Shown: in pieces, positions 1 through 51,946 of the stretch
Position numbering within the stretch: position 1 is the stretch's first letter
How the letters are laid out: the number at the start of each line of letters is the position of its first letter
NCBI GenBank assembly: GCA_902766595.1
Contig: CACXEJ010000130.1
Span: 1 to 51,946, forward strand
Source of the DNA: Ruminococcus flavefaciens
GTDB taxonomy: Bacteria > Bacillota > Clostridia > Oscillospirales > Ruminococcaceae
Direction: 5' to 3'
Length of the DNA stretch: 51,946 nt
Notes under the pieces: generated by a model
Seen by the model: the letters and a program-made list of their open reading frames with translations, nothing else
Told to the model about the DNA's origin: nothing
Database searches by the model: none
Position numbers and translations under genes: made by a program

Positions 1-1
1 C

Positions 2-961
2 CGCACCGAAAAGCGCATACCCGATGATATGGCGGAGAAGATAGCGCTCTTCTGCAATATCCGCAAGGAGGACGTTATCCAGAACCTCACAGCCCCGTCA
101 CTGTATGAAGTTCCGCTGTGGCTCGAAAATGAAGGTCTTGCACATTCGGTATGCCGTCACCTCGGACTCACGGACAATGCTCCCGACCTTACAGAATGGA
201 CAGAAATGGTACGCCGCGCAGAGAACGCGCACAAGAACGTTACGATAGGACTTGTCGGCAAGTACGTCGAGCTCCACGACGCTTATCTTTCCGTAGCAGA
301 GGCGCTTCGCCACGGCGGTATCATCAATGATGCAGCAGTTGATATAAAGTGGATAGACTCCGAAGAAGTTACTGCCGAGAACGCCGCTGAAACGTTCAGA
401 GACTGCAACGGTATCATAGTTCCCGGCGGCTTCGGTCACAGAGGCATCGAGGGTATGGTCGAGTCGATACGCTATGCGAGAGAGAACAAGATACCGTTCT
501 TCGGTATCTGTCTCGGTATGCAGATGACAGTCATCGAGTACGCGCGCAATGTCTGCGGACTTGCCGGTGCAAATTCAGGTGAATTCGGTGAAACTCCCTA
601 CCCAGTCATCGACATTATGGACGAGCAGAGGAACATCTCCGAAAAAGGCGGCACGATGCGTCTCGGACTTTATCCCTGCAAGCTGACGGAGAATTCACGC
701 TGCCGCGAGATATACGGCGAGGAGCTCATCTATGAGCGTCACCGCCACCGCTACGAATTCAACAACGCCTACCGCAAGGTGCTTGTGCAGAACGGACTTC
801 ACATCGCAGGAATGTCGCCCGATGAAAAGCTCGTTGAGATAGTGGAGCTCCCCGACCACCCGTGGTTCGTCGGAGTGCAGTTCCACCCCGAATTCAAATC
901 AAGACCGAACAAACCGCAGAAGCTCTTTGCGGACTTCATAAGAGCTTCACTCGAAAACTAA
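2..961 (+). CDS. pyrG: CTP synthase, C-terminal part (truncated by window start)
   Basis: Catalyses UTP + ATP + glutamine to CTP, the last step of de novo pyrimidine nucleotide synthesis, in the cytosol. The frame is open from base 2, upstream of the first ATG at 29, so the gene begins outside the window; about 319 of roughly 535 residues are present. Visible are the end of the synthetase domain (IALFCNI, then [10 protein letters not shown]) and the whole class I glutamine amidotransferase domain: [16 protein letters not shown], the oxyanion segment VPGGFGHRG, the nucleophile elbow FFGICLGMQ with the catalytic Cys, and the His/Glu pair in [11 protein letters not shown]. It is followed after 58 bases by glnN on the same strand with no clear terminator between, so read-through is possible. 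Identity is secure. Confidence 0.97.
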
Positions 962-1019
962 TTCGGAATTCAAGCTCAGCTCAGTGCTGACTAATAAACG
1001 ATAAATGGAGGAAATAATA

Positions 1020-3107
1020 ATGGAAAAGGTAACAGAGTATTTTGGTTCAATGGTATTCGATGAGAGAGTTATGAAAGCTACTCTCTCCGAAAAGGTTTAC
1101 AAGTCACTGAAAAGGACTATCGACAGAGGAACTCCTCTCGATATTTCCGTTGCAAACGTCGTAGCCGCAGCTATGAAGGACTGGGCTATCGAAAAGGGCG
1201 CAACTCACTACACACACTGGTTCCAGCCTATGACAGGCGTTACCGCTGAGAAGCACGACAGCTTCATCACCCCCGCTCCCGACGGACGCGTAATTATGGA
1301 ATTCTCCGGCAAGGAGCTCGTCAAGGGCGAACCGGACGCTTCCTCATTCCCGTCAGGCGGTCTTCGTGCCACATTTGAGGCTCGCGGCTACACGGCTTGG
1401 GATCCTACTTCCTACGCTTTCATCAAGGACGGCACACTCTATATCCCGACTGCTTTCTGCTCATACACAGGTGAAGCTCTTGATAAAAAAGTACCGCTTC
1501 TCCGTTCAATGGAAGCCCTCAACAAGCAGGCGATCCGTGTGCTCAAGCTCTTCGGCAACGAGGGTGTAAGAAGTGTCCGTACATCAGTAGGTCCCGAGCA
1601 GGAATACTTCCTCGTTGACCGCGAGATGTACAAAAAGCGTAAGGATCTCGTAATGACAGGCCGTACACTGTTTGGTGCAATGCCTCCTAAGGGACAGGAA
1701 ATGGAAGACCACTACTTCGGCTCTATCAAGACAAGAGTTGCAGAATATATGGCTGATCTCGATAAGGAGCTCTGGAAGCTCGGTATCCTCGCAAAGACCA
1801 AACACAACGAAGTCGCACCCGCTCAGCACGAGCTCGCTCCTATCTACAAGACCACCAACATCGCTGCTGACCACAACCAGCTCACAATGGAGGTAATGAA
1901 GAAGGTCGCTGAGAAACACGGACTTGTGTGCCTGCTTCACGAAAAGCCTTTCGAGGGCGTAAACGGCTCCGGTAAGCACAACAACTGGTCTATTTCGACA
2001 GATACAGGCGTAAACCTCCTATCTCCCGGTGAGACTCCCTACGAGAATGCACAGTTCCTGCTCTTCCTTGCAGCAGTAATCAAGGCAGTTGACGACTATC
2101 AGGATCTGCTGAGACTTTCAGTTGCAACAGCAGGCAACGACCACCGTCTCGGCGCAAACGAAGCTCCTCCGGCTATCATTTCGATATTCCTCGGCGACGA
2201 GCTCACAGCTATCCTTGAAGCTATCGAGAACGATGCTCCTTACGGCGGTACAGCCAAGGAGAAGATGCAGCTCGGTGTTGATGTTCTTCCGCAGTTCAGC
2301 AAGGACACTACCGACAGAAACAGAACTTCACCGTTCGCATTCACCGGCAACAAGTTCGAGTTCCGTATGCTCGGTTCTTCAAACAGTATCTCCTGCGCAA
2401 ACATTCACCTCAACGCAGCAGTTGCAGAGGTACTGAAGCAGTTTGCCGACAAGCTCGAAAAGGCTAAGGACTTCAAGAAAGCTCTCCACGACCTCATCAA
2501 GAAGACTATCAAGGATCACAAGCGCATCATCTTCAACGGCAACGGCTACGATGACGCATGGGTCAAGGAAGCTGAAAAGCGCGGACTTTCAAACCTCAGG
2601 ACCACCGCAGATTGTATGCCTAAGATCTGCGACAAGAAGAACGTTGAGATGCTCACCTCTCACGGCATCTTCACTGAGGCTGAGATCTACTCACGCTGCG
2701 ACATTATGCTCGAAAACTATGTCAAGTCCGTAAACATCGAGGCTCAGACAATGGTGGATATGGCTCGCAAGGAGATTATCCCCGCAGTTGCGAAGTTCGC
2801 TTCTGACACTGCTTCAGCAGTTGCTGTAAAGAAGAGCGTATCCAAGGCAGCCTGCAAGTACGAGACAAAGCTCGTCGAGGAGCTTTCAGTCCTCATTGAT
2901 GCAATGGACGAAGCAACTACAAAGCTCGAAGCAACAGTCACCAAGCTCAAGACTATCGCCGACATCAGGAAGGAGTCTGAGTTCGTCCGCGACAAGATGA
3001 TACCTGCAATGGATAAGCTCCGTGAAGCTGCCGACAAGGCTGAGACTATCACAGCCGAGGACTACTATCCCTTCCCGGCTTATGACAAACTTCTTTTCGG
3101 AGTGTGA
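1020..3107 (+). CDS. glnN: Glutamine synthetase type III
   Basis: ATP-dependent condensation of glutamate and ammonia, the main ammonia assimilation step. The 695-residue length is that of the large GSIII (GlnN) family, against about 450 for GSI. Recognisable GSIII segments are the N-terminal [62 protein letters not shown] and the C-terminal [14 protein letters not shown]. An ATG at 1005 is in frame, but a GGAGG at 1007-1011 lies 8 bases before the ATG at 1020, so I place the start at 1020. dapF begins 5 bases after the stop, so glnN, dapF and dapL probably form one operon linking nitrogen assimilation to lysine/DAP synthesis. No promoter is evident in the short gap after pyrG. Confidence 0.96.
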
Positions 3108-3112
3108 TATAA

Positions 3113-3961
3113 ATGAAATTCACCAAAATGCACGGATGCGGCAACGATTATGTATATGTAAACTGTTTTGAGGAGAGCGTAAGCTCTCCCGAACAGCTTG
3201 CCAAGGCGGTCAGTGACCGCCATTTCGGCGTGGGTTCGGACGGACTCGTACTGATACTTCCAAGCGATACAGCGGACTGCCGTATGCGTATGTTCAATCC
3301 CGACGGCAGCGAGTCCGAAATGTGCGGTAACGCCATACGCTGCGTTGCGAAATATGTCTACGACAAGGGCATAATCCACAAGAGCGTTGTCAAAGTGGAG
3401 ACTCTGGCAGGCATAAAAATTATCGATGTCCACACCGATAAAAACGACATAGCCAAAACTCTTACAGTTGATATGGGAGCTCCAGTCACTGAAGCTGCGG
3501 AGGTTCCAGTTATTGCCGGAACTTCCCCTGTTACCGATCTTATGCTGTCGGCATACGAAAGGGAGTTCCGGTTCACCTGCGTTTCAATGGGAAATCCCCA
3601 CGCAGTCACATTCATAGATGAAGCTGTCAGGGACTTCGACGTTGAAAAATACGGCAGGGTTTTTGAGACGGACAGCCATTTCCCGCGCAAGGCGAATATT
3701 GAATTCGCGGAGATAGTCTCCCCCGAACGCCTGAAAATGCGCGTCTGGGAGCGCGGCACGGGCGAGACTCTTGCCTGCGGAACCGGCACCTGTGCAACAG
3801 TCGTGGCGGCTTGTCTGAACGGCATATGTCCGCGCAAGCCCGTGACAGTCGAGCTGCTTGGCGGTGAACTGGTGATAGAGTGGAAGGGAAGCGACGGACA
3901 CGTTTATATGACAGGTCCTGCTGAATATACATTTGAGGGAGAGTATTATGGCAAAGTTTAA
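3113..3961 (+). CDS. dapF: Diaminopimelate epimerase
   Basis: Converts LL-diaminopimelate to meso-diaminopimelate, used for lysine and as a peptidoglycan cross-linking residue. At 282 residues it has the usual family length. The N-terminus MKFTKMHGCGNDYV is diagnostic. The two catalytic cysteines are in the segment NPDGSESEMCGNAIRC and in LACGTGTCATVVAA near the C-terminus, the two half-sites of this PLP-independent epimerase. A GGAG at 3099-3102, inside the end of glnN, serves the ATG at 3113. The 3' end overlaps the dapL start by 14 bases, suggesting translational coupling. Together with dapL it makes a two-step route from tetrahydrodipicolinate to meso-DAP. Confidence 0.97.
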   Translation: MKFTKMHGCGNDYVYVNCFEESVSSPEQLAKAVSDRHFGVGSDGLVLILPSDTADCRMRMFNPDGSESEMCGNAIRCVAKYVYDKGIIHKSVVKVETLAGIKIIDVHTDKNDIAKTLTVDMGAPVTEAAEVPVIAGTSPVTDLMLSAYEREFRFTCVSMGNPHAVTFIDEAVRDFDVEKYGRVFETDSHFPRKANIEFAEIVSPERLKMRVWERGTGETLACGTGTCATVVAACLNGICPRKPVTVELLGGELVIEWKGSDGHVYMTGPAEYTFEGEYYGKV

Positions 3962-5147
3962 TGAGAGATTTCTTGATCTGAAAGAGAGCTACCTTTTCAG
4001 TGAGGTGGCAAAGAGAGTAAGCACGTTCAAGGAGAATAATCCTGACAAAGACGTAATAAGGCTTGGTATCGGCGATGTAACACTGCCGCTTGGCAAATCT
4101 GTGGTGCAGGCTATGCACGCTGCCGCAGATGAAATGGGAAAGGCTGAGACGTTCCGCGGCTACGGTCCCGAGCAGGGCTATGACTTCCTCAGAAAGGCTA
4201 TCGCAGGACACTATAAAGAGATAGGCGCTGATATAGACGAGGACGAGATCTTCGTTTCCGACGGTGCTAAGTCCGACACGGGCAACATAACCGATCTCTT
4301 TTCGGCTGACAATACCGTTCTGATCCCCGATCCTGTTTACCCGGTTTACGTTGACACGAACACGATGAACGGAAGAAGGATCGTTTATATGGACGGCACG
4401 GCCGAGAACGACTTTCTCCCGATGCCCGACAGAAGCATTCACGCTGATATTATCTACCTGTGCTCACCTAACAATCCGACCGGTGCCTGCTACAACAGAC
4501 AGCAGCTCGAAGAATGGGTGGACTACGCCCTCGAAAATGATGCCGTCATCCTCTTTGACTCGGCATATGAGAGCTTTATATCCGATGATGAGCTCCCGAG
4601 AACTATCTACTGCATCGAGGGCGCGAAGAAGTGCGCGGTGGAGTTCTGTTCGCTCTCCAAAACCGCAGGCTTCACAGGTACCCGCTGCGGATATACCATT
4701 GTTCCGAAGGCTGTCAAGTCCGCATCTCCCGACGGACGTGAGATGAGTCTGAACAAGATGTGGAACAGGCGTCAGACCACCAAATTCAACGGTGTTCCCT
4801 ATGTTGTACAGAGAGCCGCAGAGGCTGTTTTCAGCCCGGAGGGACAGAAGGAGTCAAAGGCTATGACTGCCTGCTATATGGAGAACGCCCGTATCATTTC
4901 CGACACTATGAACGAGCTTGGCATACGCTACACAGGCGGCGTGAATTCGCCGTATATATGGTTCGAGTGTCCGTTCGGTATGGACAGCTGGACGTTCTTT
5001 GACCATATGCTTGAAAAAGCTGGCGTTGTAGGAACTCCCGGTGCAGGCTTCGGAAAGAACGGTGACCGCTGGTTCCGCCTGACCGCCTTCAACAACAAGG
5101 AAAACACAATTGAGGCTATGAAGCGCTTCAGAAAGCTGTTTGAATAA
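3948..5147 (+). CDS. dapL: LL-diaminopimelate aminotransferase
   Basis: PLP enzyme converting tetrahydrodipicolinate directly to LL-diaminopimelate with glutamate as amino donor, bypassing the succinylase and acetylase branches. It is a fold-type I class I/II aminotransferase of 399 residues. Visible are VIRLGIGDVTLPL near the N-terminus, GYGPEQGYDFLR, SDGAKSDTGN, YLCSPNNPTGA, and the PLP-lysine segment SLSKTAGFTGTRCGY, all as in the DapL family. A frame start exists at 3933, but GAGGGAGAG at 3935-3943 precedes the ATG at 3948 at ideal spacing, so 3948 is chosen. It overlaps dapF by 14 bases and is followed by an intrinsic terminator. Confidence 0.96.
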   Translation: MAKFNERFLDLKESYLFSEVAKRVSTFKENNPDKDVIRLGIGDVTLPLGKSVVQAMHAAADEMGKAETFRGYGPEQGYDFLRKAIAGHYKEIGADIDEDEIFVSDGAKSDTGNITDLFSADNTVLIPDPVYPVYVDTNTMNGRRIVYMDGTAENDFLPMPDRSIHADIIYLCSPNNPTGACYNRQQLEEWVDYALENDAVILFDSAYESFISDDELPRTIYCIEGAKKCAVEFCSLSKTAGFTGTRCGYTIVPKAVKSASPDGREMSLNKMWNRRQTTKFNGVPYVVQRAAEAVFSPEGQKESKAMTACYMENARIISDTMNELGIRYTGGVNSPYIWFECPFGMDSWTFFDHMLEKAGVVGTPGAGFGKNGDRWFRLTAFNNKENTIEAMKRFRKLFE

Positions 5148-5171
5148 GGTACTGCCTGACGGCAGCAAAAT

Positions 5172-5203
5172 GACCGCAGGTGGTATTCCCTGCGGTCTTT
5201 CTT
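5172..5203 (+). terminator. Intrinsic terminator after dapL
   Basis: Perfect 9-bp stem GACCGCAGG (5172-5180) with CCTGCGGTC (5189-5197), an 8-base loop and the T-rich tail TTTCTT. It closes the pyrG/glnN-dapF-dapL strand. Confidence 0.9.
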
Positions 5204-5266
5204 ATATCCTGAATTATTCCTGCTCTGACAGCAGTATCCTGCCTATATATCATATTTCACACAAAA

Positions 5267-5304
5267 AAAAGCCAGTATTTACGCAATCACAAATACTGGC
5301 TTTT
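5267..5304 (-). terminator. Bidirectional-type terminator at the 3' end of the pilus operon
   Basis: A 14-bp perfect stem, AAAAGCCAGTATTT (5267-5280) with AAATACTGGCTTTT (5291-5304), sits immediately downstream of the pilus tip gene. On the minus strand the stem ends in a U-run continued by the A-run at 5263-5270. It can also act on the plus strand. Confidence 0.9.
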
Positions 5305-5309
5305 CTCTT

Positions 5310-8300
5310 TTAATTTGCAGCGGATCTTTTAGCTCTCCGTTTTTTTACATAAAGAATATACCCTATCGTAAACGCCGGCAGTAACACAAGACATAACGAC
5401 AGCGCAATAGTATTGGAAATACCTGTCGGCACTGTGCCCTGCAGCGTGTTTGTAACTTCAAGAGTCACCGGTCCGGATACTGTAAATGCCTTGGAATTGA
5501 CTTTTTCGGCATCACCATCTCCAAGCCGGAAAGTCGTCTCGTATTCCCCGTTGTCCTCAGTTACAGTAACAGCAGAACCCGGCGGAAGCATTATAACGAC
5601 TGTGTCATCGTGCTTCATAGTGAAGGTGCTGTCAGGAGTCAAGGGAGTGATCTGCGGATCCCCGTTTTTTGACCACGCATACTCCGTCCCCTCGGCTGCA
5701 CCGCTGACTTTCAGCGTAAAGCCGAACTGTTTGACAGTGCTGCCATTTGTTCCGTTGACGTGCTTATGGATAGTCAGCGGGACCGTAGAAGTATCCTTGA
5801 CATTAGGTACACTAAGCGTGTAAATGTAGCTGTCCTCAGTTTCGACGAGCTGACCGTTGTAGGAATTTGTAATAAGCGAAGGAACACCGAGCGGTGAGAT
5901 CCTGAATATAACGTCGTCTTCGAGCTTACTGTAACTCATCGGAGCAGCAGTTTCGGTCAGGAAGAATATCGCTCCGTTCACACCCGGATTAATGACTCTG
6001 CCGCTGCTGCCGCCGCAAATATCAACTTCACCGTCAACTGTTTTCAGATCCTCAAATCCAGTCATCGGAGCTTTGTTCTTGACATAGCCGCTGATAGTCG
6101 TATTTGCCTGCTTATACAGAGCAAAATGTGCTGAATCGAGCTTGATGTCAGAGTCCTCACTGTCTGTCTTGACTATCTTGAAGTTGAACGACTTGTTGTA
6201 TACGTCAACATAGGCTGTGATGCCGTTCTGACCGTTCTTCCAGTCAGCCCAGCCTGAGTCCGCGGCACTCCATTCCGTTATACCGTCCTCGCAGTACAGA
6301 GAAACAGTCTCGTCGGTGTTTACTTTAAAGCAAAGCTTCTTCTGAAGCCCGATATAGCCCTTGGGCGAAACGTTCTCCGTAAGTGTGTAGAGCTGATCCG
6401 GCTCAAAATTGTAGAGCATCGTAACAATGCCGCTTGCGTCAGAAACATAGCTGCCGATCATGTCGCCGCTGCTGTCGGTGAGAGTGAACTGTCCTCCTTT
6501 AAGCGGAACAGTGCTGTTCCATTTAAAGAGTCTGACTGCAATACCGCCTTCTCGGTTGTTGATGATAGTGTCGGTCCTTGAAGAACCCTCCTCTGTTCCC
6601 TGTTCATATTCAGCAACATAATTGAAGCTCTTTTCAGGGCTTTCACCGGTGGGAGTAGCGGCAGCTGTTCGTTTTGCAGTGAGGGATATACTGTCGCCGC
6701 TGTTCAGTGGCGTTATTTCATCGTAACCGGTAACTACACCGTCAGGATCGGCGACCGGTTGTCCGGTGAGCTTGACCTCCCTGACGACATAGCCGTCAAA
6801 GCCTGTTCGGGGTAAGCCGCCTGTTTTGCTCTTCAGAGTTGTCCAGAAGTAGTAAGCAGATGTAGACGGTGAAACGATCTGTCTCACCGAGCCTTCAAGA
6901 AGCTCTCCGTCAACATACACGGCTGTATAGACCGGTTCGTGATAAGTTGTGATGCTGGTGTCGCTCCAGCGCTTTTTCACAGTAAGTCCGTAGCCCTTTT
7001 TGTTATACACTTCCATCTGCGGACTTTCCTCAGCTATGACTTTTCCGACATTTGCCGGGTTGCCGTCATATTGGTGATATGACGCGATAGGCTCGGTCGA
7101 GCCGTCGGCATTGGTCTTTTCGCCTAAAACACATTCGTATTTCATCAGACCGTAGCCGGACTTCACATCCTCAGTGACCTTGAATACCGAGCCGACCGGG
7201 AGTCCCGGAACGCAGATCGTATATCCTGCCGGGATACCGGAAACAGAGCCCCAGCCCGACGTGAGAAATGTCACTGTATCAACTGTGATGCCCTCAACAT
7301 TTCCCTCTTCAACAGCCCTGACTGTATCCTGACTGTATGTGAGGTCAGTAGGCACGAATTTCTGCGTGTCATAGTCAAATCTGCACATCCTCTTGTCCGC
7401 TGTGAGAACGTAGTATTTATACATATCTGCCAGCGGTATCTCGTCCGCACTGACATCGACCGACGAAATATAGAGCCTGAAACTGAATGTTGCAGGATCA
7501 TCGGTGATAACGTTGTTGTTTTCATCAACGAGTTTTTTGGTTATGTACAGATCTTTGATAACATCGTCATTAACGAAGTTATCAAAGTTTATTGTAGGTC
7601 TGTCCTCTGCTGAATTCAAGCCGGACGAGTAGCTCCGCAGGTCACCGACTATTTCGATCCTGTCAGCAGGAACTTCCGCACCGTTTATCATAACATTGCC
7701 GTAAACAGTATGATCCACCGCACATTCAACTATCCTGTAGCTGATAGTATTGTCAGGGAAAGAGATCTCGGCATTCTTTTTAGGATTTAGGAAGTAGATG
7801 CTCTCATACGCCTGTTCCTCTGAAAATCCCGGAGGACGATATTTTTTGACGTATGTGACCGGCTGGTTGGAGTTCTGATATGTGACGCGGACGTGCTCAT
7901 CGTCGTTGCGGAGGAGCTTTTCCTCTCCGGCTGAACCGCCCTCGCCGTCATTTTCGGTGTAGTAGATCTGGAAAGGATATTCCACGAAATCCTTGTCAAG
8001 AACATCTGCACCTTCACCGCTCAGAGTCTTTGAAACTACAACGTGTCCCGGAGTCACAGATGCGAGATTGAAGCGCATATGCAGGTTTGAAGCGCCTGCA
8101 CCTCGCTCCATATAGAAAACGCGCATCGTATGGGTGGTATAGTCCTTGAATATCTTGCCGCCATTGCCATTGTCCTCGAAGATCTCAGCGAGCTTGCCGT
8201 CAATATCTGTTTCGTTTCGTGCTTCATAATTGGCTCTGAATATGTCAATGAGAGTAGTTTTCTCTCCGTTGACTTCAACTTCGCCGGTACGAAAATTCAC

Positions 8301-10982
8301 CTTGCCGCTGAGGGCTGAGTGGATACCGCCGAGGTCGATAACGAGCTCATCGTCAACATAGAGCCAGAAGTCGTCGTCGCCCTTGAACTCAAAGATGATG
8401 TCGTGTCCCCACGCATCGAGACCGCTGACAGTCTGAACGAAGGAAGCTCCCATTTCCATACCGAAATAATAATTGATATTCTCCTTATTGCCGGCAGAAA
8501 AAAGCGGCTCATATTTACGGGGATTGTCTTCTGACAAAAGACCTCTGTTACTATCATTGGTTCTCGCATCTGAGCTGTAAAGATTTTGGGGGTTGCTTGC
8601 AGAATAGTTGCCTGCTGATATATTGTTGTAAGGGAAGAATTGTCCGTGTCTAAGCGTTGTTTTTCCTTCATTGTTACTTGTACCGAGTTCACGGTATACA
8701 GTAAAATTGCCGTCATCTGTTTCTTTCAGCGTAGCAAAATTCTGGCAGCTGTCAAACTCAAAATAGCCGCTGGAATTGTAAACGCTTTCGAGGAAAAGGT
8801 GGTTTACATCTTTTGCACCCGCATAAAGGTCACCGAGATACTTATTATTTGATTTGGTAGCTGTCGGATAACCGTTTTCATCAATGGAATTCGACAGCAG
8901 TCCCTTGGTCTGTTTATCACTTAAAAACTGAGTATCAACAATGTAAGCGTTCTGCTCTGTCGCACCGTTTCCGCCTGACGTACCGGTGAAATCCTTCATC
9001 TTCATAGTGATGCCGTGTTCGGCGTTATCGACCGTTTTTACAGGGTGGAGTCTGTCGCTGAGGTTGAGCTCCTCAAGTGTTGCGAAATAGAACGGTATCG
9101 AAGTTGACTGCGAGCACGGTACAAGGCGCTTTTTTTCTTCGTCCGGCTTCATACCTATGTAAGCGTAATGGGCGTTGTCCCACGCGATGATGTCGGAATA
9201 GAATTCTCCGTTTCGGCGGCCGGGCATATTGATGCCAACATTGTCCTCAGAGAGCGTCTGATTGCCGGTTATCTGCGGAGCGATGTACTTCTCGGAATAG
9301 GGATTGTAGAGCTCATAGTAGTAGCTCGGCTCCTTGGTTACTTCATCGAGATACTCAGTGAATATCCATTCAAGCGAGCTTGTACCGTCGCCGAGCCACA
9401 GTATTTTACCGCCGCTCGCATAGCACGGATAGAGAGTTCCGTTATAGTCAACGGCATATATGTCATATCTCTTTGTATCCTCGTTCCAGATACGGGTATA
9501 TACTATGACCTTCTGTCCGTCCTTAACGTCAGAAACGCTTATTCTGTCAGCTGAATATGTAATGTAATCGCTGTCAGTAAGCTCTGCAAAGCCTATGAGA
9601 TTTATCCACGAATTATCAGCTTCGGAGGACAGACAGAATTTCTCGACAGTCTCTTCAGAAGTCTCAGTTCTTGAGAACACAACGTATTTTCCGCCGCAGG
9701 ACAGCTGTATCCTGCCGCTGCTGTCGGTGTCTGTTTTAAATTCGGAAGCGCTCTCGGCGCTGTCAGCAAGTATGAGTTCATCGCCGCTGACAGCAAGGTA
9801 CTTCGTACCGCCGGCTGTCTCAGCGGAAAGAGTGTACTTGCTGCCGCCTGCGGAATGGAATGTCCAGCTTGTGACCTCGCTGCCTTCATCGACGTAGAGC
9901 GTTATGCCGCTTTCATTAGCTGATTTCTGGTGAGTTACGAGCTGAATGAGGGTGTGGACTTTGCTGTCAGCCATAAGAGCATAGCCGTGAGTTCCATTGG
10001 CGTAGCTCATCAGACCGTAGGATTTGCCGTTGAGGGAGTCTTCCTCGTCAGGCACATAGTACATTTTTATCCTTGAATTAGTCGCGTTAGTATTGTCACT
10101 CCAGTAACGTATGCCGCTACCGCCATTTGAATGCTGAAGCCATTTATTAGCACTACTATGCTTAAGGTAGAACGAGTCAACTGTGGGAGCCGGACTAATA
10201 TAAAGCTCATCGCCGCTGCTGCTTAGTTCAATAAGGTTTCCATTCTTATTATGGAGATATTTTTTGACATTGTTCACATATGTGTACATTTTATAGCCGT
10301 TGTCGCTTTCTTCAAAAAACCATACAGCAGCATTTTCGATGTCAGTAGTTTCATTCAGAGCGTTATTTGAATTAACGTTACTTGTAAAGTATTTATTGGC
10401 TCCATAGTACAGGTAAAAACCAGCCTCAGCTCTGTCTCCGGTCAGTTCATCAACTGATTTGACAGTCTCTAATGACATCGCTTCAACTATCTCATAAACA
10501 CTGAACCCTGCCGCAGAAAATACTATCCTGCCGCTGCCGACAGTTACATACGGGACCTGTTCACGTCCGCCGTCGTCCCTTATATGCCAGAGCTCAAAAC
10601 CGCCGTCCTCAGGAATAGCAGGATCAGATATTTCGACCTGAATTGGGTGTTCACTATCCGGCTGGAATTCTTTGCCGCCGTCAGTTATGGTAATGTCGTA
10701 GGCTGCGATACCGTCATAGTCGTCAGAAACGTCGATCGCTTCGGCTTCAGCACCTTCGGGCATAAGGCCGTCAAGTCTGATGAGCTGTTCATCACTGCCG
10801 CTGTCCGGGTGGAGCTCAAAGCTCTGCTGACACAGCTCGTTATTCTCATTCTTTTCAGTAACAGCAGTCATCTGGCTGTCAACAGCGTAAACGTTCCGGA
10901 AAAACGTATTTCCGACAGCTGAAAACAGCATAGCAGCTGCACAAACAGCACTTACAAGGCGGTTTCTGAGGTCAATCTTCAT
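5310..10982 (-). CDS. LPXTG-type pilus tip / adhesin protein with fibro-slime-like domain
   Basis: Large secreted, sortase-anchored protein of about 1890 residues, probably the adhesive tip of the pilus encoded by this operon. Visible in order: signal peptide (basic start, then AVCAAAMLFSAVG and a cleavage region near FRNVYA); a region with trefoil-like sugar-binding repeats around residues 190-460 (short units such as KYFTSN, KYLHNK, KWLQHS); a fibro-slime/PA14-like domain around 870-960 with FKGDDDFWLYVDDELVIDLGG; several FctA/Cna-B-like and SpaA-like modules; then the sorting signal TVPTG, a hydrophobic helix and the basic tail KKRRAKR. AAGGAGG at 10991-10997 is 3 bases from the ATG at 10988 and 9 from the ATG at 10982; I prefer 10982. 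Its start overlaps the minor pilin stop. The repeats are judged by eye, so domain borders are approximate. Confidence 0.88.
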   Translation of the reverse strand: MKIDLRNRLVSAVCAAAMLFSAVGNTFFRNVYAVDSQMTAVTEKNENNELCQQSFELHPDSGSDEQLIRLDGLMPEGAEAEAIDVSDDYDGIAAYDITITDGGKEFQPDSEHPIQVEISDPAIPEDGGFELWHIRDDGGREQVPYVTVGSGRIVFSAAGFSVYEIVEAMSLETVKSVDELTGDRAEAGFYLYYGANKYFTSNVNSNNALNETTDIENAAVWFFEESDNGYKMYTYVNNVKKYLHNKNGNLIELSSSGDELYISPAPTVDSFYLKHSSANKWLQHSNGGSGIRYWSDNTNATNSRIKMYYVPDEEDSLNGKSYGLMSYANGTHGYALMADSKVHTLIQLVTHQKSANESGITLYVDEGSEVTSWTFHSAGGSKYTLSAETAGGTKYLAVSGDELILADSAESASEFKTDTDSSGRIQLSCGGKYVVFSRTETSEETVEKFCLSSEADNSWINLIGFAELTDSDYITYSADRISVSDVKDGQKVIVYTRIWNEDTKRYDIYAVDYNGTLYPCYASGGKILWLGDGTSSLEWIFTEYLDEVTKEPSYYYELYNPYSEKYIAPQITGNQTLSEDNVGINMPGRRNGEFYSDIIAWDNAHYAYIGMKPDEEKKRLVPCSQSTSIPFYFATLEELNLSDRLHPVKTVDNAEHGITMKMKDFTGTSGGNGATEQNAYIVDTQFLSDKQTKGLLSNSIDENGYPTATKSNNKYLGDLYAGAKDVNHLFLESVYNSSGYFEFDSCQNFATLKETDDGNFTVYRELGTSNNEGKTTLRHGQFFPYNNISAGNYSASNPQNLYSSDARTNDSNRGLLSEDNPRKYEPLFSAGNKENINYYFGMEMGASFVQTVSGLDAWGHDIIFEFKGDDDFWLYVDDELVIDLGGIHSALSGKVNFRTGEVEVNGEKTTLIDIFRANYEARNETDIDGKLAEIFEDNGNGGKIFKDYTTHTMRVFYMERGAGASNLHMRFNLASVTPGHVVVSKTLSGEGADVLDKDFVEYPFQIYYTENDGEGGSAGEEKLLRNDDEHVRVTYQNSNQPVTYVKKYRPPGFSEEQAYESIYFLNPKKNAEISFPDNTISYRIVECAVDHTVYGNVMINGAEVPADRIEIVGDLRSYSSGLNSAEDRPTINFDNFVNDDVIKDLYITKKLVDENNNVITDDPATFSFRLYISSVDVSADEIPLADMYKYYVLTADKRMCRFDYDTQKFVPTDLTYSQDTVRAVEEGNVEGITVDTVTFLTSGWGSVSGIPAGYTICVPGLPVGSVFKVTEDVKSGYGLMKYECVLGEKTNADGSTEPIASYHQYDGNPANVGKVIAEESPQMEVYNKKGYGLTVKKRWSDTSITTYHEPVYTAVYVDGELLEGSVRQIVSPSTSAYYFWTTLKSKTGGLPRTGFDGYVVREVKLTGQPVADPDGVVTGYDEITPLNSGDSISLTAKRTAAATPTGESPEKSFNYVAEYEQGTEEGSSRTDTIINNREGGIAVRLFKWNSTVPLKGGQFTLTDSSGDMIGSYVSDASGIVTMLYNFEPDQLYTLTENVSPKGYIGLQKKLCFKVNTDETVSLYCEDGITEWSAADSGWADWKNGQNGITAYVDVYNKSFNFKIVKTDSEDSDIKLDSAHFALYKQANTTISGYVKNKAPMTGFEDLKTVDGEVDICGGSSGRVINPGVNGAIFFLTETAAPMSYSKLEDDVIFRISPLGVPSLITNSYNGQLVETEDSYIYTLSVPNVKDTSTVPLTIHKHVNGTNGSTVKQFGFTLKVSGAAEGTEYAWSKNGDPQITPLTPDSTFTMKHDDTVVIMLPPGSAVTVTEDNGEYETTFRLGDGDAEKVNSKAFTVSGPVTLEVTNTLQGTVPTGISNTIALSLCLVLLPAFTIGYILYVKKRRAKRSAAN

Positions 10983-11829
10983 TCTCATCGCCCTCCTTGC
11001 CTGTTATGCGCTTCAATACCAGAGCGATCACAGCAGCTGCAAACGCCGCGAGCAGTGTGAGCCTCAAAGCCCGTGCAGGGAAATTATCGCCGGTCAGAAC
11101 ATCTGTAAGAAAACCGCCGATAGTTTTATCACCGCCGCCCGCTTCGGACGCTTTAGTGCCATTTTCCACGTTATTGTCAGCTGCATCAGACGTTCCGGTC
11201 GCAGTATCTGCGTCAGCAGAAGCTGAAGCATCAGTCAGACCAGCATTGGAGGAAGCGCTGGTCACATCTGTTTCCGGAGTATCTCCTGCTGATGATGCCG
11301 TATCAGTTTCAGGAAGTGCCGACTCAGTCGTGAAGGCGGCTGTATCGGATGAGGTCTCAGTCTCATTCTGATCTTTTCCTGAATGCCTGATCTGGTTTTC
11401 AAATACTATTTCCCCGGATTTCGAGTCATTTTCGCCTGTGTGAGCAATAATGGAGTAATTCAGTTCATCATTGCTGTCAATAACGGTATAGACTGTAATA
11501 TTGTAAACCTTAGTGTCGTACTGTATATCAGTGCTTTGACCTGGGAACTCGTAGATCTTATAGTTGAACGTTCCAGGCTCGGTGATATCCAGCTCGAAAA
11601 AGCTGCTTTCTGCCTCAGTTATCTCAAGAGTATCGGAGACAGGTGCCGGACAATACTCGTTTTCGGGTTCCATTTTTATCGTGTAGGTATGCAGCCTGCC
11701 GTTTGCTGCATCAAGACAGCTTACCGGTATCTTTGCATTTACAGCTTCATACGCGTTCACAGACAAAGGAGTCAGAGCGGAGAGCAGACACAGAGCTGCA
11801 ATTGAAACTGCACTTTTTATAAACTTCAT
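10972..11829 (-). CDS. Minor (base) pilin, FctB-like, with Spy0128-type isopeptide domain
   Basis: 285 residues. A signal peptide (MKFIKSAVSIAALCLLSA, cleavage near VNAYEA) is followed by one pilin isopeptide-linker-type domain at about 30-150, recognisable from DITEPGTFNYKIYE and YDTKVYNITVYT. A long Ser/Thr/Ala/Asp-rich spacer (about 155-235) leads to a C-terminal hydrophobic helix and a charged tail. No canonical sorting motif is present; VLTGD stands where the neighbours have LPTG or VPTG, so it is either an atypical sortase substrate or simply membrane-held. By position (sortase, then small pilin) and size it matches the base pilin FctB of streptococcal FCT islands. AAAGGAGGG precedes the ATG at 11829. 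The tip gene starts inside its 3' end, consistent with coupling. Confidence 0.8.
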   Translation of the reverse strand: MKFIKSAVSIAALCLLSALTPLSVNAYEAVNAKIPVSCLDAANGRLHTYTIKMEPENEYCPAPVSDTLEITEAESSFFELDITEPGTFNYKIYEFPGQSTDIQYDTKVYNITVYTVIDSNDELNYSIIAHTGENDSKSGEIVFENQIRHSGKDQNETETSSDTAAFTTESALPETDTASSAGDTPETDVTSASSNAGLTDASASADADTATGTSDAADNNVENGTKASEAGGGDKTIGGFLTDVLTGDNFPARALRLTLLAAFAAAVIALVLKRITGKEGDENED

Positions 11830-11853
11830 ATGTATGCCCTCCTTTCAGAATTA

Positions 11854-12555
11854 TCATTGCTCTCTGATGTAGCAGAAAACCACTATTCTTGAGATAGAAC
11901 CCGCATCGGTGCAGGTCGAGAGACCGAGTATGCGCGAACCGCCGTCTATCTCAGTGAGATCAGATTTATCAAGTATGAAGCCGGTTATAGAGTCCTGCTC
12001 CATATCGAATACAGTTTTTTCTCTTCCGCTGACCTTGAACGCGGAAAAGACTTCAATATCATATACCTTTTCGGCATTTCTGCCGACCATAAGAGTCCCC
12101 GTCCGGTGCTCCTGCAGATAGGTCTCGCTCAGGAAATCATCGAGCGCTCCGAACATTTTGCCATAGTCCATATGATGACCATAAATAAGTGAAAACTTAT
12201 CGGTGAAGTCCGGGCTGCTCCTGCTGTCAAGAAAAATGCTTCCGGTCAGGGAGTAATCTCCGAATGGATCAGTATTCAGAAAATGCGAATTGTCGCTGCC
12301 CTGCATAACAGGGTAGTCGATATTGGTATTGTCGATCGTGATCCAGCCGACCATTTCGTCCGTTATCGGGGAGTCCTTCTGGGCGTCGGGATCCTTCGGA
12401 TCCGGCTTGTAGCGCAGTATACTCTTATCGAGCGCATTGTAGTAGATGTAATAATTGTCATAGATCTGCCATATGCCTATCAGCATAATGAAGCCGAATA
12501 CCGCTATAATAAGCCAGCCGTAAAGCTCGTTGAGCTTTTTCCAGAATTTGAGCAA
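11854..12555 (-). CDS. srtB: Class B sortase (pilus polymerase)
   Basis: Membrane-anchored cysteine transpeptidase that cuts the sorting motifs of the pilins and joins subunits by isopeptide bonds. 233 residues: an N-terminal transmembrane helix (about 13-30), then the catalytic domain with His in YGHHMDYGKMF (H127), Cys in LSTCTDAG (C215) and Arg in SISR (R223), the class B triad order. The start is a TTG at 12555, since the frame is closed by a TGA at 12571-12573 and no ATG occurs before the membrane segment. It begins 5 bases after the major pilin stop, with only a distant GAGGA upstream, so it is probably made at low level by coupling. In group A Streptococcus the FCT pilus polymerase is also a class B sortase, working on VPTG-like motifs, which fits the motifs here. 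Confidence 0.93.
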   Translation of the reverse strand: MLKFWKKLNELYGWLIIAVFGFIMLIGIWQIYDNYYIYYNALDKSILRYKPDPKDPDAQKDSPITDEMVGWITIDNTNIDYPVMQGSDNSHFLNTDPFGDYSLTGSIFLDSRSSPDFTDKFSLIYGHHMDYGKMFGALDDFLSETYLQEHRTGTLMVGRNAEKVYDIEVFSAFKVSGREKTVFDMEQDSITGFILDKSDLTEIDGGSRILGLSTCTDAGSISRIVVFCYIREQ

Positions 12556-12560
12556 GGCGC

Positions 12561-13841
12561 TTATTCTTCCTCAGACTTTTTCTTTCTGAGATAGACAGTT
12601 CCGGCGGCAACGCCTGCGATACCGAGAGCTGCGATAGCTGCCGAGCCTGCAACAGTCATAAGCACACCTGTGGGGAGAGTGCCGGCTTTGTCGTTGGTAA
12701 ATGTTACCACTGCATTGCTTTTCAGATATGTATCGGCTATTGTGTAAGTTTTGTCAGCGCTGCTTTCTGCACTGTTTGCTTCACCGGCTATATCAGTTCC
12801 TTCGCCGGTTTTGTCACCTGTCTTAGTATCACCTGAAACTGTAATATCCGGAGTATAAGTCTCCTGATACTCTGTTATCTCATAGCCGAGACCGCTGGGA
12901 ATTCCCTTGATCTCAATGTTGTGACCGCTGCAAAGATAGAATGAATAGCCGTCGCCTTTAAGCTGACCGTATGTGATAGTGGTTATAATATTTGCTGTTT
13001 TCATATCTGCGGCTTCGTAAATAGTATCGCCGGTCTTTGAAGGCGTCTTCTCATAATTACCTGCAAGCAGGAACGTATCATTGTCATTTATAGCAAGATT
13101 GTCAGCATTTGTCAGCTTGACATTGATCTTGAAGTGCTTATCCTTTGAGCCCTGATTACCGGTAACGTTTTTCGTGATCTGAATATTATTAGTGCCGTAA
13201 TTATTAGTAAAACCGGTAGATTTTGTGTTTGTTCCGTAATAGAGAACAAATCCCTGAACAGAGAGTTCACCATCTGATGTATTCTGAACGTAAATATCAA
13301 GATTGCGCGTAGGATTTGTATCTGCTGAGATACCGGCAACACTTTCAGCGTTAGTCTCGGTAATAATATAGCGGTATATACCGGGCTCAGAGAATGTTAC
13401 GCCCGAAAGATCAAGCGTCAATGCTTTTGAAATATACTTTTCATCTTCGGTATTGTCAGTAGTAGAAAAGGCTATTGTCTTATCGCCTTTATTCTGTTCA
13501 GATTTAGTCTTGGCATTATCTGCTGTCGAGAAGCTGACAGTTGCTTTAGTATCATTTGTTGTATTGAGAGCAACATTGTTTTCTGCATCAGCCTTGAACT
13601 TGATACCAGCAGGTCCGGCTTTTACATCTCCTGATGCTTCAGCAGATTCAACTTGAAAATCAAAGCTGACATTAGGAACAGTTGCTTCGTTTTTCATAAC
13701 GAGATACTTGTCAAACGTATAGGTACCGCCTGTTATGGGTGTATAGTTCGCAGCCGCACCCGCATTAACAGGCACAGCGGTGCAGGCCATAGCTGCAAGA
13801 CCGAGTGAAGCCACAACAGCTGCAATTCTTTTGTTTTTCAT
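12561..13841 (-). CDS. Major pilin (backbone), FctA/Spy0128-like, LPTG anchored
   Basis: 426-residue pilus shaft subunit. The signal peptide ends near PVNAGAA. The mature N-terminus carries YTPITGGTYTFDKYLVM, typical of clostridial FctA-type backbone pilins. Two isopeptide-type beta domains follow; the first includes VTFSEPGIYRYIITE and NLDIYVQN, the second IQITKNVTG and GLGYEITEYQETY. The C-terminus is GTLPTGV, a hydrophobic helix and the tail RKKKSEEE, the sorting signal. The RBS TAAGGAGG is among the best in the operon and fits an abundant product. The gene is visibly more A/T-rich than its neighbours, as often seen for surface antigens. It lies between the SipA-like gene and the sortase, the FCT order. 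Confidence 0.9.
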   Translation of the reverse strand: MKNKRIAAVVASLGLAAMACTAVPVNAGAAANYTPITGGTYTFDKYLVMKNEATVPNVSFDFQVESAEASGDVKAGPAGIKFKADAENNVALNTTNDTKATVSFSTADNAKTKSEQNKGDKTIAFSTTDNTEDEKYISKALTLDLSGVTFSEPGIYRYIITETNAESVAGISADTNPTRNLDIYVQNTSDGELSVQGFVLYYGTNTKSTGFTNNYGTNNIQITKNVTGNQGSKDKHFKINVKLTNADNLAINDNDTFLLAGNYEKTPSKTGDTIYEAADMKTANIITTITYGQLKGDGYSFYLCSGHNIEIKGIPSGLGYEITEYQETYTPDITVSGDTKTGDKTGEGTDIAGEANSAESSADKTYTIADTYLKSNAVVTFTNDKAGTLPTGVLMTVAGSAAIAALGIAGVAAGTVYLRKKKSEEE

Positions 13842-13874
13842 ATATTTTTCCTCCTTAAAATATATACATTGTTT

Positions 13875-14456
13875 TTATATTCCGCGCATCCTCATCGTGA
13901 ACACCACAGCTCCCCTGACGTCCTTTAGCGGTATACCGCCGTATGTTCTGCTGTCAGAGATGTCGCTGCGGAAATCGTTCATAACGAACACGCATTTGTC
14001 AGGAACTTTGTATGGGTAAGTTATCGCCGAGCCCTCCGGCGAAGTCTGGTAGACTGCGTTTTCAGAGATCGGATAATCGTTGACAGTAATGAAGTCGTTG
14101 AATATTGCGACCTCATCGCCGCCAAAAGCGATAACGCGTCCGAATTTAGTTTTGCCGTCCTTTTTGTAGACGATCATCGTACCTTCCTTGAGATCGGCAC
14201 GGCGGTAAGTCAGGCAGAAGTCGCCGTCCTTTATTGAGGGATAAGCGCTGTTGGTATGGCAAACAAAAACGCCTGCGATGAAAGTAAAAACGAACCACAG
14301 CACGAAAGCGGTAACGGCAAACTTTATACCGAATGAAACAGCGTAGTGTTTTGCTGTACGCTTTTTCTTCGGCTTTACAGCAGCAGCCGGTGCACTGCTC
14401 TGAACATCATCGGCGTTTTCAGAAGCCTTTTCAGCAGAAATATCATTCTCGGTCAC
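13875..14456 (-). CDS. SipA-like signal peptidase I homologue of the pilus operon
   Basis: 193 residues, S26 family. A low-complexity, basic N-terminus (to about 38) precedes one membrane helix (about 40-65) and the peptidase fold. The Ser-box is present as NSAYPSIKDGD (S70), but in the Lys-box the residue aligned with the general base is Gly: KFGRVIAFGGDEV (G106 just before RVI, where active enzymes have Lys). Streptococcal SipA in FCT pilus loci likewise lacks the catalytic pair and serves pilus assembly. I infer a pilus-specific assembly factor rather than a general signal peptidase. K104, two residues away, might substitute, so loss of activity is not certain. It starts at a GTG (14456) behind GGGAGGGA and is the first gene of the operon. 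Confidence 0.85.
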   Translation of the reverse strand: MTENDISAEKASENADDVQSSAPAAAVKPKKKRTAKHYAVSFGIKFAVTAFVLWFVFTFIAGVFVCHTNSAYPSIKDGDFCLTYRRADLKEGTMIVYKKDGKTKFGRVIAFGGDEVAIFNDFITVNDYPISENAVYQTSPEGSAITYPYKVPDKCVFVMNDFRSDISDSRTYGGIPLKDVRGAVVFTMRMRGI

Positions 14457-14680
14457 CAGATCCCTCCCTAAAAAACAAAAATCACCTCAACAGAGCATAA
14501 TGCCGCACGGCGCACCCCATTGAAGTGATAATATAGCTTTATACAAGTATGCTGCTTGTTTGCAATGTCACCTGTTAACAATGGGCATTTCGCCTTTGTT
14601 GATACAGCTCTCTTTTAGTCTGTTGCAGCATTAATATCTATTTTTATGTATGCTGCCTGATTTTTAAAACTCCAAAGCCT

Positions 14681-14709
14681 ATTATACTACTATAAATAAG
14701 CAATGTCAA
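14681..14709 (-). promoter_or_regulatory. Promoter of the pilus operon
   Basis: On the minus strand TTGACA (14704-14709) and TATAAT (14681-14686) with exactly 17 bases between, a full sigma-A consensus. It predicts a start near 14674 and an untranslated leader of about 217 bases before the GTG at 14456. Confidence 0.85.
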
Positions 14710-14882
14710 CCATTTACAAGTAAAAAACACATTTTTAAACAAATCGCAGATCTATCGTTAAAATACAGAACAAAATATCATCCAGCGCGCAAATTTCGAC
14801 TGAAAACACACAATAAATGTTGAAAACGCTGTCCAAAAATCCTGTATTCTGAAAATTAACCTAATTTTTAGAAATAAAGCTA

Positions 14883-14911
14883 TTGATTTAGATTTAGATT
14901 TGTGGTATACT
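14883..14911 (+). promoter_or_regulatory. Promoter of the XRE-cupin / acyl-CoA synthetase genes
   Basis: TTGATT (14883-14888), a 17-base spacer, TATACT (14906-14911), with TGG just before the -10 (extended -10). Predicted start near 14918. Confidence 0.75.
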
Positions 14912-15045
14912 ATAAAAATGGACTGTTTCAATTATGCACCTTTTACATAAAAGCTGCAATGCGGCAAGGTCGGAAGCCGGCTTTCTTCTGCCGGATCTCC
15001 CCTGCCGCCCTCAGATATATTAATCACCTTCAAGGAGGTAACGCT

Positions 15046-15591
15046 ATGGAAATTATCAACGAAATAGCAGCAAGGATCCGCGAACTGCGCGAGGTCTGCG
15101 ATTACACACAGGAAAAGCTCGCCAAGGAACTCGACCTTACTACAGAACAGTACGCAGCCTACGAAGAACACGGTGACTTCCCGATCAGTGTGATCTACGA
15201 GATCGCCAACAAGTTCGGCGTCGATTTCAACGAACTCGTTACCGGCGAACCGAGCCGCATCGACACATATCACGTCGTGCGCCGCGGCAACGGAAAGAGC
15301 ATCAGCAGATATGAAGGTTACAGATTCAAGGATCTTGCTTTCCGCTATGCAGACAAGATAATGCAGCCGCTCCTCGTGACCATTGAGCCTTCGGACGAGC
15401 CTGCAAAGCTTGTAAAACACGCAGGTCAGGAATTCAACCTTGTGCTCAAGGGAACTATCGCAGTCGTCTTTGAGGATCAGGAAATAATCCTCAATGAAGG
15501 CGATTCTATCTACTTCAACCCCACTTACGCACACGGACAGCGCTGTGTCGGCGACAGCAAGGCAAGATTTCTTACAGTTATCGCCGAATAA
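15046..15591 (+). CDS. XRE-family regulator with C-terminal cupin domain
   Basis: 181-residue predicted DNA-binding regulator with a small-ligand sensing cupin. Residues about 7-62 form a helix-turn-helix of the Cro/C1 type (IRELREVCDYTQEKLAKEL, then EQYAAYEEHGDFP). Residues about 110-180 form a single cupin barrel with HAGQEFNLVLKG, LNEGDSIYFNP and YAHGQRCVG. AAGGAGG at 15032-15038 fixes the ATG at 15046, although the frame is open further upstream. It lies 39 bases before an acyl-CoA synthetase on the same strand. XRE-cupin/AMP-ligase pairs recur in Clostridia, so it probably controls that gene in response to its substrate or product. The ligand is unknown. Confidence 0.9.
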   Translation: MEIINEIAARIRELREVCDYTQEKLAKELDLTTEQYAAYEEHGDFPISVIYEIANKFGVDFNELVTGEPSRIDTYHVVRRGNGKSISRYEGYRFKDLAFRYADKIMQPLLVTIEPSDEPAKLVKHAGQEFNLVLKGTIAVVFEDQEIILNEGDSIYFNPTYAHGQRCVGDSKARFLTVIAE

Positions 15592-15630
15592 TCAAGTTTT
15601 TGACTGCAATACAAAGGAGTTTTAAGTGAA

Positions 15631-17304
15631 ATGCTTTTAGACCGTTATCTTCCCCGTATTGAATTTGATTCATACGAGGATTTCGTAAAGAATTACCGTG
15701 TAAATGTTCCCGAGGACTTCAACTTCGGCTGGGACATCGTTGACGAATGGGCAAAGCAGGAGCCCGATAAGAAGGCTCTCGTATGGCTCAGTCACGACAA
15801 GAAGGAGCGTACCTTCACCTTCACAGATATCTCAAAGCTCTCGAACCAGACCTGCCACTATTTCCGCAGCTTTGGTCTGAAGAAGGGCGACGTCGTTCTG
15901 CTGATACTCCGCCGCCGCTGGGAATACTGGGTAATAGCGACCGCTCTGCATAAGCTCGGCGTTATCCTCATACCCGGAAACCTCCTCTTCACGACTCACG
16001 ATATAGCTTACCGCGGCAATATGGCTGGCATCTCCGCTATTATCGCCTGCGACGACGAATACATAAGAACTCAGATCGAAGGTGCAGCACCTCAGATAAC
16101 CACTCTGAAAAAGAAGATAGCTGTTGCCGAGCCCCGTGAGGGCTGGGACTTCTTCGAGGACGAGATCGCAAAGTATCCCGATACTTTCGAGCGTCCCACC
16201 GGCGAGGAGGCTACAAAGGCATCTGATACGATGCTCATATACTTCACCTCCGGTTCGACTGGTATGCCGAAAATGGTCTGCCACAACTTCGCACACCCCC
16301 TCGGTCACATCGTAACTGCAAAATACTGGCATCAGGTACAGGAAAATAAGCTCCATATGTCTATTTCCGACTCCGGCTGGGCTAAATTCGGCTGGGGCAA
16401 GATATACGGACAGTGGATATGCGGCGCGATACAGTTCGCATATGACTTCACCGGCAGATTTAACGCAAAGGATATTCTCGAGGTAATCAGCCACTACAAG
16501 CTGACTACATTCTGCGCTCCGCCTACGATGTACCGCTTTATGCTCCAGGAGGATATGACTCAGTACGACCTCTCCAGCATACAGAACTTCTGCAACGCCG
16601 GCGAGCCCCTCAACCCCGAGGTTTTCAACCGTATCTACGAGCTCACCGGCAAGAAGATGCGTGAGGGCTTCGGTCAGAGTGAGGGCACAGTTCTCATTGC
16701 TAATTTCCCGTGGATAGATCCTAAGCCCGGTTCGACCGGAAAGCCCTCTCCGCTCTACAATATCAAACTCCTCCGTCCCGACGGAACAGAGTGCGAGGAC
16801 GGCGAGGAAGGCAGCATTATGGCTTGCGGCATCAACAAGTCCCACCCGACCGGTCTCTTCTGCGGCTACTACAAGAACCCCGAGCTCACCGAGGCTGTTC
16901 TCGGCGGCGAAAACTACGACACCGGTGACGTTGCGTGGCGCGACTCAAAGGGCTATTACTGGTTCGTCGGCAGAAATGACGACGTTATCAAGTGCTCCGG
17001 CTACCGTATTGGACCTTTCGAGGTAGAGAGCGCTCTCCTCACTCACCCGGCAGTAGTTGAGTCAGCTATAACAGGTGCTCCCGATCCGATACGCGGACAG
17101 GTAGTAAAGGCGACCGTAGTTCTCGCAAAGGGCTATTCACCGTCACCCGAGCTCACCAAGGAGCTTCAGGATCACGTCAAGAAGGAGACTGCTCCTTACA
17201 AATATCCGCGTGTTATCGAGTATGTTGACGAGCTCCCCAAAACTCTCGGCGGAAAGATCAAACGTGCTATGATCCGTCATAAGGACGAAGAAAACGAAAA
17301 ATAA
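15631..17304 (+). CDS. AMP-forming acyl-CoA synthetase (medium-chain/acetyl-CoA synthetase-like)
   Basis: 557 residues, ANL superfamily: activates a carboxylic acid to acyl-AMP and then acyl-CoA. The adenylation motifs are clear: the phosphate loop YFTSGSTGMPKM, the adenine-binding GFGQSEG, YDTGDVAWRD with the ribose-binding Asp, the hinge region VGRNDDVIKCSGYRIGPFEVE, and the C-terminal catalytic Lys in LPKTLGGKIKRAMIR. The overall look is nearest to AcsM-type medium-chain synthetases, but the chain length accepted cannot be read from sequence. AAAGGAG at 15613-15619 serves the ATG at 15631. It is co-transcribed with the upstream XRE-cupin gene and closed by a strong terminator. Confidence 0.92.
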   Translation: MLLDRYLPRIEFDSYEDFVKNYRVNVPEDFNFGWDIVDEWAKQEPDKKALVWLSHDKKERTFTFTDISKLSNQTCHYFRSFGLKKGDVVLLILRRRWEYWVIATALHKLGVILIPGNLLFTTHDIAYRGNMAGISAIIACDDEYIRTQIEGAAPQITTLKKKIAVAEPREGWDFFEDEIAKYPDTFERPTGEEATKASDTMLIYFTSGSTGMPKMVCHNFAHPLGHIVTAKYWHQVQENKLHMSISDSGWAKFGWGKIYGQWICGAIQFAYDFTGRFNAKDILEVISHYKLTTFCAPPTMYRFMLQEDMTQYDLSSIQNFCNAGEPLNPEVFNRIYELTGKKMREGFGQSEGTVLIANFPWIDPKPGSTGKPSPLYNIKLLRPDGTECEDGEEGSIMACGINKSHPTGLFCGYYKNPELTEAVLGGENYDTGDVAWRDSKGYYWFVGRNDDVIKCSGYRIGPFEVESALLTHPAVVESAITGAPDPIRGQVVKATVVLAKGYSPSPELTKELQDHVKKETAPYKYPRVIEYVDELPKTLGGKIKRAMIRHKDEENEK

Positions 17305-17332
17305 GCCGCAGGGTTATTCCCCGACGGCATAC

Positions 17333-17358
17333 AAAAAGCCCGGTTATCCGGGCTTTTT
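17333..17358 (+). terminator. Intrinsic terminator after the acyl-CoA synthetase
   Basis: Stem AAAAAGCCCGG (17333-17343) with CCGGGCTTTTT (17348-17358) around the loop TTAT. Confidence 0.93.
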
Positions 17359-17385
17359 GATTTATATACAATAATAGAACAGAAT

Positions 17386-17442
17386 GGGCGCACGGAATTC
17401 GCCCCTACAACTGACCTCTGACTTCTCATTTCTGATCTCTGA
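17386..17442. repeat. Composite palindrome / CTGACTTCT-type repeat, copy 1
   Basis: GGGCG (17386-17390) and CGCCC (17400-17404) form a short inverted repeat followed by CCTACAA. A tract of degenerate CTGAYNTCT units (17411-17442) then runs up to the stop codon of the next minus-strand gene. The same elements (CGCC-ending stem, CCTACAA, CTGACTTCT tract) occur at 43298-43387. Confidence 0.6.
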
Positions 17443-17988
17443 TCACAAAATACACGCCTGAGCGGTCGCGCCGGTTTTCACCACAAGAACCGGTGTTCCC
17501 TCAGCGACCTTAGCATAGTCTTTCTGGGAGATCTGTATATTCTTGTAGATAACACGCTCACCGCTGTCGGGCTTGACCGAGATAAGGTAGGTCCTTGCGG
17601 TATTCTTTCCTGTACCGCTTCCGCTGCCGATACGCTCATACTTGAAAACAGCAATGCCGGTCATAACCTGCGGTGTACCGCTCAGTATCCTGAACACTGT
17701 AAATATGAGCACAGCCGAAAGTACAGCCATAATCAGCGCTGCGGTGATGCTTTGTCCGGTGACGAATGCGAAAACGGTAAAGGCAGTGAACACAACTGCG
17801 CCAGCGATGAAAAGAGCTGCCGTTTTTCTCCTGACAGCCGCTGCTATGGAAGCCTGTTTCGCATCAGCCGGCTCGTGATAGACTATCTGTGAAGCGTTTT
17901 TAGACTCGTGGTCAGCGTATTTCGCCGAGACCTCCTGCATATTGCTCACAGCCGAGACCATATTTGCCAAATTTTCACTAAAACTCAT
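17443..17988 (-). CDS. Uncharacterised two-helix membrane protein
   Basis: 181 residues, not recognised as a named family. The hydrophilic N-terminus (1-55) is followed by two adjacent transmembrane helices (about 57-77 and 80-102), then a soluble C-terminal region of about 75 residues. This contains FKYERIGSGSGTGKNTARTYLISVK and YKNIQISQKDYAKVAEGTPVLVVK, which looks like a small beta-rich domain. GGAGG before the ATG at 17988 and a consensus promoter upstream support a real gene. It is divergent from the two-component system at 18151, so a shared control region is possible. No function is proposed. Confidence 0.8.
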   Translation of the reverse strand: MSFSENLANMVSAVSNMQEVSAKYADHESKNASQIVYHEPADAKQASIAAAVRRKTAALFIAGAVVFTAFTVFAFVTGQSITAALIMAVLSAVLIFTVFRILSGTPQVMTGIAVFKYERIGSGSGTGKNTARTYLISVKPDSGERVIYKNIQISQKDYAKVAEGTPVLVVKTGATAQACIL

Positions 17989-18017
17989 ATCTTACCTCCA
18001 AAGCATAAATTTAAAAT

Positions 18018-18046
18018 ATTATACATCAAAACCTGTGATTTGTCAA
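18018..18046 (-). promoter_or_regulatory. Promoter of the 181-aa membrane protein gene
   Basis: Minus-strand TTGACA (18041-18046), a 17-base spacer and TATAAT (18018-18023) preceded by TG. Confidence 0.85.
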
Positions 18047-18084
18047 TCCCCTGATAAAGCTCCGGAGCAATTATAGTTTCAGGA

Positions 18085-18113
18085 TTGAAGTTTTCGCTCT
18101 GATGTGCTATAAT
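18085..18113 (+). promoter_or_regulatory. Promoter of the two-component system 18151-20033
   Basis: TTGAAG (18085-18090), a 17-base spacer, TATAAT (18108-18113) with an extended TGC. Predicted start near 18119, which rules out the ATG at 18118 as start of the response regulator. Confidence 0.8.
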
Positions 18114-18150
18114 ATATGTGAAATTAACACGATATACCGGAGGTACAGTT

Positions 18151-18822
18151 TTGAAGATACTTATCATTGAGGACGAAAAGCTGCTTGCTAATTCCCTGAA
18201 GCTGATGCTCGGTTCAAAGGGCTTTGAGACTGATGCGGTCTACGACGGGGAAAGCGGTGAGCAGTACGCTATGCTGGACATATACGACCTGATAATACTC
18301 GACGTTATGCTCCCGAAAAAGAACGGCTATCAGGTCGCTAAGTCGATACGCGCTGCACACAATACCACTCCCATACTTATGCTGACAGCAAGGTCAGATA
18401 TCGAGGACAAGGTTCAGGGACTTGATTCAGGCGCTGATTACTACCTCACAAAGCCCTTTGATGCAAGGGAACTTCTTGCGTGTGTGAACGCTCTGCTGCG
18501 CCGTCAGGGCTCGCAGGTGAACGAGCTATCCTTCGGCAATACGCGGCTCGATATAGAGTCGGCTTCGCTGATATGCGGTGAAAACAGTGTCCGTCTTTCC
18601 GCGAGGGAGTTTGAGGTCATGCGTATGCTTATGACGTCGGGAACGAACCACGTCTCGAAGGAAACTCTCCTCACAAAGGTCTGGGGCTATGACTCAAACG
18701 CTGTCGAGAACCACGTCGAGGCGTATGTGAGCTTCCTGCGCAAAAAGCTGTCGAGCATAGGCTCAAATGTCCGTATCGAAACTGCACGCCGGCTCGGCTA
18801 TCATCTGGAGTGTGAGGAATAA
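18151..18822 (+). CDS. OmpR/PhoB-family response regulator
   Basis: 223-residue transcription factor controlled by phosphorylation. The receiver domain (about 1-115) has the acidic pair in IIEDEKL, the phospho-acceptor Asp in LIILDVMLP, Thr in MLTARS and Lys in LTKPFDA. The winged-helix DNA-binding domain (about 130-223) includes LSAREFEVMRMLM and VWGYDSNAVENHVEAYVSFLRKKL. I choose the TTG at 18151: GGAGG (18139-18143) is 7 bases upstream and the promoter places transcription start near 18119, whereas the upstream ATG at 18118 is at or before that start. Its stop overlaps the kinase ATG by one base. Confidence 0.94.
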   Translation: MKILIIEDEKLLANSLKLMLGSKGFETDAVYDGESGEQYAMLDIYDLIILDVMLPKKNGYQVAKSIRAAHNTTPILMLTARSDIEDKVQGLDSGADYYLTKPFDARELLACVNALLRRQGSQVNELSFGNTRLDIESASLICGENSVRLSAREFEVMRMLMTSGTNHVSKETLLTKVWGYDSNAVENHVEAYVSFLRKKLSSIGSNVRIETARRLGYHLECEE

Positions 18823-20033
18823 TGCTGAAACGTCTCAGGATAAAGTTCATTGCAGTTATTATGAGTATCGTTACTGTGCTTTTCGTGGTGATATTCGGTC
18901 TCGTACTTCACCTGACAAAGCAGAATATCGAGCGTGAAAGCGTGCAGATGATGCGGAGTCTCGCTTTCCGACCGCCGGTAGCTTCACCGGTGCACAAGCC
19001 GGACAATGTTCCGAAGAATATCCGTCTCCCCTTCTTCACAGTGGACATTAACAGCGACGGAGAGATCACCGCGTTCGGCAGCGACTATTACGACCTGTCA
19101 GATAAAGAGATGCTCCGCAGGCTCGTGGACGCAGCGAATGAAAGCTCCTCCGAGACCGGCATCATCTCCGAGTACGACCTGCGCTATATGAAGTTCGACA
19201 ACGGACGCAGGAGCTCAATCGTTTTTGCCGATATATCGAGCGAAAAAGCAATGATAAGGGGGCTTATCCGCAACAGTATCATCATAGGTCTGATCGGATA
19301 TGTGGTTTTCTTCTTCATAAGCCTGCTGCTTGCAAAATGGGTAACGAAGCCGGTCGAAAAGAACTGGAACGAGCAGAAGCAGTTCATCGCTGACGCCTCC
19401 CACGAGCTGAAAACTCCCCTGACCGTCATTATGACAAACGCCGAAATGCTGAGCGATAAGAAGTACACCGAGAGCGACCGCGAGGGCTTTACAAAGAATA
19501 TCCTCTCCACCTCAAAGCGTATGCGAGGGCTGGTGGAAAGTCTCCTCGAGCTTGCACGTCTCGACAGCAGCAAAGCTCCCCTGAAAACCAGTACGTTAGA
19601 TCTCAGCAAGCTCATAAACGACTGTATACTGCCGTTTGAGCCGCTTTTCTACGAGAGCGGTCTGGAGCTCTCCGCGGATATCGACGATGGGATAAGCCTC
19701 GAAGGCAATAAGGACAAGCTGAGACAGGTCGTGAACATACTGCTCGATAACGAGCTGAAATACTCCGATCCTGCCGGCAGTGTCACAATTAAGCTGAAAC
19801 GCCAGTCGTCAAGCTGTCTCCTGTCCGTTTCAGGCGCCGGAGCACCGATAAGCAAGGAGGACTGTCAGAATATCTTCAAGCGTTTTTTCCGCATAGACCG
19901 GTCAAGGAACGACGTTCAGAGCTACGGCCTCGGCCTCCCGATAGCACAGAGCATCATCAGCGAGCATCACGGAAAAATATGGGCAGAGAGCTCCGACGGA
20001 CTCAACACCTTCTGCGTTTCACTCCCAAACTGA
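18822..20033 (+). CDS. Sensor histidine kinase
   Basis: 403 residues, partner of the preceding regulator. An N-terminal helix (about 7-30), an extracellular sensor loop of about 110 residues and a second helix (about 145-168) precede a DHp domain with the phospho-His in ADASHELKTPLTV. A CA ATP-binding domain follows, with an N-box DNELKYSD, an F-box-like FKRFFRIDRSR and a G2 box SYGLGLPIA. The G1 box is unusual (SGAGAPISKED, without the usual Asp-x-Gly-x-Gly). A similar layout occurs in many Firmicutes kinases, so activity is still likely. The sensor loop matches no domain I can name. The ATG shares its A with the regulator stop TAA. Confidence 0.92.
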   Translation: MLKRLRIKFIAVIMSIVTVLFVVIFGLVLHLTKQNIERESVQMMRSLAFRPPVASPVHKPDNVPKNIRLPFFTVDINSDGEITAFGSDYYDLSDKEMLRRLVDAANESSSETGIISEYDLRYMKFDNGRRSSIVFADISSEKAMIRGLIRNSIIIGLIGYVVFFFISLLLAKWVTKPVEKNWNEQKQFIADASHELKTPLTVIMTNAEMLSDKKYTESDREGFTKNILSTSKRMRGLVESLLELARLDSSKAPLKTSTLDLSKLINDCILPFEPLFYESGLELSADIDDGISLEGNKDKLRQVVNILLDNELKYSDPAGSVTIKLKRQSSSCLLSVSGAGAPISKEDCQNIFKRFFRIDRSRNDVQSYGLGLPIAQSIISEHHGKIWAESSDGLNTFCVSLPN

Positions 20034-20101
20034 ACAATAAACTGAACGGTAGCCAACTACGTTGCATTACCTTCAAAGTGTTTCCGCTGCTTTATAAAAT
20101 G

Positions 20102-20133
20102 ATAGCCGCAAGTCTCCCTGCGGCTATTTCCAT
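20102..20133 (+). terminator. Probable terminator after the histidine kinase
   Basis: Stem ATAGCCGCA (20102-20110) with TGCGGCTAT (20119-20127), 8-base loop, followed by TTCCATTTC. The U-run is imperfect. Confidence 0.6.
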
Positions 20134-20349
20134 TTCTATTTATCTCAAAGAACGCTGTACTTGTATCCGCGGCGCTGCTGTTTAATTAAAGAGTTATGTC
20201 AGAGCTGCCGTGTATATCACGTTTCAAGACCAAGCGAAAACGTTAATTCGTCAGATTTCGCCATAGTCCATATCCATAGCTATCTAATGGCTTAAAATGC
20301 CTATCACAGCCTTGAATGCCGCAAGCAATACGTTAGCTGTTATCCCGAT

Positions 20350-20400
20350 AAAGCTGCATATACTTCTATATTGACATCACCATAATGATACAGCAGCTTT
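20350..20400 (-). repeat. 3'-end repeat, copy A (after the MATE gene)
   Basis: The segment from 20361 (TACTTCTATATTG, then ATC, CC, GAT, CAGCAGCT) matches 33909-33945 at most positions. Both copies lie directly downstream of the stop codon of a minus-strand gene in the same orientation. Copy A is framed by an 8-bp inverted repeat and may act as terminator for the MATE gene. Confidence 0.6.
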
Positions 20401-20402
20401 CA

Positions 20403-21758
20403 TTATGCCGCTTCACTTCTGGTGAGGTCGCGTACCCAGTAATACTTTTTATAGTGCCTGTAAACGGCAGGGAGCTTGATTATCTCGTCGATATTGATGA
20501 GGGTATATACTGTGAGGACGGGCAGCTTCAGTACAAAAGCCGCAAAGAGTCCTATCGGGACGGTAACAGCCCACATCGTTATGGAGTCGCAGATAAAGCC
20601 GAAGCGCGAGTCGCCTCCGGAGCAGAATATACCGGCGATAGTGGTCATATTAACGGCTTTTCCCACAACGTAGTAGGAGCAGACCACCAGCATATATTTC
20701 AGGTAATGTCTGGCAGTGGGAGTGAGGGTGGGGATAAGACCGAGCATAGGTATCGTCAGGAGAATGACTCCGCCTGTGATAAAGCCGCTTATTATCGCTA
20801 TTTTGCAGAGCCTTGCACCGTATTCCTTTGCCAGAGCGAGGTTGCCTCTGCCGAGCTCGTTTCCGACCATTATCGAACCGCCGCTCGCAACGCCGCTGCA
20901 AATACATATCAGGAGCTGCTTGACGATATTTGCGATAGAATTTGCGGCAACAGCGTCACTGCTGAGGTGTCCCATAATGACGGAGTACATCGTGAAGCCG
21001 CAGCCCCACATAAGCATATTGCCGAGGACAGGTGCAGCAGCCTTTATGTAGTCGCCGAGGAGAATGTGGTCGGGGCTGAGCATATTTTTCAGCTTTATCA
21101 TTATGTCGTTGTTCTTCAGCATCACGGCTATCGCCCACGCAAGCTCGACGACCTTTGATATGACGGTCGCGGCAGCCGCACCGGCTATTCCCATATGGAA
21201 GCCGTATATCAGCAGGGCATTCAGCAGGATATTCAGTCCCATAGAGACGGCGCTTATGACGGCGCTGTGTGTAGCCTGACCGCAGTTTTTCATAACTGTG
21301 AGCCATATCTGTGAGACTCCGAGCAGCAGGTGGGTGACGCCCACTATCCGCAGATACCCGGCGCCGAGGGAGATGAGTTCGCTGTCGGAGGTGAATATCC
21401 TCATCAGCAGATTTGGGAAGCTGACGGACATAAATGTGAACACCGCCGAGACTATCATCGAAAAATCGAGAGAGATACCGAGTATCCTTTCGACGGCGCA
21501 CTTGTCGCCTTTTCCGAAGTACTGGGCGGAGAATATCGACGTTCCGGCTGTGATACCGAAGATAAACAAAGAGTAGACGAACATTACCTGTCCGGCGAGA
21601 GAGACGGCAGCCATTGAATTCTGGCTGAGGAAGCCGAGCATAAAGGCATCGGAAGCGCTTACGAGAGCCGTCATAAACTGCTGGAAGGCTATTGGTATCA
21701 CGAGCGTGGTCAGTTTTTTACCGAAAGTGTCTTTAACTATATTTACCACGTCCTTCAA
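20403..21758 (-). CDS. MATE-family multidrug/toxin exporter
   Basis: 451-residue inner-membrane transporter with about 12 hydrophobic helices in two homologous halves. It probably exchanges Na+ or H+ for organic cations or other toxic compounds. MATE features: LVIPIAFQQFMTALVSASDAFMLGFL at the N-terminus, the repeated loop FSAQYFGKGD in the first half and MVGNELGRGNLALAKEYG in the second. The substrate cannot be inferred. The start is uncertain: the longest frame starts at a TTG (21758) with no ribosome binding site and with TATAAT only 12 bases upstream, so a leaderless message or a slightly later start is possible. It is not in an operon with its neighbours. Confidence 0.9.
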   Translation of the reverse strand: MKDVVNIVKDTFGKKLTTLVIPIAFQQFMTALVSASDAFMLGFLSQNSMAAVSLAGQVMFVYSLFIFGITAGTSIFSAQYFGKGDKCAVERILGISLDFSMIVSAVFTFMSVSFPNLLMRIFTSDSELISLGAGYLRIVGVTHLLLGVSQIWLTVMKNCGQATHSAVISAVSMGLNILLNALLIYGFHMGIAGAAAATVISKVVELAWAIAVMLKNNDIMIKLKNMLSPDHILLGDYIKAAAPVLGNMLMWGCGFTMYSVIMGHLSSDAVAANSIANIVKQLLICICSGVASGGSIMVGNELGRGNLALAKEYGARLCKIAIISGFITGGVILLTIPMLGLIPTLTPTARHYLKYMLVVCSYYVVGKAVNMTTIAGIFCSGGDSRFGFICDSITMWAVTVPIGLFAAFVLKLPVLTVYTLINIDEIIKLPAVYRHYKKYYWVRDLTRSEAA

Positions 21759-21954
21759 TATGATAATACTATTATAGCGGCAAACTTCATTTGATGATAC
21801 AAAAATATTGCGGAATTTTATTATATTTGTCCCAAAACTTGCTGAAATGAAAATGCGTTAAGTCAGGGTGTGAGAAGGAGAGAGTTTACATTAAGTATAT
21901 CACGCAATTAACAAAAATTCAATAAAATCTATGTAAAATTTCAGGCAAAAACAG

Positions 21955-21990
21955 AAAAGCCGTACCAGACAGAAATGCGGTACGGCTTTT
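21955..21990 (-). terminator. Terminator of the GntR-ABC operon
   Basis: Perfect 12-bp stem AAAAGCCGTACC (21955-21966) with GGTACGGCTTTT (21979-21990), 34 bases beyond the last stop on the minus strand. Confidence 0.92.
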
Positions 21991-22024
21991 CGTGAGTAAT
22001 AAAAAATGGAGAGTGTGGATATCG

Positions 22025-22738
22025 TTATTTTTCCATTCGCTCGATGCCTCCGAGATAGAGCTTTGTGGATATGAAGCAGGAGACGCAGTACATCGGCACC
22101 GCTGCTGCTGCGAACCTTACAGCGGTGGAATTCTTGCTGATGTCTGACAGTTTATTCATAAATTTTTCGGTGAATTCCTCCTCGCTGCCGAGCCACGAAA
22201 TGTCTCCGAACATCAGGTAAACAGCGCAGAAGAGTATTATCAGGACGAACAGCCCCGACTTTACATAGGCACCGTTCTTTGAACCGAATGCGAACGCACA
22301 CGGCAGCTCCACAGACAGCATTATCAGCGTTATGCTGACAAGTATGATGAGAACACCGCTGATGCTGCTTGCCTCATCGTTGAGCTGGCGGACCAAGAAG
22401 TTCTGTGCATAGCTCAGAGCAAAGCCGAGCATCAGGACACCTGCTACAAAGATGTATTTTGCGGCGACCTGCTTTGCGATGCCGTGCGGCATAGAGACGA
22501 CGAAATAACCCCATTTCTTTCGTTCGTCAGTCTGAATGAAGTTGATCGCGAAAGCAGCGATCGTGAAGAATACTGATGAATAGAGCAGAAGATATACTGC
22601 TCTCATTCCTATAAAATCTATATCATGGCTTTTTACGTCTGCGGAAAACATCACTGCATTGAAGAAAAGCACTATGCTCAGTGCGAGAATGAGCCATTTC
22701 AGGTTAGTGCGTATGTCCTTGTATAAGAGTCCTAACAT
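22025..22738 (-). CDS. ABC transporter permease, ABC-2 type (second of two)
   Basis: 237 residues with about six hydrophobic segments (LKWLILALSIVLFFNAV, FFTIAAFAINFI, FVAGVLMLGFALSYA and others). The N-terminal MLGLLYKDIRTN resembles the MKGLIYKELFLS of the preceding gene, so the two are diverged paralogues forming the membrane part of one exporter. The ATG at 22738 overlaps the previous stop (TGATG) and has GGAGG upstream. The longer frame to 22822 would be an out-of-frame extension through the upstream gene. The cargo is unknown; in YtrA-type operons it is often a peptide antibiotic or cell-envelope-active compound. Confidence 0.85.
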   Translation of the reverse strand: MLGLLYKDIRTNLKWLILALSIVLFFNAVMFSADVKSHDIDFIGMRAVYLLLYSSVFFTIAAFAINFIQTDERKKWGYFVVSMPHGIAKQVAAKYIFVAGVLMLGFALSYAQNFLVRQLNDEASSISGVLIILVSITLIMLSVELPCAFAFGSKNGAYVKSGLFVLIILFCAVYLMFGDISWLGSEEEFTEKFMNKLSDISKNSTAVRFAAAAVPMYCVSCFISTKLYLGGIERMEK

Positions 22739-23526
22739 CAGCTGCCCCTCCTTCCGAGAGCCTTTACGCTGCGGCGGTAGGAAAGATATACGAGCGCAGC
22801 ACCGGCAATTGCGAACAGCCAACAGAAATGTGTTCCCACCCAGCGGAGATTTGCGAAAAAGTCATTGGCGAAATCGCTGAACATAGCGTCGGGGACTTCT
22901 TTTTCGCTGCCTTCCTCCGCAAAGAGGTCGTAGCCCCTGTCCTTGAAATATATGTACATTAGTCCGATAAAACCGAATGCTATGCCGAGATAGCCGACGA
23001 TGCACACTGCCGCGATCATAGCCGCGCAGACCTTCGGATTGCGGAAACGGTAAGTGTTTGAAAGGTGTATGCAGGAGGCGACGAATACGAACAAGCCGAT
23101 AATTGCTATATACAACAGGTATTTCAGGTCGATGTCCTCGCCGAATATGGCGCAGGCGATGAAGTAGTTCACCCAGCCCGCGAGAGTTGCTGCCCCGAAG
23201 AGTATCAGGTAGAGCAGATACACCGAGCCGACTATCTGCTTCTCGGTGAGCGGCAGGGTGTGGGAATACTGCCTGAAACGGCATTTCTCATCGTTGAGCA
23301 CCTGCACTGTGAACGCGGAGGCGTACAGTATGAACGGAAATCCGAGCGCCATAACTTGGAAAATGGTGCTCAGGAGCATATCCCTGCCCTCCATATCAGC
23401 GACGTTGCCGCATACAGAGGAGATCCTCACCAGTACGCACATAATGAACAGCAGTGCATATGCGCTCAGCGATATTATGCGGAATTTTATGGAAAGGAAG
23501 AGTTCCTTGTATATGAGACCTTTCAT
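22738..23526 (-). CDS. ABC transporter permease, ABC-2 type (first of two)
   Basis: 262 residues with six predicted membrane helices, including RIISLSAYALLFIMCVLV, YLLYLILFGAATLAGWVNYF and FCWLFAIAGAALVYLSY. A long extracytoplasmic loop before the last helix (about 190-235) is rich in acidic residues. The start ATG directly follows the stop of the ATPase gene (TAAATG), so the two are translationally linked. It presumably works with the ATPase 23527-24405 and the permease 22025-22738 as one exporter. Confidence 0.86.
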   Translation of the reverse strand: MKGLIYKELFLSIKFRIISLSAYALLFIMCVLVRISSVCGNVADMEGRDMLLSTIFQVMALGFPFILYASAFTVQVLNDEKCRFRQYSHTLPLTEKQIVGSVYLLYLILFGAATLAGWVNYFIACAIFGEDIDLKYLLYIAIIGLFVFVASCIHLSNTYRFRNPKVCAAMIAAVCIVGYLGIAFGFIGLMYIYFKDRGYDLFAEEGSEKEVPDAMFSDFANDFFANLRWVGTHFCWLFAIAGAALVYLSYRRSVKALGRRGS

Positions 23527-24405
23527 TTATTTCCACTCCTTTTTCCCGCGGTTGACATAGTATACCATTATGTCGTCGAGTGTGGCGTTGTCGATGACGG
23601 CGCCGGAGTATTTCCTTTCGCAGGCATTCCTGTCGCTCACGAGGAGCTCTGCTCCGAACTCGGTCACGCGCGCCGAGATGAAGTCCTCACGGCTGACGGC
23701 GGCGTAGTCCTCCTTGGTACACTTCATAATGCCGTGTGATGCGAGAATGTCGTCCTTATAGCCCGAAATGAGTATCCTTCCGCGGTCGATGAAGGTAACG
23801 CTGTCGGCTATTTTCTCGAGGTCGGAGGTGATGTGGGACGACATCAGGATAGAGTTGTTCTCGTCCTGAAGGTACTCCATAAATATGTCAAGTATCTCGC
23901 TGCGGACTACCGGATCGAGCCCTGTTGTCGCCTCGTCCATTATGAGGAGCTTCGCCTTGTGTGAGAGCGCGGCGGCTATCTGGAGCTTCATCTTCATACC
24001 CTTTGAGAACTTGCCGAACTTCTTCTTCTCAGGGAGCGCAAAGCGCTTTAAATAGCCGAAGAACGCGTCGCTGTCCCAGCTGCTGTAAATGTTGGAGAGT
24101 ATCTTGTTGAGCATTCTGGCATTGAGCTGTTCGTGGAAGGGAAGCTCGTCAAATACCGCGGATATATCGCGCTTTATAGCTATCTCGTCCTTTACGGCGT
24201 CGAGCCCCAGCATCTTCATTTCGCCGCTGTCGGCTTTTATGATGCCGAGCAGGGAGTTTATCGTAGTGGACTTGCCGGCACCGTTTTGCCCGATAAAGCC
24301 CATAATGCTGCCTTTCGGGACGGTGAAGCTGACATTGTCGAGCGTGAAGCCGTCGAAGTGCTTGGTAAGACCTTTTATCTCGATAGCATTTTCATATGCT
24401 GCCAT
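23527..24405 (-). CDS. ABC transporter ATP-binding protein
   Basis: 292-residue ATPase powering the two-permease exporter downstream. Walker A GQNGAGKST, Q-loop region DISAVFDELPF, a divergent signature FSKGMKMKL, Walker B LLIMDEATTGLDP and switch His MSSHI are present. The last 80 residues are a variable C-terminal extension as in BcrA/YtrB-like exporters. A GAGGAA lies just before the ATG at 24405, 30 bases after the GntR gene, making one operon GntR-ATPase-permease-permease. Confidence 0.93.
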   Translation of the reverse strand: MAAYENAIEIKGLTKHFDGFTLDNVSFTVPKGSIMGFIGQNGAGKSTTINSLLGIIKADSGEMKMLGLDAVKDEIAIKRDISAVFDELPFHEQLNARMLNKILSNIYSSWDSDAFFGYLKRFALPEKKKFGKFSKGMKMKLQIAAALSHKAKLLIMDEATTGLDPVVRSEILDIFMEYLQDENNSILMSSHITSDLEKIADSVTFIDRGRILISGYKDDILASHGIMKCTKEDYAAVSREDFISARVTEFGAELLVSDRNACERKYSGAVIDNATLDDIMVYYVNRGKKEWK

Positions 24406-24435
24406 AGTAATTCCTCCTTGAGCGAGCCGGGAAGC

Positions 24436-24810
24436 TCACTCGCCATTGTAGATAATATCGACAAGCTCGTGTATCTCTTCGGCAGTAATGCCGCCGGTAC
24501 GGGCTTTGTCACACGCCTGAGCGATGAGCTGTTCGGTCTGACGGAGGTATTCCTCCCTGACGAGCTCGCGGTCCTGTCCCTTAACGAAGCTGCCTTTGCC
24601 GGTCTGGGAGACGATAAATCCGTCGCGTTCGAGCTCTTCGTAGGCGCGTTTTGTAGTAATGACGCTGATTCGCAGAGACTGAGCAAGTGCGCGCATAGAC
24701 GGGAGGGCGTCCCCTTCCGAGAGCTGACCGCTCATTATCTGAGCCTTGATCTGTGAAACGATCTGCTCGTAGATAGCTTCACCAGAAGAATTTGAAATAA
24801 TAATATCCAT
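24436..24810 (-). CDS. GntR family regulator, YtrA subfamily
   Basis: 124 residues: a GntR winged helix (about 10-75, with IYEQIVSQIKAQIMSGQLSEGD, LPSMRALAQSL and RAYEELERDGFI) and the short helical tail typical of YtrA-type regulators, which have no large effector domain. The frame is open to 24873, but this would run into the promoter -35. The ATG at 24810 begins the conserved MDIIISNSSGEAIYEQ. As first gene of an ABC exporter operon whose promoter is filled with TATAC-type repeats, it is most likely an autorepressor relieved by an envelope-active compound. Confidence 0.9.
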   Translation of the reverse strand: MDIIISNSSGEAIYEQIVSQIKAQIMSGQLSEGDALPSMRALAQSLRISVITTKRAYEELERDGFIVSQTGKGSFVKGQDRELVREEYLRQTEQLIAQACDKARTGGITAEEIHELVDIIYNGE

Positions 24811-24824
24811 AGTGATCACCATAT

Positions 24825-24873
24825 TGTATATACTTGATATACACATTATACACTGTATACACACACTTGTCAA
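24825..24873 (-). promoter_or_regulatory. Promoter and putative operator of the GntR-ABC operon
   Basis: Minus-strand TTGACA (24868-24873), 17 bases, TATAAT (24845-24850). Directly downstream is a perfect 7-bp inverted repeat TGTATAT (24825-24831) / ATATACA (24837-24843) with a 5-base centre. In the spacer is the palindrome TGTATACA (24854-24861). These repeats are where a YtrA-type repressor would bind; the operator role is inference. Confidence 0.75.
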
Positions 24874-24920
24874 TACCCTTTTGCAAAAAAATCCGGAAAA
24901 ATTTTCCCCGGACAGCAGAA

Positions 24921-24952
24921 AAGCCGCAAAGAAGCGAACTTCCCTGCGGCTT
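24921..24952 (-). terminator. Terminator after the GNAT gene
   Basis: AAGCCGCA (24921-24928) pairs with TGCGGCTT (24945-24952), with A-rich flanks that read as a U-run on the minus strand, immediately after the GNAT stop codon. Confidence 0.8.
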
Positions 24953-24956
24953 GCTT

Positions 24957-25622
24957 TTACCGTTTATCGGATATTACTGAATGACTGTGTATGTAGAATT
25001 CCTCCTGACTGGGCTGCCAAGCCTTGACCTTCGGCGGCTGGAACTTTTTGTCGTATTCATCGACAGCAGCCTCGTCACTGCACGGAGCATCGGCGTCGTT
25101 CTGATGATAGAACCACTTTCTGCCGTCGAACGTTCCCTTGACGAGCTCCTTGACGAGCAGAGGCGCGGGGTACACATCGCCCTCAAAGCAGACGTTGTAC
25201 CTGAAGCAGCTCTTGTAGCCGCGGGCAACGTAGTTATCGGGGTTGCCGAAGTTGATAACGACATCGTAGCCCATTTCACGGGCTCTGTCGAACGTGTATT
25301 CAAGCAGTGCCTTGCCGTAGCCCTGACGCTTGTAGTCGGGGTGTATGCAGATAGGTCCCATAGTGAGGACGGTTTTCTCATTGCCCTTTTCGTCGGCGAG
25401 CTTTGACTTTGAGTACATTACGCAGCCGATGACCTTGCCTTCAGTTTCGATAACGTAGTCGAGCTCAGGGATAAAGGCTTCGTGCTGTCTGAGAACGTGA
25501 ATGAAGTAGTGCTCACAGCAGCCGGGGACACTGAGGTTCCAGAAAGCCTCACGGGCGATGTTTTCTACTGTATGGTAGTCGTTTTCTGTTTCCAAACGGA
25601 TTATATAGTCATTTTTATTCAT
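24957..25622 (-). CDS. GNAT family N-acetyltransferase
   Basis: 221 residues. Acetyl-CoA binding motif A is VLTMGPICIHPDYKRQGYGKALLEY (Q/R-x-x-G-x-G), preceded by the beta strand VIGCVMYSKSKL. The C-terminal 70 residues (from YPAPLLVKELVKGTF) form an extra region seen in a group of clostridial GNAT proteins with EAVDEYDKKFQPK-like ends. The acceptor substrate is unknown. AGGAGG sits 8 bases before the ATG at 25622; the longer frame to 25649 lacks a ribosome site. Its transcript starts about 170 bases upstream and carries a small upstream ORF. Confidence 0.88.
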   Translation of the reverse strand: MNKNDYIIRLETENDYHTVENIAREAFWNLSVPGCCEHYFIHVLRQHEAFIPELDYVIETEGKVIGCVMYSKSKLADEKGNEKTVLTMGPICIHPDYKRQGYGKALLEYTFDRAREMGYDVVINFGNPDNYVARGYKSCFRYNVCFEGDVYPAPLLVKELVKGTFDGRKWFYHQNDADAPCSDEAAVDEYDKKFQPPKVKAWQPSQEEFYIHSHSVISDKR

Positions 25623-25693
25623 TGTTTTTCCTCCTGAAATTGCTGACAAGACACGGGAGGCTTGTGTGAGACAGTATTCGCAAACCTTCCCGT

Positions 25694-25729
25694 TTACGCT
25701 GCTATCTCCATTTTAGTTGTATTCTTCAA
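25694..25729 (-). CDS. Possible 11-codon upstream ORF in the GNAT leader
   Basis: TTG start with AAGGAG 8 bases upstream, coding for MKNTTKMEIAA and a stop, inside the 5' leader between the promoter at 25801-25829 and the GNAT start. It could be a leader peptide. No comparative support is available, so this is tentative. Confidence 0.3.
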   Translation of the reverse strand: MKNTTKMEIAA

Positions 25730-25800
25730 ACAAAGAACTCCTTGATAATAAAATATTCAGGCATTGCCTGTGAACGGCTCTTCCAGCACGTTCTGCGGAC

Positions 25801-25829
25801 ATTATAGCACATATTTTCGGGCTTGTCAA
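25801..25829 (-). promoter_or_regulatory. Promoter of the GNAT gene
   Basis: Minus-strand TTGACA (25824-25829), 17 bases, TATAAT (25801-25806); predicted leader of about 173 bases. Confidence 0.85.
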
Positions 25830-25840
25830 GGCGTTCGGCA

Positions 25841-25872
25841 AAAAAACGACCGCCCTTGCGATAAGAGCGGTC
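25841..25872 (-). terminator. Terminator after the sigma factor / membrane partner genes
   Basis: GACCGC (25848-25853) with GCGGTC (25867-25872), further CTT/AAG pairing inside, then a run of seven A on the plus strand (U-run on the minus strand). It lies 10 bases beyond the last stop. Confidence 0.88.
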
Positions 25873-25882
25873 TGAGTTCATA

Positions 25883-26416
25883 TCAATCAACTAATGCAAA
25901 AACTTTACCGGTACGGTCGGTATATACTTCGACATCAGGTCCGTCGTGTTTTCCGATGCCGTAGAACAGAAATCTCATATACTTGCCGTCTTTTACATAG
26001 TCGTCAGTGATATGGGTGTATGACTCCGGGAGAGTGTCAGTCGGGTGCCATATTGCAAAGTTCTGATTGCTGTTGAATTCATAGCCGGTTTTTAATCCGT
26101 GGTTCTCGCCGGTATTATAAACATATTTATTTGCTTCTTGGATGGCTTTTTCAAAATCAATGCCCATATCATCAGAAGGCTCAAAGCTGCCCTTATTGTA
26201 AGGAATATCGAGCGAATGGAAATCAGGCTGTATTTTCAGATCTCCGTCTCCAATGGAAGAACGTACTGCTCTCCAACGTCCGTCGCTCATTTTCTCAAAG
26301 CATAAGCAGATAGTGGAAGCATAATCACCGTATTCGTTTGTTGCCTTGTATACTCTTTCCCACATAAATGAGTACGGAGTAGCGTAGTATGATCTGTCAC
26401 TGATTATCTCTTTCCA
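25883..26416 (-). pseudogene. C-terminal remnant of the sigma-factor partner, cut off by an in-frame TGA
   Basis: 177 codons that continue, in the same frame, directly after the TGA at 26417-26419 that ends the upstream gene. The reading after the stop is WKEIISDRSYYATPYS, then FMWERVYKATNEYGDYAS and GRWRAVRSSIGDG, to a normal stop and terminator. The first ATG is at 26365, but no ribosome site precedes it and the protein would lack the signal or membrane helix that an outer domain needs. I therefore read it as the second half of one gene of about 492 codons. Alternatives are UGA readthrough or a sequencing error. Confidence 0.7.
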
Positions 26417-27361
26417 TCAGTCAGGATCAAATCTTGATGTGTCTCGCATTGAGTAGACTGCACCGTTGTACCATATTGAATAAAATATCAAATTCTCAGA
26501 GATAACAGAGTCCGGAGCATAGCTGCTTAAATCAGAGGTTACAGGTAATTTATCGTTATTGTAGTAAGACTCGAGGTAGCTGGCGTAGTGATCAATATAG
26601 TCCTGATAGCTGTCAAAGTGAGGCTCATCCAATCTGTAGTAAGTGAAACCGCGGTAGTACGAATTGCCTTCTTTTTTCACATTTTCATCAGGATCGTCAA
26701 TGTCATAAGATTGATCAGGAGCATCTCCGATATGCATCCAGAAAGTAACCTTATCTGAATTTGGATCTATCTTGTTGTAGAGAAAATGCTTATTTGCTTC
26801 AATGTATACCTTGCTGTACTCCTCGAACATACTGCGCATCTCGTCCTCAGAGAGCCTGCTGTCTGCTGTATCGGTCGAAACAGGCTGTGTTTCTTCGGGA
26901 GCAGATGTTGTAACGGCAGCGGTAGTTGTGAGCTCGCTTTCGGTCACGGCGGCTGCGAGAGTTTCTGTAACAGGCTGCGTCGTATATGCTGTGGTCACAT
27001 CTGTAACGGCAGCTGTTGTGAGCTGAGCAGTACCGGTCTGTGTGGCTGCCGGAGCCTCGGAAGGCGCTGCCATTTTCGGTTTAAGGACGATAGCTGTCCC
27101 TATTCCTCCTGCGATAAGAGCAACGGCTGCTGCGGCGCAGAGCACCTTGTGCCATACGGGGCGGTGATATCTGTCAACGCCGCCGACGCTTGCAGCGAAA
27201 TCGTCAGTCTCACTGCTGTTGTTATTCATTAATTCATCAAATTTTTTCTCACTCATTGAAAACACCCTATCCTTAGTGTCACTGTCTGACGAATACGGGA
27301 GGAGCTTTTCAACGATGTCATCATCCGCATTATCAAGTATGCTGAGATCAATTTTTTTCAT
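26417..27361 (-). CDS. Membrane protein partner of an ECF sigma factor (probable anti-sigma), truncated by in-frame TGA
   Basis: 314 residues before the stop. A cytoplasmic N-terminus (about 1-70: IDLSILDNADDDIVEKLLP, then MSEKKFDELM) is where a sigma factor would bind. One transmembrane helix (about 72-92, CAAAAVALIAGGIGTAIVL), a Thr/Ala-rich spacer (about 95-170) and an outer domain starting with SEDEMRSMFEEYSKVYI follow. The ATG overlaps the sigma gene stop by 4 bases, the usual sigma/anti-sigma coupling. The outer domain is broken off at TGA 26417-26419 and its continuation lies in the same frame downstream. The anti-sigma role is inferred from context; I do not recognise a named anti-sigma fold. 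Confidence 0.75.
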   Translation of the reverse strand: MKKIDLSILDNADDDIVEKLLPYSSDSDTKDRVFSMSEKKFDELMNNNSSETDDFAASVGGVDRYHRPVWHKVLCAAAAVALIAGGIGTAIVLKPKMAAPSEAPAATQTGTAQLTTAAVTDVTTAYTTQPVTETLAAAVTESELTTTAAVTTSAPEETQPVSTDTADSRLSEDEMRSMFEEYSKVYIEANKHFLYNKIDPNSDKVTFWMHIGDAPDQSYDIDDPDENVKKEGNSYYRGFTYYRLDEPHFDSYQDYIDHYASYLESYYNNDKLPVTSDLSSYAPDSVISENLIFYSIWYNGAVYSMRDTSRFDPD

Positions 27362-27930
27362 AGCTGTCCCTCCTTTATACCTCTTTCCGCGAGTGCAGCC
27401 CTGAGCTTGTCTGCAGCTCGTTTCACCCTCATTCTTACTGCCGAGGGCTTCATAGAAAGAAGCTCTGCGATCTGGTGTGAACTCTTATCGTAGTAGAACT
27501 TCTGGATAACAATGGTCGAATCCGGTTCTCCGAGAGACTCTATGCAATCCGCCACTATCCTCTGCAATTCCCGCTTGTCATTATCAGCTTCCAGATCATC
27601 GTCAGAACTTACGCCGGAAAACGTTTCGTCGTCCAGCGACAGTGTTCTTCCTGTTTTGCGGGAGAGGCTCCTGAAGCGGTCTATGCCGGTCCTTTTGGCG
27701 ACAGTGCTGATGAAGCCCTTGAGATCACCGCTGACAGGCTCTTTCTCGAGACTGAAAAAGACCTTAGCAAAAATGTCGCTTATACATTCCTCTATGTCCT
27801 CGCGGCTGCCGGCAAGACCAAGACGGTTTGCAGCGATAGCGGCGACGTAGTTGTAGTATTCGTCAAAAAGCAGCTTGTGAGCAGTGCTCCGTGACTTTTT
27901 CAGCTTTGCAGCGAATTCTTCACCTTTCAA
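27358..27930 (-). CDS. ECF-type RNA polymerase sigma factor (RpoE-like)
   Basis: About 190 residues. Sigma region 2 (LLFDEYYNYVAAIAANRLG, then DIEECISDIFAKVFFSLE and FISTVAKRTGIDRFR) and region 4 (RIVADCIESLGEPDSTIVIQKFYYDKSSHQIAELLSM, then KPSAVRMRVKRAADKLRAAL) are both complete. The frame extends to a GTG at 27999 and an ATG at 27987, but a strong GGGAGGGA lies just upstream of the TTG at 27930. I favour that start; the others add only a weakly conserved tail. It is co-expressed with the overlapping membrane protein gene. I found no clear sigma-A promoter upstream, so autoregulation is possible. Confidence 0.9.
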   Translation of the reverse strand: MKGEEFAAKLKKSRSTAHKLLFDEYYNYVAAIAANRLGLAGSREDIEECISDIFAKVFFSLEKEPVSGDLKGFISTVAKRTGIDRFRSLSRKTGRTLSLDDETFSGVSSDDDLEADNDKRELQRIVADCIESLGEPDSTIVIQKFYYDKSSHQIAELLSMKPSAVRMRVKRAADKLRAALAERGIKEGQL

Positions 27931-28091
27931 GGACGATCCCTCCCTTGCGTTGATATTACTGCGTACAGCAGTTGTTTGAGCTTCCATGGCAGCTTTCACT
28001 ATATACAGTCGTACATTTCAGCGCTGCTGTCACTTTTTTTCGTAAAAATTCAATGTTTTTTTAAAGTATATAAATGTTTATAGTTTATCCG

Positions 28092-28120
28092 TTGACTTTA
28101 AGTCATTTGTATGTTATAAT
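28092..28120 (+). promoter_or_regulatory. Promoter of the GGDEF-EAL gene
   Basis: TTGACT (28092-28097), 17 bases, TATAAT (28115-28120). The leader of about 145 bases is A/T-rich and contains a small hairpin at about 28203-28225 (CTTAGGCA / TGCCTTAAG). No c-di-GMP riboswitch is recognised. The rest of 27931-28270 holds no gene. Confidence 0.85.
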
Positions 28121-28270
28121 TATTATAGGTAATATATAATAATGTGTGGGAAATATTTTTATATAGATAAATATTTATTATAAATATAAACAGGCATTAT
28201 ACCCTTAGGCAGGTATTTGCCTTAAGAATTTCAGTATTTTTCTTCCCTTTGCACTAAGGAGGACATAATT

Positions 28271-30013
28271 ATGAGAGAGAAAAATGCTCCCGGCAAAAAG
28301 AAGAGTATCATCGAAAGGACTCTGGACAGCCTTTCTGACCGCAATAAAGCCCCTATGGCAGCCTATGTTGTGCTCGCTGTATTGTACATCGTCTGCTCTG
28401 CGATCGTTACCCTTACCGCTGACAACGGTAATGCGCTGAAGATCGGCGGAGGAACTGTTGCGGTATACGCTTTCGCAGGCGTATTTTCTGCGCTTTCCAA
28501 TATTTTCATAATATTCATCGTCCTGTTCTACGGCAAGCTCGGCTTCCGGACGGCGATGGTGTTCCTTTGCGTACAGCTTCCTATGATAATATCCGGCATC
28601 TTTATCCGCGGAAACTACGCGAGCCTTCCCGGACTCGTTACTGATATATTCACTATCATAGCTATCATTATGCTGTACAAGAACAACGAGAGAGTTGACC
28701 GATATCAGCGTAAGCTCCGCGATCAGGCGGTAAACGATATGCTGACAAACCTCCCGAACCGCTTTGCCTGTTCAGAGCTGATAAACGACCTGATAAAGCA
28801 CGGCGAGAAGTTCACAGTCGTTTCGATAGACATCAACAACTTCAAGAGCATCAACGACACTATGGGCTTCAAAGCCGGAAACAGCGTTCTCATCGAGATA
28901 GCTTCAAGGTGGGAAACCATCGCGGACAGCGGTCTTTCGAGCACCCTCGACTTTATCACAAGAGTTGCCGGAGACGAGTTTGCGCTCATTATCCGCAATT
29001 ACCGTTCTGAGGACGACGTCGTGAAAACTATCAGGCAGTACGAGGCTGCACTCGGAAACCGGGTAACTGTTGACGACTGCGACATCTATATCACAGCGAG
29101 CTTCGGCTATGCTGAGTTCCCGACAGACGCGGATAACTTCGACAGCCTGTTCTCGTATTCCAATGCGGCTATGGCTGAGGTCAAGCGTCAGAACAGCAGC
29201 GACCATATCCTGCGCTTTTCGTCTGAGCTCCTTAAAGCCGGACGCACCCTCGAGATCGAGCACAAGATCAGAACTGCCCTCGATGAGGACACTATCTACT
29301 TCCAGCTTCAGCCGCAGTTCGACCTTTCCCACAAGCTCCGCGGCTTTGAGGCGCTTGCGCGTATCAAGGACTCTGAGGGCAACAACATCAGCCCCGGCGA
29401 GTTTATCCCGATAGCTGAAAAGGTCGGTCTTGTCGATAAGATAGACGGAGCTGTTTTCAGAAAATCTGCTGAATTCTTCGGCGAGCTCCTCAGAAAATCG
29501 CCGTCCTCCGATGTTACACTCAGCGTAAACGTCTCCGTAAGACACCTTATGAAGAACGACTTTGTTGAGGAGATACGCAGCATCGTCGAAAACAGCGGTG
29601 TTCCTGCCTCACAGCTTGAGATCGAGATCACCGAGTCGATAATGATAGACTCTGCCGACAAGGCTCTCCAGTGTATCAAGGAGCTCAAGAATATGGGTAT
29701 GAAGATCGCTATCGACGACTTCGGCACAGGCTATTCTTCACTGAGTTACCTCAATAAGTTCCCGGCAAACCTCCTCAAGATAGACAAGTCCTTCATCGAC
29801 AAGATGAACGCCAGCGACTCCTCAAAGAAGTATGTTGCAGCGATCATCTCTATCGGTCACATTATGAATTTCGATGTTATTTCCGAGGGTGTCGAGAAGG
29901 AGGAGCAGCTCGAAACTCTCCGCGAGATAGGCTGCGACTACATACAAGGCTATATCTGGGGACGTCCGCTCCCTACTGAGGACGCTGAAGCGCTCTATCT
30001 GAACGCTGTCTGA
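28271..30013 (+). CDS. Membrane GGDEF-EAL protein (c-di-GMP turnover)
   Basis: 580 residues. Four predicted N-terminal helices (about 30-50, 61-88, 92-113, 120-137) lead into a GGDEF domain (about 150-310) and an EAL domain (about 325-575). The GGDEF signature is AGDEF (233-237); Ala in the first position is often tolerated, so diguanylate cyclase activity is possible. The inhibitory I-site Arg is replaced by Ser (STLD before TRVAGDEF). The EAL domain keeps the metal and catalytic residues: EAL (359-361), SVNVS, EIEITES, IDDFGTGYSSL, LKIDKSF, SEGVEK and DYIQGY. It is probably a phosphodiesterase or bifunctional enzyme at the membrane. AAGGAGG precedes the ATG. It is convergent with another EAL gene. 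Confidence 0.94.
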   Translation: MREKNAPGKKKSIIERTLDSLSDRNKAPMAAYVVLAVLYIVCSAIVTLTADNGNALKIGGGTVAVYAFAGVFSALSNIFIIFIVLFYGKLGFRTAMVFLCVQLPMIISGIFIRGNYASLPGLVTDIFTIIAIIMLYKNNERVDRYQRKLRDQAVNDMLTNLPNRFACSELINDLIKHGEKFTVVSIDINNFKSINDTMGFKAGNSVLIEIASRWETIADSGLSSTLDFITRVAGDEFALIIRNYRSEDDVVKTIRQYEAALGNRVTVDDCDIYITASFGYAEFPTDADNFDSLFSYSNAAMAEVKRQNSSDHILRFSSELLKAGRTLEIEHKIRTALDEDTIYFQLQPQFDLSHKLRGFEALARIKDSEGNNISPGEFIPIAEKVGLVDKIDGAVFRKSAEFFGELLRKSPSSDVTLSVNVSVRHLMKNDFVEEIRSIVENSGVPASQLEIEITESIMIDSADKALQCIKELKNMGMKIAIDDFGTGYSSLSYLNKFPANLLKIDKSFIDKMNASDSSKKYVAAIISIGHIMNFDVISEGVEKEEQLETLREIGCDYIQGYIWGRPLPTEDAEALYLNAV

Positions 30014-30036
30014 TGTTCAGGCTTATCAATGAATAT

Positions 30037-30070
30037 GCAGGGCAAGGTTAATTCCTTGCCCTGCTTTTTT
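30037..30070 (+). terminator. Strong terminator between the two c-di-GMP genes
   Basis: GCAGGGCAAGG (30037-30047) with CCTTGCCCTGC (30054-30064), loop TTAATT, then six T. Confidence 0.95.
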
Positions 30071-30074
30071 GCTC

Positions 30075-33000
30075 TTATTTGTATTCGATAGTTACTGTAT
30101 GCTCGATCTCTTCACCGTTTATGATAACATTCAGTCTGCCGTTTTTGACAGTGAAGTTCTTATCGGAAGCGGAGGTCGCCTTGTTGAGTGCCGACCTGAC
30201 ATCAAGACGGGTATCTGAGTCGGTGAGCTGAATGAAGGTCTCTGCCTCATTGTATCCGCCCAGCGCAAGGGCTTCCTGACCGATAGCATCGAGCTTGAGG
30301 TGAGAGTCGCCGAGGTTGATCTCTGAGGCTCCGTAGAGCGCTCCGAAACAGGTGGAATTGTCCGCCATAATGTTCAGCACGAGACTGACCTGATCGGTCC
30401 GCACAACAGCCTTGCTGCCGCGGAGAGTTCCGAATACGACCATATACTTGTTGTGCGAGTAGAATTTCACCGAGCTCTTGTACAGGGAGATGTCCGCGTT
30501 ATTCTCGAGAGAGCCGATGAAGGTTCCGATGCTTGCAGCGCAGTCGGACTCAATGTGGCAGGTGGTTATCGCAAGCTCAGCTTCACCGGTGATAGCGCCT
30601 ATACCGACAGCTGTTTCGGTGTCGATATTGAGATTGTACTCGCCGCGGTTTATGTGTATCTCGCCGCCTCGTCCGGAGCCTATACATATAGTGCTCTTGC
30701 CGCGGCAGCTTATGGTTAAGAGACCGTCCTGTTCGAAGACCAGCTCGCCATGACGAGAGTGGTGATCGTTGCCGATGCCGTAGGACTCGGCTGCGTTGAG
30801 CTCGATGTTGAGAGCGCCGTCGCCTTCTATCACGAGCCTTGCTGACTCAGGGACCTGTATTCCGGCTTCAAACAGAGTGTTCGTGCCGACGAGAACGAGC
30901 GTGACGTTTGAATTCTCACCGAGCTCGATAGCAGGGCGGTTCTTGACGTTTGTGAAGTAAACGTCCTCGAGCGTGATGCGTCCCCTGTAACCGGGCTCGA
31001 CGCGCATATGCAGACCTGTTTTCATCTGCGGAGTTCCGATTATGGATATGTCCTTGTAGACCATTTCGTCGTGTCCGATGACTATGTCCGTACAGCCCTT
31101 CTTTTCGAGCTTTGCAAGCGGAACGCGGTTGGTCTTGCCGGCGATGTAGATGTGCTTGTTGTCGCCGTCGATGCGCTCCTGATGAAACTGCTTTATCTGA
31201 CTGCGACACTTTTCGTCTATCTGACGGATAACGTCAGCGGAAGGCTTTGCCGTGTAGAAACCCTGAATGAGGTCAGCGCCGAGGTGTATGACGGTCTGGA
31301 GCTCCTCCGCCGTCTCGACGCCCTCCGCAAGAGCCTTGATGCCGTTGTCATGGCAGAAATCTATGATCTCGCGGACGAAGTGCTGCTTCTGGGGGTATTC
31401 GTGGATATCGCTGAGGAGGGAGCGGTCTATCTTGACGAAATCCGGCATATAACGCAGGAGATTGCTCACGTTGGAGTAGCCCGTTCCGTAGTCGTCAACA
31501 GCGATGTTGATGTGCATTTTTTCAAAGTAGTCCTTCAGCTTTGTAAGCTCGGAGTCCTTCAGCTCGGCTTCCTCAGTGAGCTCAACGACCACTCTTTCAG
31601 CGTGGGCGGCAAGGTAATTGTCCAGCTCGTAGGCTGACTCTTCGCCGACGCTGACTCCGGGTATGCTGTTGATAAAGACTCTCGCCTCACCGAAGCGTTC
31701 CTCGTTCTGGTCGATATAGCTGAGAACGTTCAGGAAGGTAGCACGTTCAACATCGGAGAGACGTTCCTGCATAGCGGCGTACTTTATGATCGAGAGCGGC
31801 GATATCTTGTCCTTTGTGCGTGAGCGCATAAGGGCTTCATAGGCGTAAACACTGCCGTCAACGGCACTTACGATCGGCTGGAAATAGTAGTCGAGGAGGT
31901 TGTCGTCGAGTATCTTTGAAACGAGCTGATACTGGTTCTTTTCGGACGTATCAAGTGACTCATAGGCGTGGCTCGTCACCGTGAACTTGCTACTGCGGAA
32001 ATGCTCGAGCTGTTCCTGCATATGCATCATCTCGAGACTGCGTCTGAGCACCTCGAGCCCCGTGCTGACCGAGCTTATCCAGCGGCGGTAAATATCGTCG
32101 TAGCTGCGCAGCTTGCTGCCGTAGCTGACTGCGGCATATCCGAAGCAGTTGTTCTCAAAGAATACCGGCGTGAAGAAGTAGGCGGTCGGGAAGTTGCTGT
32201 CGTCGTAGAGCTCCGGCAGCATATCTGCTGTATCGAAAAGCTCGTCTGTGCCGGCGATATTGCTCCGGCGGTCGCTGCAATAGCGTATCGCGTGTATCAT
32301 CTTCTTCGGGTAGCCGGAATTTTTAATGTGAGCGACCTGACCGCTGTTCTTCCATTCGCCTGCGAGGCAGAGGTGGAATTCCTCCGCACCGCGTATCTGA
32401 TAGGCGTAGGAGTAGACTGTGTCGAGGTAATCCTGAAGCGAGGTCTGCGAGATAAGGCTTTCTTTCATCGTGCTGAATACGGAATCGTAGCCCTCTTCGG
32501 AAATATCCGTGCCCCAGTGCTGGCGTTTTATGTGGTGGACGGGCATAGTTCCGGTTTTACAGCCGCAGCTCTCACCGATGAGGAGCTTGGATCTCAGCCT
32601 GAATGATTCCGGAACTTTTCCGTTTATTTTGTCTGAGAGAAATCTGAATGTATACTCGCCGAATTCCTCGGCAGGTATGAGTGCGGACGTTATAGAGCAC
32701 GGGCTCGTCTGTCCCTCAAATGTCGAATCATAGCCGATAACGGCGATATCCTCCGGCACCTTTATGCCGCGTTCTTCAAAAGCCCGGCAGAGTCCTATCG
32801 CCATCTGGTCGTTTGCACAGGCAACGGCGTCCGGCAGCTTCTTTCCGTCCGCGAGGAGTTCCTCAGCGCACAGCTCACCGCTCTGATACCAGAAATCACC
32901 GTAGATTATGCGTTCCTCGGACACCGGCAGCCCTGCCTTAGCCATAGCGTCACGGTAAGCCTGAAGCCGCTCCTTGGAGTGCTTGTGCCACTTCTTGCCT

Positions 33001-33422
33001 GATAGAAAGGCGATGTCGCGGCAGCCGTGGACTTCGATGAGGTGGGTGACGAGTTCAAAGACGTCGGAGTAGCAGTCGGTGCAGATACTGGGGAAGAGGT
33101 CGCTCTCCTTTTCAATGACCACAATGGGCTTGTCGAAGATGTCCTTGAGGCGGAGCTCGAGCTTTTCAGCCGCATCTTTGGTCTGTATGCTGTCCTTGAG
33201 GATTATCGCGCCGTCAAATTTATCCGGTGCCATAAGACTGAAAATATTGGACTCGCCCTGTTCGCGCTCCGGAGTATCCTGATATTTACGGTACATTGAG
33301 AATATACATACATCATATCCGCCGGCAAAGGCATTTTTCAGAAAGCCGCTGATGAAACGGCTCTGGTAGGACTCATCAGCCTGTCCGACAAATAGAGCTA
33401 TTCGCTTTCTATGATCCTTCAT
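30075..33422 (-). CDS. Cytosolic LacI-type sensor / GAF-like / EAL / beta-helix fusion protein
   Basis: 1115 residues without signal peptide or membrane helix. Residues about 5-285 form a LacI/PBP1-type sugar-binding domain (RIALFVGQAD, FDGAIILKD, HGCRDIAFLSG, AVACANDQMAIGLCRAFEERG, VPEDIAVIGYD) but with no LacI DNA-binding helix, ending in a Cys motif GESCGC. Residues about 300-465 resemble a GAF-like region (YFFTPVFFENNCFGYAAVSYG). Residues about 500-740 are an EAL domain with all catalytic positions: YEALMR, FINS, ELTEEAE, VDDYGTGYSN, VKIDRS, EGVET, DLIQGFY. Residues about 755-1115 form a repetitive beta-helix-like domain (IGSGRGGEIHINRGEYNL and similar) like those of extracellular carbohydrate-binding proteins. 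I infer a c-di-GMP phosphodiesterase gated by an intracellular sugar. Own promoter; paralogous sensor at 37851-40034. Confidence 0.9.
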   Translation of the reverse strand: MKDHRKRIALFVGQADESYQSRFISGFLKNAFAGGYDVCIFSMYRKYQDTPEREQGESNIFSLMAPDKFDGAIILKDSIQTKDAAEKLELRLKDIFDKPIVVIEKESDLFPSICTDCYSDVFELVTHLIEVHGCRDIAFLSGKKWHKHSKERLQAYRDAMAKAGLPVSEERIIYGDFWYQSGELCAEELLADGKKLPDAVACANDQMAIGLCRAFEERGIKVPEDIAVIGYDSTFEGQTSPCSITSALIPAEEFGEYTFRFLSDKINGKVPESFRLRSKLLIGESCGCKTGTMPVHHIKRQHWGTDISEEGYDSVFSTMKESLISQTSLQDYLDTVYSYAYQIRGAEEFHLCLAGEWKNSGQVAHIKNSGYPKKMIHAIRYCSDRRSNIAGTDELFDTADMLPELYDDSNFPTAYFFTPVFFENNCFGYAAVSYGSKLRSYDDIYRRWISSVSTGLEVLRRSLEMMHMQEQLEHFRSSKFTVTSHAYESLDTSEKNQYQLVSKILDDNLLDYYFQPIVSAVDGSVYAYEALMRSRTKDKISPLSIIKYAAMQERLSDVERATFLNVLSYIDQNEERFGEARVFINSIPGVSVGEESAYELDNYLAAHAERVVVELTEEAELKDSELTKLKDYFEKMHINIAVDDYGTGYSNVSNLLRYMPDFVKIDRSLLSDIHEYPQKQHFVREIIDFCHDNGIKALAEGVETAEELQTVIHLGADLIQGFYTAKPSADVIRQIDEKCRSQIKQFHQERIDGDNKHIYIAGKTNRVPLAKLEKKGCTDIVIGHDEMVYKDISIIGTPQMKTGLHMRVEPGYRGRITLEDVYFTNVKNRPAIELGENSNVTLVLVGTNTLFEAGIQVPESARLVIEGDGALNIELNAAESYGIGNDHHSRHGELVFEQDGLLTISCRGKSTICIGSGRGGEIHINRGEYNLNIDTETAVGIGAITGEAELAITTCHIESDCAASIGTFIGSLENNADISLYKSSVKFYSHNKYMVVFGTLRGSKAVVRTDQVSLVLNIMADNSTCFGALYGASEINLGDSHLKLDAIGQEALALGGYNEAETFIQLTDSDTRLDVRSALNKATSASDKNFTVKNGRLNVIINGEEIEHTVTIEYK

Positions 33423-33498
33423 TGTATCCCTTCCTTTGAACGGGTAATAAATTCGATTCTTGAAATGCTGCTGGTGTGATCACAATTAACCATAATAT

Positions 33499-33527
33499 AT
33501 TATATCATAAGTGTACATATATTTCAA
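33499..33527 (-). promoter_or_regulatory. Promoter of the LacI-EAL fusion gene
   Basis: Minus-strand TTGAAA (33522-33527), 17 bases, TATAAT (33499-33504) with an extended TGA. Confidence 0.8.
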
Positions 33528-33717
33528 GTAAAACTATTGTATATGTTAAAACGATAAACCTTTCGTGACTGCCAAAATGGCAGGTAATGGAAATGCTGAA
33601 TAAAGAAGTATATGCGCATTTACCGTGGCAAGCCTTTATGAGGAAAGGTTTCGCCAACAGCGCCGTTCCCCCTTTTCAAAAACTTTATTTTCGTTTTTGC
33701 CGTGATAGTACAAATTT

Positions 33718-33748
33718 AGCGCTACTAATTTTAGTAGCGCTTTGTTTC
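33718..33748 (+). terminator. Orphan terminator-like hairpin
   Basis: Perfect 10-bp stem AGCGCTACTA (33718-33727) with TAGTAGCGCT (33732-33741), loop ATTT, followed by TTGTTTCTT. No upstream plus-strand gene is recognised. Confidence 0.6.
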
Positions 33749-33908
33749 TTGAAACAGTGTACTGTCACAGTAAAAAACAGATAAGGTATTAGGAAGAGAG
33801 TTTGAGAGCGACTCCCCACAGTGTGGGAAATTGTCCGCAAAACAGAAGGGACGCGCTGCCGTCAGCGGAACCCTTTTTTCAAAAGGGTTTCCTCAACAAT
33901 CCGTATGT

Positions 33909-33945
33909 TACTTCTATATTGGTATCGCCTTTAAGATGCAGCAGC
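33909..33945 (-). repeat. 3'-end repeat, copy B (after the YfhO gene)
   Basis: Starts TACTTCTATATTG and ends with the ATGCAGCAGCT type motif, matching copy A at 20361-20398 with scattered substitutions. It directly abuts the stop codon of the YfhO gene. Confidence 0.6.
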
Positions 33946-36624
33946 TCACTTCACGAACAGAGACAGGATATTTCCTAATATCGGAGCTGCACAGAGGATA
34001 ATAAGTGCTCCGATCGAAACTGCATAGAAGCAGACATAGGCAAAACCGTTGAACGCCTTGACTCCGCATATATCCATTCCCTTTTTTCTGAGCAGCATAA
34101 CAACCGCGAACAGAATGAGTCCGGCTATGCTTATTACCACGCTTATCCAGAAGCTGTACGGTACAAATCTCATCTTTATCTCTGCGTCCTCACTGCCGAG
34201 CTTTATAGCCGTGAACGCTCCTCCGAGCACCGGGGTGATCTCCGTCTTGGTGCCGTTTACCTCAGCACGCCAGTTCTTGTTATACTCTATCGGCAGGAAT
34301 ACATATCTGTCCTGCGGATCATCGACCTTCAGCGAAAGCTTATAGCCGCCGGCTTCAACATCGTAAGCGTGGGGAGCTTCCGAAGCAGACTTGCAAAGCT
34401 TATCGAGCTTTTCGAGATCCATAACACCGATGAGCAGTTTGTCAGTACGCTTGTTCTTGGAGTTTACAGAAATACTCACCTTCTCGCCGCTGAATATTCC
34501 AAGGAATGCACAGCCGGTGAGGTTAGAGCGCGGATAAACATTATCATCTTCATTTTCATAGGGAAGGCTCGCCGGTTCTCCGTTGACATTCAGGGCGAAA
34601 ATATCGCTCTTTGAAGAGGTATAGATATACACTGCCGACTCCTTGTCAACGTTGAATTCACCGGAGTAACGGTAGGGCATAAACATATTGCCGTTCATCT
34701 CGTTATCATCGGCGGTAACTATGTCCATATAAGTGAATGTGGTGAACAGATCCTCGCTGTCGCCGGAAAGTGCCTTGTAAATACGGTTCTGATAGCTGAA
34801 CGGACTTTCGTGAGTACGGCTGTCGAGTTCAGTCAGCTCATCACCGGCAAGAATTCCAAACGGGAGAGTATAATTACAGTCATAGATATGGAAGTATTTT
34901 GAGTCCTTTGAAAAGGTATAGAGGCTGTTAGCGCTCTCAATGTGCGAATAGACCTTCTTAACGTTGAGAAGAGCGTCAGAAAAAGCCGTTCCGCCGGTAT
35001 CCATCGTGTAGGTGTAGTTCGAGTCATAACCCAGAGCTCTCATTTCTTCAAGATAGTTCTTGGATATATTGAGAGTCCAGTCGCTGATGCCGGGAACTCC
35101 TGACAAAAGGGGCAGATTGACATTTGTATCCATCATATTGAGCATCTTGAAACGCGACAGCTTTCTGTCCTCCATATCAGCGGACTGCCGTATATCCTTG
35201 GCAGTATAGGACAGCGAGAGAGAACCCTCAGCATCAGGAGCCACAAGAGCATAGCTGCCCAGAAGTGCCTGAACGGCAGCGATCGAAACGAGGAGCACTG
35301 TCCGGAACTTCTTCTCGCAGAACCCGAATAATATGAAGCATGAAGCCGTTGACGCTATGAAAATATATTTATGGAGAACGTAAGTCTCTTTGTCCTCAAT
35401 GCCGGTGTCCTTCATCTGTATAGCCATTACAGTTATTATTATAGCCGAAGTAGCTGCTGTAATTAGAGACGCATATTCAAGCACACTTTTCAGCTTCTTC
35501 TTTTCGACTTTGAAGAGAGGCTTTTCACCTCTGAGACTTGCAAAATATGCCGCGATGTCGCAGCAGACGAAAGCAAGTATGAAGCCGAAGCGATACGGGA
35601 AATGAACATACGAGCCGCCGTGCCAGAGAAGATTTGAGCCCTCACAGAATACCGGTATCATCAGCACAACAAGCAGATAAACGAAGAATATGCTCTGCTT
35701 ATCGAGCTTTTTGCCGTCCTTTTTGCTGCGTATGATATGTGCAAGAAGGGCAGCTATTCCGGCTTCGCAGCCAAAGAGCATAAAACGTTTCTGGTAATCA
35801 AAATCGCCGGTTCTCGTAAACAGTATCTCATCGAACGTTTTGTTATATCCCGCTCTTGGAGAGTCCAGAAGCTTCAGCGTACCCGGTATCATCATATAAG
35901 CTGCAATAATGTATGACAACAGCGTGAAGATACCGAGCTGAGCGGCTGCTCTGCGGCACTTTGCCCTGTCCTCCGATATAAAGAACATATGCCCGAAAGA
36001 GTAGAATATCACGAATACATAGACCATAAAGCTGAGGTAACCGTTCAGTATGAAGCAGAGCAGAGTCATAACGGTATAGCCAAGGAATTTTCCCTCGTTC
36101 AGCAGCGCCTTCAGTGCGAGCATCAGCAGCGGGAAAAGTATCATAATGTCCATAAAGAAGATGTTCATATAGTTCTGGACCATAAAGCCGCAGTAGGTAT
36201 AGAACAGCGAAAACGCGACATTCATAACTGCACCGCAGCGGTAGGTCTTTTTCATATAGACCGACATCGTCAGTGCTGAGAGCATCAGCTTCAGCGCGAG
36301 GAAAATGCCCATAAACTGGAACAGATCATCTCGTTTCACGAAGAACAGAAAAACGTTCATCGGATTGAGTCCGTATGTCGTATAGTTTGAAAGGCAGTCG
36401 CAGGAAGCACCGTTGTACCAGTCGAAGAAGAGCGGTGCCTTGCCGTGGAGGAATTCGTGAGCGTGGGTGTATTCAGGAATATACTGAGGTCCCATATCGT
36501 AAAAGGCTATACTGCCGTTTCCGAAAGGGTAAACTCCCTTCAGCATATAGACTATGAATAGTATTGCGAGTGCCGCAAGCGGAGCTATGAGGTACTCTTT
36601 ATTGCGTTTGATACGATCCATCAT
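33946..36624 (-). CDS. YfhO-family polytopic membrane protein
   Basis: 892 residues with about 13 hydrophobic segments, mostly in the first 470 residues, then a large extracytoplasmic region (about 490-840) and a last pair of helices. The N-terminal pattern (GVYPFGNGSIAFYDMGPQYIPEY, then FFDWYNGAS and NPMNVFLFF) is typical of the YfhO family. These are GT-C-like proteins linked in Bacillus to lipid-carrier-dependent glycosylation of wall polymers. Here it follows a WecE-type aminosugar gene by 61 bases, supporting a role in moving or attaching a modified sugar at the cell surface. AAGGAG precedes two tandem ATGs (36624, 36621); either may be used. Confidence 0.88.
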   Translation of the reverse strand: MMDRIKRNKEYLIAPLAALAILFIVYMLKGVYPFGNGSIAFYDMGPQYIPEYTHAHEFLHGKAPLFFDWYNGASCDCLSNYTTYGLNPMNVFLFFVKRDDLFQFMGIFLALKLMLSALTMSVYMKKTYRCGAVMNVAFSLFYTYCGFMVQNYMNIFFMDIMILFPLLMLALKALLNEGKFLGYTVMTLLCFILNGYLSFMVYVFVIFYSFGHMFFISEDRAKCRRAAAQLGIFTLLSYIIAAYMMIPGTLKLLDSPRAGYNKTFDEILFTRTGDFDYQKRFMLFGCEAGIAALLAHIIRSKKDGKKLDKQSIFFVYLLVVLMIPVFCEGSNLLWHGGSYVHFPYRFGFILAFVCCDIAAYFASLRGEKPLFKVEKKKLKSVLEYASLITAATSAIIITVMAIQMKDTGIEDKETYVLHKYIFIASTASCFILFGFCEKKFRTVLLVSIAAVQALLGSYALVAPDAEGSLSLSYTAKDIRQSADMEDRKLSRFKMLNMMDTNVNLPLLSGVPGISDWTLNISKNYLEEMRALGYDSNYTYTMDTGGTAFSDALLNVKKVYSHIESANSLYTFSKDSKYFHIYDCNYTLPFGILAGDELTELDSRTHESPFSYQNRIYKALSGDSEDLFTTFTYMDIVTADDNEMNGNMFMPYRYSGEFNVDKESAVYIYTSSKSDIFALNVNGEPASLPYENEDDNVYPRSNLTGCAFLGIFSGEKVSISVNSKNKRTDKLLIGVMDLEKLDKLCKSASEAPHAYDVEAGGYKLSLKVDDPQDRYVFLPIEYNKNWRAEVNGTKTEITPVLGGAFTAIKLGSEDAEIKMRFVPYSFWISVVISIAGLILFAVVMLLRKKGMDICGVKAFNGFAYVCFYAVSIGALIILCAAPILGNILSLFVK

Positions 36625-36685
36625 TATCTCCTTAACAAAGGGTAATATTAATCAGGCTGTCAGCCCGGAAGCAGCTGCTTTCAGG

Positions 36686-37816
36686 TCAGCAGCCGAAAAA
36701 TGCAAGCGCTATCTCGATGACCTTTGCCCTGTCCTCTGGCGTGAGACCGAAGTACATCGGTAGCCTTACAAGACGGTCGCTCTCGCGGGTAGTATACTCG
36801 TCTATGCCGTTGAAGCGTCCGTACTTTCTTCCGGCAGGAGCTGAATGGAGCGGTACATAGTGGAATACCGCACATACGCCGTTATTCTTCATATGGTCGA
36901 TGAAGCGTGTGCGCTCTTCGAGGTCGCGGAGCTTTATGTAGAAGCAGTGAGCGTTGTGGACGCAGTAATCCGGCACCTTCTGGAGCTCGATGATCCCCTG
37001 CTCCTCAAGCGGCTTGAACGCTTTGAGGTAGTCGTTGTAGGTGGTCATACGGTCATTGTAGATCTCGTCTGCGTGCATAAGCTGGGCATAGAGATAAGCG
37101 GCATTTATGTCGCTCGCAAGATAGCTGTCTCCGATGTCCACCCAAGTATACTTATCCACCTCTCCGCGGAAGAACTTCGAGCGGTTCGTACCCTTTTCGC
37201 GGAGTATCTCAGCGCGTTCCATATAGGCGTCATTGTTGACGAGGATAGCGCCTCCCTCACCCATCGAGTAGTTTTTGGTCTCGTGGAATGAATAGCAGCC
37301 GAAATCGCCGATCGTTCCGAGAGAACGTCCCTTGTAGCTGCTCATAACGCCCTGAGCTGCGTCCTCTATGACGAGGAGATTATAGCGGCGGGCAATATCC
37401 ATTATCGTGTCCATCTCACAGGCAACTCCTGCGTAGTGAACGGCTACGATAGCGCGTGTATGCTTGGTTATGGCAGCCTCTATCTTGTTCTCATCGAGGT
37501 TCATAGTATCGGGGCGTATATCCGAAAATACGAGCGAAGCGCCGCCGAGTATCATAGAGGTAGCAGTGCTCGAAAACGTAAAGCTGGGGAGTATTACCTC
37601 GTCACCGGGCTTGAAGCCGCTGAGTATCGAGGACATATCGAGCGCACTGGTACAGCTCGTCGTGAGGAGGAGCTTCTGCGCGCCGAAGCGCTTTTCGAGC
37701 CACTCGGTACAGAGCTTGGTGAATTTTCCGTCGCCGGAGATCTTGTGTGAGAATACCGACTGCTTTATGTATTCGAGTTCATCGCCTGTAAAGGGCGGAA
37801 TATTGAATGGTATCAT
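36686..37816 (-). CDS. wecE: dTDP-4-amino-4,6-dideoxygalactose transaminase (WecE/RffA-like)
   Basis: 376-residue PLP aminotransferase of the DegT/DnrJ/EryC1 family. It probably converts dTDP-4-keto-6-deoxyglucose to dTDP-4-amino-4,6-dideoxygalactose with glutamate. WecE-like features: the start MIPFNIPPFTGDELEYI, SCTSALDMSSIL, PSFTFSSTA, EDAAQG and the PLP Lys in SFHETKNYSMGEGGA (K181). No other dTDP-sugar genes are in the window, so its partner enzymes lie elsewhere. AAGGAG precedes the ATG. It sits between the AraC-type sensor (34 bases upstream) and YfhO, probably one operon, suggesting that a sugar signal adjusts a surface glycan. Confidence 0.9.
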   Translation of the reverse strand: MIPFNIPPFTGDELEYIKQSVFSHKISGDGKFTKLCTEWLEKRFGAQKLLLTTSCTSALDMSSILSGFKPGDEVILPSFTFSSTATSMILGGASLVFSDIRPDTMNLDENKIEAAITKHTRAIVAVHYAGVACEMDTIMDIARRYNLLVIEDAAQGVMSSYKGRSLGTIGDFGCYSFHETKNYSMGEGGAILVNNDAYMERAEILREKGTNRSKFFRGEVDKYTWVDIGDSYLASDINAAYLYAQLMHADEIYNDRMTTYNDYLKAFKPLEEQGIIELQKVPDYCVHNAHCFYIKLRDLEERTRFIDHMKNNGVCAVFHYVPLHSAPAGRKYGRFNGIDEYTTRESDRLVRLPMYFGLTPEDRAKVIEIALAFFGC

Positions 37817-37850
37817 AATAAACTCCTTTATATATGTGTATGCTGCCGCG

Positions 37851-40034
37851 TCAGCTCTTCAGCAGGCTCCGGTAGCGTACCGGAGTCATACCGACAGCGG
37901 AATTGAACTGGCGCAGGAAGTATTTGCTGTCGAGGTAGCCGCATTTTTCGGATATTTCCATAATGCTCATCGTGCTTGTGACGAGCTGGTACTTAGCCTT
38001 TGCAATTCGGGCATTTATGCAGTCCTTATGGAAGCTCAGCCCGAAGCACTGCTTGTAGACGCTGCGGAAATAGCCTGTGCTTCCGGAAAAGCGTTCGTGG
38101 AGCGAAGGCGTGTCGAAGGTGGAGGCAGGCTCCATAAAGATGTAGTCGCGCATCTCGGACATCTCGCGGTAGTGGTTGAGAAGGCGCTTTGCAGACAGGT
38201 CGAGCATCAGTTTTTCAGCCTTATCGCTGCATCTGCCGAGCACCTCGCGGTATGTGCCGTCACCGCACTTTTCAGCGGTACACACAAATGAGCCCGCACC
38301 GAAGCTCTCCATATACTTCCTGTGCTGGAGAAGTATGGAGACAAGCGAATCTGCAAGGAGCTCCGGCTCTGCACTGCTCTGAACGAGGCAGACAAAGGTA
38401 TTCGGGTTTATCATTGCGGAAATATCGTGGTTGCCGCAGAATTTTCCGACAGCCTTTGAAGCGTCGAGAACGGCATTTATACGGGTATCGCTCTCTATCT
38501 CGGAGACTGTCTCATCGAACAGGCATATTTTCAGCATAACGAGGCAGAGCTCCTTGCCGCTTCGCGGAGAAGCCGAACGGTAAGCCTTTTCCATACCGTT
38601 GTCATTGTACATACCGGTGAGGGTATCGCGCTGCGAGGAGAGGTTCTGGCACTTGCTGAGGTACTGTATATCGTTTTTCATACGCAGCAGCTCGAGACCG
38701 TTGCAGACGGTCTTGTTCCAGTTGCGGAAGATGTCGTCGTAGGTATCGGGAACGTCGTAGCGTATGACGGTCGAGCCGAAATATTTCTCGCCGAAAAACA
38801 GGGGCGTGAAGTAATAGACGGAGGGCTCGTCAAACTTTGCCGGCAGCACCGAGAATTCCATACGGCTCATCTCGAAGGTATCACCTGTCTCCTGACCAGC
38901 TATATCCCGGCAGACCATATTGTCCGAGTTGTGCATCTCGGAGTCGTACCAGTCTGCATTGAGACATATAAAAATGTCCTTGGCGTCCCTGATGAGCCAT
39001 TGCTGCCTGCCGAGAGCCTGAGCGAATTCATCGAGATTGCGGCTGTTTGTGAGGTCCTTGTCGAGCGGACTGAAGAGGTTCCAGTCCTGAAAATCACTCC
39101 TCAGCTTCTGCGCATCGAGCTCGCTGATGTACTGCTCGCGGCAGCGTCCGCAGGGACAGCTGTCTCCGGGTACGAGAGAACCTCCGGGCGGGCTGAAATC
39201 CCCGAAATTGCCGGTAGTGAGCTTGTCGTGGAGCATACGCACGGCAGCTTTTCCGAGGGCTGAACGGCTTCGGCGGTAGGTAGTGAGAAGAGGGGTATAG
39301 AGAATTCTGCGGTCGATGTACTCATAGCCGGTGACGATGATCTGACCGGGCACCGAGATATCATTGCGCGCAAACTCGTCGAGCATACCGTAAGCCATAT
39401 AGTCGTTGCCGCATACGACAGCCTGCGGCATATGCAGCTCGCCGCTGATGTACTTCTTTGCGAGTTCCTGACCGGAAATCATCCAGAAGTCGCCGAAATG
39501 TATCTTGCTCTCGTCAACCGGGATATTGTGCTGGCGGAGAGCCTGCCTGTAGCCGTCAGCTCTGAGGTGCGAGACCTCGATATGGTCCTGTCCTGTGAGC
39601 ATATCAATGTCTGTGCAGCCGTGGACATCGATGAGGTGCGAGGTAATATCGACAAAATCGTTTTTGTCGTTGGTATTGATGAAGCGGGCTCCGGGCAGGT
39701 CGAAAATTTTCTGGTAGGTGCCCACAACAATGATCGGTACTCTCTTTTTCTGACTGAGGAGGTCAGCGATCCTGCGCTTGAGAGCATCGTTGACGAAGGA
39801 TTCGGCGATGAGTATCACCGCACTTATATCGTCTGAGAGGATATATTCGTAGATATGGTTTTCACACAGGAGTTCTTCATAGAGAACATTCGGGTTGAAA
39901 ACATTTGAAAACACGGCGGTGTCGTAGCCTAACTGCTGTGCCTGTCCGATAATCCCCTCGAGTATCTGTCTCTGTTCGATACTGTTGGCTTCCGCAGCCA
40001 TAACACCAAGTATCGGTCGGACTGGTCTTAACAT
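37851..40034 (-). CDS. LacI-type sensor / GAF-like / degenerate GGDEF / AraC transcription factor
   Basis: 727 residues, cytosolic. About 8-290 is a LacI/PBP1-type domain without its own DNA-binding helix (RPILGVMAAEAN, HGCTDIDMLTGQDHIEVSHLRADGY, AVVCGNDYMAYGMLDEFARN, VPGQIIVTGYE), ending in GDSCPCGRC. About 310-475 repeats the GAF-like region of the EAL fusion (YYFTPLFFGEKYFGSTVIRYD, then YDDIFRNWNKTVCNGLELLR). About 480-610 starts like a GGDEF domain (RDTLTGMYNDNGMEKAY), but the signature site is replaced (INPNTFVCLV), so no cyclase activity is expected. About 625-727 is an AraC helix-turn-helix (IMEISEKCGYLDSKYFLRQFNSAVGMTPVRYR). It is divergent from the GH30-CE1 gene and upstream of wecE and yfhO, the likely targets. 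Confidence 0.9.
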   Translation of the reverse strand: MLRPVRPILGVMAAEANSIEQRQILEGIIGQAQQLGYDTAVFSNVFNPNVLYEELLCENHIYEYILSDDISAVILIAESFVNDALKRRIADLLSQKKRVPIIVVGTYQKIFDLPGARFINTNDKNDFVDITSHLIDVHGCTDIDMLTGQDHIEVSHLRADGYRQALRQHNIPVDESKIHFGDFWMISGQELAKKYISGELHMPQAVVCGNDYMAYGMLDEFARNDISVPGQIIVTGYEYIDRRILYTPLLTTYRRSRSALGKAAVRMLHDKLTTGNFGDFSPPGGSLVPGDSCPCGRCREQYISELDAQKLRSDFQDWNLFSPLDKDLTNSRNLDEFAQALGRQQWLIRDAKDIFICLNADWYDSEMHNSDNMVCRDIAGQETGDTFEMSRMEFSVLPAKFDEPSVYYFTPLFFGEKYFGSTVIRYDVPDTYDDIFRNWNKTVCNGLELLRMKNDIQYLSKCQNLSSQRDTLTGMYNDNGMEKAYRSASPRSGKELCLVMLKICLFDETVSEIESDTRINAVLDASKAVGKFCGNHDISAMINPNTFVCLVQSSAEPELLADSLVSILLQHRKYMESFGAGSFVCTAEKCGDGTYREVLGRCSDKAEKLMLDLSAKRLLNHYREMSEMRDYIFMEPASTFDTPSLHERFSGSTGYFRSVYKQCFGLSFHKDCINARIAKAKYQLVTSTMSIMEISEKCGYLDSKYFLRQFNSAVGMTPVRYRSLLKS

Positions 40035-40079
40035 TATTTACGCCTCCGTAAATTTATTTGGATCAGAATATCTATTATA

Positions 40080-40108
40080 ATTATAGAATAAAATTCCACA
40101 TATGTCAA
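40080..40108 (-). promoter_or_regulatory. Promoter of the LacI-AraC sensor gene
   Basis: Minus-strand TTGACA (40103-40108), 17 bases, TATAAT (40080-40085). GGAGG lies 9 bases before the ATG at 40034. Confidence 0.85.
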
Positions 40109-40161
40109 CAGAAACAAGCATATTTTTCTTTTATTTGTCCACCTGATATTCACATTGTGGG

Positions 40162-40190
40162 TTTACAAGTGGCAAATATTAATATATAAT
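40162..40190 (+). promoter_or_regulatory. Promoter of the GH30-CE1 gene
   Basis: TTTACA (40162-40167), 17 bases, TATAAT (40185-40190). The two divergent -35 boxes are about 54 bases apart, room for one shared AraC-type binding site. Confidence 0.8.
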
Positions 40191-40288
40191 GAACAAGGAT
40201 AAAAGTGTACTCTGGTCAATTTTGGGCTAAGTACAGTCGTTATCATTAAAAAAGCACAAAACAAATAACATAAGGGGGTAATCCTACA

Positions 40289-43225
40289 ATGAAGATCACA
40301 CACAAGATCAGATCTGCATTCGCTGGTATTGTTGCAGGTGCAATGATGTTCTCAGTTGCTTCCGCAATGCCGGCTGTCTCTCCTGAAGAGAGTTTCGACG
40401 CAAATGCTGCCGGTGCCTGTACTATCAACACCAGTAAGCTATATCAGTCTATTGACGGCTTCGGCGGTATCAATCACCCCGAGTGGTACGGCGACCTCAC
40501 TGATGCTGACCGAAAGATCGCTTTCGGAAACGGTAACGGAGAACTCGGCTGTTCTATCCTTCGTATCTTCGTAAATCCCGATAAGAGCCAGTGGAGCAAA
40601 GCTCTTCCGACTGCTCAGTATGCTACCAAGAACGGCATCACGGTATTTGCATCGCCGTGGGAGCCGCCGTCGAACCTCGCTGAAAACGGCTCTGCTTACG
40701 GCGGTAAGCTCCACCTCCCGAAGAAGAATTACGGCGCTTATGCTGAGCACCTTAACGACTTCGGTAAATATATGAAGAACAACGGCGTTGACCTTTACAG
40801 CGTTTCAGTTCAGAATGAGCCCGACTACGCTAAGGAGTGGACAGCATGGACGCCGGACGAGACTACCGACTTCATCGCTAACTACGGCGATAAGATCACG
40901 AGCACAAGGCTTATGTCGCCTGAGTCATTCCAGTACGGTGCATGGGGCAACGGCAAGGACTACTACACAAAGATCCTCAACAACGCAAAGGCTTATGCAA
41001 ACTGTGACTTGTTCGGAACTCACTTCTACGGAACTCCCAGAAGCAAGATGGACTTCCCCGCTCTCGAAAACTGCGGCAAGAAGCTCTGGATGACTGAGGT
41101 CTATGTTCCGGACAGCAGCGTTGATGCTAATAAGTGGCCCGATAACCTCGAACAGGCTGTCAATATCCACGATGCACTCGTTGTCGGAGGTATGCAGGCT
41201 TACGTTGTATGGCCTCTCCGCCGTAATTACAGCATCATCTATGAGTCAACACACTCCATTTCAAAGCGCGGATACATCTTCGGTCAGTTCTCCAAGTACA
41301 TCCGTCCCGGCGACTACCGCATCGACGCAACTGAACAGCCTAACACAAATATACTCGTTTCCGCTTACAAGCACAGTGATACCCAGATCGAGGTAGTTGC
41401 CATAAACAAGGGCACGAGCGAGGTAACACAGCAGTTCAACGTAAGCAGCAGAAATATCAAGAATGTTGACCGTTACAGAACATCAGGCAGCGAGAACCTC
41501 GCAGCTACTAAGGGTATGGAAGCAAACGGTTCGTCATTCTACTCACAGCTCCCAGCACAGAGTGTTTCCACATACATCATCACCCTTGAGAGCGACGGAG
41601 CAGAAGTCCCCACATCAGGTGAGGATCCCACATACGAGCCTCCTACGACACCCGGTCCTATCGAGCCCGACGCTAACGGCTACTACTTCCACGATACATT
41701 CGAGGGAAGCAATTGTGACTGGGAAGGCAGAGGTTCTGCAACAGTTACACTCAGCGGCAGACAGCCCTATGCAGACAAGGAAGCTCTCCTCGTTCAGGAC
41801 AGAGCTGCAACGTGGAACGGTGCTCAGAAGGTACTCGATGAAAACACCTTCAAGGCTGGCGAGTCTTACAGCTTCAGCGTGAACGCGACTTACCTCGACG
41901 GTTCAGCAGCTTCTACCAAGATGATGCTCTCGCTCCAGTATAAGGACTCAGAAGGCACTACCTGCTACGGACATATCGCTGAAGGAACTACGGTTGCCGG
42001 AAAGTATGTCCAGCTCGCAAATACCAGCTACAAGATACCCGACGGCGCTACCGACCTAATTCTCTACGTTGAGACAGCAGAGGGCTCAACTACCGACAAC
42101 TTCTACATCGACGAAGCTATCGTTGCTGTTAAGGGCACAAAAATAGACGGTCCTGCCGAAACAAAGTTCGCTTACGGCGATGTGACATTCGACGGCAAGA
42201 TCAACGTTTTCGACGTTATTGCTGCAAGACGCGGTCTCACAAACGGCTTCACAGACTCCGCTGCAGAGCGCGCTGCCGACGTTGACCAGAGCGGCAAGGT
42301 CGAGATCGCTGACGTAGTTCAGATCTCCAATTTCGTGCTCGGCAGAATTACAAAGTTTGAAGTTACTGCTCCTCCCAAGTCTGAGTATGTATACAACTCC
42401 GCAGTTTCCTTCAAGGCTGCTCCGGATAAGTACTTCGAGGCTATCAGCAGCGACAAGGCTGGCAAGATAGTTCAGGAAAACTACACAGGTATCAACGGTG
42501 CAAAGACAATGTACGTTTACCTCCCCAACGGCTACGACTCAAGCAAGAAGTACAACGTATTCTACCTTATGCACGGCGGCGGAGAGAACGAGAAGACCTG
42601 CTTCTACGACAACTCCACCCACATCGGCAATATGCTCGACCATATGATCGCTAACGGCGAGCTCGAACCTATGATCGTTGTTACACCTACTTTCAACAAC
42701 TGCCCGAACGTTGACGGCAACGGCGGTGCTGCAACAGTATGGGACGAGATGCGCAAAACTATCATCCCCTACATCGAGGGCAAGTATTCAACATACGCAG
42801 CTTCGACCTCTGAGGCTGACCTCAAGGCTTCAAGATATCACCGTGCATACGGCGGCTTCTCAATGGGCGGCGGTTCCACATGGAATATGATGATAAACAA
42901 CCTCGATGTCTGCGCATACTATATGCCTCTCTCAGGTCACTGCTGGGCAGGCGCAACAGGTATCCAGAACGCTATCGACAAGTTTGGTCTCAAGCCCAAT
43001 GAGTACTTCGTATTCGCAGCAACAGGCGACAAGGACATTGCATATGGCAACCTCTCAGGTCTCTGCAATTCCCTCAAGGCTGATACACAGCGCTTCAAGT
43101 ACACTTCTGACTTCTCCAAGGGCAACTTCTACTACCTCGTTGCTTCCGGAAAAGACCACTACTGGGGCAATGTAAGACACTACATCTACGATGCACTTCC
43201 CTCATTCTTCCACGAGGGACAGTAA
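40289..43225 (+). CDS. Cellulosomal xylan-degrading enzyme: GH30-CBM22-dockerin-CE1
   Basis: 978-residue secreted multidomain enzyme. A signal peptide (AGIVAGAMMFSVASA) is followed by a GH30 domain (about 45-435) with acid/base Glu in VQNEP (E177) and nucleophile Glu in WMTEVYV (E270). A Pro/Thr-rich linker (about 440-465) and a CBM22-like beta-sandwich (about 466-615) come next. A type I dockerin (about 626-688) has two Ca-binding repeats (YGDVTFDGKINVFDVIAARR and VDQSGKVEIADVVQISNFVLGR). The C-terminal CE1/feruloyl-esterase-type domain (about 695-978) has nucleophile Ser in GGFSMGGG (S858) and a catalytic His in GKDHYWG (H957). It probably cuts xylan and removes its ester groups while docked on a cellulosome. 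AGGGGG precedes the ATG. Confidence 0.94.
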   Translation: MKITHKIRSAFAGIVAGAMMFSVASAMPAVSPEESFDANAAGACTINTSKLYQSIDGFGGINHPEWYGDLTDADRKIAFGNGNGELGCSILRIFVNPDKSQWSKALPTAQYATKNGITVFASPWEPPSNLAENGSAYGGKLHLPKKNYGAYAEHLNDFGKYMKNNGVDLYSVSVQNEPDYAKEWTAWTPDETTDFIANYGDKITSTRLMSPESFQYGAWGNGKDYYTKILNNAKAYANCDLFGTHFYGTPRSKMDFPALENCGKKLWMTEVYVPDSSVDANKWPDNLEQAVNIHDALVVGGMQAYVVWPLRRNYSIIYESTHSISKRGYIFGQFSKYIRPGDYRIDATEQPNTNILVSAYKHSDTQIEVVAINKGTSEVTQQFNVSSRNIKNVDRYRTSGSENLAATKGMEANGSSFYSQLPAQSVSTYIITLESDGAEVPTSGEDPTYEPPTTPGPIEPDANGYYFHDTFEGSNCDWEGRGSATVTLSGRQPYADKEALLVQDRAATWNGAQKVLDENTFKAGESYSFSVNATYLDGSAASTKMMLSLQYKDSEGTTCYGHIAEGTTVAGKYVQLANTSYKIPDGATDLILYVETAEGSTTDNFYIDEAIVAVKGTKIDGPAETKFAYGDVTFDGKINVFDVIAARRGLTNGFTDSAAERAADVDQSGKVEIADVVQISNFVLGRITKFEVTAPPKSEYVYNSAVSFKAAPDKYFEAISSDKAGKIVQENYTGINGAKTMYVYLPNGYDSSKKYNVFYLMHGGGENEKTCFYDNSTHIGNMLDHMIANGELEPMIVVTPTFNNCPNVDGNGGAATVWDEMRKTIIPYIEGKYSTYAASTSEADLKASRYHRAYGGFSMGGGSTWNMMINNLDVCAYYMPLSGHCWAGATGIQNAIDKFGLKPNEYFVFAATGDKDIAYGNLSGLCNSLKADTQRFKYTSDFSKGNFYYLVASGKDHYWGNVRHYIYDALPSFFHEGQ

Positions 43226-43236
43226 ATAAAAAACAG

Positions 43237-43268
43237 CATCCGTATCCGAAAGGGTGCGGACGTTTTTT
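43237..43268 (+). terminator. Terminator after the GH30-CE1 gene
   Basis: Stem TCCGTATCC (43239-43247) with GGGTGCGGA (43252-43260), GAAA tetraloop with G-U pairs, followed by CG and six T. Confidence 0.85.
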
Positions 43269-43297
43269 CATAATATAATGCGTATGCCGAACCGACC

Positions 43298-43387
43298 GTA
43301 TGGAACGCCGCCTCGGCGTTCCATACATTCTGATTTCTGACTTCTGACTTCTTGACGGCGGGACGTCGAGGACGCCGTCCCCTACAA
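43298..43387. repeat. Composite palindrome / CTGACTTCT-type repeat, copy 2
   Basis: A perfect 13-bp inverted repeat GTATGGAACGCCG (43298-43310) / CGGCGTTCCATAC (43314-43326) with a 3-base loop is followed by a CTGATTTCTGACTTCT tract (43330-43353). A second inverted repeat GACGGCG (43354-43360) / CGCCGTC (43373-43379) then ends in CCTACAA. Shared parts with 17386-17442 suggest a dispersed intergenic element. Confidence 0.65.
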
Positions 43388-43402
43388 TCCGGATAATAAT
43401 AG

Positions 43403-43431
43403 TTGCTATTTTCGTAACAATGTGTTATAAT
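43403..43431 (+). promoter_or_regulatory. Promoter of the folate operon
   Basis: TTGCTA (43403-43408), 17 bases, TATAAT (43426-43431) with an extended TGT. The leader is only about 28 bases. Confidence 0.75.
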
Positions 43432-43464
43432 AAATAAGTATTGTTATTTCAGGAGAATGATAAA

Positions 43465-43950
43465 ATGGAACTCGAGATAACCAACAGAATATTAAAAAAC
43501 AGAAACTATATCGCCCAGCTCAGCTTGCTAAAGGAGCTCGAGACTGACCGCGAATTCTGCCGTCACGATATGGACCACTTCCTCAGCGTTGCACGGATAA
43601 CTATGCATATGTGCCGGGAAATGGGCGTAAGAGCCGACCGCGACCTCGTTTACGCAGCGGCTCTCCTCCACGACATCGGCAGGACTCAGGAGATGACTAT
43701 GGGCATTCCGCACGATTTAGCCGGTCAGGCTTTAGCGGACTGCATTCTCAGCGAGGTGAACTGCCCCGAGGATATGAAGTCGCGGATAATCGGTCTCATT
43801 GCCGCTCACAGGGACATCACCAAAGCCGGTGACGAGCTCGGAAGGATATTCTGTGCAGCTGACAAGAAGTCGCGCAAGTGCTTCGACTGTCCCGTCCTTG
43901 AACGCTGCAACTGGCCGGACGATAAAAAAAATCTTTACATAGAGGTGTAA
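43465..43950 (+). CDS. HD-domain phosphohydrolase in the folate operon
   Basis: 161 residues. HD-superfamily metal ligands are visible in CRHDMDHFLSVARI and in ALLHDIGR, with further His in MGIPHDLAG and IAAHRDI. The C-terminus carries a Cys cluster (CFDCPVLERC). Such proteins hydrolyse phosphate esters or nucleotides. AGGAGA lies 8 bases before the ATG at 43465; the frame extends to a TTG at 43441 without a ribosome site. It is the first gene of the operon, 3 bases before folP, so a role in folate synthesis such as dephosphorylating a pterin intermediate is possible but not shown. Confidence 0.85.
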   Translation: MELEITNRILKNRNYIAQLSLLKELETDREFCRHDMDHFLSVARITMHMCREMGVRADRDLVYAAALLHDIGRTQEMTMGIPHDLAGQALADCILSEVNCPEDMKSRIIGLIAAHRDITKAGDELGRIFCAADKKSRKCFDCPVLERCNWPDDKKNLYIEV

Positions 43951-43953
43951 GTT

Positions 43954-44775
43954 TTGAAAATTGGTAACAAGCTCTTTGACACTGACAACAACTGCTACAT
44001 TATGGGTATTCTCAATGTGACTCCCGACTCCTTCTCGGACGGAGGAAAGTTCAACACGCTCGACAAGGCGCTCCGTCATGCAGAGGATATGATAGCCGAG
44101 GGCGCTGACATCATCGACATCGGCGGCGAGTCCACACGCCCCGGTTTTACGCGGATAAGCGACGAGGAGGAGATAAACAGGACTGCTCCCGTTATTGAGG
44201 CTGTGAAGAAAAATTTTGACGTTCCGATCTCTATCGACACCTATAAGCACAGGGTAGCAGCTGAGGCTGTAAAAGCCGGCGCCGACCTCATCAACGACAT
44301 CTGCGGTCTCAGGCACGACAGCGGCGAAATGGCTGCACTCATCGCCAAATGCGGACTCCCCTGCTGCCTTATGCACAACAGGGACAACACCGACTATACC
44401 TCCTTTATGGACGACCTCCTCGATGACCTCCGCATAACCCTGAGCATCGCTGACAAAGCCGGTATACCGCGCGAGAATATCATACTTGATCCGGGCATCG
44501 GTTTTGCTAAGTCCTACGAAAACAACCTTGAGGCTATCGACCGTATGGATATGCTGAACGCACTCGGCTGCCCGGTGCTCCTCGGAACATCGCGCAAATC
44601 CGTAATTGGTCTCACTCTTGACCTCCCTGGCACCGAAAGAGTCGAGGGCACCGTCGCAACGACAGTCATCGGAGTCCTCCGCGGAGCTGCTTTCGTGCGC
44701 GTCCACGACGTTAAGGAGAACCTCCGCGCCGTAAAAATGACTCAGGCTATAATGAAGGGGTACAAGCGTGGATAA
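43954..44775 (+). CDS. folP: Dihydropteroate synthase
   Basis: 273 residues. Condenses the pterin pyrophosphate with p-aminobenzoate to dihydropteroate; target of sulfonamides. Conserved segments: IMGILNVTPDSFSDGGKF, DIIDIGGESTRPG, DLINDICGL, DPGIGFAKS and VLLGTSRKSVIG. The start is a TTG at 43954 with AGAGGTG upstream, followed by MKIGNKLFDTDNN. It overlaps the next gene by 8 bases. Substrate-contact loops look complete. Confidence 0.96.
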   Translation: MKIGNKLFDTDNNCYIMGILNVTPDSFSDGGKFNTLDKALRHAEDMIAEGADIIDIGGESTRPGFTRISDEEEINRTAPVIEAVKKNFDVPISIDTYKHRVAAEAVKAGADLINDICGLRHDSGEMAALIAKCGLPCCLMHNRDNTDYTSFMDDLLDDLRITLSIADKAGIPRENIILDPGIGFAKSYENNLEAIDRMDMLNALGCPVLLGTSRKSVIGLTLDLPGTERVEGTVATTVIGVLRGAAFVRVHDVKENLRAVKMTQAIMKGYKRG

Positions 44776-45586
44776 AATTTGTATTGAAGAGCTGAGGATT
44801 TTCGCTCATCACGGCGTTTTTGAACACGAAAACACCAACGGACAGAACTTTTTCGTGAACGCCGTCCTCTACACCGACACTGAAAAGGCTGGTATGCTCG
44901 ACGAGCTCTCCTGTTCGGTCGATTACAGCAAGGTATGCGCCCTGCTCGAAAGGGTTATGACCGAGAATACCTACCGTCTTATAGAGACTGCCGCCCAGAC
45001 CGCCGCCGAAGCTGTTCTGCGCGAATTTCCGGCTGTAAAGGCTGTCGATATGGAGATAAGGAAGCCCGAAGCCCCCATTGATATGGACTTCGCCTCAGTC
45101 TCCGTGAAGATACACCGCGGCTGGCACCGTGCTATGATCGCTCTCGGCTCTAACGTCGGAGACAGCAGGGGCTACATCACAAATGCCGTGGAGCAGCTCT
45201 GTGCGTGTCCGCAGATAAGGAACGTCCGCTGCTCCGAGCTCATCGTGACCAAGCCATACGGCTACACCAAGCAGGACGACTTCCTGAACGGCGCCGTGCT
45301 CTGCGAGACGATCCTCTCACCGCACGGTCTCCTCGAATTTATGCAGGAAATAGAGAAGTCCGCCCACCGCACACGAGAGATACACTGGGGACCGCGTACC
45401 CTCGACCTCGACCTCATTCTCTACGACGAGGACATTATTTCCGATCCCGACCTCATCCTCCCCCACCCCGATATGCACAACCGCACCTTCGTCCTGAAGC
45501 CAGCTGCGGAGCTCGCTCCGTATTACCGCCACCCGGTACTGGGTATGACGATGATGCAGCTCCTCGAAAGGCTGGAGAAGAAGTGA
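44768..45586 (+). CDS. folB-folK: Bifunctional dihydroneopterin aldolase / HPPK
   Basis: 272 residues joining two consecutive folate steps. Residues about 1-117 are FolB (IEELRIFAHHGVFEHE, TYRLIETAAQTAAEAVL). Residues about 119-272 are FolK (HRAMIALGSNVGDSRGYI, then GPRTLDLDLILYDE, LILPHPDMHNRTFVLKPAAELAP). FolB makes 6-hydroxymethyl-dihydropterin and FolK pyrophosphorylates it for FolP. The start is a GTG at 44768 overlapping folP. The fusion occurs in several Firmicutes. Confidence 0.95.
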   Translation: MDKICIEELRIFAHHGVFEHENTNGQNFFVNAVLYTDTEKAGMLDELSCSVDYSKVCALLERVMTENTYRLIETAAQTAAEAVLREFPAVKAVDMEIRKPEAPIDMDFASVSVKIHRGWHRAMIALGSNVGDSRGYITNAVEQLCACPQIRNVRCSELIVTKPYGYTKQDDFLNGAVLCETILSPHGLLEFMQEIEKSAHRTREIHWGPRTLDLDLILYDEDIISDPDLILPHPDMHNRTFVLKPAAELAPYYRHPVLGMTMMQLLERLEKK

Positions 45587-46077
45587 TCTGCGTAGTTGCT
45601 GCGGCTGCGAAGAACCGCGTCATCGGGCGCAGCGGCGGTATCCCGTGGGACATTCCCGAGGACAGAGCATACTTCAAGGCTCTCACGACCGGCGGTGCAG
45701 TCATTATGGGCAGAAAGACCTTCGAGAGCATCGGCAGACCTCTCCCGAAAAGGCTCAATATCGTCATTTCCGGCAGTAAAACGTTCAACGGAAGAATGCT
45801 CAGGACAGCACAGAGCCTACCGGAAGCCGTCCGCATTGCCGAAAGATATTCCCACCGCAAACCGCTCACGGGCATCTTCATCTGCGGCGGAGCATCGGTC
45901 TACGAAGAGGGGCTTGAGATAGCGGACAGAGTCTGCCTGACCGAGCTCTATGACGAATACGAGGGGGACGTTTTCTTCCCGGAGCTGCCGGAGCGTTTCC
46001 GCCTTGTGAGCTGCGACGACCGACCGGAGCTCCGCCTGCGCTTCTGCGTTTATGACTCTGAGGTCAGCTCAGACTGA
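45583..46077 (+). CDS. folA: Dihydrofolate reductase
   Basis: 164 residues. NADPH-dependent reduction of dihydrofolate; trimethoprim target. Family features: VVAAAAKNRVIGRSGGIPWDIPEDRAYFK, VIMGRKTFESIG, PLPKRLNIVIS, IFICGGASVYE. I use the GTG at 45583, which overlaps the folB-folK stop (GTGA) and has GGAG upstream. The longer frame to 45205 only reads through folK out of frame. It completes the operon HD-folP-folBK-folA. Its 3' end overlaps the convergent ABC-F gene by 14 bases. Confidence 0.95.
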   Translation: MICVVAAAAKNRVIGRSGGIPWDIPEDRAYFKALTTGGAVIMGRKTFESIGRPLPKRLNIVISGSKTFNGRMLRTAQSLPEAVRIAERYSHRKPLTGIFICGGASVYEEGLEIADRVCLTELYDEYEGDVFFPELPERFRLVSCDDRPELRLRFCVYDSEVSSD

Positions 46078-47593
46078 CCGTTTTTGTGGCTATTTTCTCA
46101 CGGAAACGCACATCGTGTTCAACGAACAGCATAGTGGGCTTGCAGGTGAGGATAAGCTCCTCTATCTGCATACGCGAGAATACGTCGATATAATTCAGCG
46201 GCTCGTCCCAGATATAGAGATGCGCCGGGGTGATGAGGCTTGCAGCTATCATCACCTTTTTCTTTTGCCCCTCGGAGAAATCCTCCATATTCTTGCCGAA
46301 CTGCGCGCGTTCAAAGCCGAGCTGCCGGAGAACGGTACACAGCATACTCCTGTCGAGGCCGCACTTTTCGCAGAGGTCGTACACGCTGCCCCTGAGACCG
46401 GAGGCGTCCTGATCGACGTAGGATATGATGAGTCCGGAAGCCGTCTCAAACGTGCCGCTCTCGGTAAACTGCACAGGAGGACATTCCGCACCTGCGCTCC
46501 GCAGCACCGCCCTGATAAGAGTCGATTTGCCGCAGCCGTTTCCGCCGTGGAGGGCAACACGCTCCCCCTGTTCCACAGTCATAGTCAGGTCACTGAGCAC
46601 GGACTTTTCAGCGCCGGCATAGCAAAAGCTGTAACCGCGGATATTCACGAGGGTGTTCCTGTGGTGCCTGAGCGGTGTGAGTCGGAGGTCAGGCTGGCGC
46701 TCTATGTCCCGAAGCAGACCTTCCTTTTCGGAGATCTCGCGGTCTATGCGGTTTTCGATAGTCCTGACTCTGCTCTGCATTTTCTTCGTCTTTGCGCCTA
46801 TGAACGACCTCGTGCTGATACAGCGGTCGTGCTCCTTGACCGGATCGAAGCCTATCTTCGTCCGCTCATTTTTGTCTGCCCAGTCCGAAACTCTCCGCGC
46901 TGCCTGCCGGAGTTTTCTTATTTCCTTTTTATGCTTCTCGTTCTCGGCTACGGCAAAGCTGTCGCGGCGCTGCTTATTCTCCCACCACACCGAGAAATTT
47001 CCGCTCTGTACCTCTATCGTCCGCCGGTTCAGGACGAGGACGTGGTCGATGCAGGCGTCCAGCAGGTCGCGGTCGTGCGAGACGAGTATGAAGCCCTTTT
47101 TCGCGGAAAGGTAGTCCTTTACGTTCTCGCGTGACTCCCTGTCGAGGTGGTTGGTCGGCTCGTCTATCAGCAGGAAGTCGTTTTCGCCCGAAAACAGTAC
47201 CGCGAGCAGCACCTTTGCCCTTTCTCCGTGACTGAGGGTGTCAAATCTGCGGTAGAGTAGCTCCGCGTCCGCACCAAGCAGACCGAGCTCACATATCACG
47301 CGCCACTCCTCGCAGTCCGGACGGAGCTCATCAAGGAATTCCGCAGCACACCGGGACTTCTGCCCGTCTGTGATGACGTATGGGAAGTACCCGAACCGCA
47401 CCGATGCACTGATAGAGCCGGTGTAGGTATGCCTGCCGAGGAGAAGCTCAAGGAAGGTAGTTTTGCCCTTGCCGTTCCTGCCGATGAAGCCGAGCTTCCA
47501 GTTTGTGTCGATAGAGAAGGAAGCGTTCTCGAAAATGTTATCGAAGCTGCCCTCGTAGTAAAAAGTAAGATCGTTCACGCTGATCTGTGACAT
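46064..47593 (-). CDS. ABC-F ribosome-protection ATPase, Lsa-like
   Basis: 509 residues, two ABC ATPase domains in one chain without membrane segments, as in ABC-F proteins that dislodge antibiotics from the ribosome. Domain 1: Walker A GRNGKGKTT, signature LSHGERAKV, Walker B LLIDEPTNHLD. Domain 2: GGNGCGKST, FSEGQKKKV, YIWDEPLNYID. The N-terminus MSQISVNDLTFYYEG followed by DTNWKLGFIGRNGKGKTT resembles the Lsa group (lincosamide/streptogramin A/pleuromutilin resistance). A basic interdomain linker (about 190-290) is present. I choose the ATG at 47593 behind AAGGAGG; the longer frame runs back through the leader. A leader with a tiny ORF and terminator hairpin suggests drug-inducible expression. 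Confidence 0.92.
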   Translation of the reverse strand: MSQISVNDLTFYYEGSFDNIFENASFSIDTNWKLGFIGRNGKGKTTFLELLLGRHTYTGSISASVRFGYFPYVITDGQKSRCAAEFLDELRPDCEEWRVICELGLLGADAELLYRRFDTLSHGERAKVLLAVLFSGENDFLLIDEPTNHLDRESRENVKDYLSAKKGFILVSHDRDLLDACIDHVLVLNRRTIEVQSGNFSVWWENKQRRDSFAVAENEKHKKEIRKLRQAARRVSDWADKNERTKIGFDPVKEHDRCISTRSFIGAKTKKMQSRVRTIENRIDREISEKEGLLRDIERQPDLRLTPLRHHRNTLVNIRGYSFCYAGAEKSVLSDLTMTVEQGERVALHGGNGCGKSTLIRAVLRSAGAECPPVQFTESGTFETASGLIISYVDQDASGLRGSVYDLCEKCGLDRSMLCTVLRQLGFERAQFGKNMEDFSEGQKKKVMIAASLITPAHLYIWDEPLNYIDVFSRMQIEELILTCKPTMLFVEHDVRFREKIATKTVSLS

Positions 47594-47721
47594 ACAAATT
47601 CCTCCTTCCGCGGCTCTGAAAACAAAAAAAGAGAGCCGCCTGCTGCCAGACAGTTCCCTATGTTTCAAGACCTCGGTATACACCGATACAGCGGCAAAAA
47701 GCCGCAGAAGTATTTGCGCAC

Positions 47722-47849
47722 AAAAAAGAGAGGTCATGAGAACATAAACCACTTTTGGCAACATGATAAAGCAGTACACGAAAACGCAGACTGCCGGTAA
47801 ATATTCATGTGATCAAAAGCAGGTTATCTTCTCATCTTCTCGCCTCTCT
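47722..47849 (-). promoter_or_regulatory. Putative ribosome-mediated attenuator of the ABC-F gene
   Basis: In the minus-strand leader AGAGAGG (47843-47849) and ATGAGAA (47829-47835) pair with TTCTCAT (47736-47742) and CCTCTCT (47727-47733), followed by a U-run (47722-47727). The result is a terminator-like hairpin with a loop of about 86 bases. The three-codon ORF at 47824-47835 overlaps the 5' arm, so a ribosome stalled there would open it. A second hairpin GCGGCTCT/AGAGCCGC (47612-47641 region) lies just before the gene's ribosome site. Confidence 0.65.
47824..47835 (-). CDS. Leader peptide MRR of the ABC-F gene
   Basis: ATG AGA AGA TAA, with GAGG 7 bases before the ATG, located about 27 bases after the predicted transcription start. 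Very short leader ORFs rich in Arg/Lys are known upstream of several macrolide- and lincosamide-type resistance genes. Its role here is inferred from its place in the hairpin. Confidence 0.55.
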   Translation of the reverse strand: MRR

Positions 47850-47867
47850 CTTCAATAATGTTTTTAC

Positions 47868-47896
47868 ATTATAGCACAGTGCCCGCAGGTTGTCAA
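47868..47896 (-). promoter_or_regulatory. Promoter of the ABC-F gene
   Basis: Minus-strand TTGACA (47891-47896), 17 bases, TATAAT (47868-47873). An A/T-rich 16-base palindrome (CGGAAAAA/TTTTTCCG, 47905-47920) lies just upstream of the -35. Predicted leader about 270 bases. Confidence 0.88.
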
Positions 47897-47933
47897 GTAT
47901 TTTCCGGAAAAATTTTTCCGCTGTGTCCGTAAG

Positions 47934-48614
47934 CTAACGGCTGAGTTCAGCGATAAGCTCCTCCGCCCTGCACCTTGCATACCTTTCAAGAGCGTCCATA
48001 TCCGCAGGCGGTATCTCGAAAAACTCCGTTCTGCCCGAATGGCAGTCGTAAACGCTGAGCGCAGAGGCATAGGCGAAGAAAACGGCATCATATTTCTCCG
48101 GGCTTTCCGCCTGAACGTCCCTCACGACATCAGCCCAGTACATCTCCGTGACCGGTATCGGGAGCCCGTCCATGACCATTACGAGACCAAGTCTGCGGAA
48201 GCCCTTTCTGCGGTAGCTCCTCAGCTTGCCGAGCTTCTTTGCGAAGATGCTCTCAATAGCCGAAAGCTCGTCGTCCGAGTCAACTGAGGGCAGTATATAG
48301 TAGCTCTCGCCGGGAGTCGCGCCGCGCTGTTCAGCCTTTTCGCGGTAGCGCTTGTCGCCTGTCTTCCAGTAGTGGAGGCAGTCTCCGACGATAGCCATAT
48401 TGTTGTTGATAGCGATACCGGTGACCTCTATGCCTATTGACTTGTCAGCCGCCTGAAGATCGGGCGCGTCACAGACGGTCAGGCTGTCGTACTCGTCGAA
48501 GCAGTACCTCAGCACAGCAAGTGCAAAGTGCTCGGTATAGTATTTCATATCCTCAGCCCTCAGCGGAGCGCTGAAGCGCCGTTTCCTTATATCATCAGTA
48601 AGCTCTATACTCAT
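47934..48614 (-). CDS. Uncharacterised 226-aa protein
   Basis: Not recognised. 226 residues, soluble, acidic and Tyr-rich, with no signal peptide. A segment PDLQAADKSIGIEVTGI resembles the PD...ExT core of some restriction-like nuclease folds, but a catalytic Lys is not evident, so this is only a hint. Other notable parts are RYREKAEQRG, SIFAKKLGKL with a basic RSYRRKGFRR stretch, and LVMVMDGLPIPVTEMYW. AGGAGGTG precedes the ATG at 48614. It lies 33 bases downstream of the PhoR-like kinase and is probably in that operon. Confidence 0.8.
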   Translation of the reverse strand: MSIELTDDIRKRRFSAPLRAEDMKYYTEHFALAVLRYCFDEYDSLTVCDAPDLQAADKSIGIEVTGIAINNNMAIVGDCLHYWKTGDKRYREKAEQRGATPGESYYILPSVDSDDELSAIESIFAKKLGKLRSYRRKGFRRLGLVMVMDGLPIPVTEMYWADVVRDVQAESPEKYDAVFFAYASALSVYDCHSGRTEFFEIPPADMDALERYARCRAEELIAELSR

Positions 48615-48647
48615 ATCTGCACCTCCTGCGGTATCTGTCCTGACCGT

Positions 48648-50297
48648 TCACACAGGCAGCTCCACGGTGAACACTGAGCCCTTATCGGGCTTGCTTTCGC
48701 AGCGTATCTCTCCCCCGTGGTACATAACGCCGTGCTTTACGATAGAGAGACCGAGACCTGTTCCGTTTACCTTGCGCGAACGGCTCTTGTCAACGCGGTA
48801 GAAGCGCTCGAAGATACGTCCCACGGACTGCTGAGGTATACCAACGCCGTCGTCGGTGACGGTGATGAACACCTTCTTCGGGATATGCGAGATCTTCACC
48901 TCGTAAGTGCCGTTCTCAACGCCGTACTTTATCGCGTTGTCGCTGAGGTTATATATTATCTCATCGAGAATGGTACGGTTGCCGTTATAGACGATATGCT
49001 CGCCCGTGACAGAACCGGTGATATTTTTCTTGGAGGCATTCGGCACGAGCCTTGCAACGACCTCCTGTGCAAGATCGTAGAGATCGACGTCTGTTTTTTC
49101 AGCCGGAACGGAGTTCTCATCGAGCTTGGAGAGCGAAACGATGTCCTTTATAAGCATGATAAGGCGTTCAGCCTCACGGCGGATATTATCGCCGAGCTTT
49201 GTGACGTCCTCGGGCTTGACCATGCCGTTTGCAAGCAGATCGGAGAAGCCGTAGATAGTGGTGAGGGGCGTTTTCAGCTCGTGGGAGACATTCGATGTAA
49301 ACTCGCGGCGCATAGTTTCGAGCTGCTGTTTCTCGGTAACGTCCATAATGAGTATGACGATACCGTTTATGGTATTTGCACCGTTCACCGGGCTGGCGAT
49401 TATCTCGCGGTCGCCGTCGTAGGTATGGAGAACGGTCTCCGAATGTACACCGCCGGCAGCGTTCTGGAGACAGCGGCGGAAGGATTCGGAATTATTGAGC
49501 GAGAATACTGATTTTCCCTCTGTGTAGAACTCCGCGCCGATGAGCCTGAGGGCACTTGAATTGCTTGAAAGGACGTTCAGCTTTACGTCTGTGACGATGA
49601 GTCCCTCCGACATATTCTCGGTTATCTGTATGAACTGCTCGCGGCTCTGGCGGAGCTCATACATCTGATTGGCGATCTTCTGATTTTGTGTACGGAGTCT
49701 GTTGAGCAGCGGAGACAGCTCCGGCAGTGATTTATCTATTTTCGGATCTTCGAGATCAATGTTATTGATAGGACGGACTATGCGGCGCGACACAAGATTT
49801 GCGATAACGAGCGCAGCAAAAGCAAGTATGACCATACCTATCATCAGGGAACGCAGTATATCAAGAAACTGCTCCCTGAGCGAGAACTTTACGTCCGATA
49901 CCATTATGACAGAGCCGTCCTTGAGCCTGAACGAGTATTTCATCTCGGTACAGGCATTTTTGAAGGAGTATTCCGATTTTTTGTATTCACCGAAGCCCTT
50001 TGCTCTTGTGAAAGCCTTATCCGTGAAGTAATTCTTGTCATACTGCATATTCGAGTCATACTTGACCGAGCCGTCAGTATCTATCCATGTAACGTGCAGA
50101 TTGCCGATAGAAGCCGTACTGAAATATGCAACTTTAGACTCCTCCGCACCTCTGCCGATAAGTCTTGCTTCAGTTATGATCTCCTCCTCAAGGCGCTGAG
50201 TGAAGTAGCGGTTGAGGACGCCGGCTATAACAACAGCCGTTATGATCGCAAAGACACTTGCAACAACGATAATGGTATCGAGGATCCGCTTAGTCAA
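48648..50297 (-). CDS. PhoR-like sensor histidine kinase
   Basis: 549 residues. Two membrane helices (about 7-29 and 150-170) flank an extracytoplasmic domain. A HAMP-like linker, a PAS domain (about 225-330: QFIQITENMSEGLIVTDVKLNVLSSN), DHp with the phospho-His in NVSHELKTPLTTI, and CA with N-box SDNAIKYG, G1 TVTDDGVGIP, F-box IFERFYRVDKSRS and G2 NGTGLGLSIV follow. Layout and PAS position match PhoR-type kinases, suggesting phosphate or envelope sensing. The start is a TTG (50297) overlapping the regulator's end by 8 bases, with GGGAGG upstream; no nearby ATG is in frame. Confidence 0.93.
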   Translation of the reverse strand: MTKRILDTIIVVASVFAIITAVVIAGVLNRYFTQRLEEEIITEARLIGRGAEESKVAYFSTASIGNLHVTWIDTDGSVKYDSNMQYDKNYFTDKAFTRAKGFGEYKKSEYSFKNACTEMKYSFRLKDGSVIMVSDVKFSLREQFLDILRSLMIGMVILAFAALVIANLVSRRIVRPINNIDLEDPKIDKSLPELSPLLNRLRTQNQKIANQMYELRQSREQFIQITENMSEGLIVTDVKLNVLSSNSSALRLIGAEFYTEGKSVFSLNNSESFRRCLQNAAGGVHSETVLHTYDGDREIIASPVNGANTINGIVILIMDVTEKQQLETMRREFTSNVSHELKTPLTTIYGFSDLLANGMVKPEDVTKLGDNIRREAERLIMLIKDIVSLSKLDENSVPAEKTDVDLYDLAQEVVARLVPNASKKNITGSVTGEHIVYNGNRTILDEIIYNLSDNAIKYGVENGTYEVKISHIPKKVFITVTDDGVGIPQQSVGRIFERFYRVDKSRSRKVNGTGLGLSIVKHGVMYHGGEIRCESKPDKGSVFTVELPV

Positions 50298-50967
50298 CGG
50301 TCAGTCCTCCCGCCTTGTAGCCCACGCCTCTTGCAGTGGTTATGACATCGCCGCAGCTTCCCAGCTTTGAGCGAAGAGTCCTTATGTGAACATCGACAGT
50401 GCGGCTCTCACCCGAAAAGTCATAGCCCCAGACCTTGCTGAGGAGCTCGTCCCTTGTGAGTACCTTTCCCTCGCTCTTCACGAGAAGGAGAAGCAGCTCG
50501 TATTCCTTTTTGGTCAGCGCGACGGGGCTGCCGTCAGCGATAACCTCTCTGCGCGATGGGTATATGGCAAGTTTTCCGACTCTCAGGCACTCCTCCGGAT
50601 CAGGCATAGTTCTGCGCAGCAGTGCCTTGATACGCGAAATGAGCTCAAGCGTACCGAAGGGCTTTGCGATATAGTCGTCAGCACCGGTATCGAGTCCGAC
50701 GACCTTGTCGTATTCGGTGTCCTTGGCGGTGAGCATAATAACGGGCAGAGCAGCTGTATCCGGAGCTTTCCTCAGCTTGCTCAGCACTGACAGACCGTCC
50801 TCTTCGGGCAGCATTATGTCAAGAAGCAACAGATCGGGCATTTCATTTGAAAGGGCGTTCCAGAAGAGAGAGGGCTTTTCAAAGCCCATTGCTTCAAATC
50901 CGGAGCTTTCGAGAGCATAGAGCACATAGCTCCTTACGCCGTCGTCATCTTCAAGCAGATAAATCAT
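50290..50967 (-). CDS. PhoB/PhoP-like response regulator
   Basis: 225 residues. The receiver domain has the acidic pair in YLLEDDDGV, acceptor Asp in LLLLDIMLPEEDG, Thr in MLTAKD and Lys in IAKPFG. The OmpR-type winged helix (about 128-222) has LTKKEYELLLLLV, SKVWGYDFSGESRTVDVHIRTLRSKL and a final RGVGYKA. AGAGGTG lies 7 bases before the ATG at 50967; the longer frame to 51111 crosses the promoter. It forms an operon with the kinase and the unknown gene downstream. Target genes are not apparent. Confidence 0.94.
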   Translation of the reverse strand: MIYLLEDDDGVRSYVLYALESSGFEAMGFEKPSLFWNALSNEMPDLLLLDIMLPEEDGLSVLSKLRKAPDTAALPVIMLTAKDTEYDKVVGLDTGADDYIAKPFGTLELISRIKALLRRTMPDPEECLRVGKLAIYPSRREVIADGSPVALTKKEYELLLLLVKSEGKVLTRDELLSKVWGYDFSGESRTVDVHIRTLRSKLGSCGDVITTARGVGYKAGGLTVD

Positions 50968-51003
50968 ATTTTTCACCTCTGTTCTGCTGATTTCATCATT
51001 TAC

Positions 51004-51032
51004 ATTATACCACGTCCGCCCCGTGAAGTCAA
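51004..51032 (-). promoter_or_regulatory. Promoter of the PhoB/PhoR-like operon
   Basis: Minus-strand TTGACT (51027-51032), 17 bases, TATAAT (51004-51009) with an extended TGG. Confidence 0.85.
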
Positions 51033-51211
51033 TCAAATATTCTGCGTACATTCCGCGGTGGTAGCGCTCTCCGGCTCTGAAAAAATTTCTTTCTGTCCAA
51101 CGTTTTCGCATTGAAAAAGTGTCCGTAACTGCCGCTTAGTAAAGGAGGCGAATTACGGAAAGGTCAATTCAGAGTCAGAGCTCACTGACTGGTATGTGCT
51201 CAAATAGGCAG

Positions 51212-51247
51212 AAAAATCCCCCTCTTAGGTCATTCCTCGGAGGGGGA
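51212..51247 (-). terminator. Terminator of tyrS
   Basis: Stem TCCCCCTC (51217-51224) with GAGGGGGA (51240-51247), with a U-run on the minus strand from the A-run 51212-51216, 37 bases beyond the tyrS stop. Confidence 0.92.
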
Positions 51248-51284
51248 GCTTTTTACACGGACAAGACCGCATTATTCTGAGCTA

Positions 51285-51946
51285 TTACTTCACGATGCAC
51301 TTCTTGAAAGCCTTTTTGCCCTTGCGGACGATAACTCCGTCACCGATAGTTATCTGAGCCTTCGGATCGGACATCTTAACATCATCGACTGTGATGCCGC
51401 CCTGCTGAACGAGTCTGCGCGCCTCTGAAACAGAGGGTGCGAGCTGAGCCTTTACGAGAAGAGTGAGGAGACCGATAGAGCCGTCGGTGAGGTCTGCGGA
51501 GTCTATCTCTGCGACCGGCATATTCTCATCAGAGCCGTTTCCGCCGAAGAGTGCCTTTGCAGCAGCCTTAGCCTTTTCAGCTTCCTCCTCGCCGTGAACG
51601 AGCTTTGTGAGCTCGTATGCAAGAAGCTCCTTTGCAGCGTTGAACTGTGCGCCCTCCATAGTTTTTTCCATTTCCTCTATCTGCTCTACGGGCACGAATG
51701 TGAGCATTTTCAGGCACTTGATAACGTCTGCGTCATCAACGTTTCTCCAGTACTGGAAAAACTCGTAGGGAGTGGTCTTTTCGGGATCGAGCCATACTGC
51801 GCCCTTTTCGGTCTTACCCATTTTCTTGCCCTCGGAGTTGAGGAGGAGGGTTATGGTCATAGCGTAAGCGTCCTTGCCGAGCTTTCTTCTGATAAGCTCT
51901 GTGCCGCCGAGCATATTGCTCCACTGGTCATCGCCGCCGAACTGCA
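51285..51946 (-). CDS. tyrS: Tyrosyl-tRNA synthetase, C-terminal part (truncated by window end)
   Basis: Charges tRNA-Tyr. The frame is open to the window edge, so the gene starts outside; about 220 of roughly 400-420 residues are here. Visible: QFGGDDQWSNMLGG of the catalytic core, the class I signature loop as KKMGKTE, the anticodon-recognition helical region, and a C-terminal S4 RNA-binding domain (PSVSEARRLVQQGGITVDD). The HIGH-type motif lies beyond the window. Any T-box leader would also be outside. Confidence 0.96.
   Translation of the reverse strand, partial: QFGGDDQWSNMLGGTELIRRKLGKDAYAMTITLLLNSEGKKMGKTEKGAVWLDPEKTTPYEFFQYWRNVDDADVIKCLKMLTFVPVEQIEEMEKTMEGAQFNAAKELLAYELTKLVHGEEEAEKAKAAAKALFGGNGSDENMPVAEIDSADLTDGSIGLLTLLVKAQLAPSVSEARRLVQQGGITVDDVKMSDPKAQITIGDGVIVRKGKKAFKKCIVK

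Follow-up and report, generated by a model that had tools for sequence, protein, structure and literature searches.

Genes at the locus

We analyzed a 51,946-nucleotide stretch of Ruminococcus flavefaciens DNA (the window), and describe here the genes between positions 28271 and 43225. All genes named in a first-pass annotation are present at the coordinates it gave, but several of its domain labels had to be corrected. A GGDEF-EAL protein with AGDEF in place of GGDEF, and with membrane segments judged by eye, is encoded on the forward strand (28271-30013). It is convergent with the gene for PBP-EAL, a protein of 1115 aa assigned by its Pfam domains (30075-33422, reverse strand), which we treat as a second, separate unit; a terminator-like hairpin without assigned strand lies between them (30037-30064). 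Three more reverse-strand genes encode a YfhO membrane protein (33946-36624; PF09586), a WecE transaminase (36686-37816; TIGR02379 score 614.6, curated cut-off 434.85), and PBP-AraC, a 727-aa regulator matching Pfam Peripla_BP_3, HTH_18, and HTH_AraC (37851-40034). The WecE gene follows araC by 34 bp in the same direction, and the two are possibly co-transcribed. The gap between the YfhO and WecE genes is 61 bp in the window and about 700 bp in its two nearest relatives (L298 and L204). Divergent from araC is a gene for a GH30 enzyme of the glucuronoxylanase type that also carries CBM_4_9, dockerin, and esterase domains and a signal peptide recognized by eye (40289-43225, forward strand); its score against NF052681 (XynC), 456.9 bits, is under the cut-off of 650. 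An Rfam scan of the window returned no family reaching its threshold.

Domain architecture of PBP-AraC

The two sensor proteins of the window, PBP-AraC and PBP-EAL, had been labeled LacI. Pfam finds only Peripla_BP families in them, and neither has the N-terminal LacI HTH that marks a LacI-family repressor; judged by sequence, each sensor is a LacI-like binding domain that lacks a DNA-binding HTH. In PBP-AraC this sugar-binding-type domain spans approximately residues 1-295 (39150-40034, reverse strand, as for all PBP-AraC domains), with no HTH match, no signal peptide by eye, and RbsR, PurR, and CcpA as its sequence matches in the PDB. It is followed by a middle domain (approximately residues 296-465; 38640-39149) that hhalign finds in common among three sensor types, with values of 99.8 and 99.9 against the GGDEF-type and EAL-type sensors, respectively. 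The GAF label given to this region is unsupported by sequence: neither window protein has a GAF match in Pfam, and GAF_2 is touched by 3 of 32 homologues, weakly (best E 0.049). In the predicted model of PBP-EAL, the middle region is a small alpha/beta domain with a long helix at its end, and a GAF-like fold is possible on that model.

Between the middle domain and the AraC HTH lies a degenerate GGDEF domain (approximately residues 466-632; 38139-38639), recognized by hhalign and by motif loss. It aligns with GGDEF at a probability of 99.4 (E 2e-21), whereas five unrelated control pairs score 0.1-0.7. The GG[DE]EF motif expected of a diguanylate cyclase is found at its place in 0 of 87 AraC-type proteins. 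Pfam GGDEF matched 24 of 32 scanned homologues at E <= 1 (7 being true GGDEF proteins), which includes at least 17 of the 25 AraC-type proteins. The sequence evidence thus indicates that PBP-AraC carries, before its AraC HTH, a GGDEF domain that has lost its motif and is predicted to be catalytically dead. The AraC-type DNA-binding domain itself occupies approximately residues 640-727 (37854-38117), with PF12833 at 648-722 and a match to PF00165. With paralogues counted, 69 of 125 genomes of the genus contain a PBP-AraC match at E <= 1e-140.

One sensor family with three outputs

The claim that one kind of sensor is joined to different outputs holds at the level of the family, in which the outputs are GGDEF, EAL, and AraC. 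Several PBP-GGDEF proteins that we read individually have GGDEF or GGDEM as their motif. The terminal SCxC motif, taken earlier as a bond special to the two window sensors, is instead a hallmark of the whole family: [ST]CxC is found where expected in 84 of 87 AraC-type sensors, in 30 of 33 of the EAL type, and in 11 of 11 of the GGDEF type. The front halves of PBP-AraC and PBP-EAL are homologous, as proposed, but only about 27% identical, and they fall in separate clades of a 62-row tree. Because of this low identity and these separate positions, we regard the two as old relatives rather than recent twins; on the tree, we rejected an origin as recent paralogues. The PBP-AraC family looks like a diguanylate cyclase scaffold turned into a transcription factor.

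An operator-like site between araC and the xylanase gene

The intergenic region (40035-40288) contains an operator-like site, AACCCACA-N12-GGTGGACAAA (40134-40163, reverse strand), identified by conservation and by recurrence in related genomes; its footprint is visible in araC orthologues. The AACCCACA end points toward the xylanase gene and the GGTGGACAAA end toward araC, and this is the sole match in the window at <=3 mismatches (0.00 expected). The xylanase gene has a promoter-like site, TTTACA-17-TATAAT (40162-40190, forward strand; 11/12 consensus matches), whose -35 box starts with the last two bases of the operator-like site. A second promoter-like site, TTGACA-17-TATAAT, faces araC (40080-40108, reverse strand), and its 12/12 consensus score is unique within 28000-43500.

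Spacing to the xylanase-side promoter is nearly fixed. Of the 47 sites listed (46 distinct), 46 are followed by a TATAAT-like box (<=1 mismatch) at 20-22 bp, compared with 211 of 9400 random positions (2.2%) and 583 of 7520 windows in the vicinity of these sites (7.8%). Exact TATAAT boxes stand at an offset of 21 in 29 rows, 20 in 4, and 22 in 5; many rows in these site and spacing lists are orthologous copies. On grounds of geometry, this fixed spacing points to an activator that abuts the -35 box. On the other side, 24 of 31 upstream regions place the site 25, 35-36, or 45-46 bp from the araC -35 box (vector length 0.99 at a 10.5-bp period), although these spacings derive from related genomes and are hence not independent. 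Our script found no site-plus-promoter in the other seven (L227, L228, L241, L244, L245, L246, and L050), although L241 does have the operator-like site. The whole helical turns between site and araC promoter suggest that PBP-AraC may be autoregulated.

Recurrence of the site and its likely regulon

The site recurs upstream of other AraC-type genes and ahead of GH10, GH30, and GH141 genes. At <=3 mismatches, the pattern has 131 matches and its reversed form 11 in the 18 genomes whose araC orthologue stands at 55-100%; most of these genomes had been picked for a site upstream of araC and so have at least one match by construction. The corresponding counts were 93 and 16 for the 18 genomes with an orthologue at 48-60%, and 43 and 14 for the 20 genomes with no PBP-AraC match at E 1e-140. 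These correspond to 7.3, 5.2, and 2.15 sites per genome (Mann-Whitney against the no-match group, p 1.4e-6 and 7.9e-5, respectively), the pattern having been derived from genomes in which its matches were later counted. Four genomes with 58-60% orthologues and 2-5 sites (G450, G498, G474, and G406) are exceptions to this fall with AraC similarity. The 43 sites in the 20 genomes without a close match are explicable only if distant paralogues share specificity. One site accompanies a 37% AraC paralogue in G019.

Family-wide, the best site of the locus falls within the 440-bp araC upstream region at 17 of 58 loci (1.72 expected). A site at <=4 mismatches occurs in this region at 17 of 58 loci versus 0 for the reversed pattern, and all 17 are in a single orientation across genera (4 loci are from the same genus). 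At <=6 mismatches, the site is absent from 26 of the 58 regions. Ten of 30 extracted site loci are distant from araC and lie ahead of a secreted-enzyme-like gene; by Pfam these encode GH10 (5), GH141 (2), GH30 (1), CBM_4_9 alone (1), or no matched domain (1). Three of the 30 sites flank araC on its 3' side, and another falls within an ORF. The site-bearing GH10, GH141, and GH30 genes look like a xylanase regulon.

Pairing of araC with divergent dockerin-bearing enzymes

The pairing of the AraC factor with a divergent xylanase proved to be conserved, with dockerin-rich divergent neighbors across the family. For 58 AraC-type genes from 56 fetched regions, the upstream neighbor was complete and divergent (>=150 aa) in 36, on the same strand in 13, and lacking in 9. 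Pfam detects dockerin in 21 of the 36 divergent neighbors, mostly together with xylan-related domains; the other domains include CBM_4_9 (12), CBM6 (11), GH30C (8), GH5 (7), GH43 (7), GH98 (4), and GH10 (3). A local dockerin HMM matched 22 of the 36, compared with 1 of 60 control ORFs sampled out of 250 at least three genes distant. Sigma factor models were matched by 3 of the 36, and short divergent genes adjoin some araC orthologues.

PBP-EAL and the c-di-GMP unit

PBP-EAL contains a LacI-like sensor without HTH match (approximately residues 1-295; 32538-33422, reverse strand, as for all its features), an EAL domain with intact catalytic motifs (PF00563; 31203-31916), and a predicted C-terminal beta-solenoid (residues 741-1115; 30078-31202). 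It has its own promoter-like site, TTGAAA-17-TATAAT (33499-33527; 11/12 consensus matches). The catalytic roles of EAL-domain motifs are known, and the seven phosphodiesterase motifs are kept or conservatively changed across 33 aligned proteins. The tail is modeled with a mean pLDDT of 92.4. In 15 homologues, Pfam at E 0.001 gives PBP and EAL families only and none for the tail; Foldseek of the solenoid against the PDB returned 0 matches at E <= 0.001, and a fold search with the full model gave LacI-type and EAL structures only among the matches listed, and so does not bear on the middle domain. An unnamed, predicted intracellular beta-solenoid on an EAL partner occurs in many rumen bacteria.

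We examined the neighbors of PBP-EAL with home-made GGDEF and dockerin HMMs. A GGDEF gene is directly beside PBP-EAL at 20 of 79 loci, or 20 of 145 adjacent genes versus 4 of 503 genes four or more away, by a model strict enough to miss some GGDEF-EAL neighbors. The diguanylate cyclase neighbor often has the same kind of sensor. Dockerin genes account for 1 of the 145 genes next to PBP-EAL, 7 of the 132 two genes away, 3 of the 121 three genes away, and 10 of the 503 at greater distances, in a set diluted by many Lachnospiraceae loci; on these counts, we dropped a clear link between PBP-EAL and dockerin genes. GH30-like or CBM-bearing genes are close to several PBP-EAL loci. Neither the window nor the 100 PBP-EAL loci scanned, some of which stop short of the promoter, showed an operator-like site (<=3 mismatches) at the promoter of PBP-EAL.

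Gene order in related genomes

The first-pass annotation had read the 15 kb as a single module that splits one sugar signal. The two nearest relatives (L298 and L204) do keep the block of GH30, AraC, WecE, and YfhO genes, but PBP-EAL is not beside it and sits on another contig. In G426, PBP-EAL is about 1.2 Mb from the AraC match. In G408 (L281/L305), an AraC paralogue (43%) and a GH30 gene share 14 kb with PBP-EAL and PBP-GGDEF, and in G415 (L287) PBP-EAL and a 43% AraC paralogue are about 8 kb apart. The surface-glycan part appears to be a local feature because WecE (E <= 1e-60) is present in just 4 of 60 sampled genus genomes; with YfhO (E <= 1e-40) in 22 of the 60, and a 48% YfhO only in G448, we rejected a conserved surface-glycan role. 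G499, outside this sample, has both WecE and YfhO. Our best reading is that the stretch holds two separate control units side by side by chance: a xylanase activator and a set of c-di-GMP enzymes.

DISCUSSION

We think it likely that PBP-AraC, in the manner of XylR, activates xylanases in response to xylan sugars, and that it adjoins a distinct and probably sugar-gated c-di-GMP unit. PBP-AraC would be a cytosolic one-component activator whose LacI-like domain binds a sugar, presumably xylan-derived. The signal would pass from the sensor through the middle domain and the dead GGDEF domain, probably a dimerizing linker, to the AraC HTH, which, judging from conservation, would bind AACCCACA-N12-GGTGGACAAA. 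By its geometry, the bound protein would abut the -35 box on the GH30 side and recruit RNA polymerase; the araC transcript may continue through WecE and perhaps YfhO. PBP-EAL is predicted to be a cytosolic, probably sugar-gated c-di-GMP phosphodiesterase, with its own promoter-like site and an unnamed beta-solenoid tail, and its unit would include an adjoining diguanylate cyclase gene in about a quarter of loci.

An integrated module, in which one sugar signal feeds a c-di-GMP branch (PBP-EAL and GGDEF-EAL) and a transcriptional branch (PBP-AraC) that jointly set xylanase and surface-glycan synthesis, would account for the closeness of the genes in the window, the homologous sensors, the clusters in G408 and G415, and the dockerin genes at distance two from PBP-EAL (7/132). 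We consider it very unlikely, given that the nearest relatives keep the block without an adjoining PBP-EAL, that elsewhere the units lie on different contigs or 1.2 Mb apart, that the scanned PBP-EAL promoters are without the site, that dockerin genes directly adjoin PBP-EAL just once in 145, and that the sensors fall in separate clades. A point of contact is conceivable, if improbable: the dead GGDEF domain may still bind c-di-GMP (or GTP), so that the xylanase activator would sense both sugar and c-di-GMP level. If so, the level set by PBP-GGDEF and PBP-EAL would be read by the xylanase activator, and the two proposed branches would join within a single family of transcription factors that use a diguanylate cyclase as scaffold.

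The other alternatives concern the site. PBP-AraC could be a repressor that, when sugar-free, blocks both promoters and is released by sugar, as LacI-type proteins are; its sensor is LacI-like, and the site reaches the -35 box of the xylanase gene and is close to the araC promoter. Its DNA-binding domain is of the AraC type, however, and the site overlaps only two -35 bases and leaves the -10 box free at a fixed 20-22 bp, the place where AraC-type activators usually sit. The xylanase -35 boxes are also imperfect (TTTACA in the window), and we judge repression unlikely. We likewise see little likelihood that the motif belongs to another regulator with araC among its targets, for example a general regulator of xylose or carbon use, and that PBP-AraC binds elsewhere. 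Sites in genomes without a close AraC match, and the 26 of 58 araC upstream regions without one, fit that account; the drop in site number with AraC similarity, its exceptions aside, and the single orientation of araC-upstream sites across genera (17/17, <=4 mismatches) favor PBP-AraC as the binding protein.

Among the known systems closest to the proposed activator is Escherichia coli XylR, a single cytosolic protein with a LacI-like sugar-binding domain and an AraC-type domain, which binds D-xylose and activates xylose genes. In XylR-type activators, the sensor is joined directly to the HTH, for a total of about 390 aa. PBP-AraC resembles XylR (PDB 4fe4 and 4fe7) in having a LacI-like sensor without a LacI HTH and a C-terminal AraC HTH. 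The match to 4fe4 covers residues 658-723, the AraC domain only; the PBP-AraC sensor has its sequence matches in RbsR, PurR, and CcpA instead, and Pfam PBP1_XylR is touched weakly by 2 of 32 homologues (best E 0.028). PBP-AraC is also longer (727 aa, against 392 residues in chain 4fe4) and has the middle domain and the dead GGDEF domain inserted before its HTH. It differs further in its neighbors and predicted targets, which are secreted xylanases rather than genes of xylose metabolism.

For the c-di-GMP unit, a review describes a periplasmic-binding-like domain as a putative sensor of c-di-GMP proteins that may bind sugars (PMC8846402), a likeness shared by PBP-EAL and PBP-GGDEF. The excerpted parts of that review describe such Periplas_BP proteins without an AraC-output branch with dead GGDEF, an EAL beta-solenoid tail, or pairing with a cyclase gene. 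In the literature searched, we found no paper title on the PBP-EAL/PBP-AraC system and, within the excerpts covered (PMC3672088, PMC4300822, PMC3818352, and PMC3572039), no regulator described together with its operator for ruminococcal xylanases or cellulosome genes. With a regulator family, a promoter-spaced site, and predicted targets, control of rumen fiber-degrading enzymes would become directly testable.

The nearest parallel in cellulosome control is XydS/XydR of Clostridium cellulolyticum, in which, according to the excerpts of PMC3572039, an AraC-type regulator switches on dockerin-bearing hemicellulases with CBM6 or CBM22. Those excerpts report common repeats upstream of two XydR targets and no consensus site for such activators. 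AraC-type control of dockerin-bearing hemicellulases is what we propose for PBP-AraC as well; XydR, as presented there, is a response regulator with a partner kinase, whereas PBP-AraC would combine sensing and DNA binding in one protein.

Two probably separate units in the window

By window gene and domain calls, the six genes named in the first-pass annotation lie where it placed them. Its two "LacI" proteins, PBP-EAL (30075-33422, minus strand) and PBP-AraC (37851-40034, minus strand), both contain the LacI-like effector domain, but neither matches the LacI helix-turn-helix (HTH). The window is contig C130, one of 145 contigs in a genome of 2.47 Mb (82% complete) that has Peripla_BP_3 matches at nine places, eight above the cut-off, and 13 EAL domains.

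The annotation had also joined positions 28271-43225 into a single candidate 15-kb module, with one sugar signal feeding a c-di-GMP branch and a transcription branch; synteny argues against this. In the nearest relative, G499, the order of GH30 xylanase (40289-43225, plus strand), araC (encoding PBP-AraC), WecE (36686-37816, minus strand) and YfhO (33946-36624, minus strand) is kept at 86, 86, 96 and 72% identity, and what comes after the block is not PBP-EAL but a homologue of the window gene at 20403. A second relative, G448, keeps the block at 59, 63, 88 and 48% identity, again without PBP-EAL beside it. PBP-EAL lies on a separate contig from the block in both genomes, and in a third (G426) PBP-EAL and the AraC match share a contig at a distance of 1.2 Mb. 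The WecE-YfhO gap is about 700 bp in G499 and G448 versus 61 bp in the window. PBP-EAL and GGDEF-EAL (28271-30013, plus strand) each have their own promoter-like site in the window, with a terminator-like hairpin between them. The best counter-example to two units is G408, where PBP-EAL, a PBP-GGDEF gene, GH30 and a 43% AraC paralogue occur inside 14 kb. Genes, domains and synteny are supported directly by sequence, and we consider it quite improbable that the PBP-EAL and AraC branches belong together in an integrated module.

Elsewhere in the window (26417-27999, minus strand), a sigma-70-type ECF factor gene precedes a gene whose product contains a threonine-rich stretch and may act as the factor's partner. 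Genes for a 1892-aa protein carrying SpaA and DUF7601 domains and for a DUF7601 protein of 426 aa (5310-13841, minus strand) hint at a surface adhesin or pilus locus.

Three outputs on one kind of sensor

Across the fetched stretches, one front half (binding domain, SCxC linker and middle domain) is joined to GGDEF, EAL or AraC outputs. Profile comparison, built on alignments of 87 AraC-type, 11 GGDEF-type and 33 EAL-type proteins, found the middle domains of the sensor types homologous (probability 99.8-99.9) and identified the segment N-terminal to the AraC HTH as a GGDEF domain without its motif (99.4, versus 0.1-0.7 for unrelated pairs); GG[DE]EF was at the expected place in none of the 87 AraC-type proteins. 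A 62-row tree grouped 15 PBP-EAL sensors at 100/100, beside GGDEF-type sensors, and put 29 AraC-type sensors on one side of a branch with weak support (88/42); its deep order is unsure because of long branches. A single 1247-aa protein (L166:7066-10809) fuses sensor, altered GGDEF, EAL and solenoid.

The PBP-EAL unit

PBP-EAL matches spanning at least 930 residues in one piece were counted by hand in 25 of 125 genus genomes, one with an internal stop and one cut by a contig end. A named-genome scan gave 375 coding stretches related to the PBP-EAL query, of which 80 were kept; relatives occur in R. flavefaciens, R. albus, other Ruminococcus and Lachnospiraceae, among others. A GGDEF gene is directly beside PBP-EAL at 20 of 79 loci (about 15-16 on the same strand, 4 opposite), and by distance GGDEF genes make up 20/145 adjacent genes, 5/132 two away, 4/121 three away and 4/503 further off. 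A relative of the window GGDEF-EAL (64% over 437 residues) directly follows PBP-EAL in G380, an arrangement also present in R. flavefaciens MC2020. At six loci (L281, L291, L292, L293, L294 and L297) a same-strand PBP-GGDEF gene directly follows PBP-EAL, apparently forming a phosphodiesterase/cyclase operon that shares a kind of sensor. In the window GGDEF-EAL, AGDEF occupies the GGDEF position, and EAL, DDFG and EGVE motifs are present.

The EAL catalytic motifs of PBP-EAL are intact. Its whole-protein model (mean pLDDT 87.4, pTM 0.64) predicts a binding domain, a middle domain with a long helix, an EAL domain and a beta-solenoid. This predicted tail, fused to EAL without a family name (30078-31202, minus strand), reached pLDDT 92.4 when modelled alone; it matched no Pfam family, and its best PDB rows, mostly parallel beta-helix enzymes, were weak, none reaching E ≤ 0.001. 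Speculatively, it could serve for docking or glycan binding. Among relatives, the EAL-solenoid pair also occurs on shorter sensor-less proteins and with other front ends.

A conserved operator-like site between araC and the xylanase gene

In 31 upstream regions read, GTAAACCCACAATGTG...GGTGGACAAA is kept upstream of araC while much surrounding sequence varies. In the window this operator-like site (40134-40163), the sole match (0.00 expected), lies between a perfect-consensus araC promoter-like site (40108-40080, minus strand) and a GH30 promoter-like site (40162-40190, plus strand) whose -35 has two bases in common with it. The distance from site to araC -35 is 25, 35-36 or 45-46 bp in the 24 of 31 regions where a script located both; these are whole helical turns, in related and hence not independent genomes.

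Matches at up to 3 mismatches, pattern versus reversed pattern, numbered 131 versus 11 in 18 genomes with 55-100% orthologues, mostly picked because the site had been seen upstream of araC; 93 versus 16 in 18 further genomes with 48-60% orthologues; and 43 versus 14 in 20 further genomes without an AraC match at E 1e-140. Mean sites per genome were 7.3, 5.2 and 2.15, respectively, with four exceptions in the middle group having just 2-5 sites alongside 58-60% orthologues. Family-wide, the best site was directly upstream of araC at 17 of 58 loci (1.72 expected). Sites with up to 4 mismatches were likewise upstream at 17 of 58 (reversed pattern 0), all in the same orientation, in a partly different set that includes 4 loci of the same genus; 26 of the 58 had no site upstream of araC even at up to 6 mismatches.

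Among 30 excised site loci, 16 were upstream of araC, 3 at its 3' side, 1 within an ORF and 10 before another gene. These ten genes are secreted-looking, with the called start 76-83 bp beyond the site in eight and uncertain in two. Pfam assigned GH10 to five, GH141 to two, GH30 to one and CBM_4_9 alone to one (cut by a contig end); the remaining, Pfam-negative gene looks GH30-like by eye. At the three 3'-side loci (L399, L403 and L407, in G456, G396 and G483), TATAAT lies 20 bp beyond the site.

Xylanase pairing and proposed activation

The pairing sample comprised 58 AraC-type genes within 56 fetched regions; 36 of the genes had a divergent neighbour upstream that was complete and no shorter than 150 aa. 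Pfam found dockerin in 21 of the 36, along with CBM_4_9 (12), CBM6 (11), GH30C (8), GH5 (7), GH43 (7), GH98 (4) and GH10 (3). A local HMM found dockerin in 22 of 36 neighbours versus 1 of 60 control ORFs, sampled from 250 located at least 3 genes off; dockerin was absent from the 25 families Pfam listed for these controls. With paralogues counted, 69 of 125 genus genomes contain an AraC-protein match (E ≤ 1e-140). At L109, L110 and L111, PBP-AraC orthologues are divergent to ORFs of 168-200 aa, with no xylanase there; these are probably the three of 36 neighbours that match sigma factor models.

TATAAT (up to 1 mismatch) lies 20-22 bp past the enzyme-side end of 46 of 47 listed sites (46 distinct), versus 211 of 9400 random positions and 583 of 7520 windows close to the same sites; an exact TATAAT falls most often at 21 bp (29 rows), with 4 rows at 20 bp and 5 at 22 bp. 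Such geometry is expected of an activator contacting RNA polymerase at the -35 box, as in the AraC family. Sequence comparison shows that the site is conserved, has this promoter geometry and recurs before xylan-enzyme genes. We propose that PBP-AraC would bind the operator-like site and activate, that its ligand may derive from xylan, and that WecE and YfhO may be carried on the araC transcript. PBP-EAL activity is probably gated by a sugar. A review notes that c-di-GMP enzymes can bear periplasmic-binding-like domains, which may sense sugars (PMC8846402).

PBP-AraC resembles E. coli XylR in plan, a binding domain with an AraC HTH, but is not compact in architecture and has different neighbour genes. 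XydR of C. cellulolyticum is described as controlling similar genes through a two-component route (PMC3572039).

What the first reader, a model, noticed from the sequence alone, without database searches (positions are those of the whole stretch)
28271..43225. Candidate carbohydrate-to-c-di-GMP/surface-glycan control module
Within 15 kb lie a membrane GGDEF-EAL protein, the LacI-EAL fusion, a paralogous LacI-GAF-AraC factor, a WecE aminosugar enzyme, YfhO, and a dockerin-bearing xylanase/esterase divergent from the AraC factor. The two sensors share the same front half, including a terminal SCxC motif, but have different outputs (c-di-GMP hydrolysis versus transcription). I infer that one sugar signal is split into an enzymatic and a transcriptional branch acting on surface glycan and cellulosome enzyme synthesis.
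Basis: inference. Interest (0 to 1): 0.75.

Follow-up and report, generated by a model that had tools for sequence, protein, structure and literature searches.

The report
Fibre-enzyme regulator and its operator
The 15-kb stretch of this fibre-degrading gut bacterium holds two separate control systems rather than one module; one is a sugar-sensor transcription factor that, by sequence evidence, probably reads a shared DNA signal in front of many secreted plant-fibre-digesting enzymes, which would give a testable handle on how these bacteria switch fibre digestion on.

Summary
In the window and 10 of 10 orthologues of at least 55% identity it is divergent from a GH30/CBM/esterase gene. The region between holds a conserved element, TTTTGTCCAC[CT]-N11-TTnTGnGTT[GT]A, overlapping the -35; all 46 fetched sites have a -10 about 19 nt downstream. 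In 60 genus genomes it has 128 hits (reversed control 7); in 146 genomes outside the genus 10 (control 12). It precedes secreted glycosidase and esterase genes (17 of 20 scanned), clusters beside LacI-AraC homologues, and occurs in 33 of 33 genomes with a homologue of at least 38%. This is a candidate operator of a fibre-degradation regulon. (2) LacI-EAL is a separate predicted c-di-GMP phosphodiesterase ending in an unreported intracellular beta-solenoid, next to a GGDEF gene at 10 of 14 loci. No such site lies before it, WecE or YfhO. SCxC is family-wide; 'one sugar, two branches' is unsupported, though G015 and G022 have a 43% LacI-AraC nearby. Binding, ligand and sign of control are inferred.

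The parts
37851..40034 (-). LacI-type sugar-binding (PBP) - GAF-like - degenerate GGDEF - AraC HTH regulator (P0003)
   Evidence: ORF; Pfam; degenerate GGDEF; model pLDDT 87.6
39156..40034 (-). PBP half of the regulator, no LacI DNA-binding domain found
   Evidence: PF13377, PF00532; Foldseek to LacI, RbsR, CcpA cores
38730..39137 (-). GAF-like region (label tentative)
   Evidence: weak GAF_2 in 14 of 33 relatives; secondary structure
38187..38633 (-). degenerate GGDEF domain, signature replaced by NPNTF (consensus NDNTF in relatives)
   Evidence: PF00990 in 18 of 33 relatives, best E 5.9e-9, not in P0003 itself; hhalign 96.4%
37857..38108 (-). AraC-type HTH
   Evidence: PF12833 6.5e-12
40133..40165 (+). 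conserved operator-like element ATTTGTCCACC-N11-TTGTGGGTTTA
40162..40167 (+). -35 (TTTACA), overlapping the right end of the element
40185..40190 (+). -10 TATAAT, 17-nt spacer from the -35
40289..43225 (+). secreted GH30 xylanase-like - CBM - dockerin - esterase, proposed target gene
   Evidence: XynC model 456.9 bits, under its 650 cut-off
36686..37816 (-). WecE-type dTDP-4-amino-4,6-dideoxygalactose transaminase, 34 nt after the regulator gene
   Evidence: 4 of 60 genus genomes
33946..36624 (-). YfhO membrane protein
   Evidence: PF09586 1e-99
30075..33422 (-). PBP - GAF-like - EAL - beta-solenoid protein (P0002), separate system
31242..31910 (-). EAL domain with the catalytic residues kept
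30093..31151 (-). C-terminal beta-solenoid, no Pfam or NCBIfam family
   Evidence: model pLDDT about 95 over most of it
28271..30013 (+). GGDEF(AGDEF)-EAL protein with hydrophobic N-terminus (seen by eye), convergent neighbour of LacI-EAL
   Evidence: homologues beside LacI-EAL in G008, G022, G033

Best explanation
Two separate systems lie side by side. System A: the regulator 37851-40034 binds a plant-cell-wall sugar through its PBP half (inferred). The PBP, GAF-like and catalytically dead GGDEF parts act as a sensory and dimerising front (inferred). Its AraC domain binds TTTTGTCCAC[CT]-N11-TTnTGnGTT[GT]A, which overlaps the -35 of its targets (element shown by sequence; its assignment to this protein rests on adjacency and co-occurrence). 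In this 82%-complete genome three genes carry the element at up to two mismatches: the divergent GH30-esterase gene, a CBM gene cut by its contig end (probably CBM22-GH10, by likeness to those of relatives) and a GH5 gene. Activation is more likely than repression (about 65:35, from AraC family habit, recalled). System B: LacI-EAL is a sugar-responsive c-di-GMP phosphodiesterase (inferred) tied to an intracellular beta-solenoid and often next to a GGDEF gene. Of the three c-di-GMP effector types I searched (PilZ, MshEN, c-di-GMP-I riboswitch) only MshEN, a domain of pilus-type ATPases, is present in this genome, so pili are the likeliest output (inferred). WecE-YfhO is a passenger downstream of the regulator, seen so far only here and in G058.
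For: The regulator is divergent from a GH30/CBM/esterase gene in 10 of 10 fetched orthologues of at least 55% identity plus the window; in G058 the gene lacks the GH30 domain, in others it is cut by a contig end. The element is recognisable in all 12 aligned intergenic regions, weaker in L082 and L068. 128 hits in 60 genus genomes against 7 for the reversed pattern; outside the genus 10 hits in 146 genomes against 12 controls. 46 of 46 fetched sites have a TATAAT-like hexamer at +18 to +20, 40 at +19, although the -10 was not in the pattern. Of 20 downstream ORFs scanned (my choice from 46 loci, most GH30 orthologues left out), 17 have GH, CBM or esterase domains. 33 of 128 sites lie within 1 kb of a LacI-AraC homologue: 11 of 11 genes at 55-100%, 14 of 37 at 38-54%, 4 of 16 at 33-37%, 0 of 30 at 26-31%. 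All 33 genomes with a homologue of at least 38% have the element, 7 of 27 others do (Fisher 2e-10). A GGDEF gene is next to LacI-EAL at 10 of 14 loci, 0.77 expected. EAL residues kept. PilZ 0 of 15, MshEN 14 of 15, c-di-GMP-I 1 of 15 genomes.
Against: No binding or expression data. The pattern was drawn partly from sites beside the regulator, so the 55-100% class is circular; of the 14 genes at 38-54% with a site, G015 and G024 also fed the pattern, leaving 12 independent. Shared ancestry is not controlled in the Fisher and Poisson tests. Seven genomes without a homologue of at least 38% still have sites (G017 has four, with a best homologue of 26%), so another regulator may read the element. 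23 of 37 genes of the 38-54% class have no site within 1 kb. The -35 and -10 are near consensus, which would also suit a repressor. Of the 20 ORFs, two (signal peptidase L159; no family L172) are not fibre enzymes and L178 has only BNR- and sortilin-type matches. The GGDEF neighbour of the window itself has AGDEF and four of 14 LacI-EAL loci show no GGDEF neighbour.
Confidence: 0.72

Rival explanations
1. One reading: one sugar is sensed by two paralogous sensors that split the signal into c-di-GMP hydrolysis and transcription, jointly controlling surface glycan and cellulosome enzymes as one module.
For: Both sensors share the PBP-GAF-like front. In 2 of 13 other genomes a 43% LacI-AraC lies within 10 kb of LacI-EAL, against 0.17 expected; G022 even has the order GGDEF-EAL, LacI-EAL, LacI-AraC with the last two on one strand, as in the window.
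Against: Where a 55-62% orthologue exists beside LacI-EAL in a genome (five genomes), it is on another contig. A D/E difference at a pocket position. One operator site above 10 bits in the window. WecE in 4 of 60 genomes. The same front half is carried by at least four other proteins of this genome.
Confidence: 0.08
2. The element is bound by a different regulator (another AraC-type or CcpA-like protein), and the LacI-AraC gene is itself only a neighbour or target.
For: Seven genomes without a close homologue have the element; several other AraC-domain genes exist in the genome.
Against: 0 of 30 genes of the 26-31% class have a site within 1 kb, against 29 of 64 genes at 33% or more; co-occurrence 33 of 33; sites sit just downstream or upstream of the regulator in several genomes.
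Confidence: 0.15
3. The regulator is a repressor that blocks the -35 and is released by sugar.
For: The element overlaps the -35, and both hexamers approach the sigma-70 consensus with a 17-nt spacer; LacI-type cores often serve repressors (recalled).
Against: AraC-type HTH proteins, XylR included, are mostly activators that bind next to the -35 (recalled).
Confidence: 0.25
4. The element is only an extended sigma-70 promoter or UP element shared by strong secreted-enzyme promoters, with no dedicated regulator.
For: Fixed spacing to the -10.
Against: The left half TTTTGTCCAC is no promoter element that I know of; genus-restricted; linked to one regulator class.
Confidence: 0.05

Closest known systems
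E. coli XylR-type regulators (PBP1-like sugar domain fused to AraC HTH; architecture recalled)
   Same: LacI-type PBP without LacI DNA-binding domain, C-terminal AraC HTH, pentose- or xylan-related targets likely; PF22177 PBP1_XylR matches 6 of 33 relatives at E up to 1
   Different: About 350 residues (GAF-like and degenerate GGDEF) lie between the two; no PF22177 match for the window's own protein at E up to 1; proposed targets are secreted depolymerases
PBP-GGDEF proteins of the same genome (G000:C68, C72, C41)
   Same: Same front half with SCxC motif, GGDEF at the same place
   Different: They keep GGDEF and lack the AraC domain; in P0003 the motif is NPNTF
EAL phosphodiesterases such as BlrP1 (PDB 3gfx)
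   Same: EAL domain, catalytic residues kept
   Different: PBP/GAF-like sensor and C-terminal beta-solenoid
Cthe_2159 carbohydrate-binding beta-helix (PF14262)
   Same: Beta-solenoid; a secreted distant homologue (L109) scores 24.0 bits, just under the 25.8 cut-off
   Different: The EAL-linked solenoid itself has no match and lies in a protein without an evident signal peptide (by eye)

Membership tests
XylR-type PBP-AraC regulator | LacI-type PBP domain without LacI DNA-binding domain | tested here: met
   PF13377 and PF00532 in 33 of 33
XylR-type PBP-AraC regulator | C-terminal AraC HTH | tested here: met
   HTH_18 in 33 of 33
XylR-type PBP-AraC regulator | PBP1_XylR domain model (PF22177) | tested here: inconclusive
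   6 of 33 relatives at E up to 1, best 0.0094, not P0003
XylR-type PBP-AraC regulator | HTH joined directly to PBP | tested here: not met
   GAF-like and degenerate GGDEF region between
XylR-type PBP-AraC regulator | binds xylose | not testable with these tools
   no assay
Diguanylate cyclase (GGDEF), for the middle of P0003 | homology to the GGDEF domain | tested here: met
   hhalign 96.4%, E 1.4e-9 against five templates, in register at the motif; PBP control 0.3%; 63.6% with two templates
Diguanylate cyclase (GGDEF), for the middle of P0003 | GG(D/E)EF active-site motif | tested here: not met
   NPNTF in P0003, consensus NDNTF in relatives
EAL c-di-GMP phosphodiesterase (LacI-EAL) | catalytic and metal residues | tested here: met
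   aligned with BlrP1, kept by eye; residue roles recalled
EAL c-di-GMP phosphodiesterase (LacI-EAL) | hydrolyses c-di-GMP | not testable with these tools
   no assay
Cthe_2159 beta-helix family (solenoid) | PF14262 match | tested here: not met
   pieces of the order recur in G058, G022 and G015

The most novel reading that the evidence does not exclude
The regulator reads two inputs: a plant sugar through the PBP half and a nucleotide (c-di-GMP or GTP) through the degenerate GGDEF fold. The c-di-GMP pool set by LacI-EAL and the 27 GGDEF-domain matches of the genome would then gate the fibre-degradation regulon, linking attachment (MshEN pilus-type ATPase) to enzyme synthesis.
Probability: 0.08. 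Interest if true: 0.85.

Novelty: new variant of a known kind. Interest (0 to 1): 0.6.

Why it matters
How Ruminococcus flavefaciens and its kin switch their fibre-degrading enzymes on and off did not show up as a solved question in the titles and abstract openings that I saw; subscription papers are not held. A single, genus-restricted promoter element with a nominated regulator turns this into a direct test with one purified protein and a handful of promoters, and allows a candidate regulon to be listed from sequence in each sequenced member. The regulator also suggests how a PBP-GGDEF protein can become a transcription factor by loss of the active-site motif and gain of an AraC domain. Separately, the EAL-beta-solenoid fusion is in at least 58 of 60 genus genomes and its solenoid has no named Pfam or NCBIfam family.

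Tried and rejected
The single-module idea was tested by synteny and dropped; on re-checking the calls I found that G022 shares side and strand with the window, so I raised that rival from 0.06 to 0.08. Rfam on the window: nothing at gathering scores. c-di-GMP-I riboswitch: 1 of 15 genomes, not this one; c-di-GMP-II was not searched. PilZ: 0 of 15. Plasmid tblastn with LacI-EAL: capped at 5000 records, 20 shown, best place covers 51% in two pieces, none covers 80%. Solved structures for the solenoid: one chance-level hit at E 0.69. Foldseek on both models showed only LacI-type and EAL structures in the 50 rows listed, so it says nothing on the solenoid, GAF-like or GGDEF parts. The second structural aligner was not available. 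A first hhalign run with two GGDEF templates gave 63.6% and was repeated with five. The shuffled-window control did not complete (the script stopped on a shuffled window without any hit above 0 bits); I use only its real-window result, and the matrix includes the window's own site. Paper searches were seen as listings only; none of the rows listed was about these proteins, but one search listed 15 of 638 papers. PMC3672088 was seen as passages.

Full report
Observation. The two 'LacI' proteins show no LacI DNA-binding domain. The AraC factor carries a degenerate GGDEF domain. LacI-EAL ends in a long beta-solenoid. The shared front half is 29% identical, and its [ST]CxC motif is in 27 of 27 front-half rows of A1 and 33 of 33 rows of A2, LacI-GGDEF proteins included. 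The motif is therefore a family mark. The genome (2.47 Mb, 82% complete, 145 contigs) belongs with Ruminococcus: of 15 loci of named genomes that encode a relative of the solenoid, 13 are titled Ruminococcus, 7 of them R. flavefaciens.

Neighbourhood. I searched 60 genus genomes with LacI-EAL and with LacI-AraC, fetched 13 LacI-EAL and 20 LacI-AraC neighbourhoods of up to 20 kb and mapped 37 window proteins on them. Full LacI-EAL relatives are in 14 of 60 genomes, the window's own included, one in two pieces and one with a stop codon in the match. Five of the other 13 genomes carry a 55-62% LacI-AraC orthologue, in each on another contig. In all 10 fetched LacI-AraC orthologues of 55% or more, the divergent neighbour is a GH30/CBM/esterase gene; in G058 it lacks the GH30 part, and in some it is cut by a contig end. 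Of the 20 fetched loci, WecE and YfhO follow the regulator only in G058; WecE itself is in 4 of 60 genomes at E up to 1e-60. The 10 fetched loci of the 46-50% class have other neighbours, a ROK-type kinase gene in 5 of them (name by eye). Against this separation: in G015 and G022 a 43% LacI-AraC lies within 10 kb of LacI-EAL, 0.17 expected, P about 0.013. In G022 the order and strands of LacI-EAL and LacI-AraC match the window and a GGDEF-EAL gene flanks LacI-EAL; in G015 the regulator is on the other side.

The operator. The intergenic regions of the window and 11 loci align at TTTTGTCCACC-N10-CATTGTGGGTTTAC. It is weaker in L082 and L068, and a first matrix also hit the promoter of a GH30 gene in G035 (L079) without an adjacent regulator, and sites flanking the regulator in other genomes. 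A generalised pattern with up to two mismatches gives 128 hits in 40 of 60 genus genomes, against 7 for the same pattern read backwards, and 10 hits in 146 genomes of the order outside the genus, against 12 controls. In all 46 fetched sites (of the 128) a TATAAT-like hexamer starts 18 to 20 nt after the pattern, 40 of them at 19, although the pattern does not contain it. The right end of the element is thus the -35 with a spacer of about 17 nt. 42 of 46 sites have an ORF of at least 100 codons starting within 400 nt downstream; some of these ORFs look spurious. Of 20 ORFs that I chose for scanning, mostly leaving out GH30 orthologues, 17 have glycosidase, carbohydrate-binding or esterase domains (GH5, GH10, GH30, GH43, GH127, GH2, GH141, esterase-dockerin); the other three are a signal peptidase (L159), one without a family (L172) and one with BNR- and sortilin-type matches (L178). 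In the window a 63-column matrix made from the 46 sites, the window's own included, finds one site above 10 bits, at 40130-40192 with 61.6 bits, and none before LacI-EAL, YfhO, WecE or GGDEF-EAL. The genome's two other sites precede a CBM gene cut by its contig end and a GH5 gene.

Which protein binds it. I compared the 128 sites with 94 LacI-AraC rows copied from the upper part of the listing; the listing is itself capped, and one short partial row of that part (G004:C14, no site on its contig) was left out. 33 sites lie within 1 kb of a gene of 33% identity or more: 11 of 11 genes at 55-100%, 14 of 37 at 38-54%, 4 of 16 at 33-37%. None of 30 genes at 26-31% has one. The density of sites gives 0.0016 per 2 kb. 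All 33 genomes with a homologue of at least 38% have a site; 7 of the other 27 do (Fisher 2e-10). Limits: the pattern was learnt partly from sites beside the regulator, so the top class is circular, while 12 of the 14 genes in the second class did not feed it. Relatedness of genomes is not corrected. The seven exceptions, and the 23 of 37 genes without a nearby site, mean the assignment is probable, not shown.

The regulator's build. AlphaFold2 on 33 sequences gives mean pLDDT 87.6 and pTM 0.63. Foldseek aligns the front with LacI, RbsR and CcpA cores. The region around residues 466-640 matches PF00990 in 18 of 33 relatives at E up to 1, best 5.9e-9 (the call does not name that member; the 26%-identical paralogue L002, whose GGDEF match is over the Pfam cut-off, is among the 33), though not in P0003 itself. 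It aligns with five GGDEF domains at 96.4% probability, in register at the motif, where P0003 has NPNTF and the consensus NDNTF; a slice of the PBP domain as control gives 0.3%. By eye no RxxD inhibition site (motif recalled) stands before it, which speaks against c-di-GMP binding. The GAF label rests on weak matches only. At the position GY[D/E], 12 of 12 LacI-EAL rows have D; of 33 LacI-AraC rows 26 have E, one has D (the paralogue L002) and six were not read. That this residue contacts sugar is recalled from LacI, not tested.

LacI-EAL. The EAL part aligns with BlrP1 with the catalytic residues in place (roles recalled). A GGDEF gene is the neighbour at 9 of 13 fetched loci (LacI-GGDEF at six, GGDEF-EAL at three) and in the window, where the motif is AGDEF; none was found at the other four, one of them a short contig. 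10 of 14 compares with 0.77 expected from this genome's density of GGDEF domains, a crude estimate. The model has mean pLDDT 86.3 and pTM 0.46, with the solenoid at about 95 (37 sequences); the solenoid has no Pfam or NCBIfam family. EAL-solenoid fusions are in at least 58 of 60 genus genomes, counted by hand from the capped listing, four of them fragments; 9 of 197 order genomes match the solenoid, the window's included, one of the nine through a secreted protein. Of three effector types searched in 15 genomes, PilZ was in none, MshEN in 14 including this one, the c-di-GMP-I riboswitch in one. In R. flavefaciens 007C a protein with a type IV pilin N-terminus is reported among those most strongly raised on Avicel compared with cellobiose (PMC3672088, passages), so pili are a reasonable but unproven target.

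Verdict. The 'one sugar, two branches, one module' reading is not supported, though pieces of the neighbourhood recur.

Noticed in passing
L212 4860-7655 (G000:C109): The genus-wide EAL-solenoid protein of about 930 residues sits in a housekeeping locus: beside a YchF-type GTPase gene in 8 of 8 sampled loci and after HD-domain, DnaG and sigma-70 genes in 6 of 8 (clusters by blastp; Pfam run on L212 only).
   Followed up: partly
L109 (G249), secreted protein: The one hit to the solenoid outside the family in 197 order genomes is a secreted protein with a near-threshold Cthe_2159 match, a hint that the intracellular solenoid came from a surface carbohydrate-binding beta-helix.
   Followed up: partly
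28271-30013: Homologues of GGDEF-EAL next to LacI-EAL in G008, G022 and G033 have a different, soluble-looking N-terminus (by eye) in place of the hydrophobic one: a sensor swap.
   Followed up: no
L081 10935-12572 (G058): The divergent gene of the nearest relative lacks the GH30 part and keeps the CBM-dockerin-esterase part, while the operator matches without mismatch.
   Followed up: no
43441-45586: HD-domain, FolP and FolB/FolK genes flank LacI-EAL in G019 and G050 but the GH30 or esterase gene in the window and G058, so this locus is a rearrangement point (Fol names by eye).
   Followed up: no
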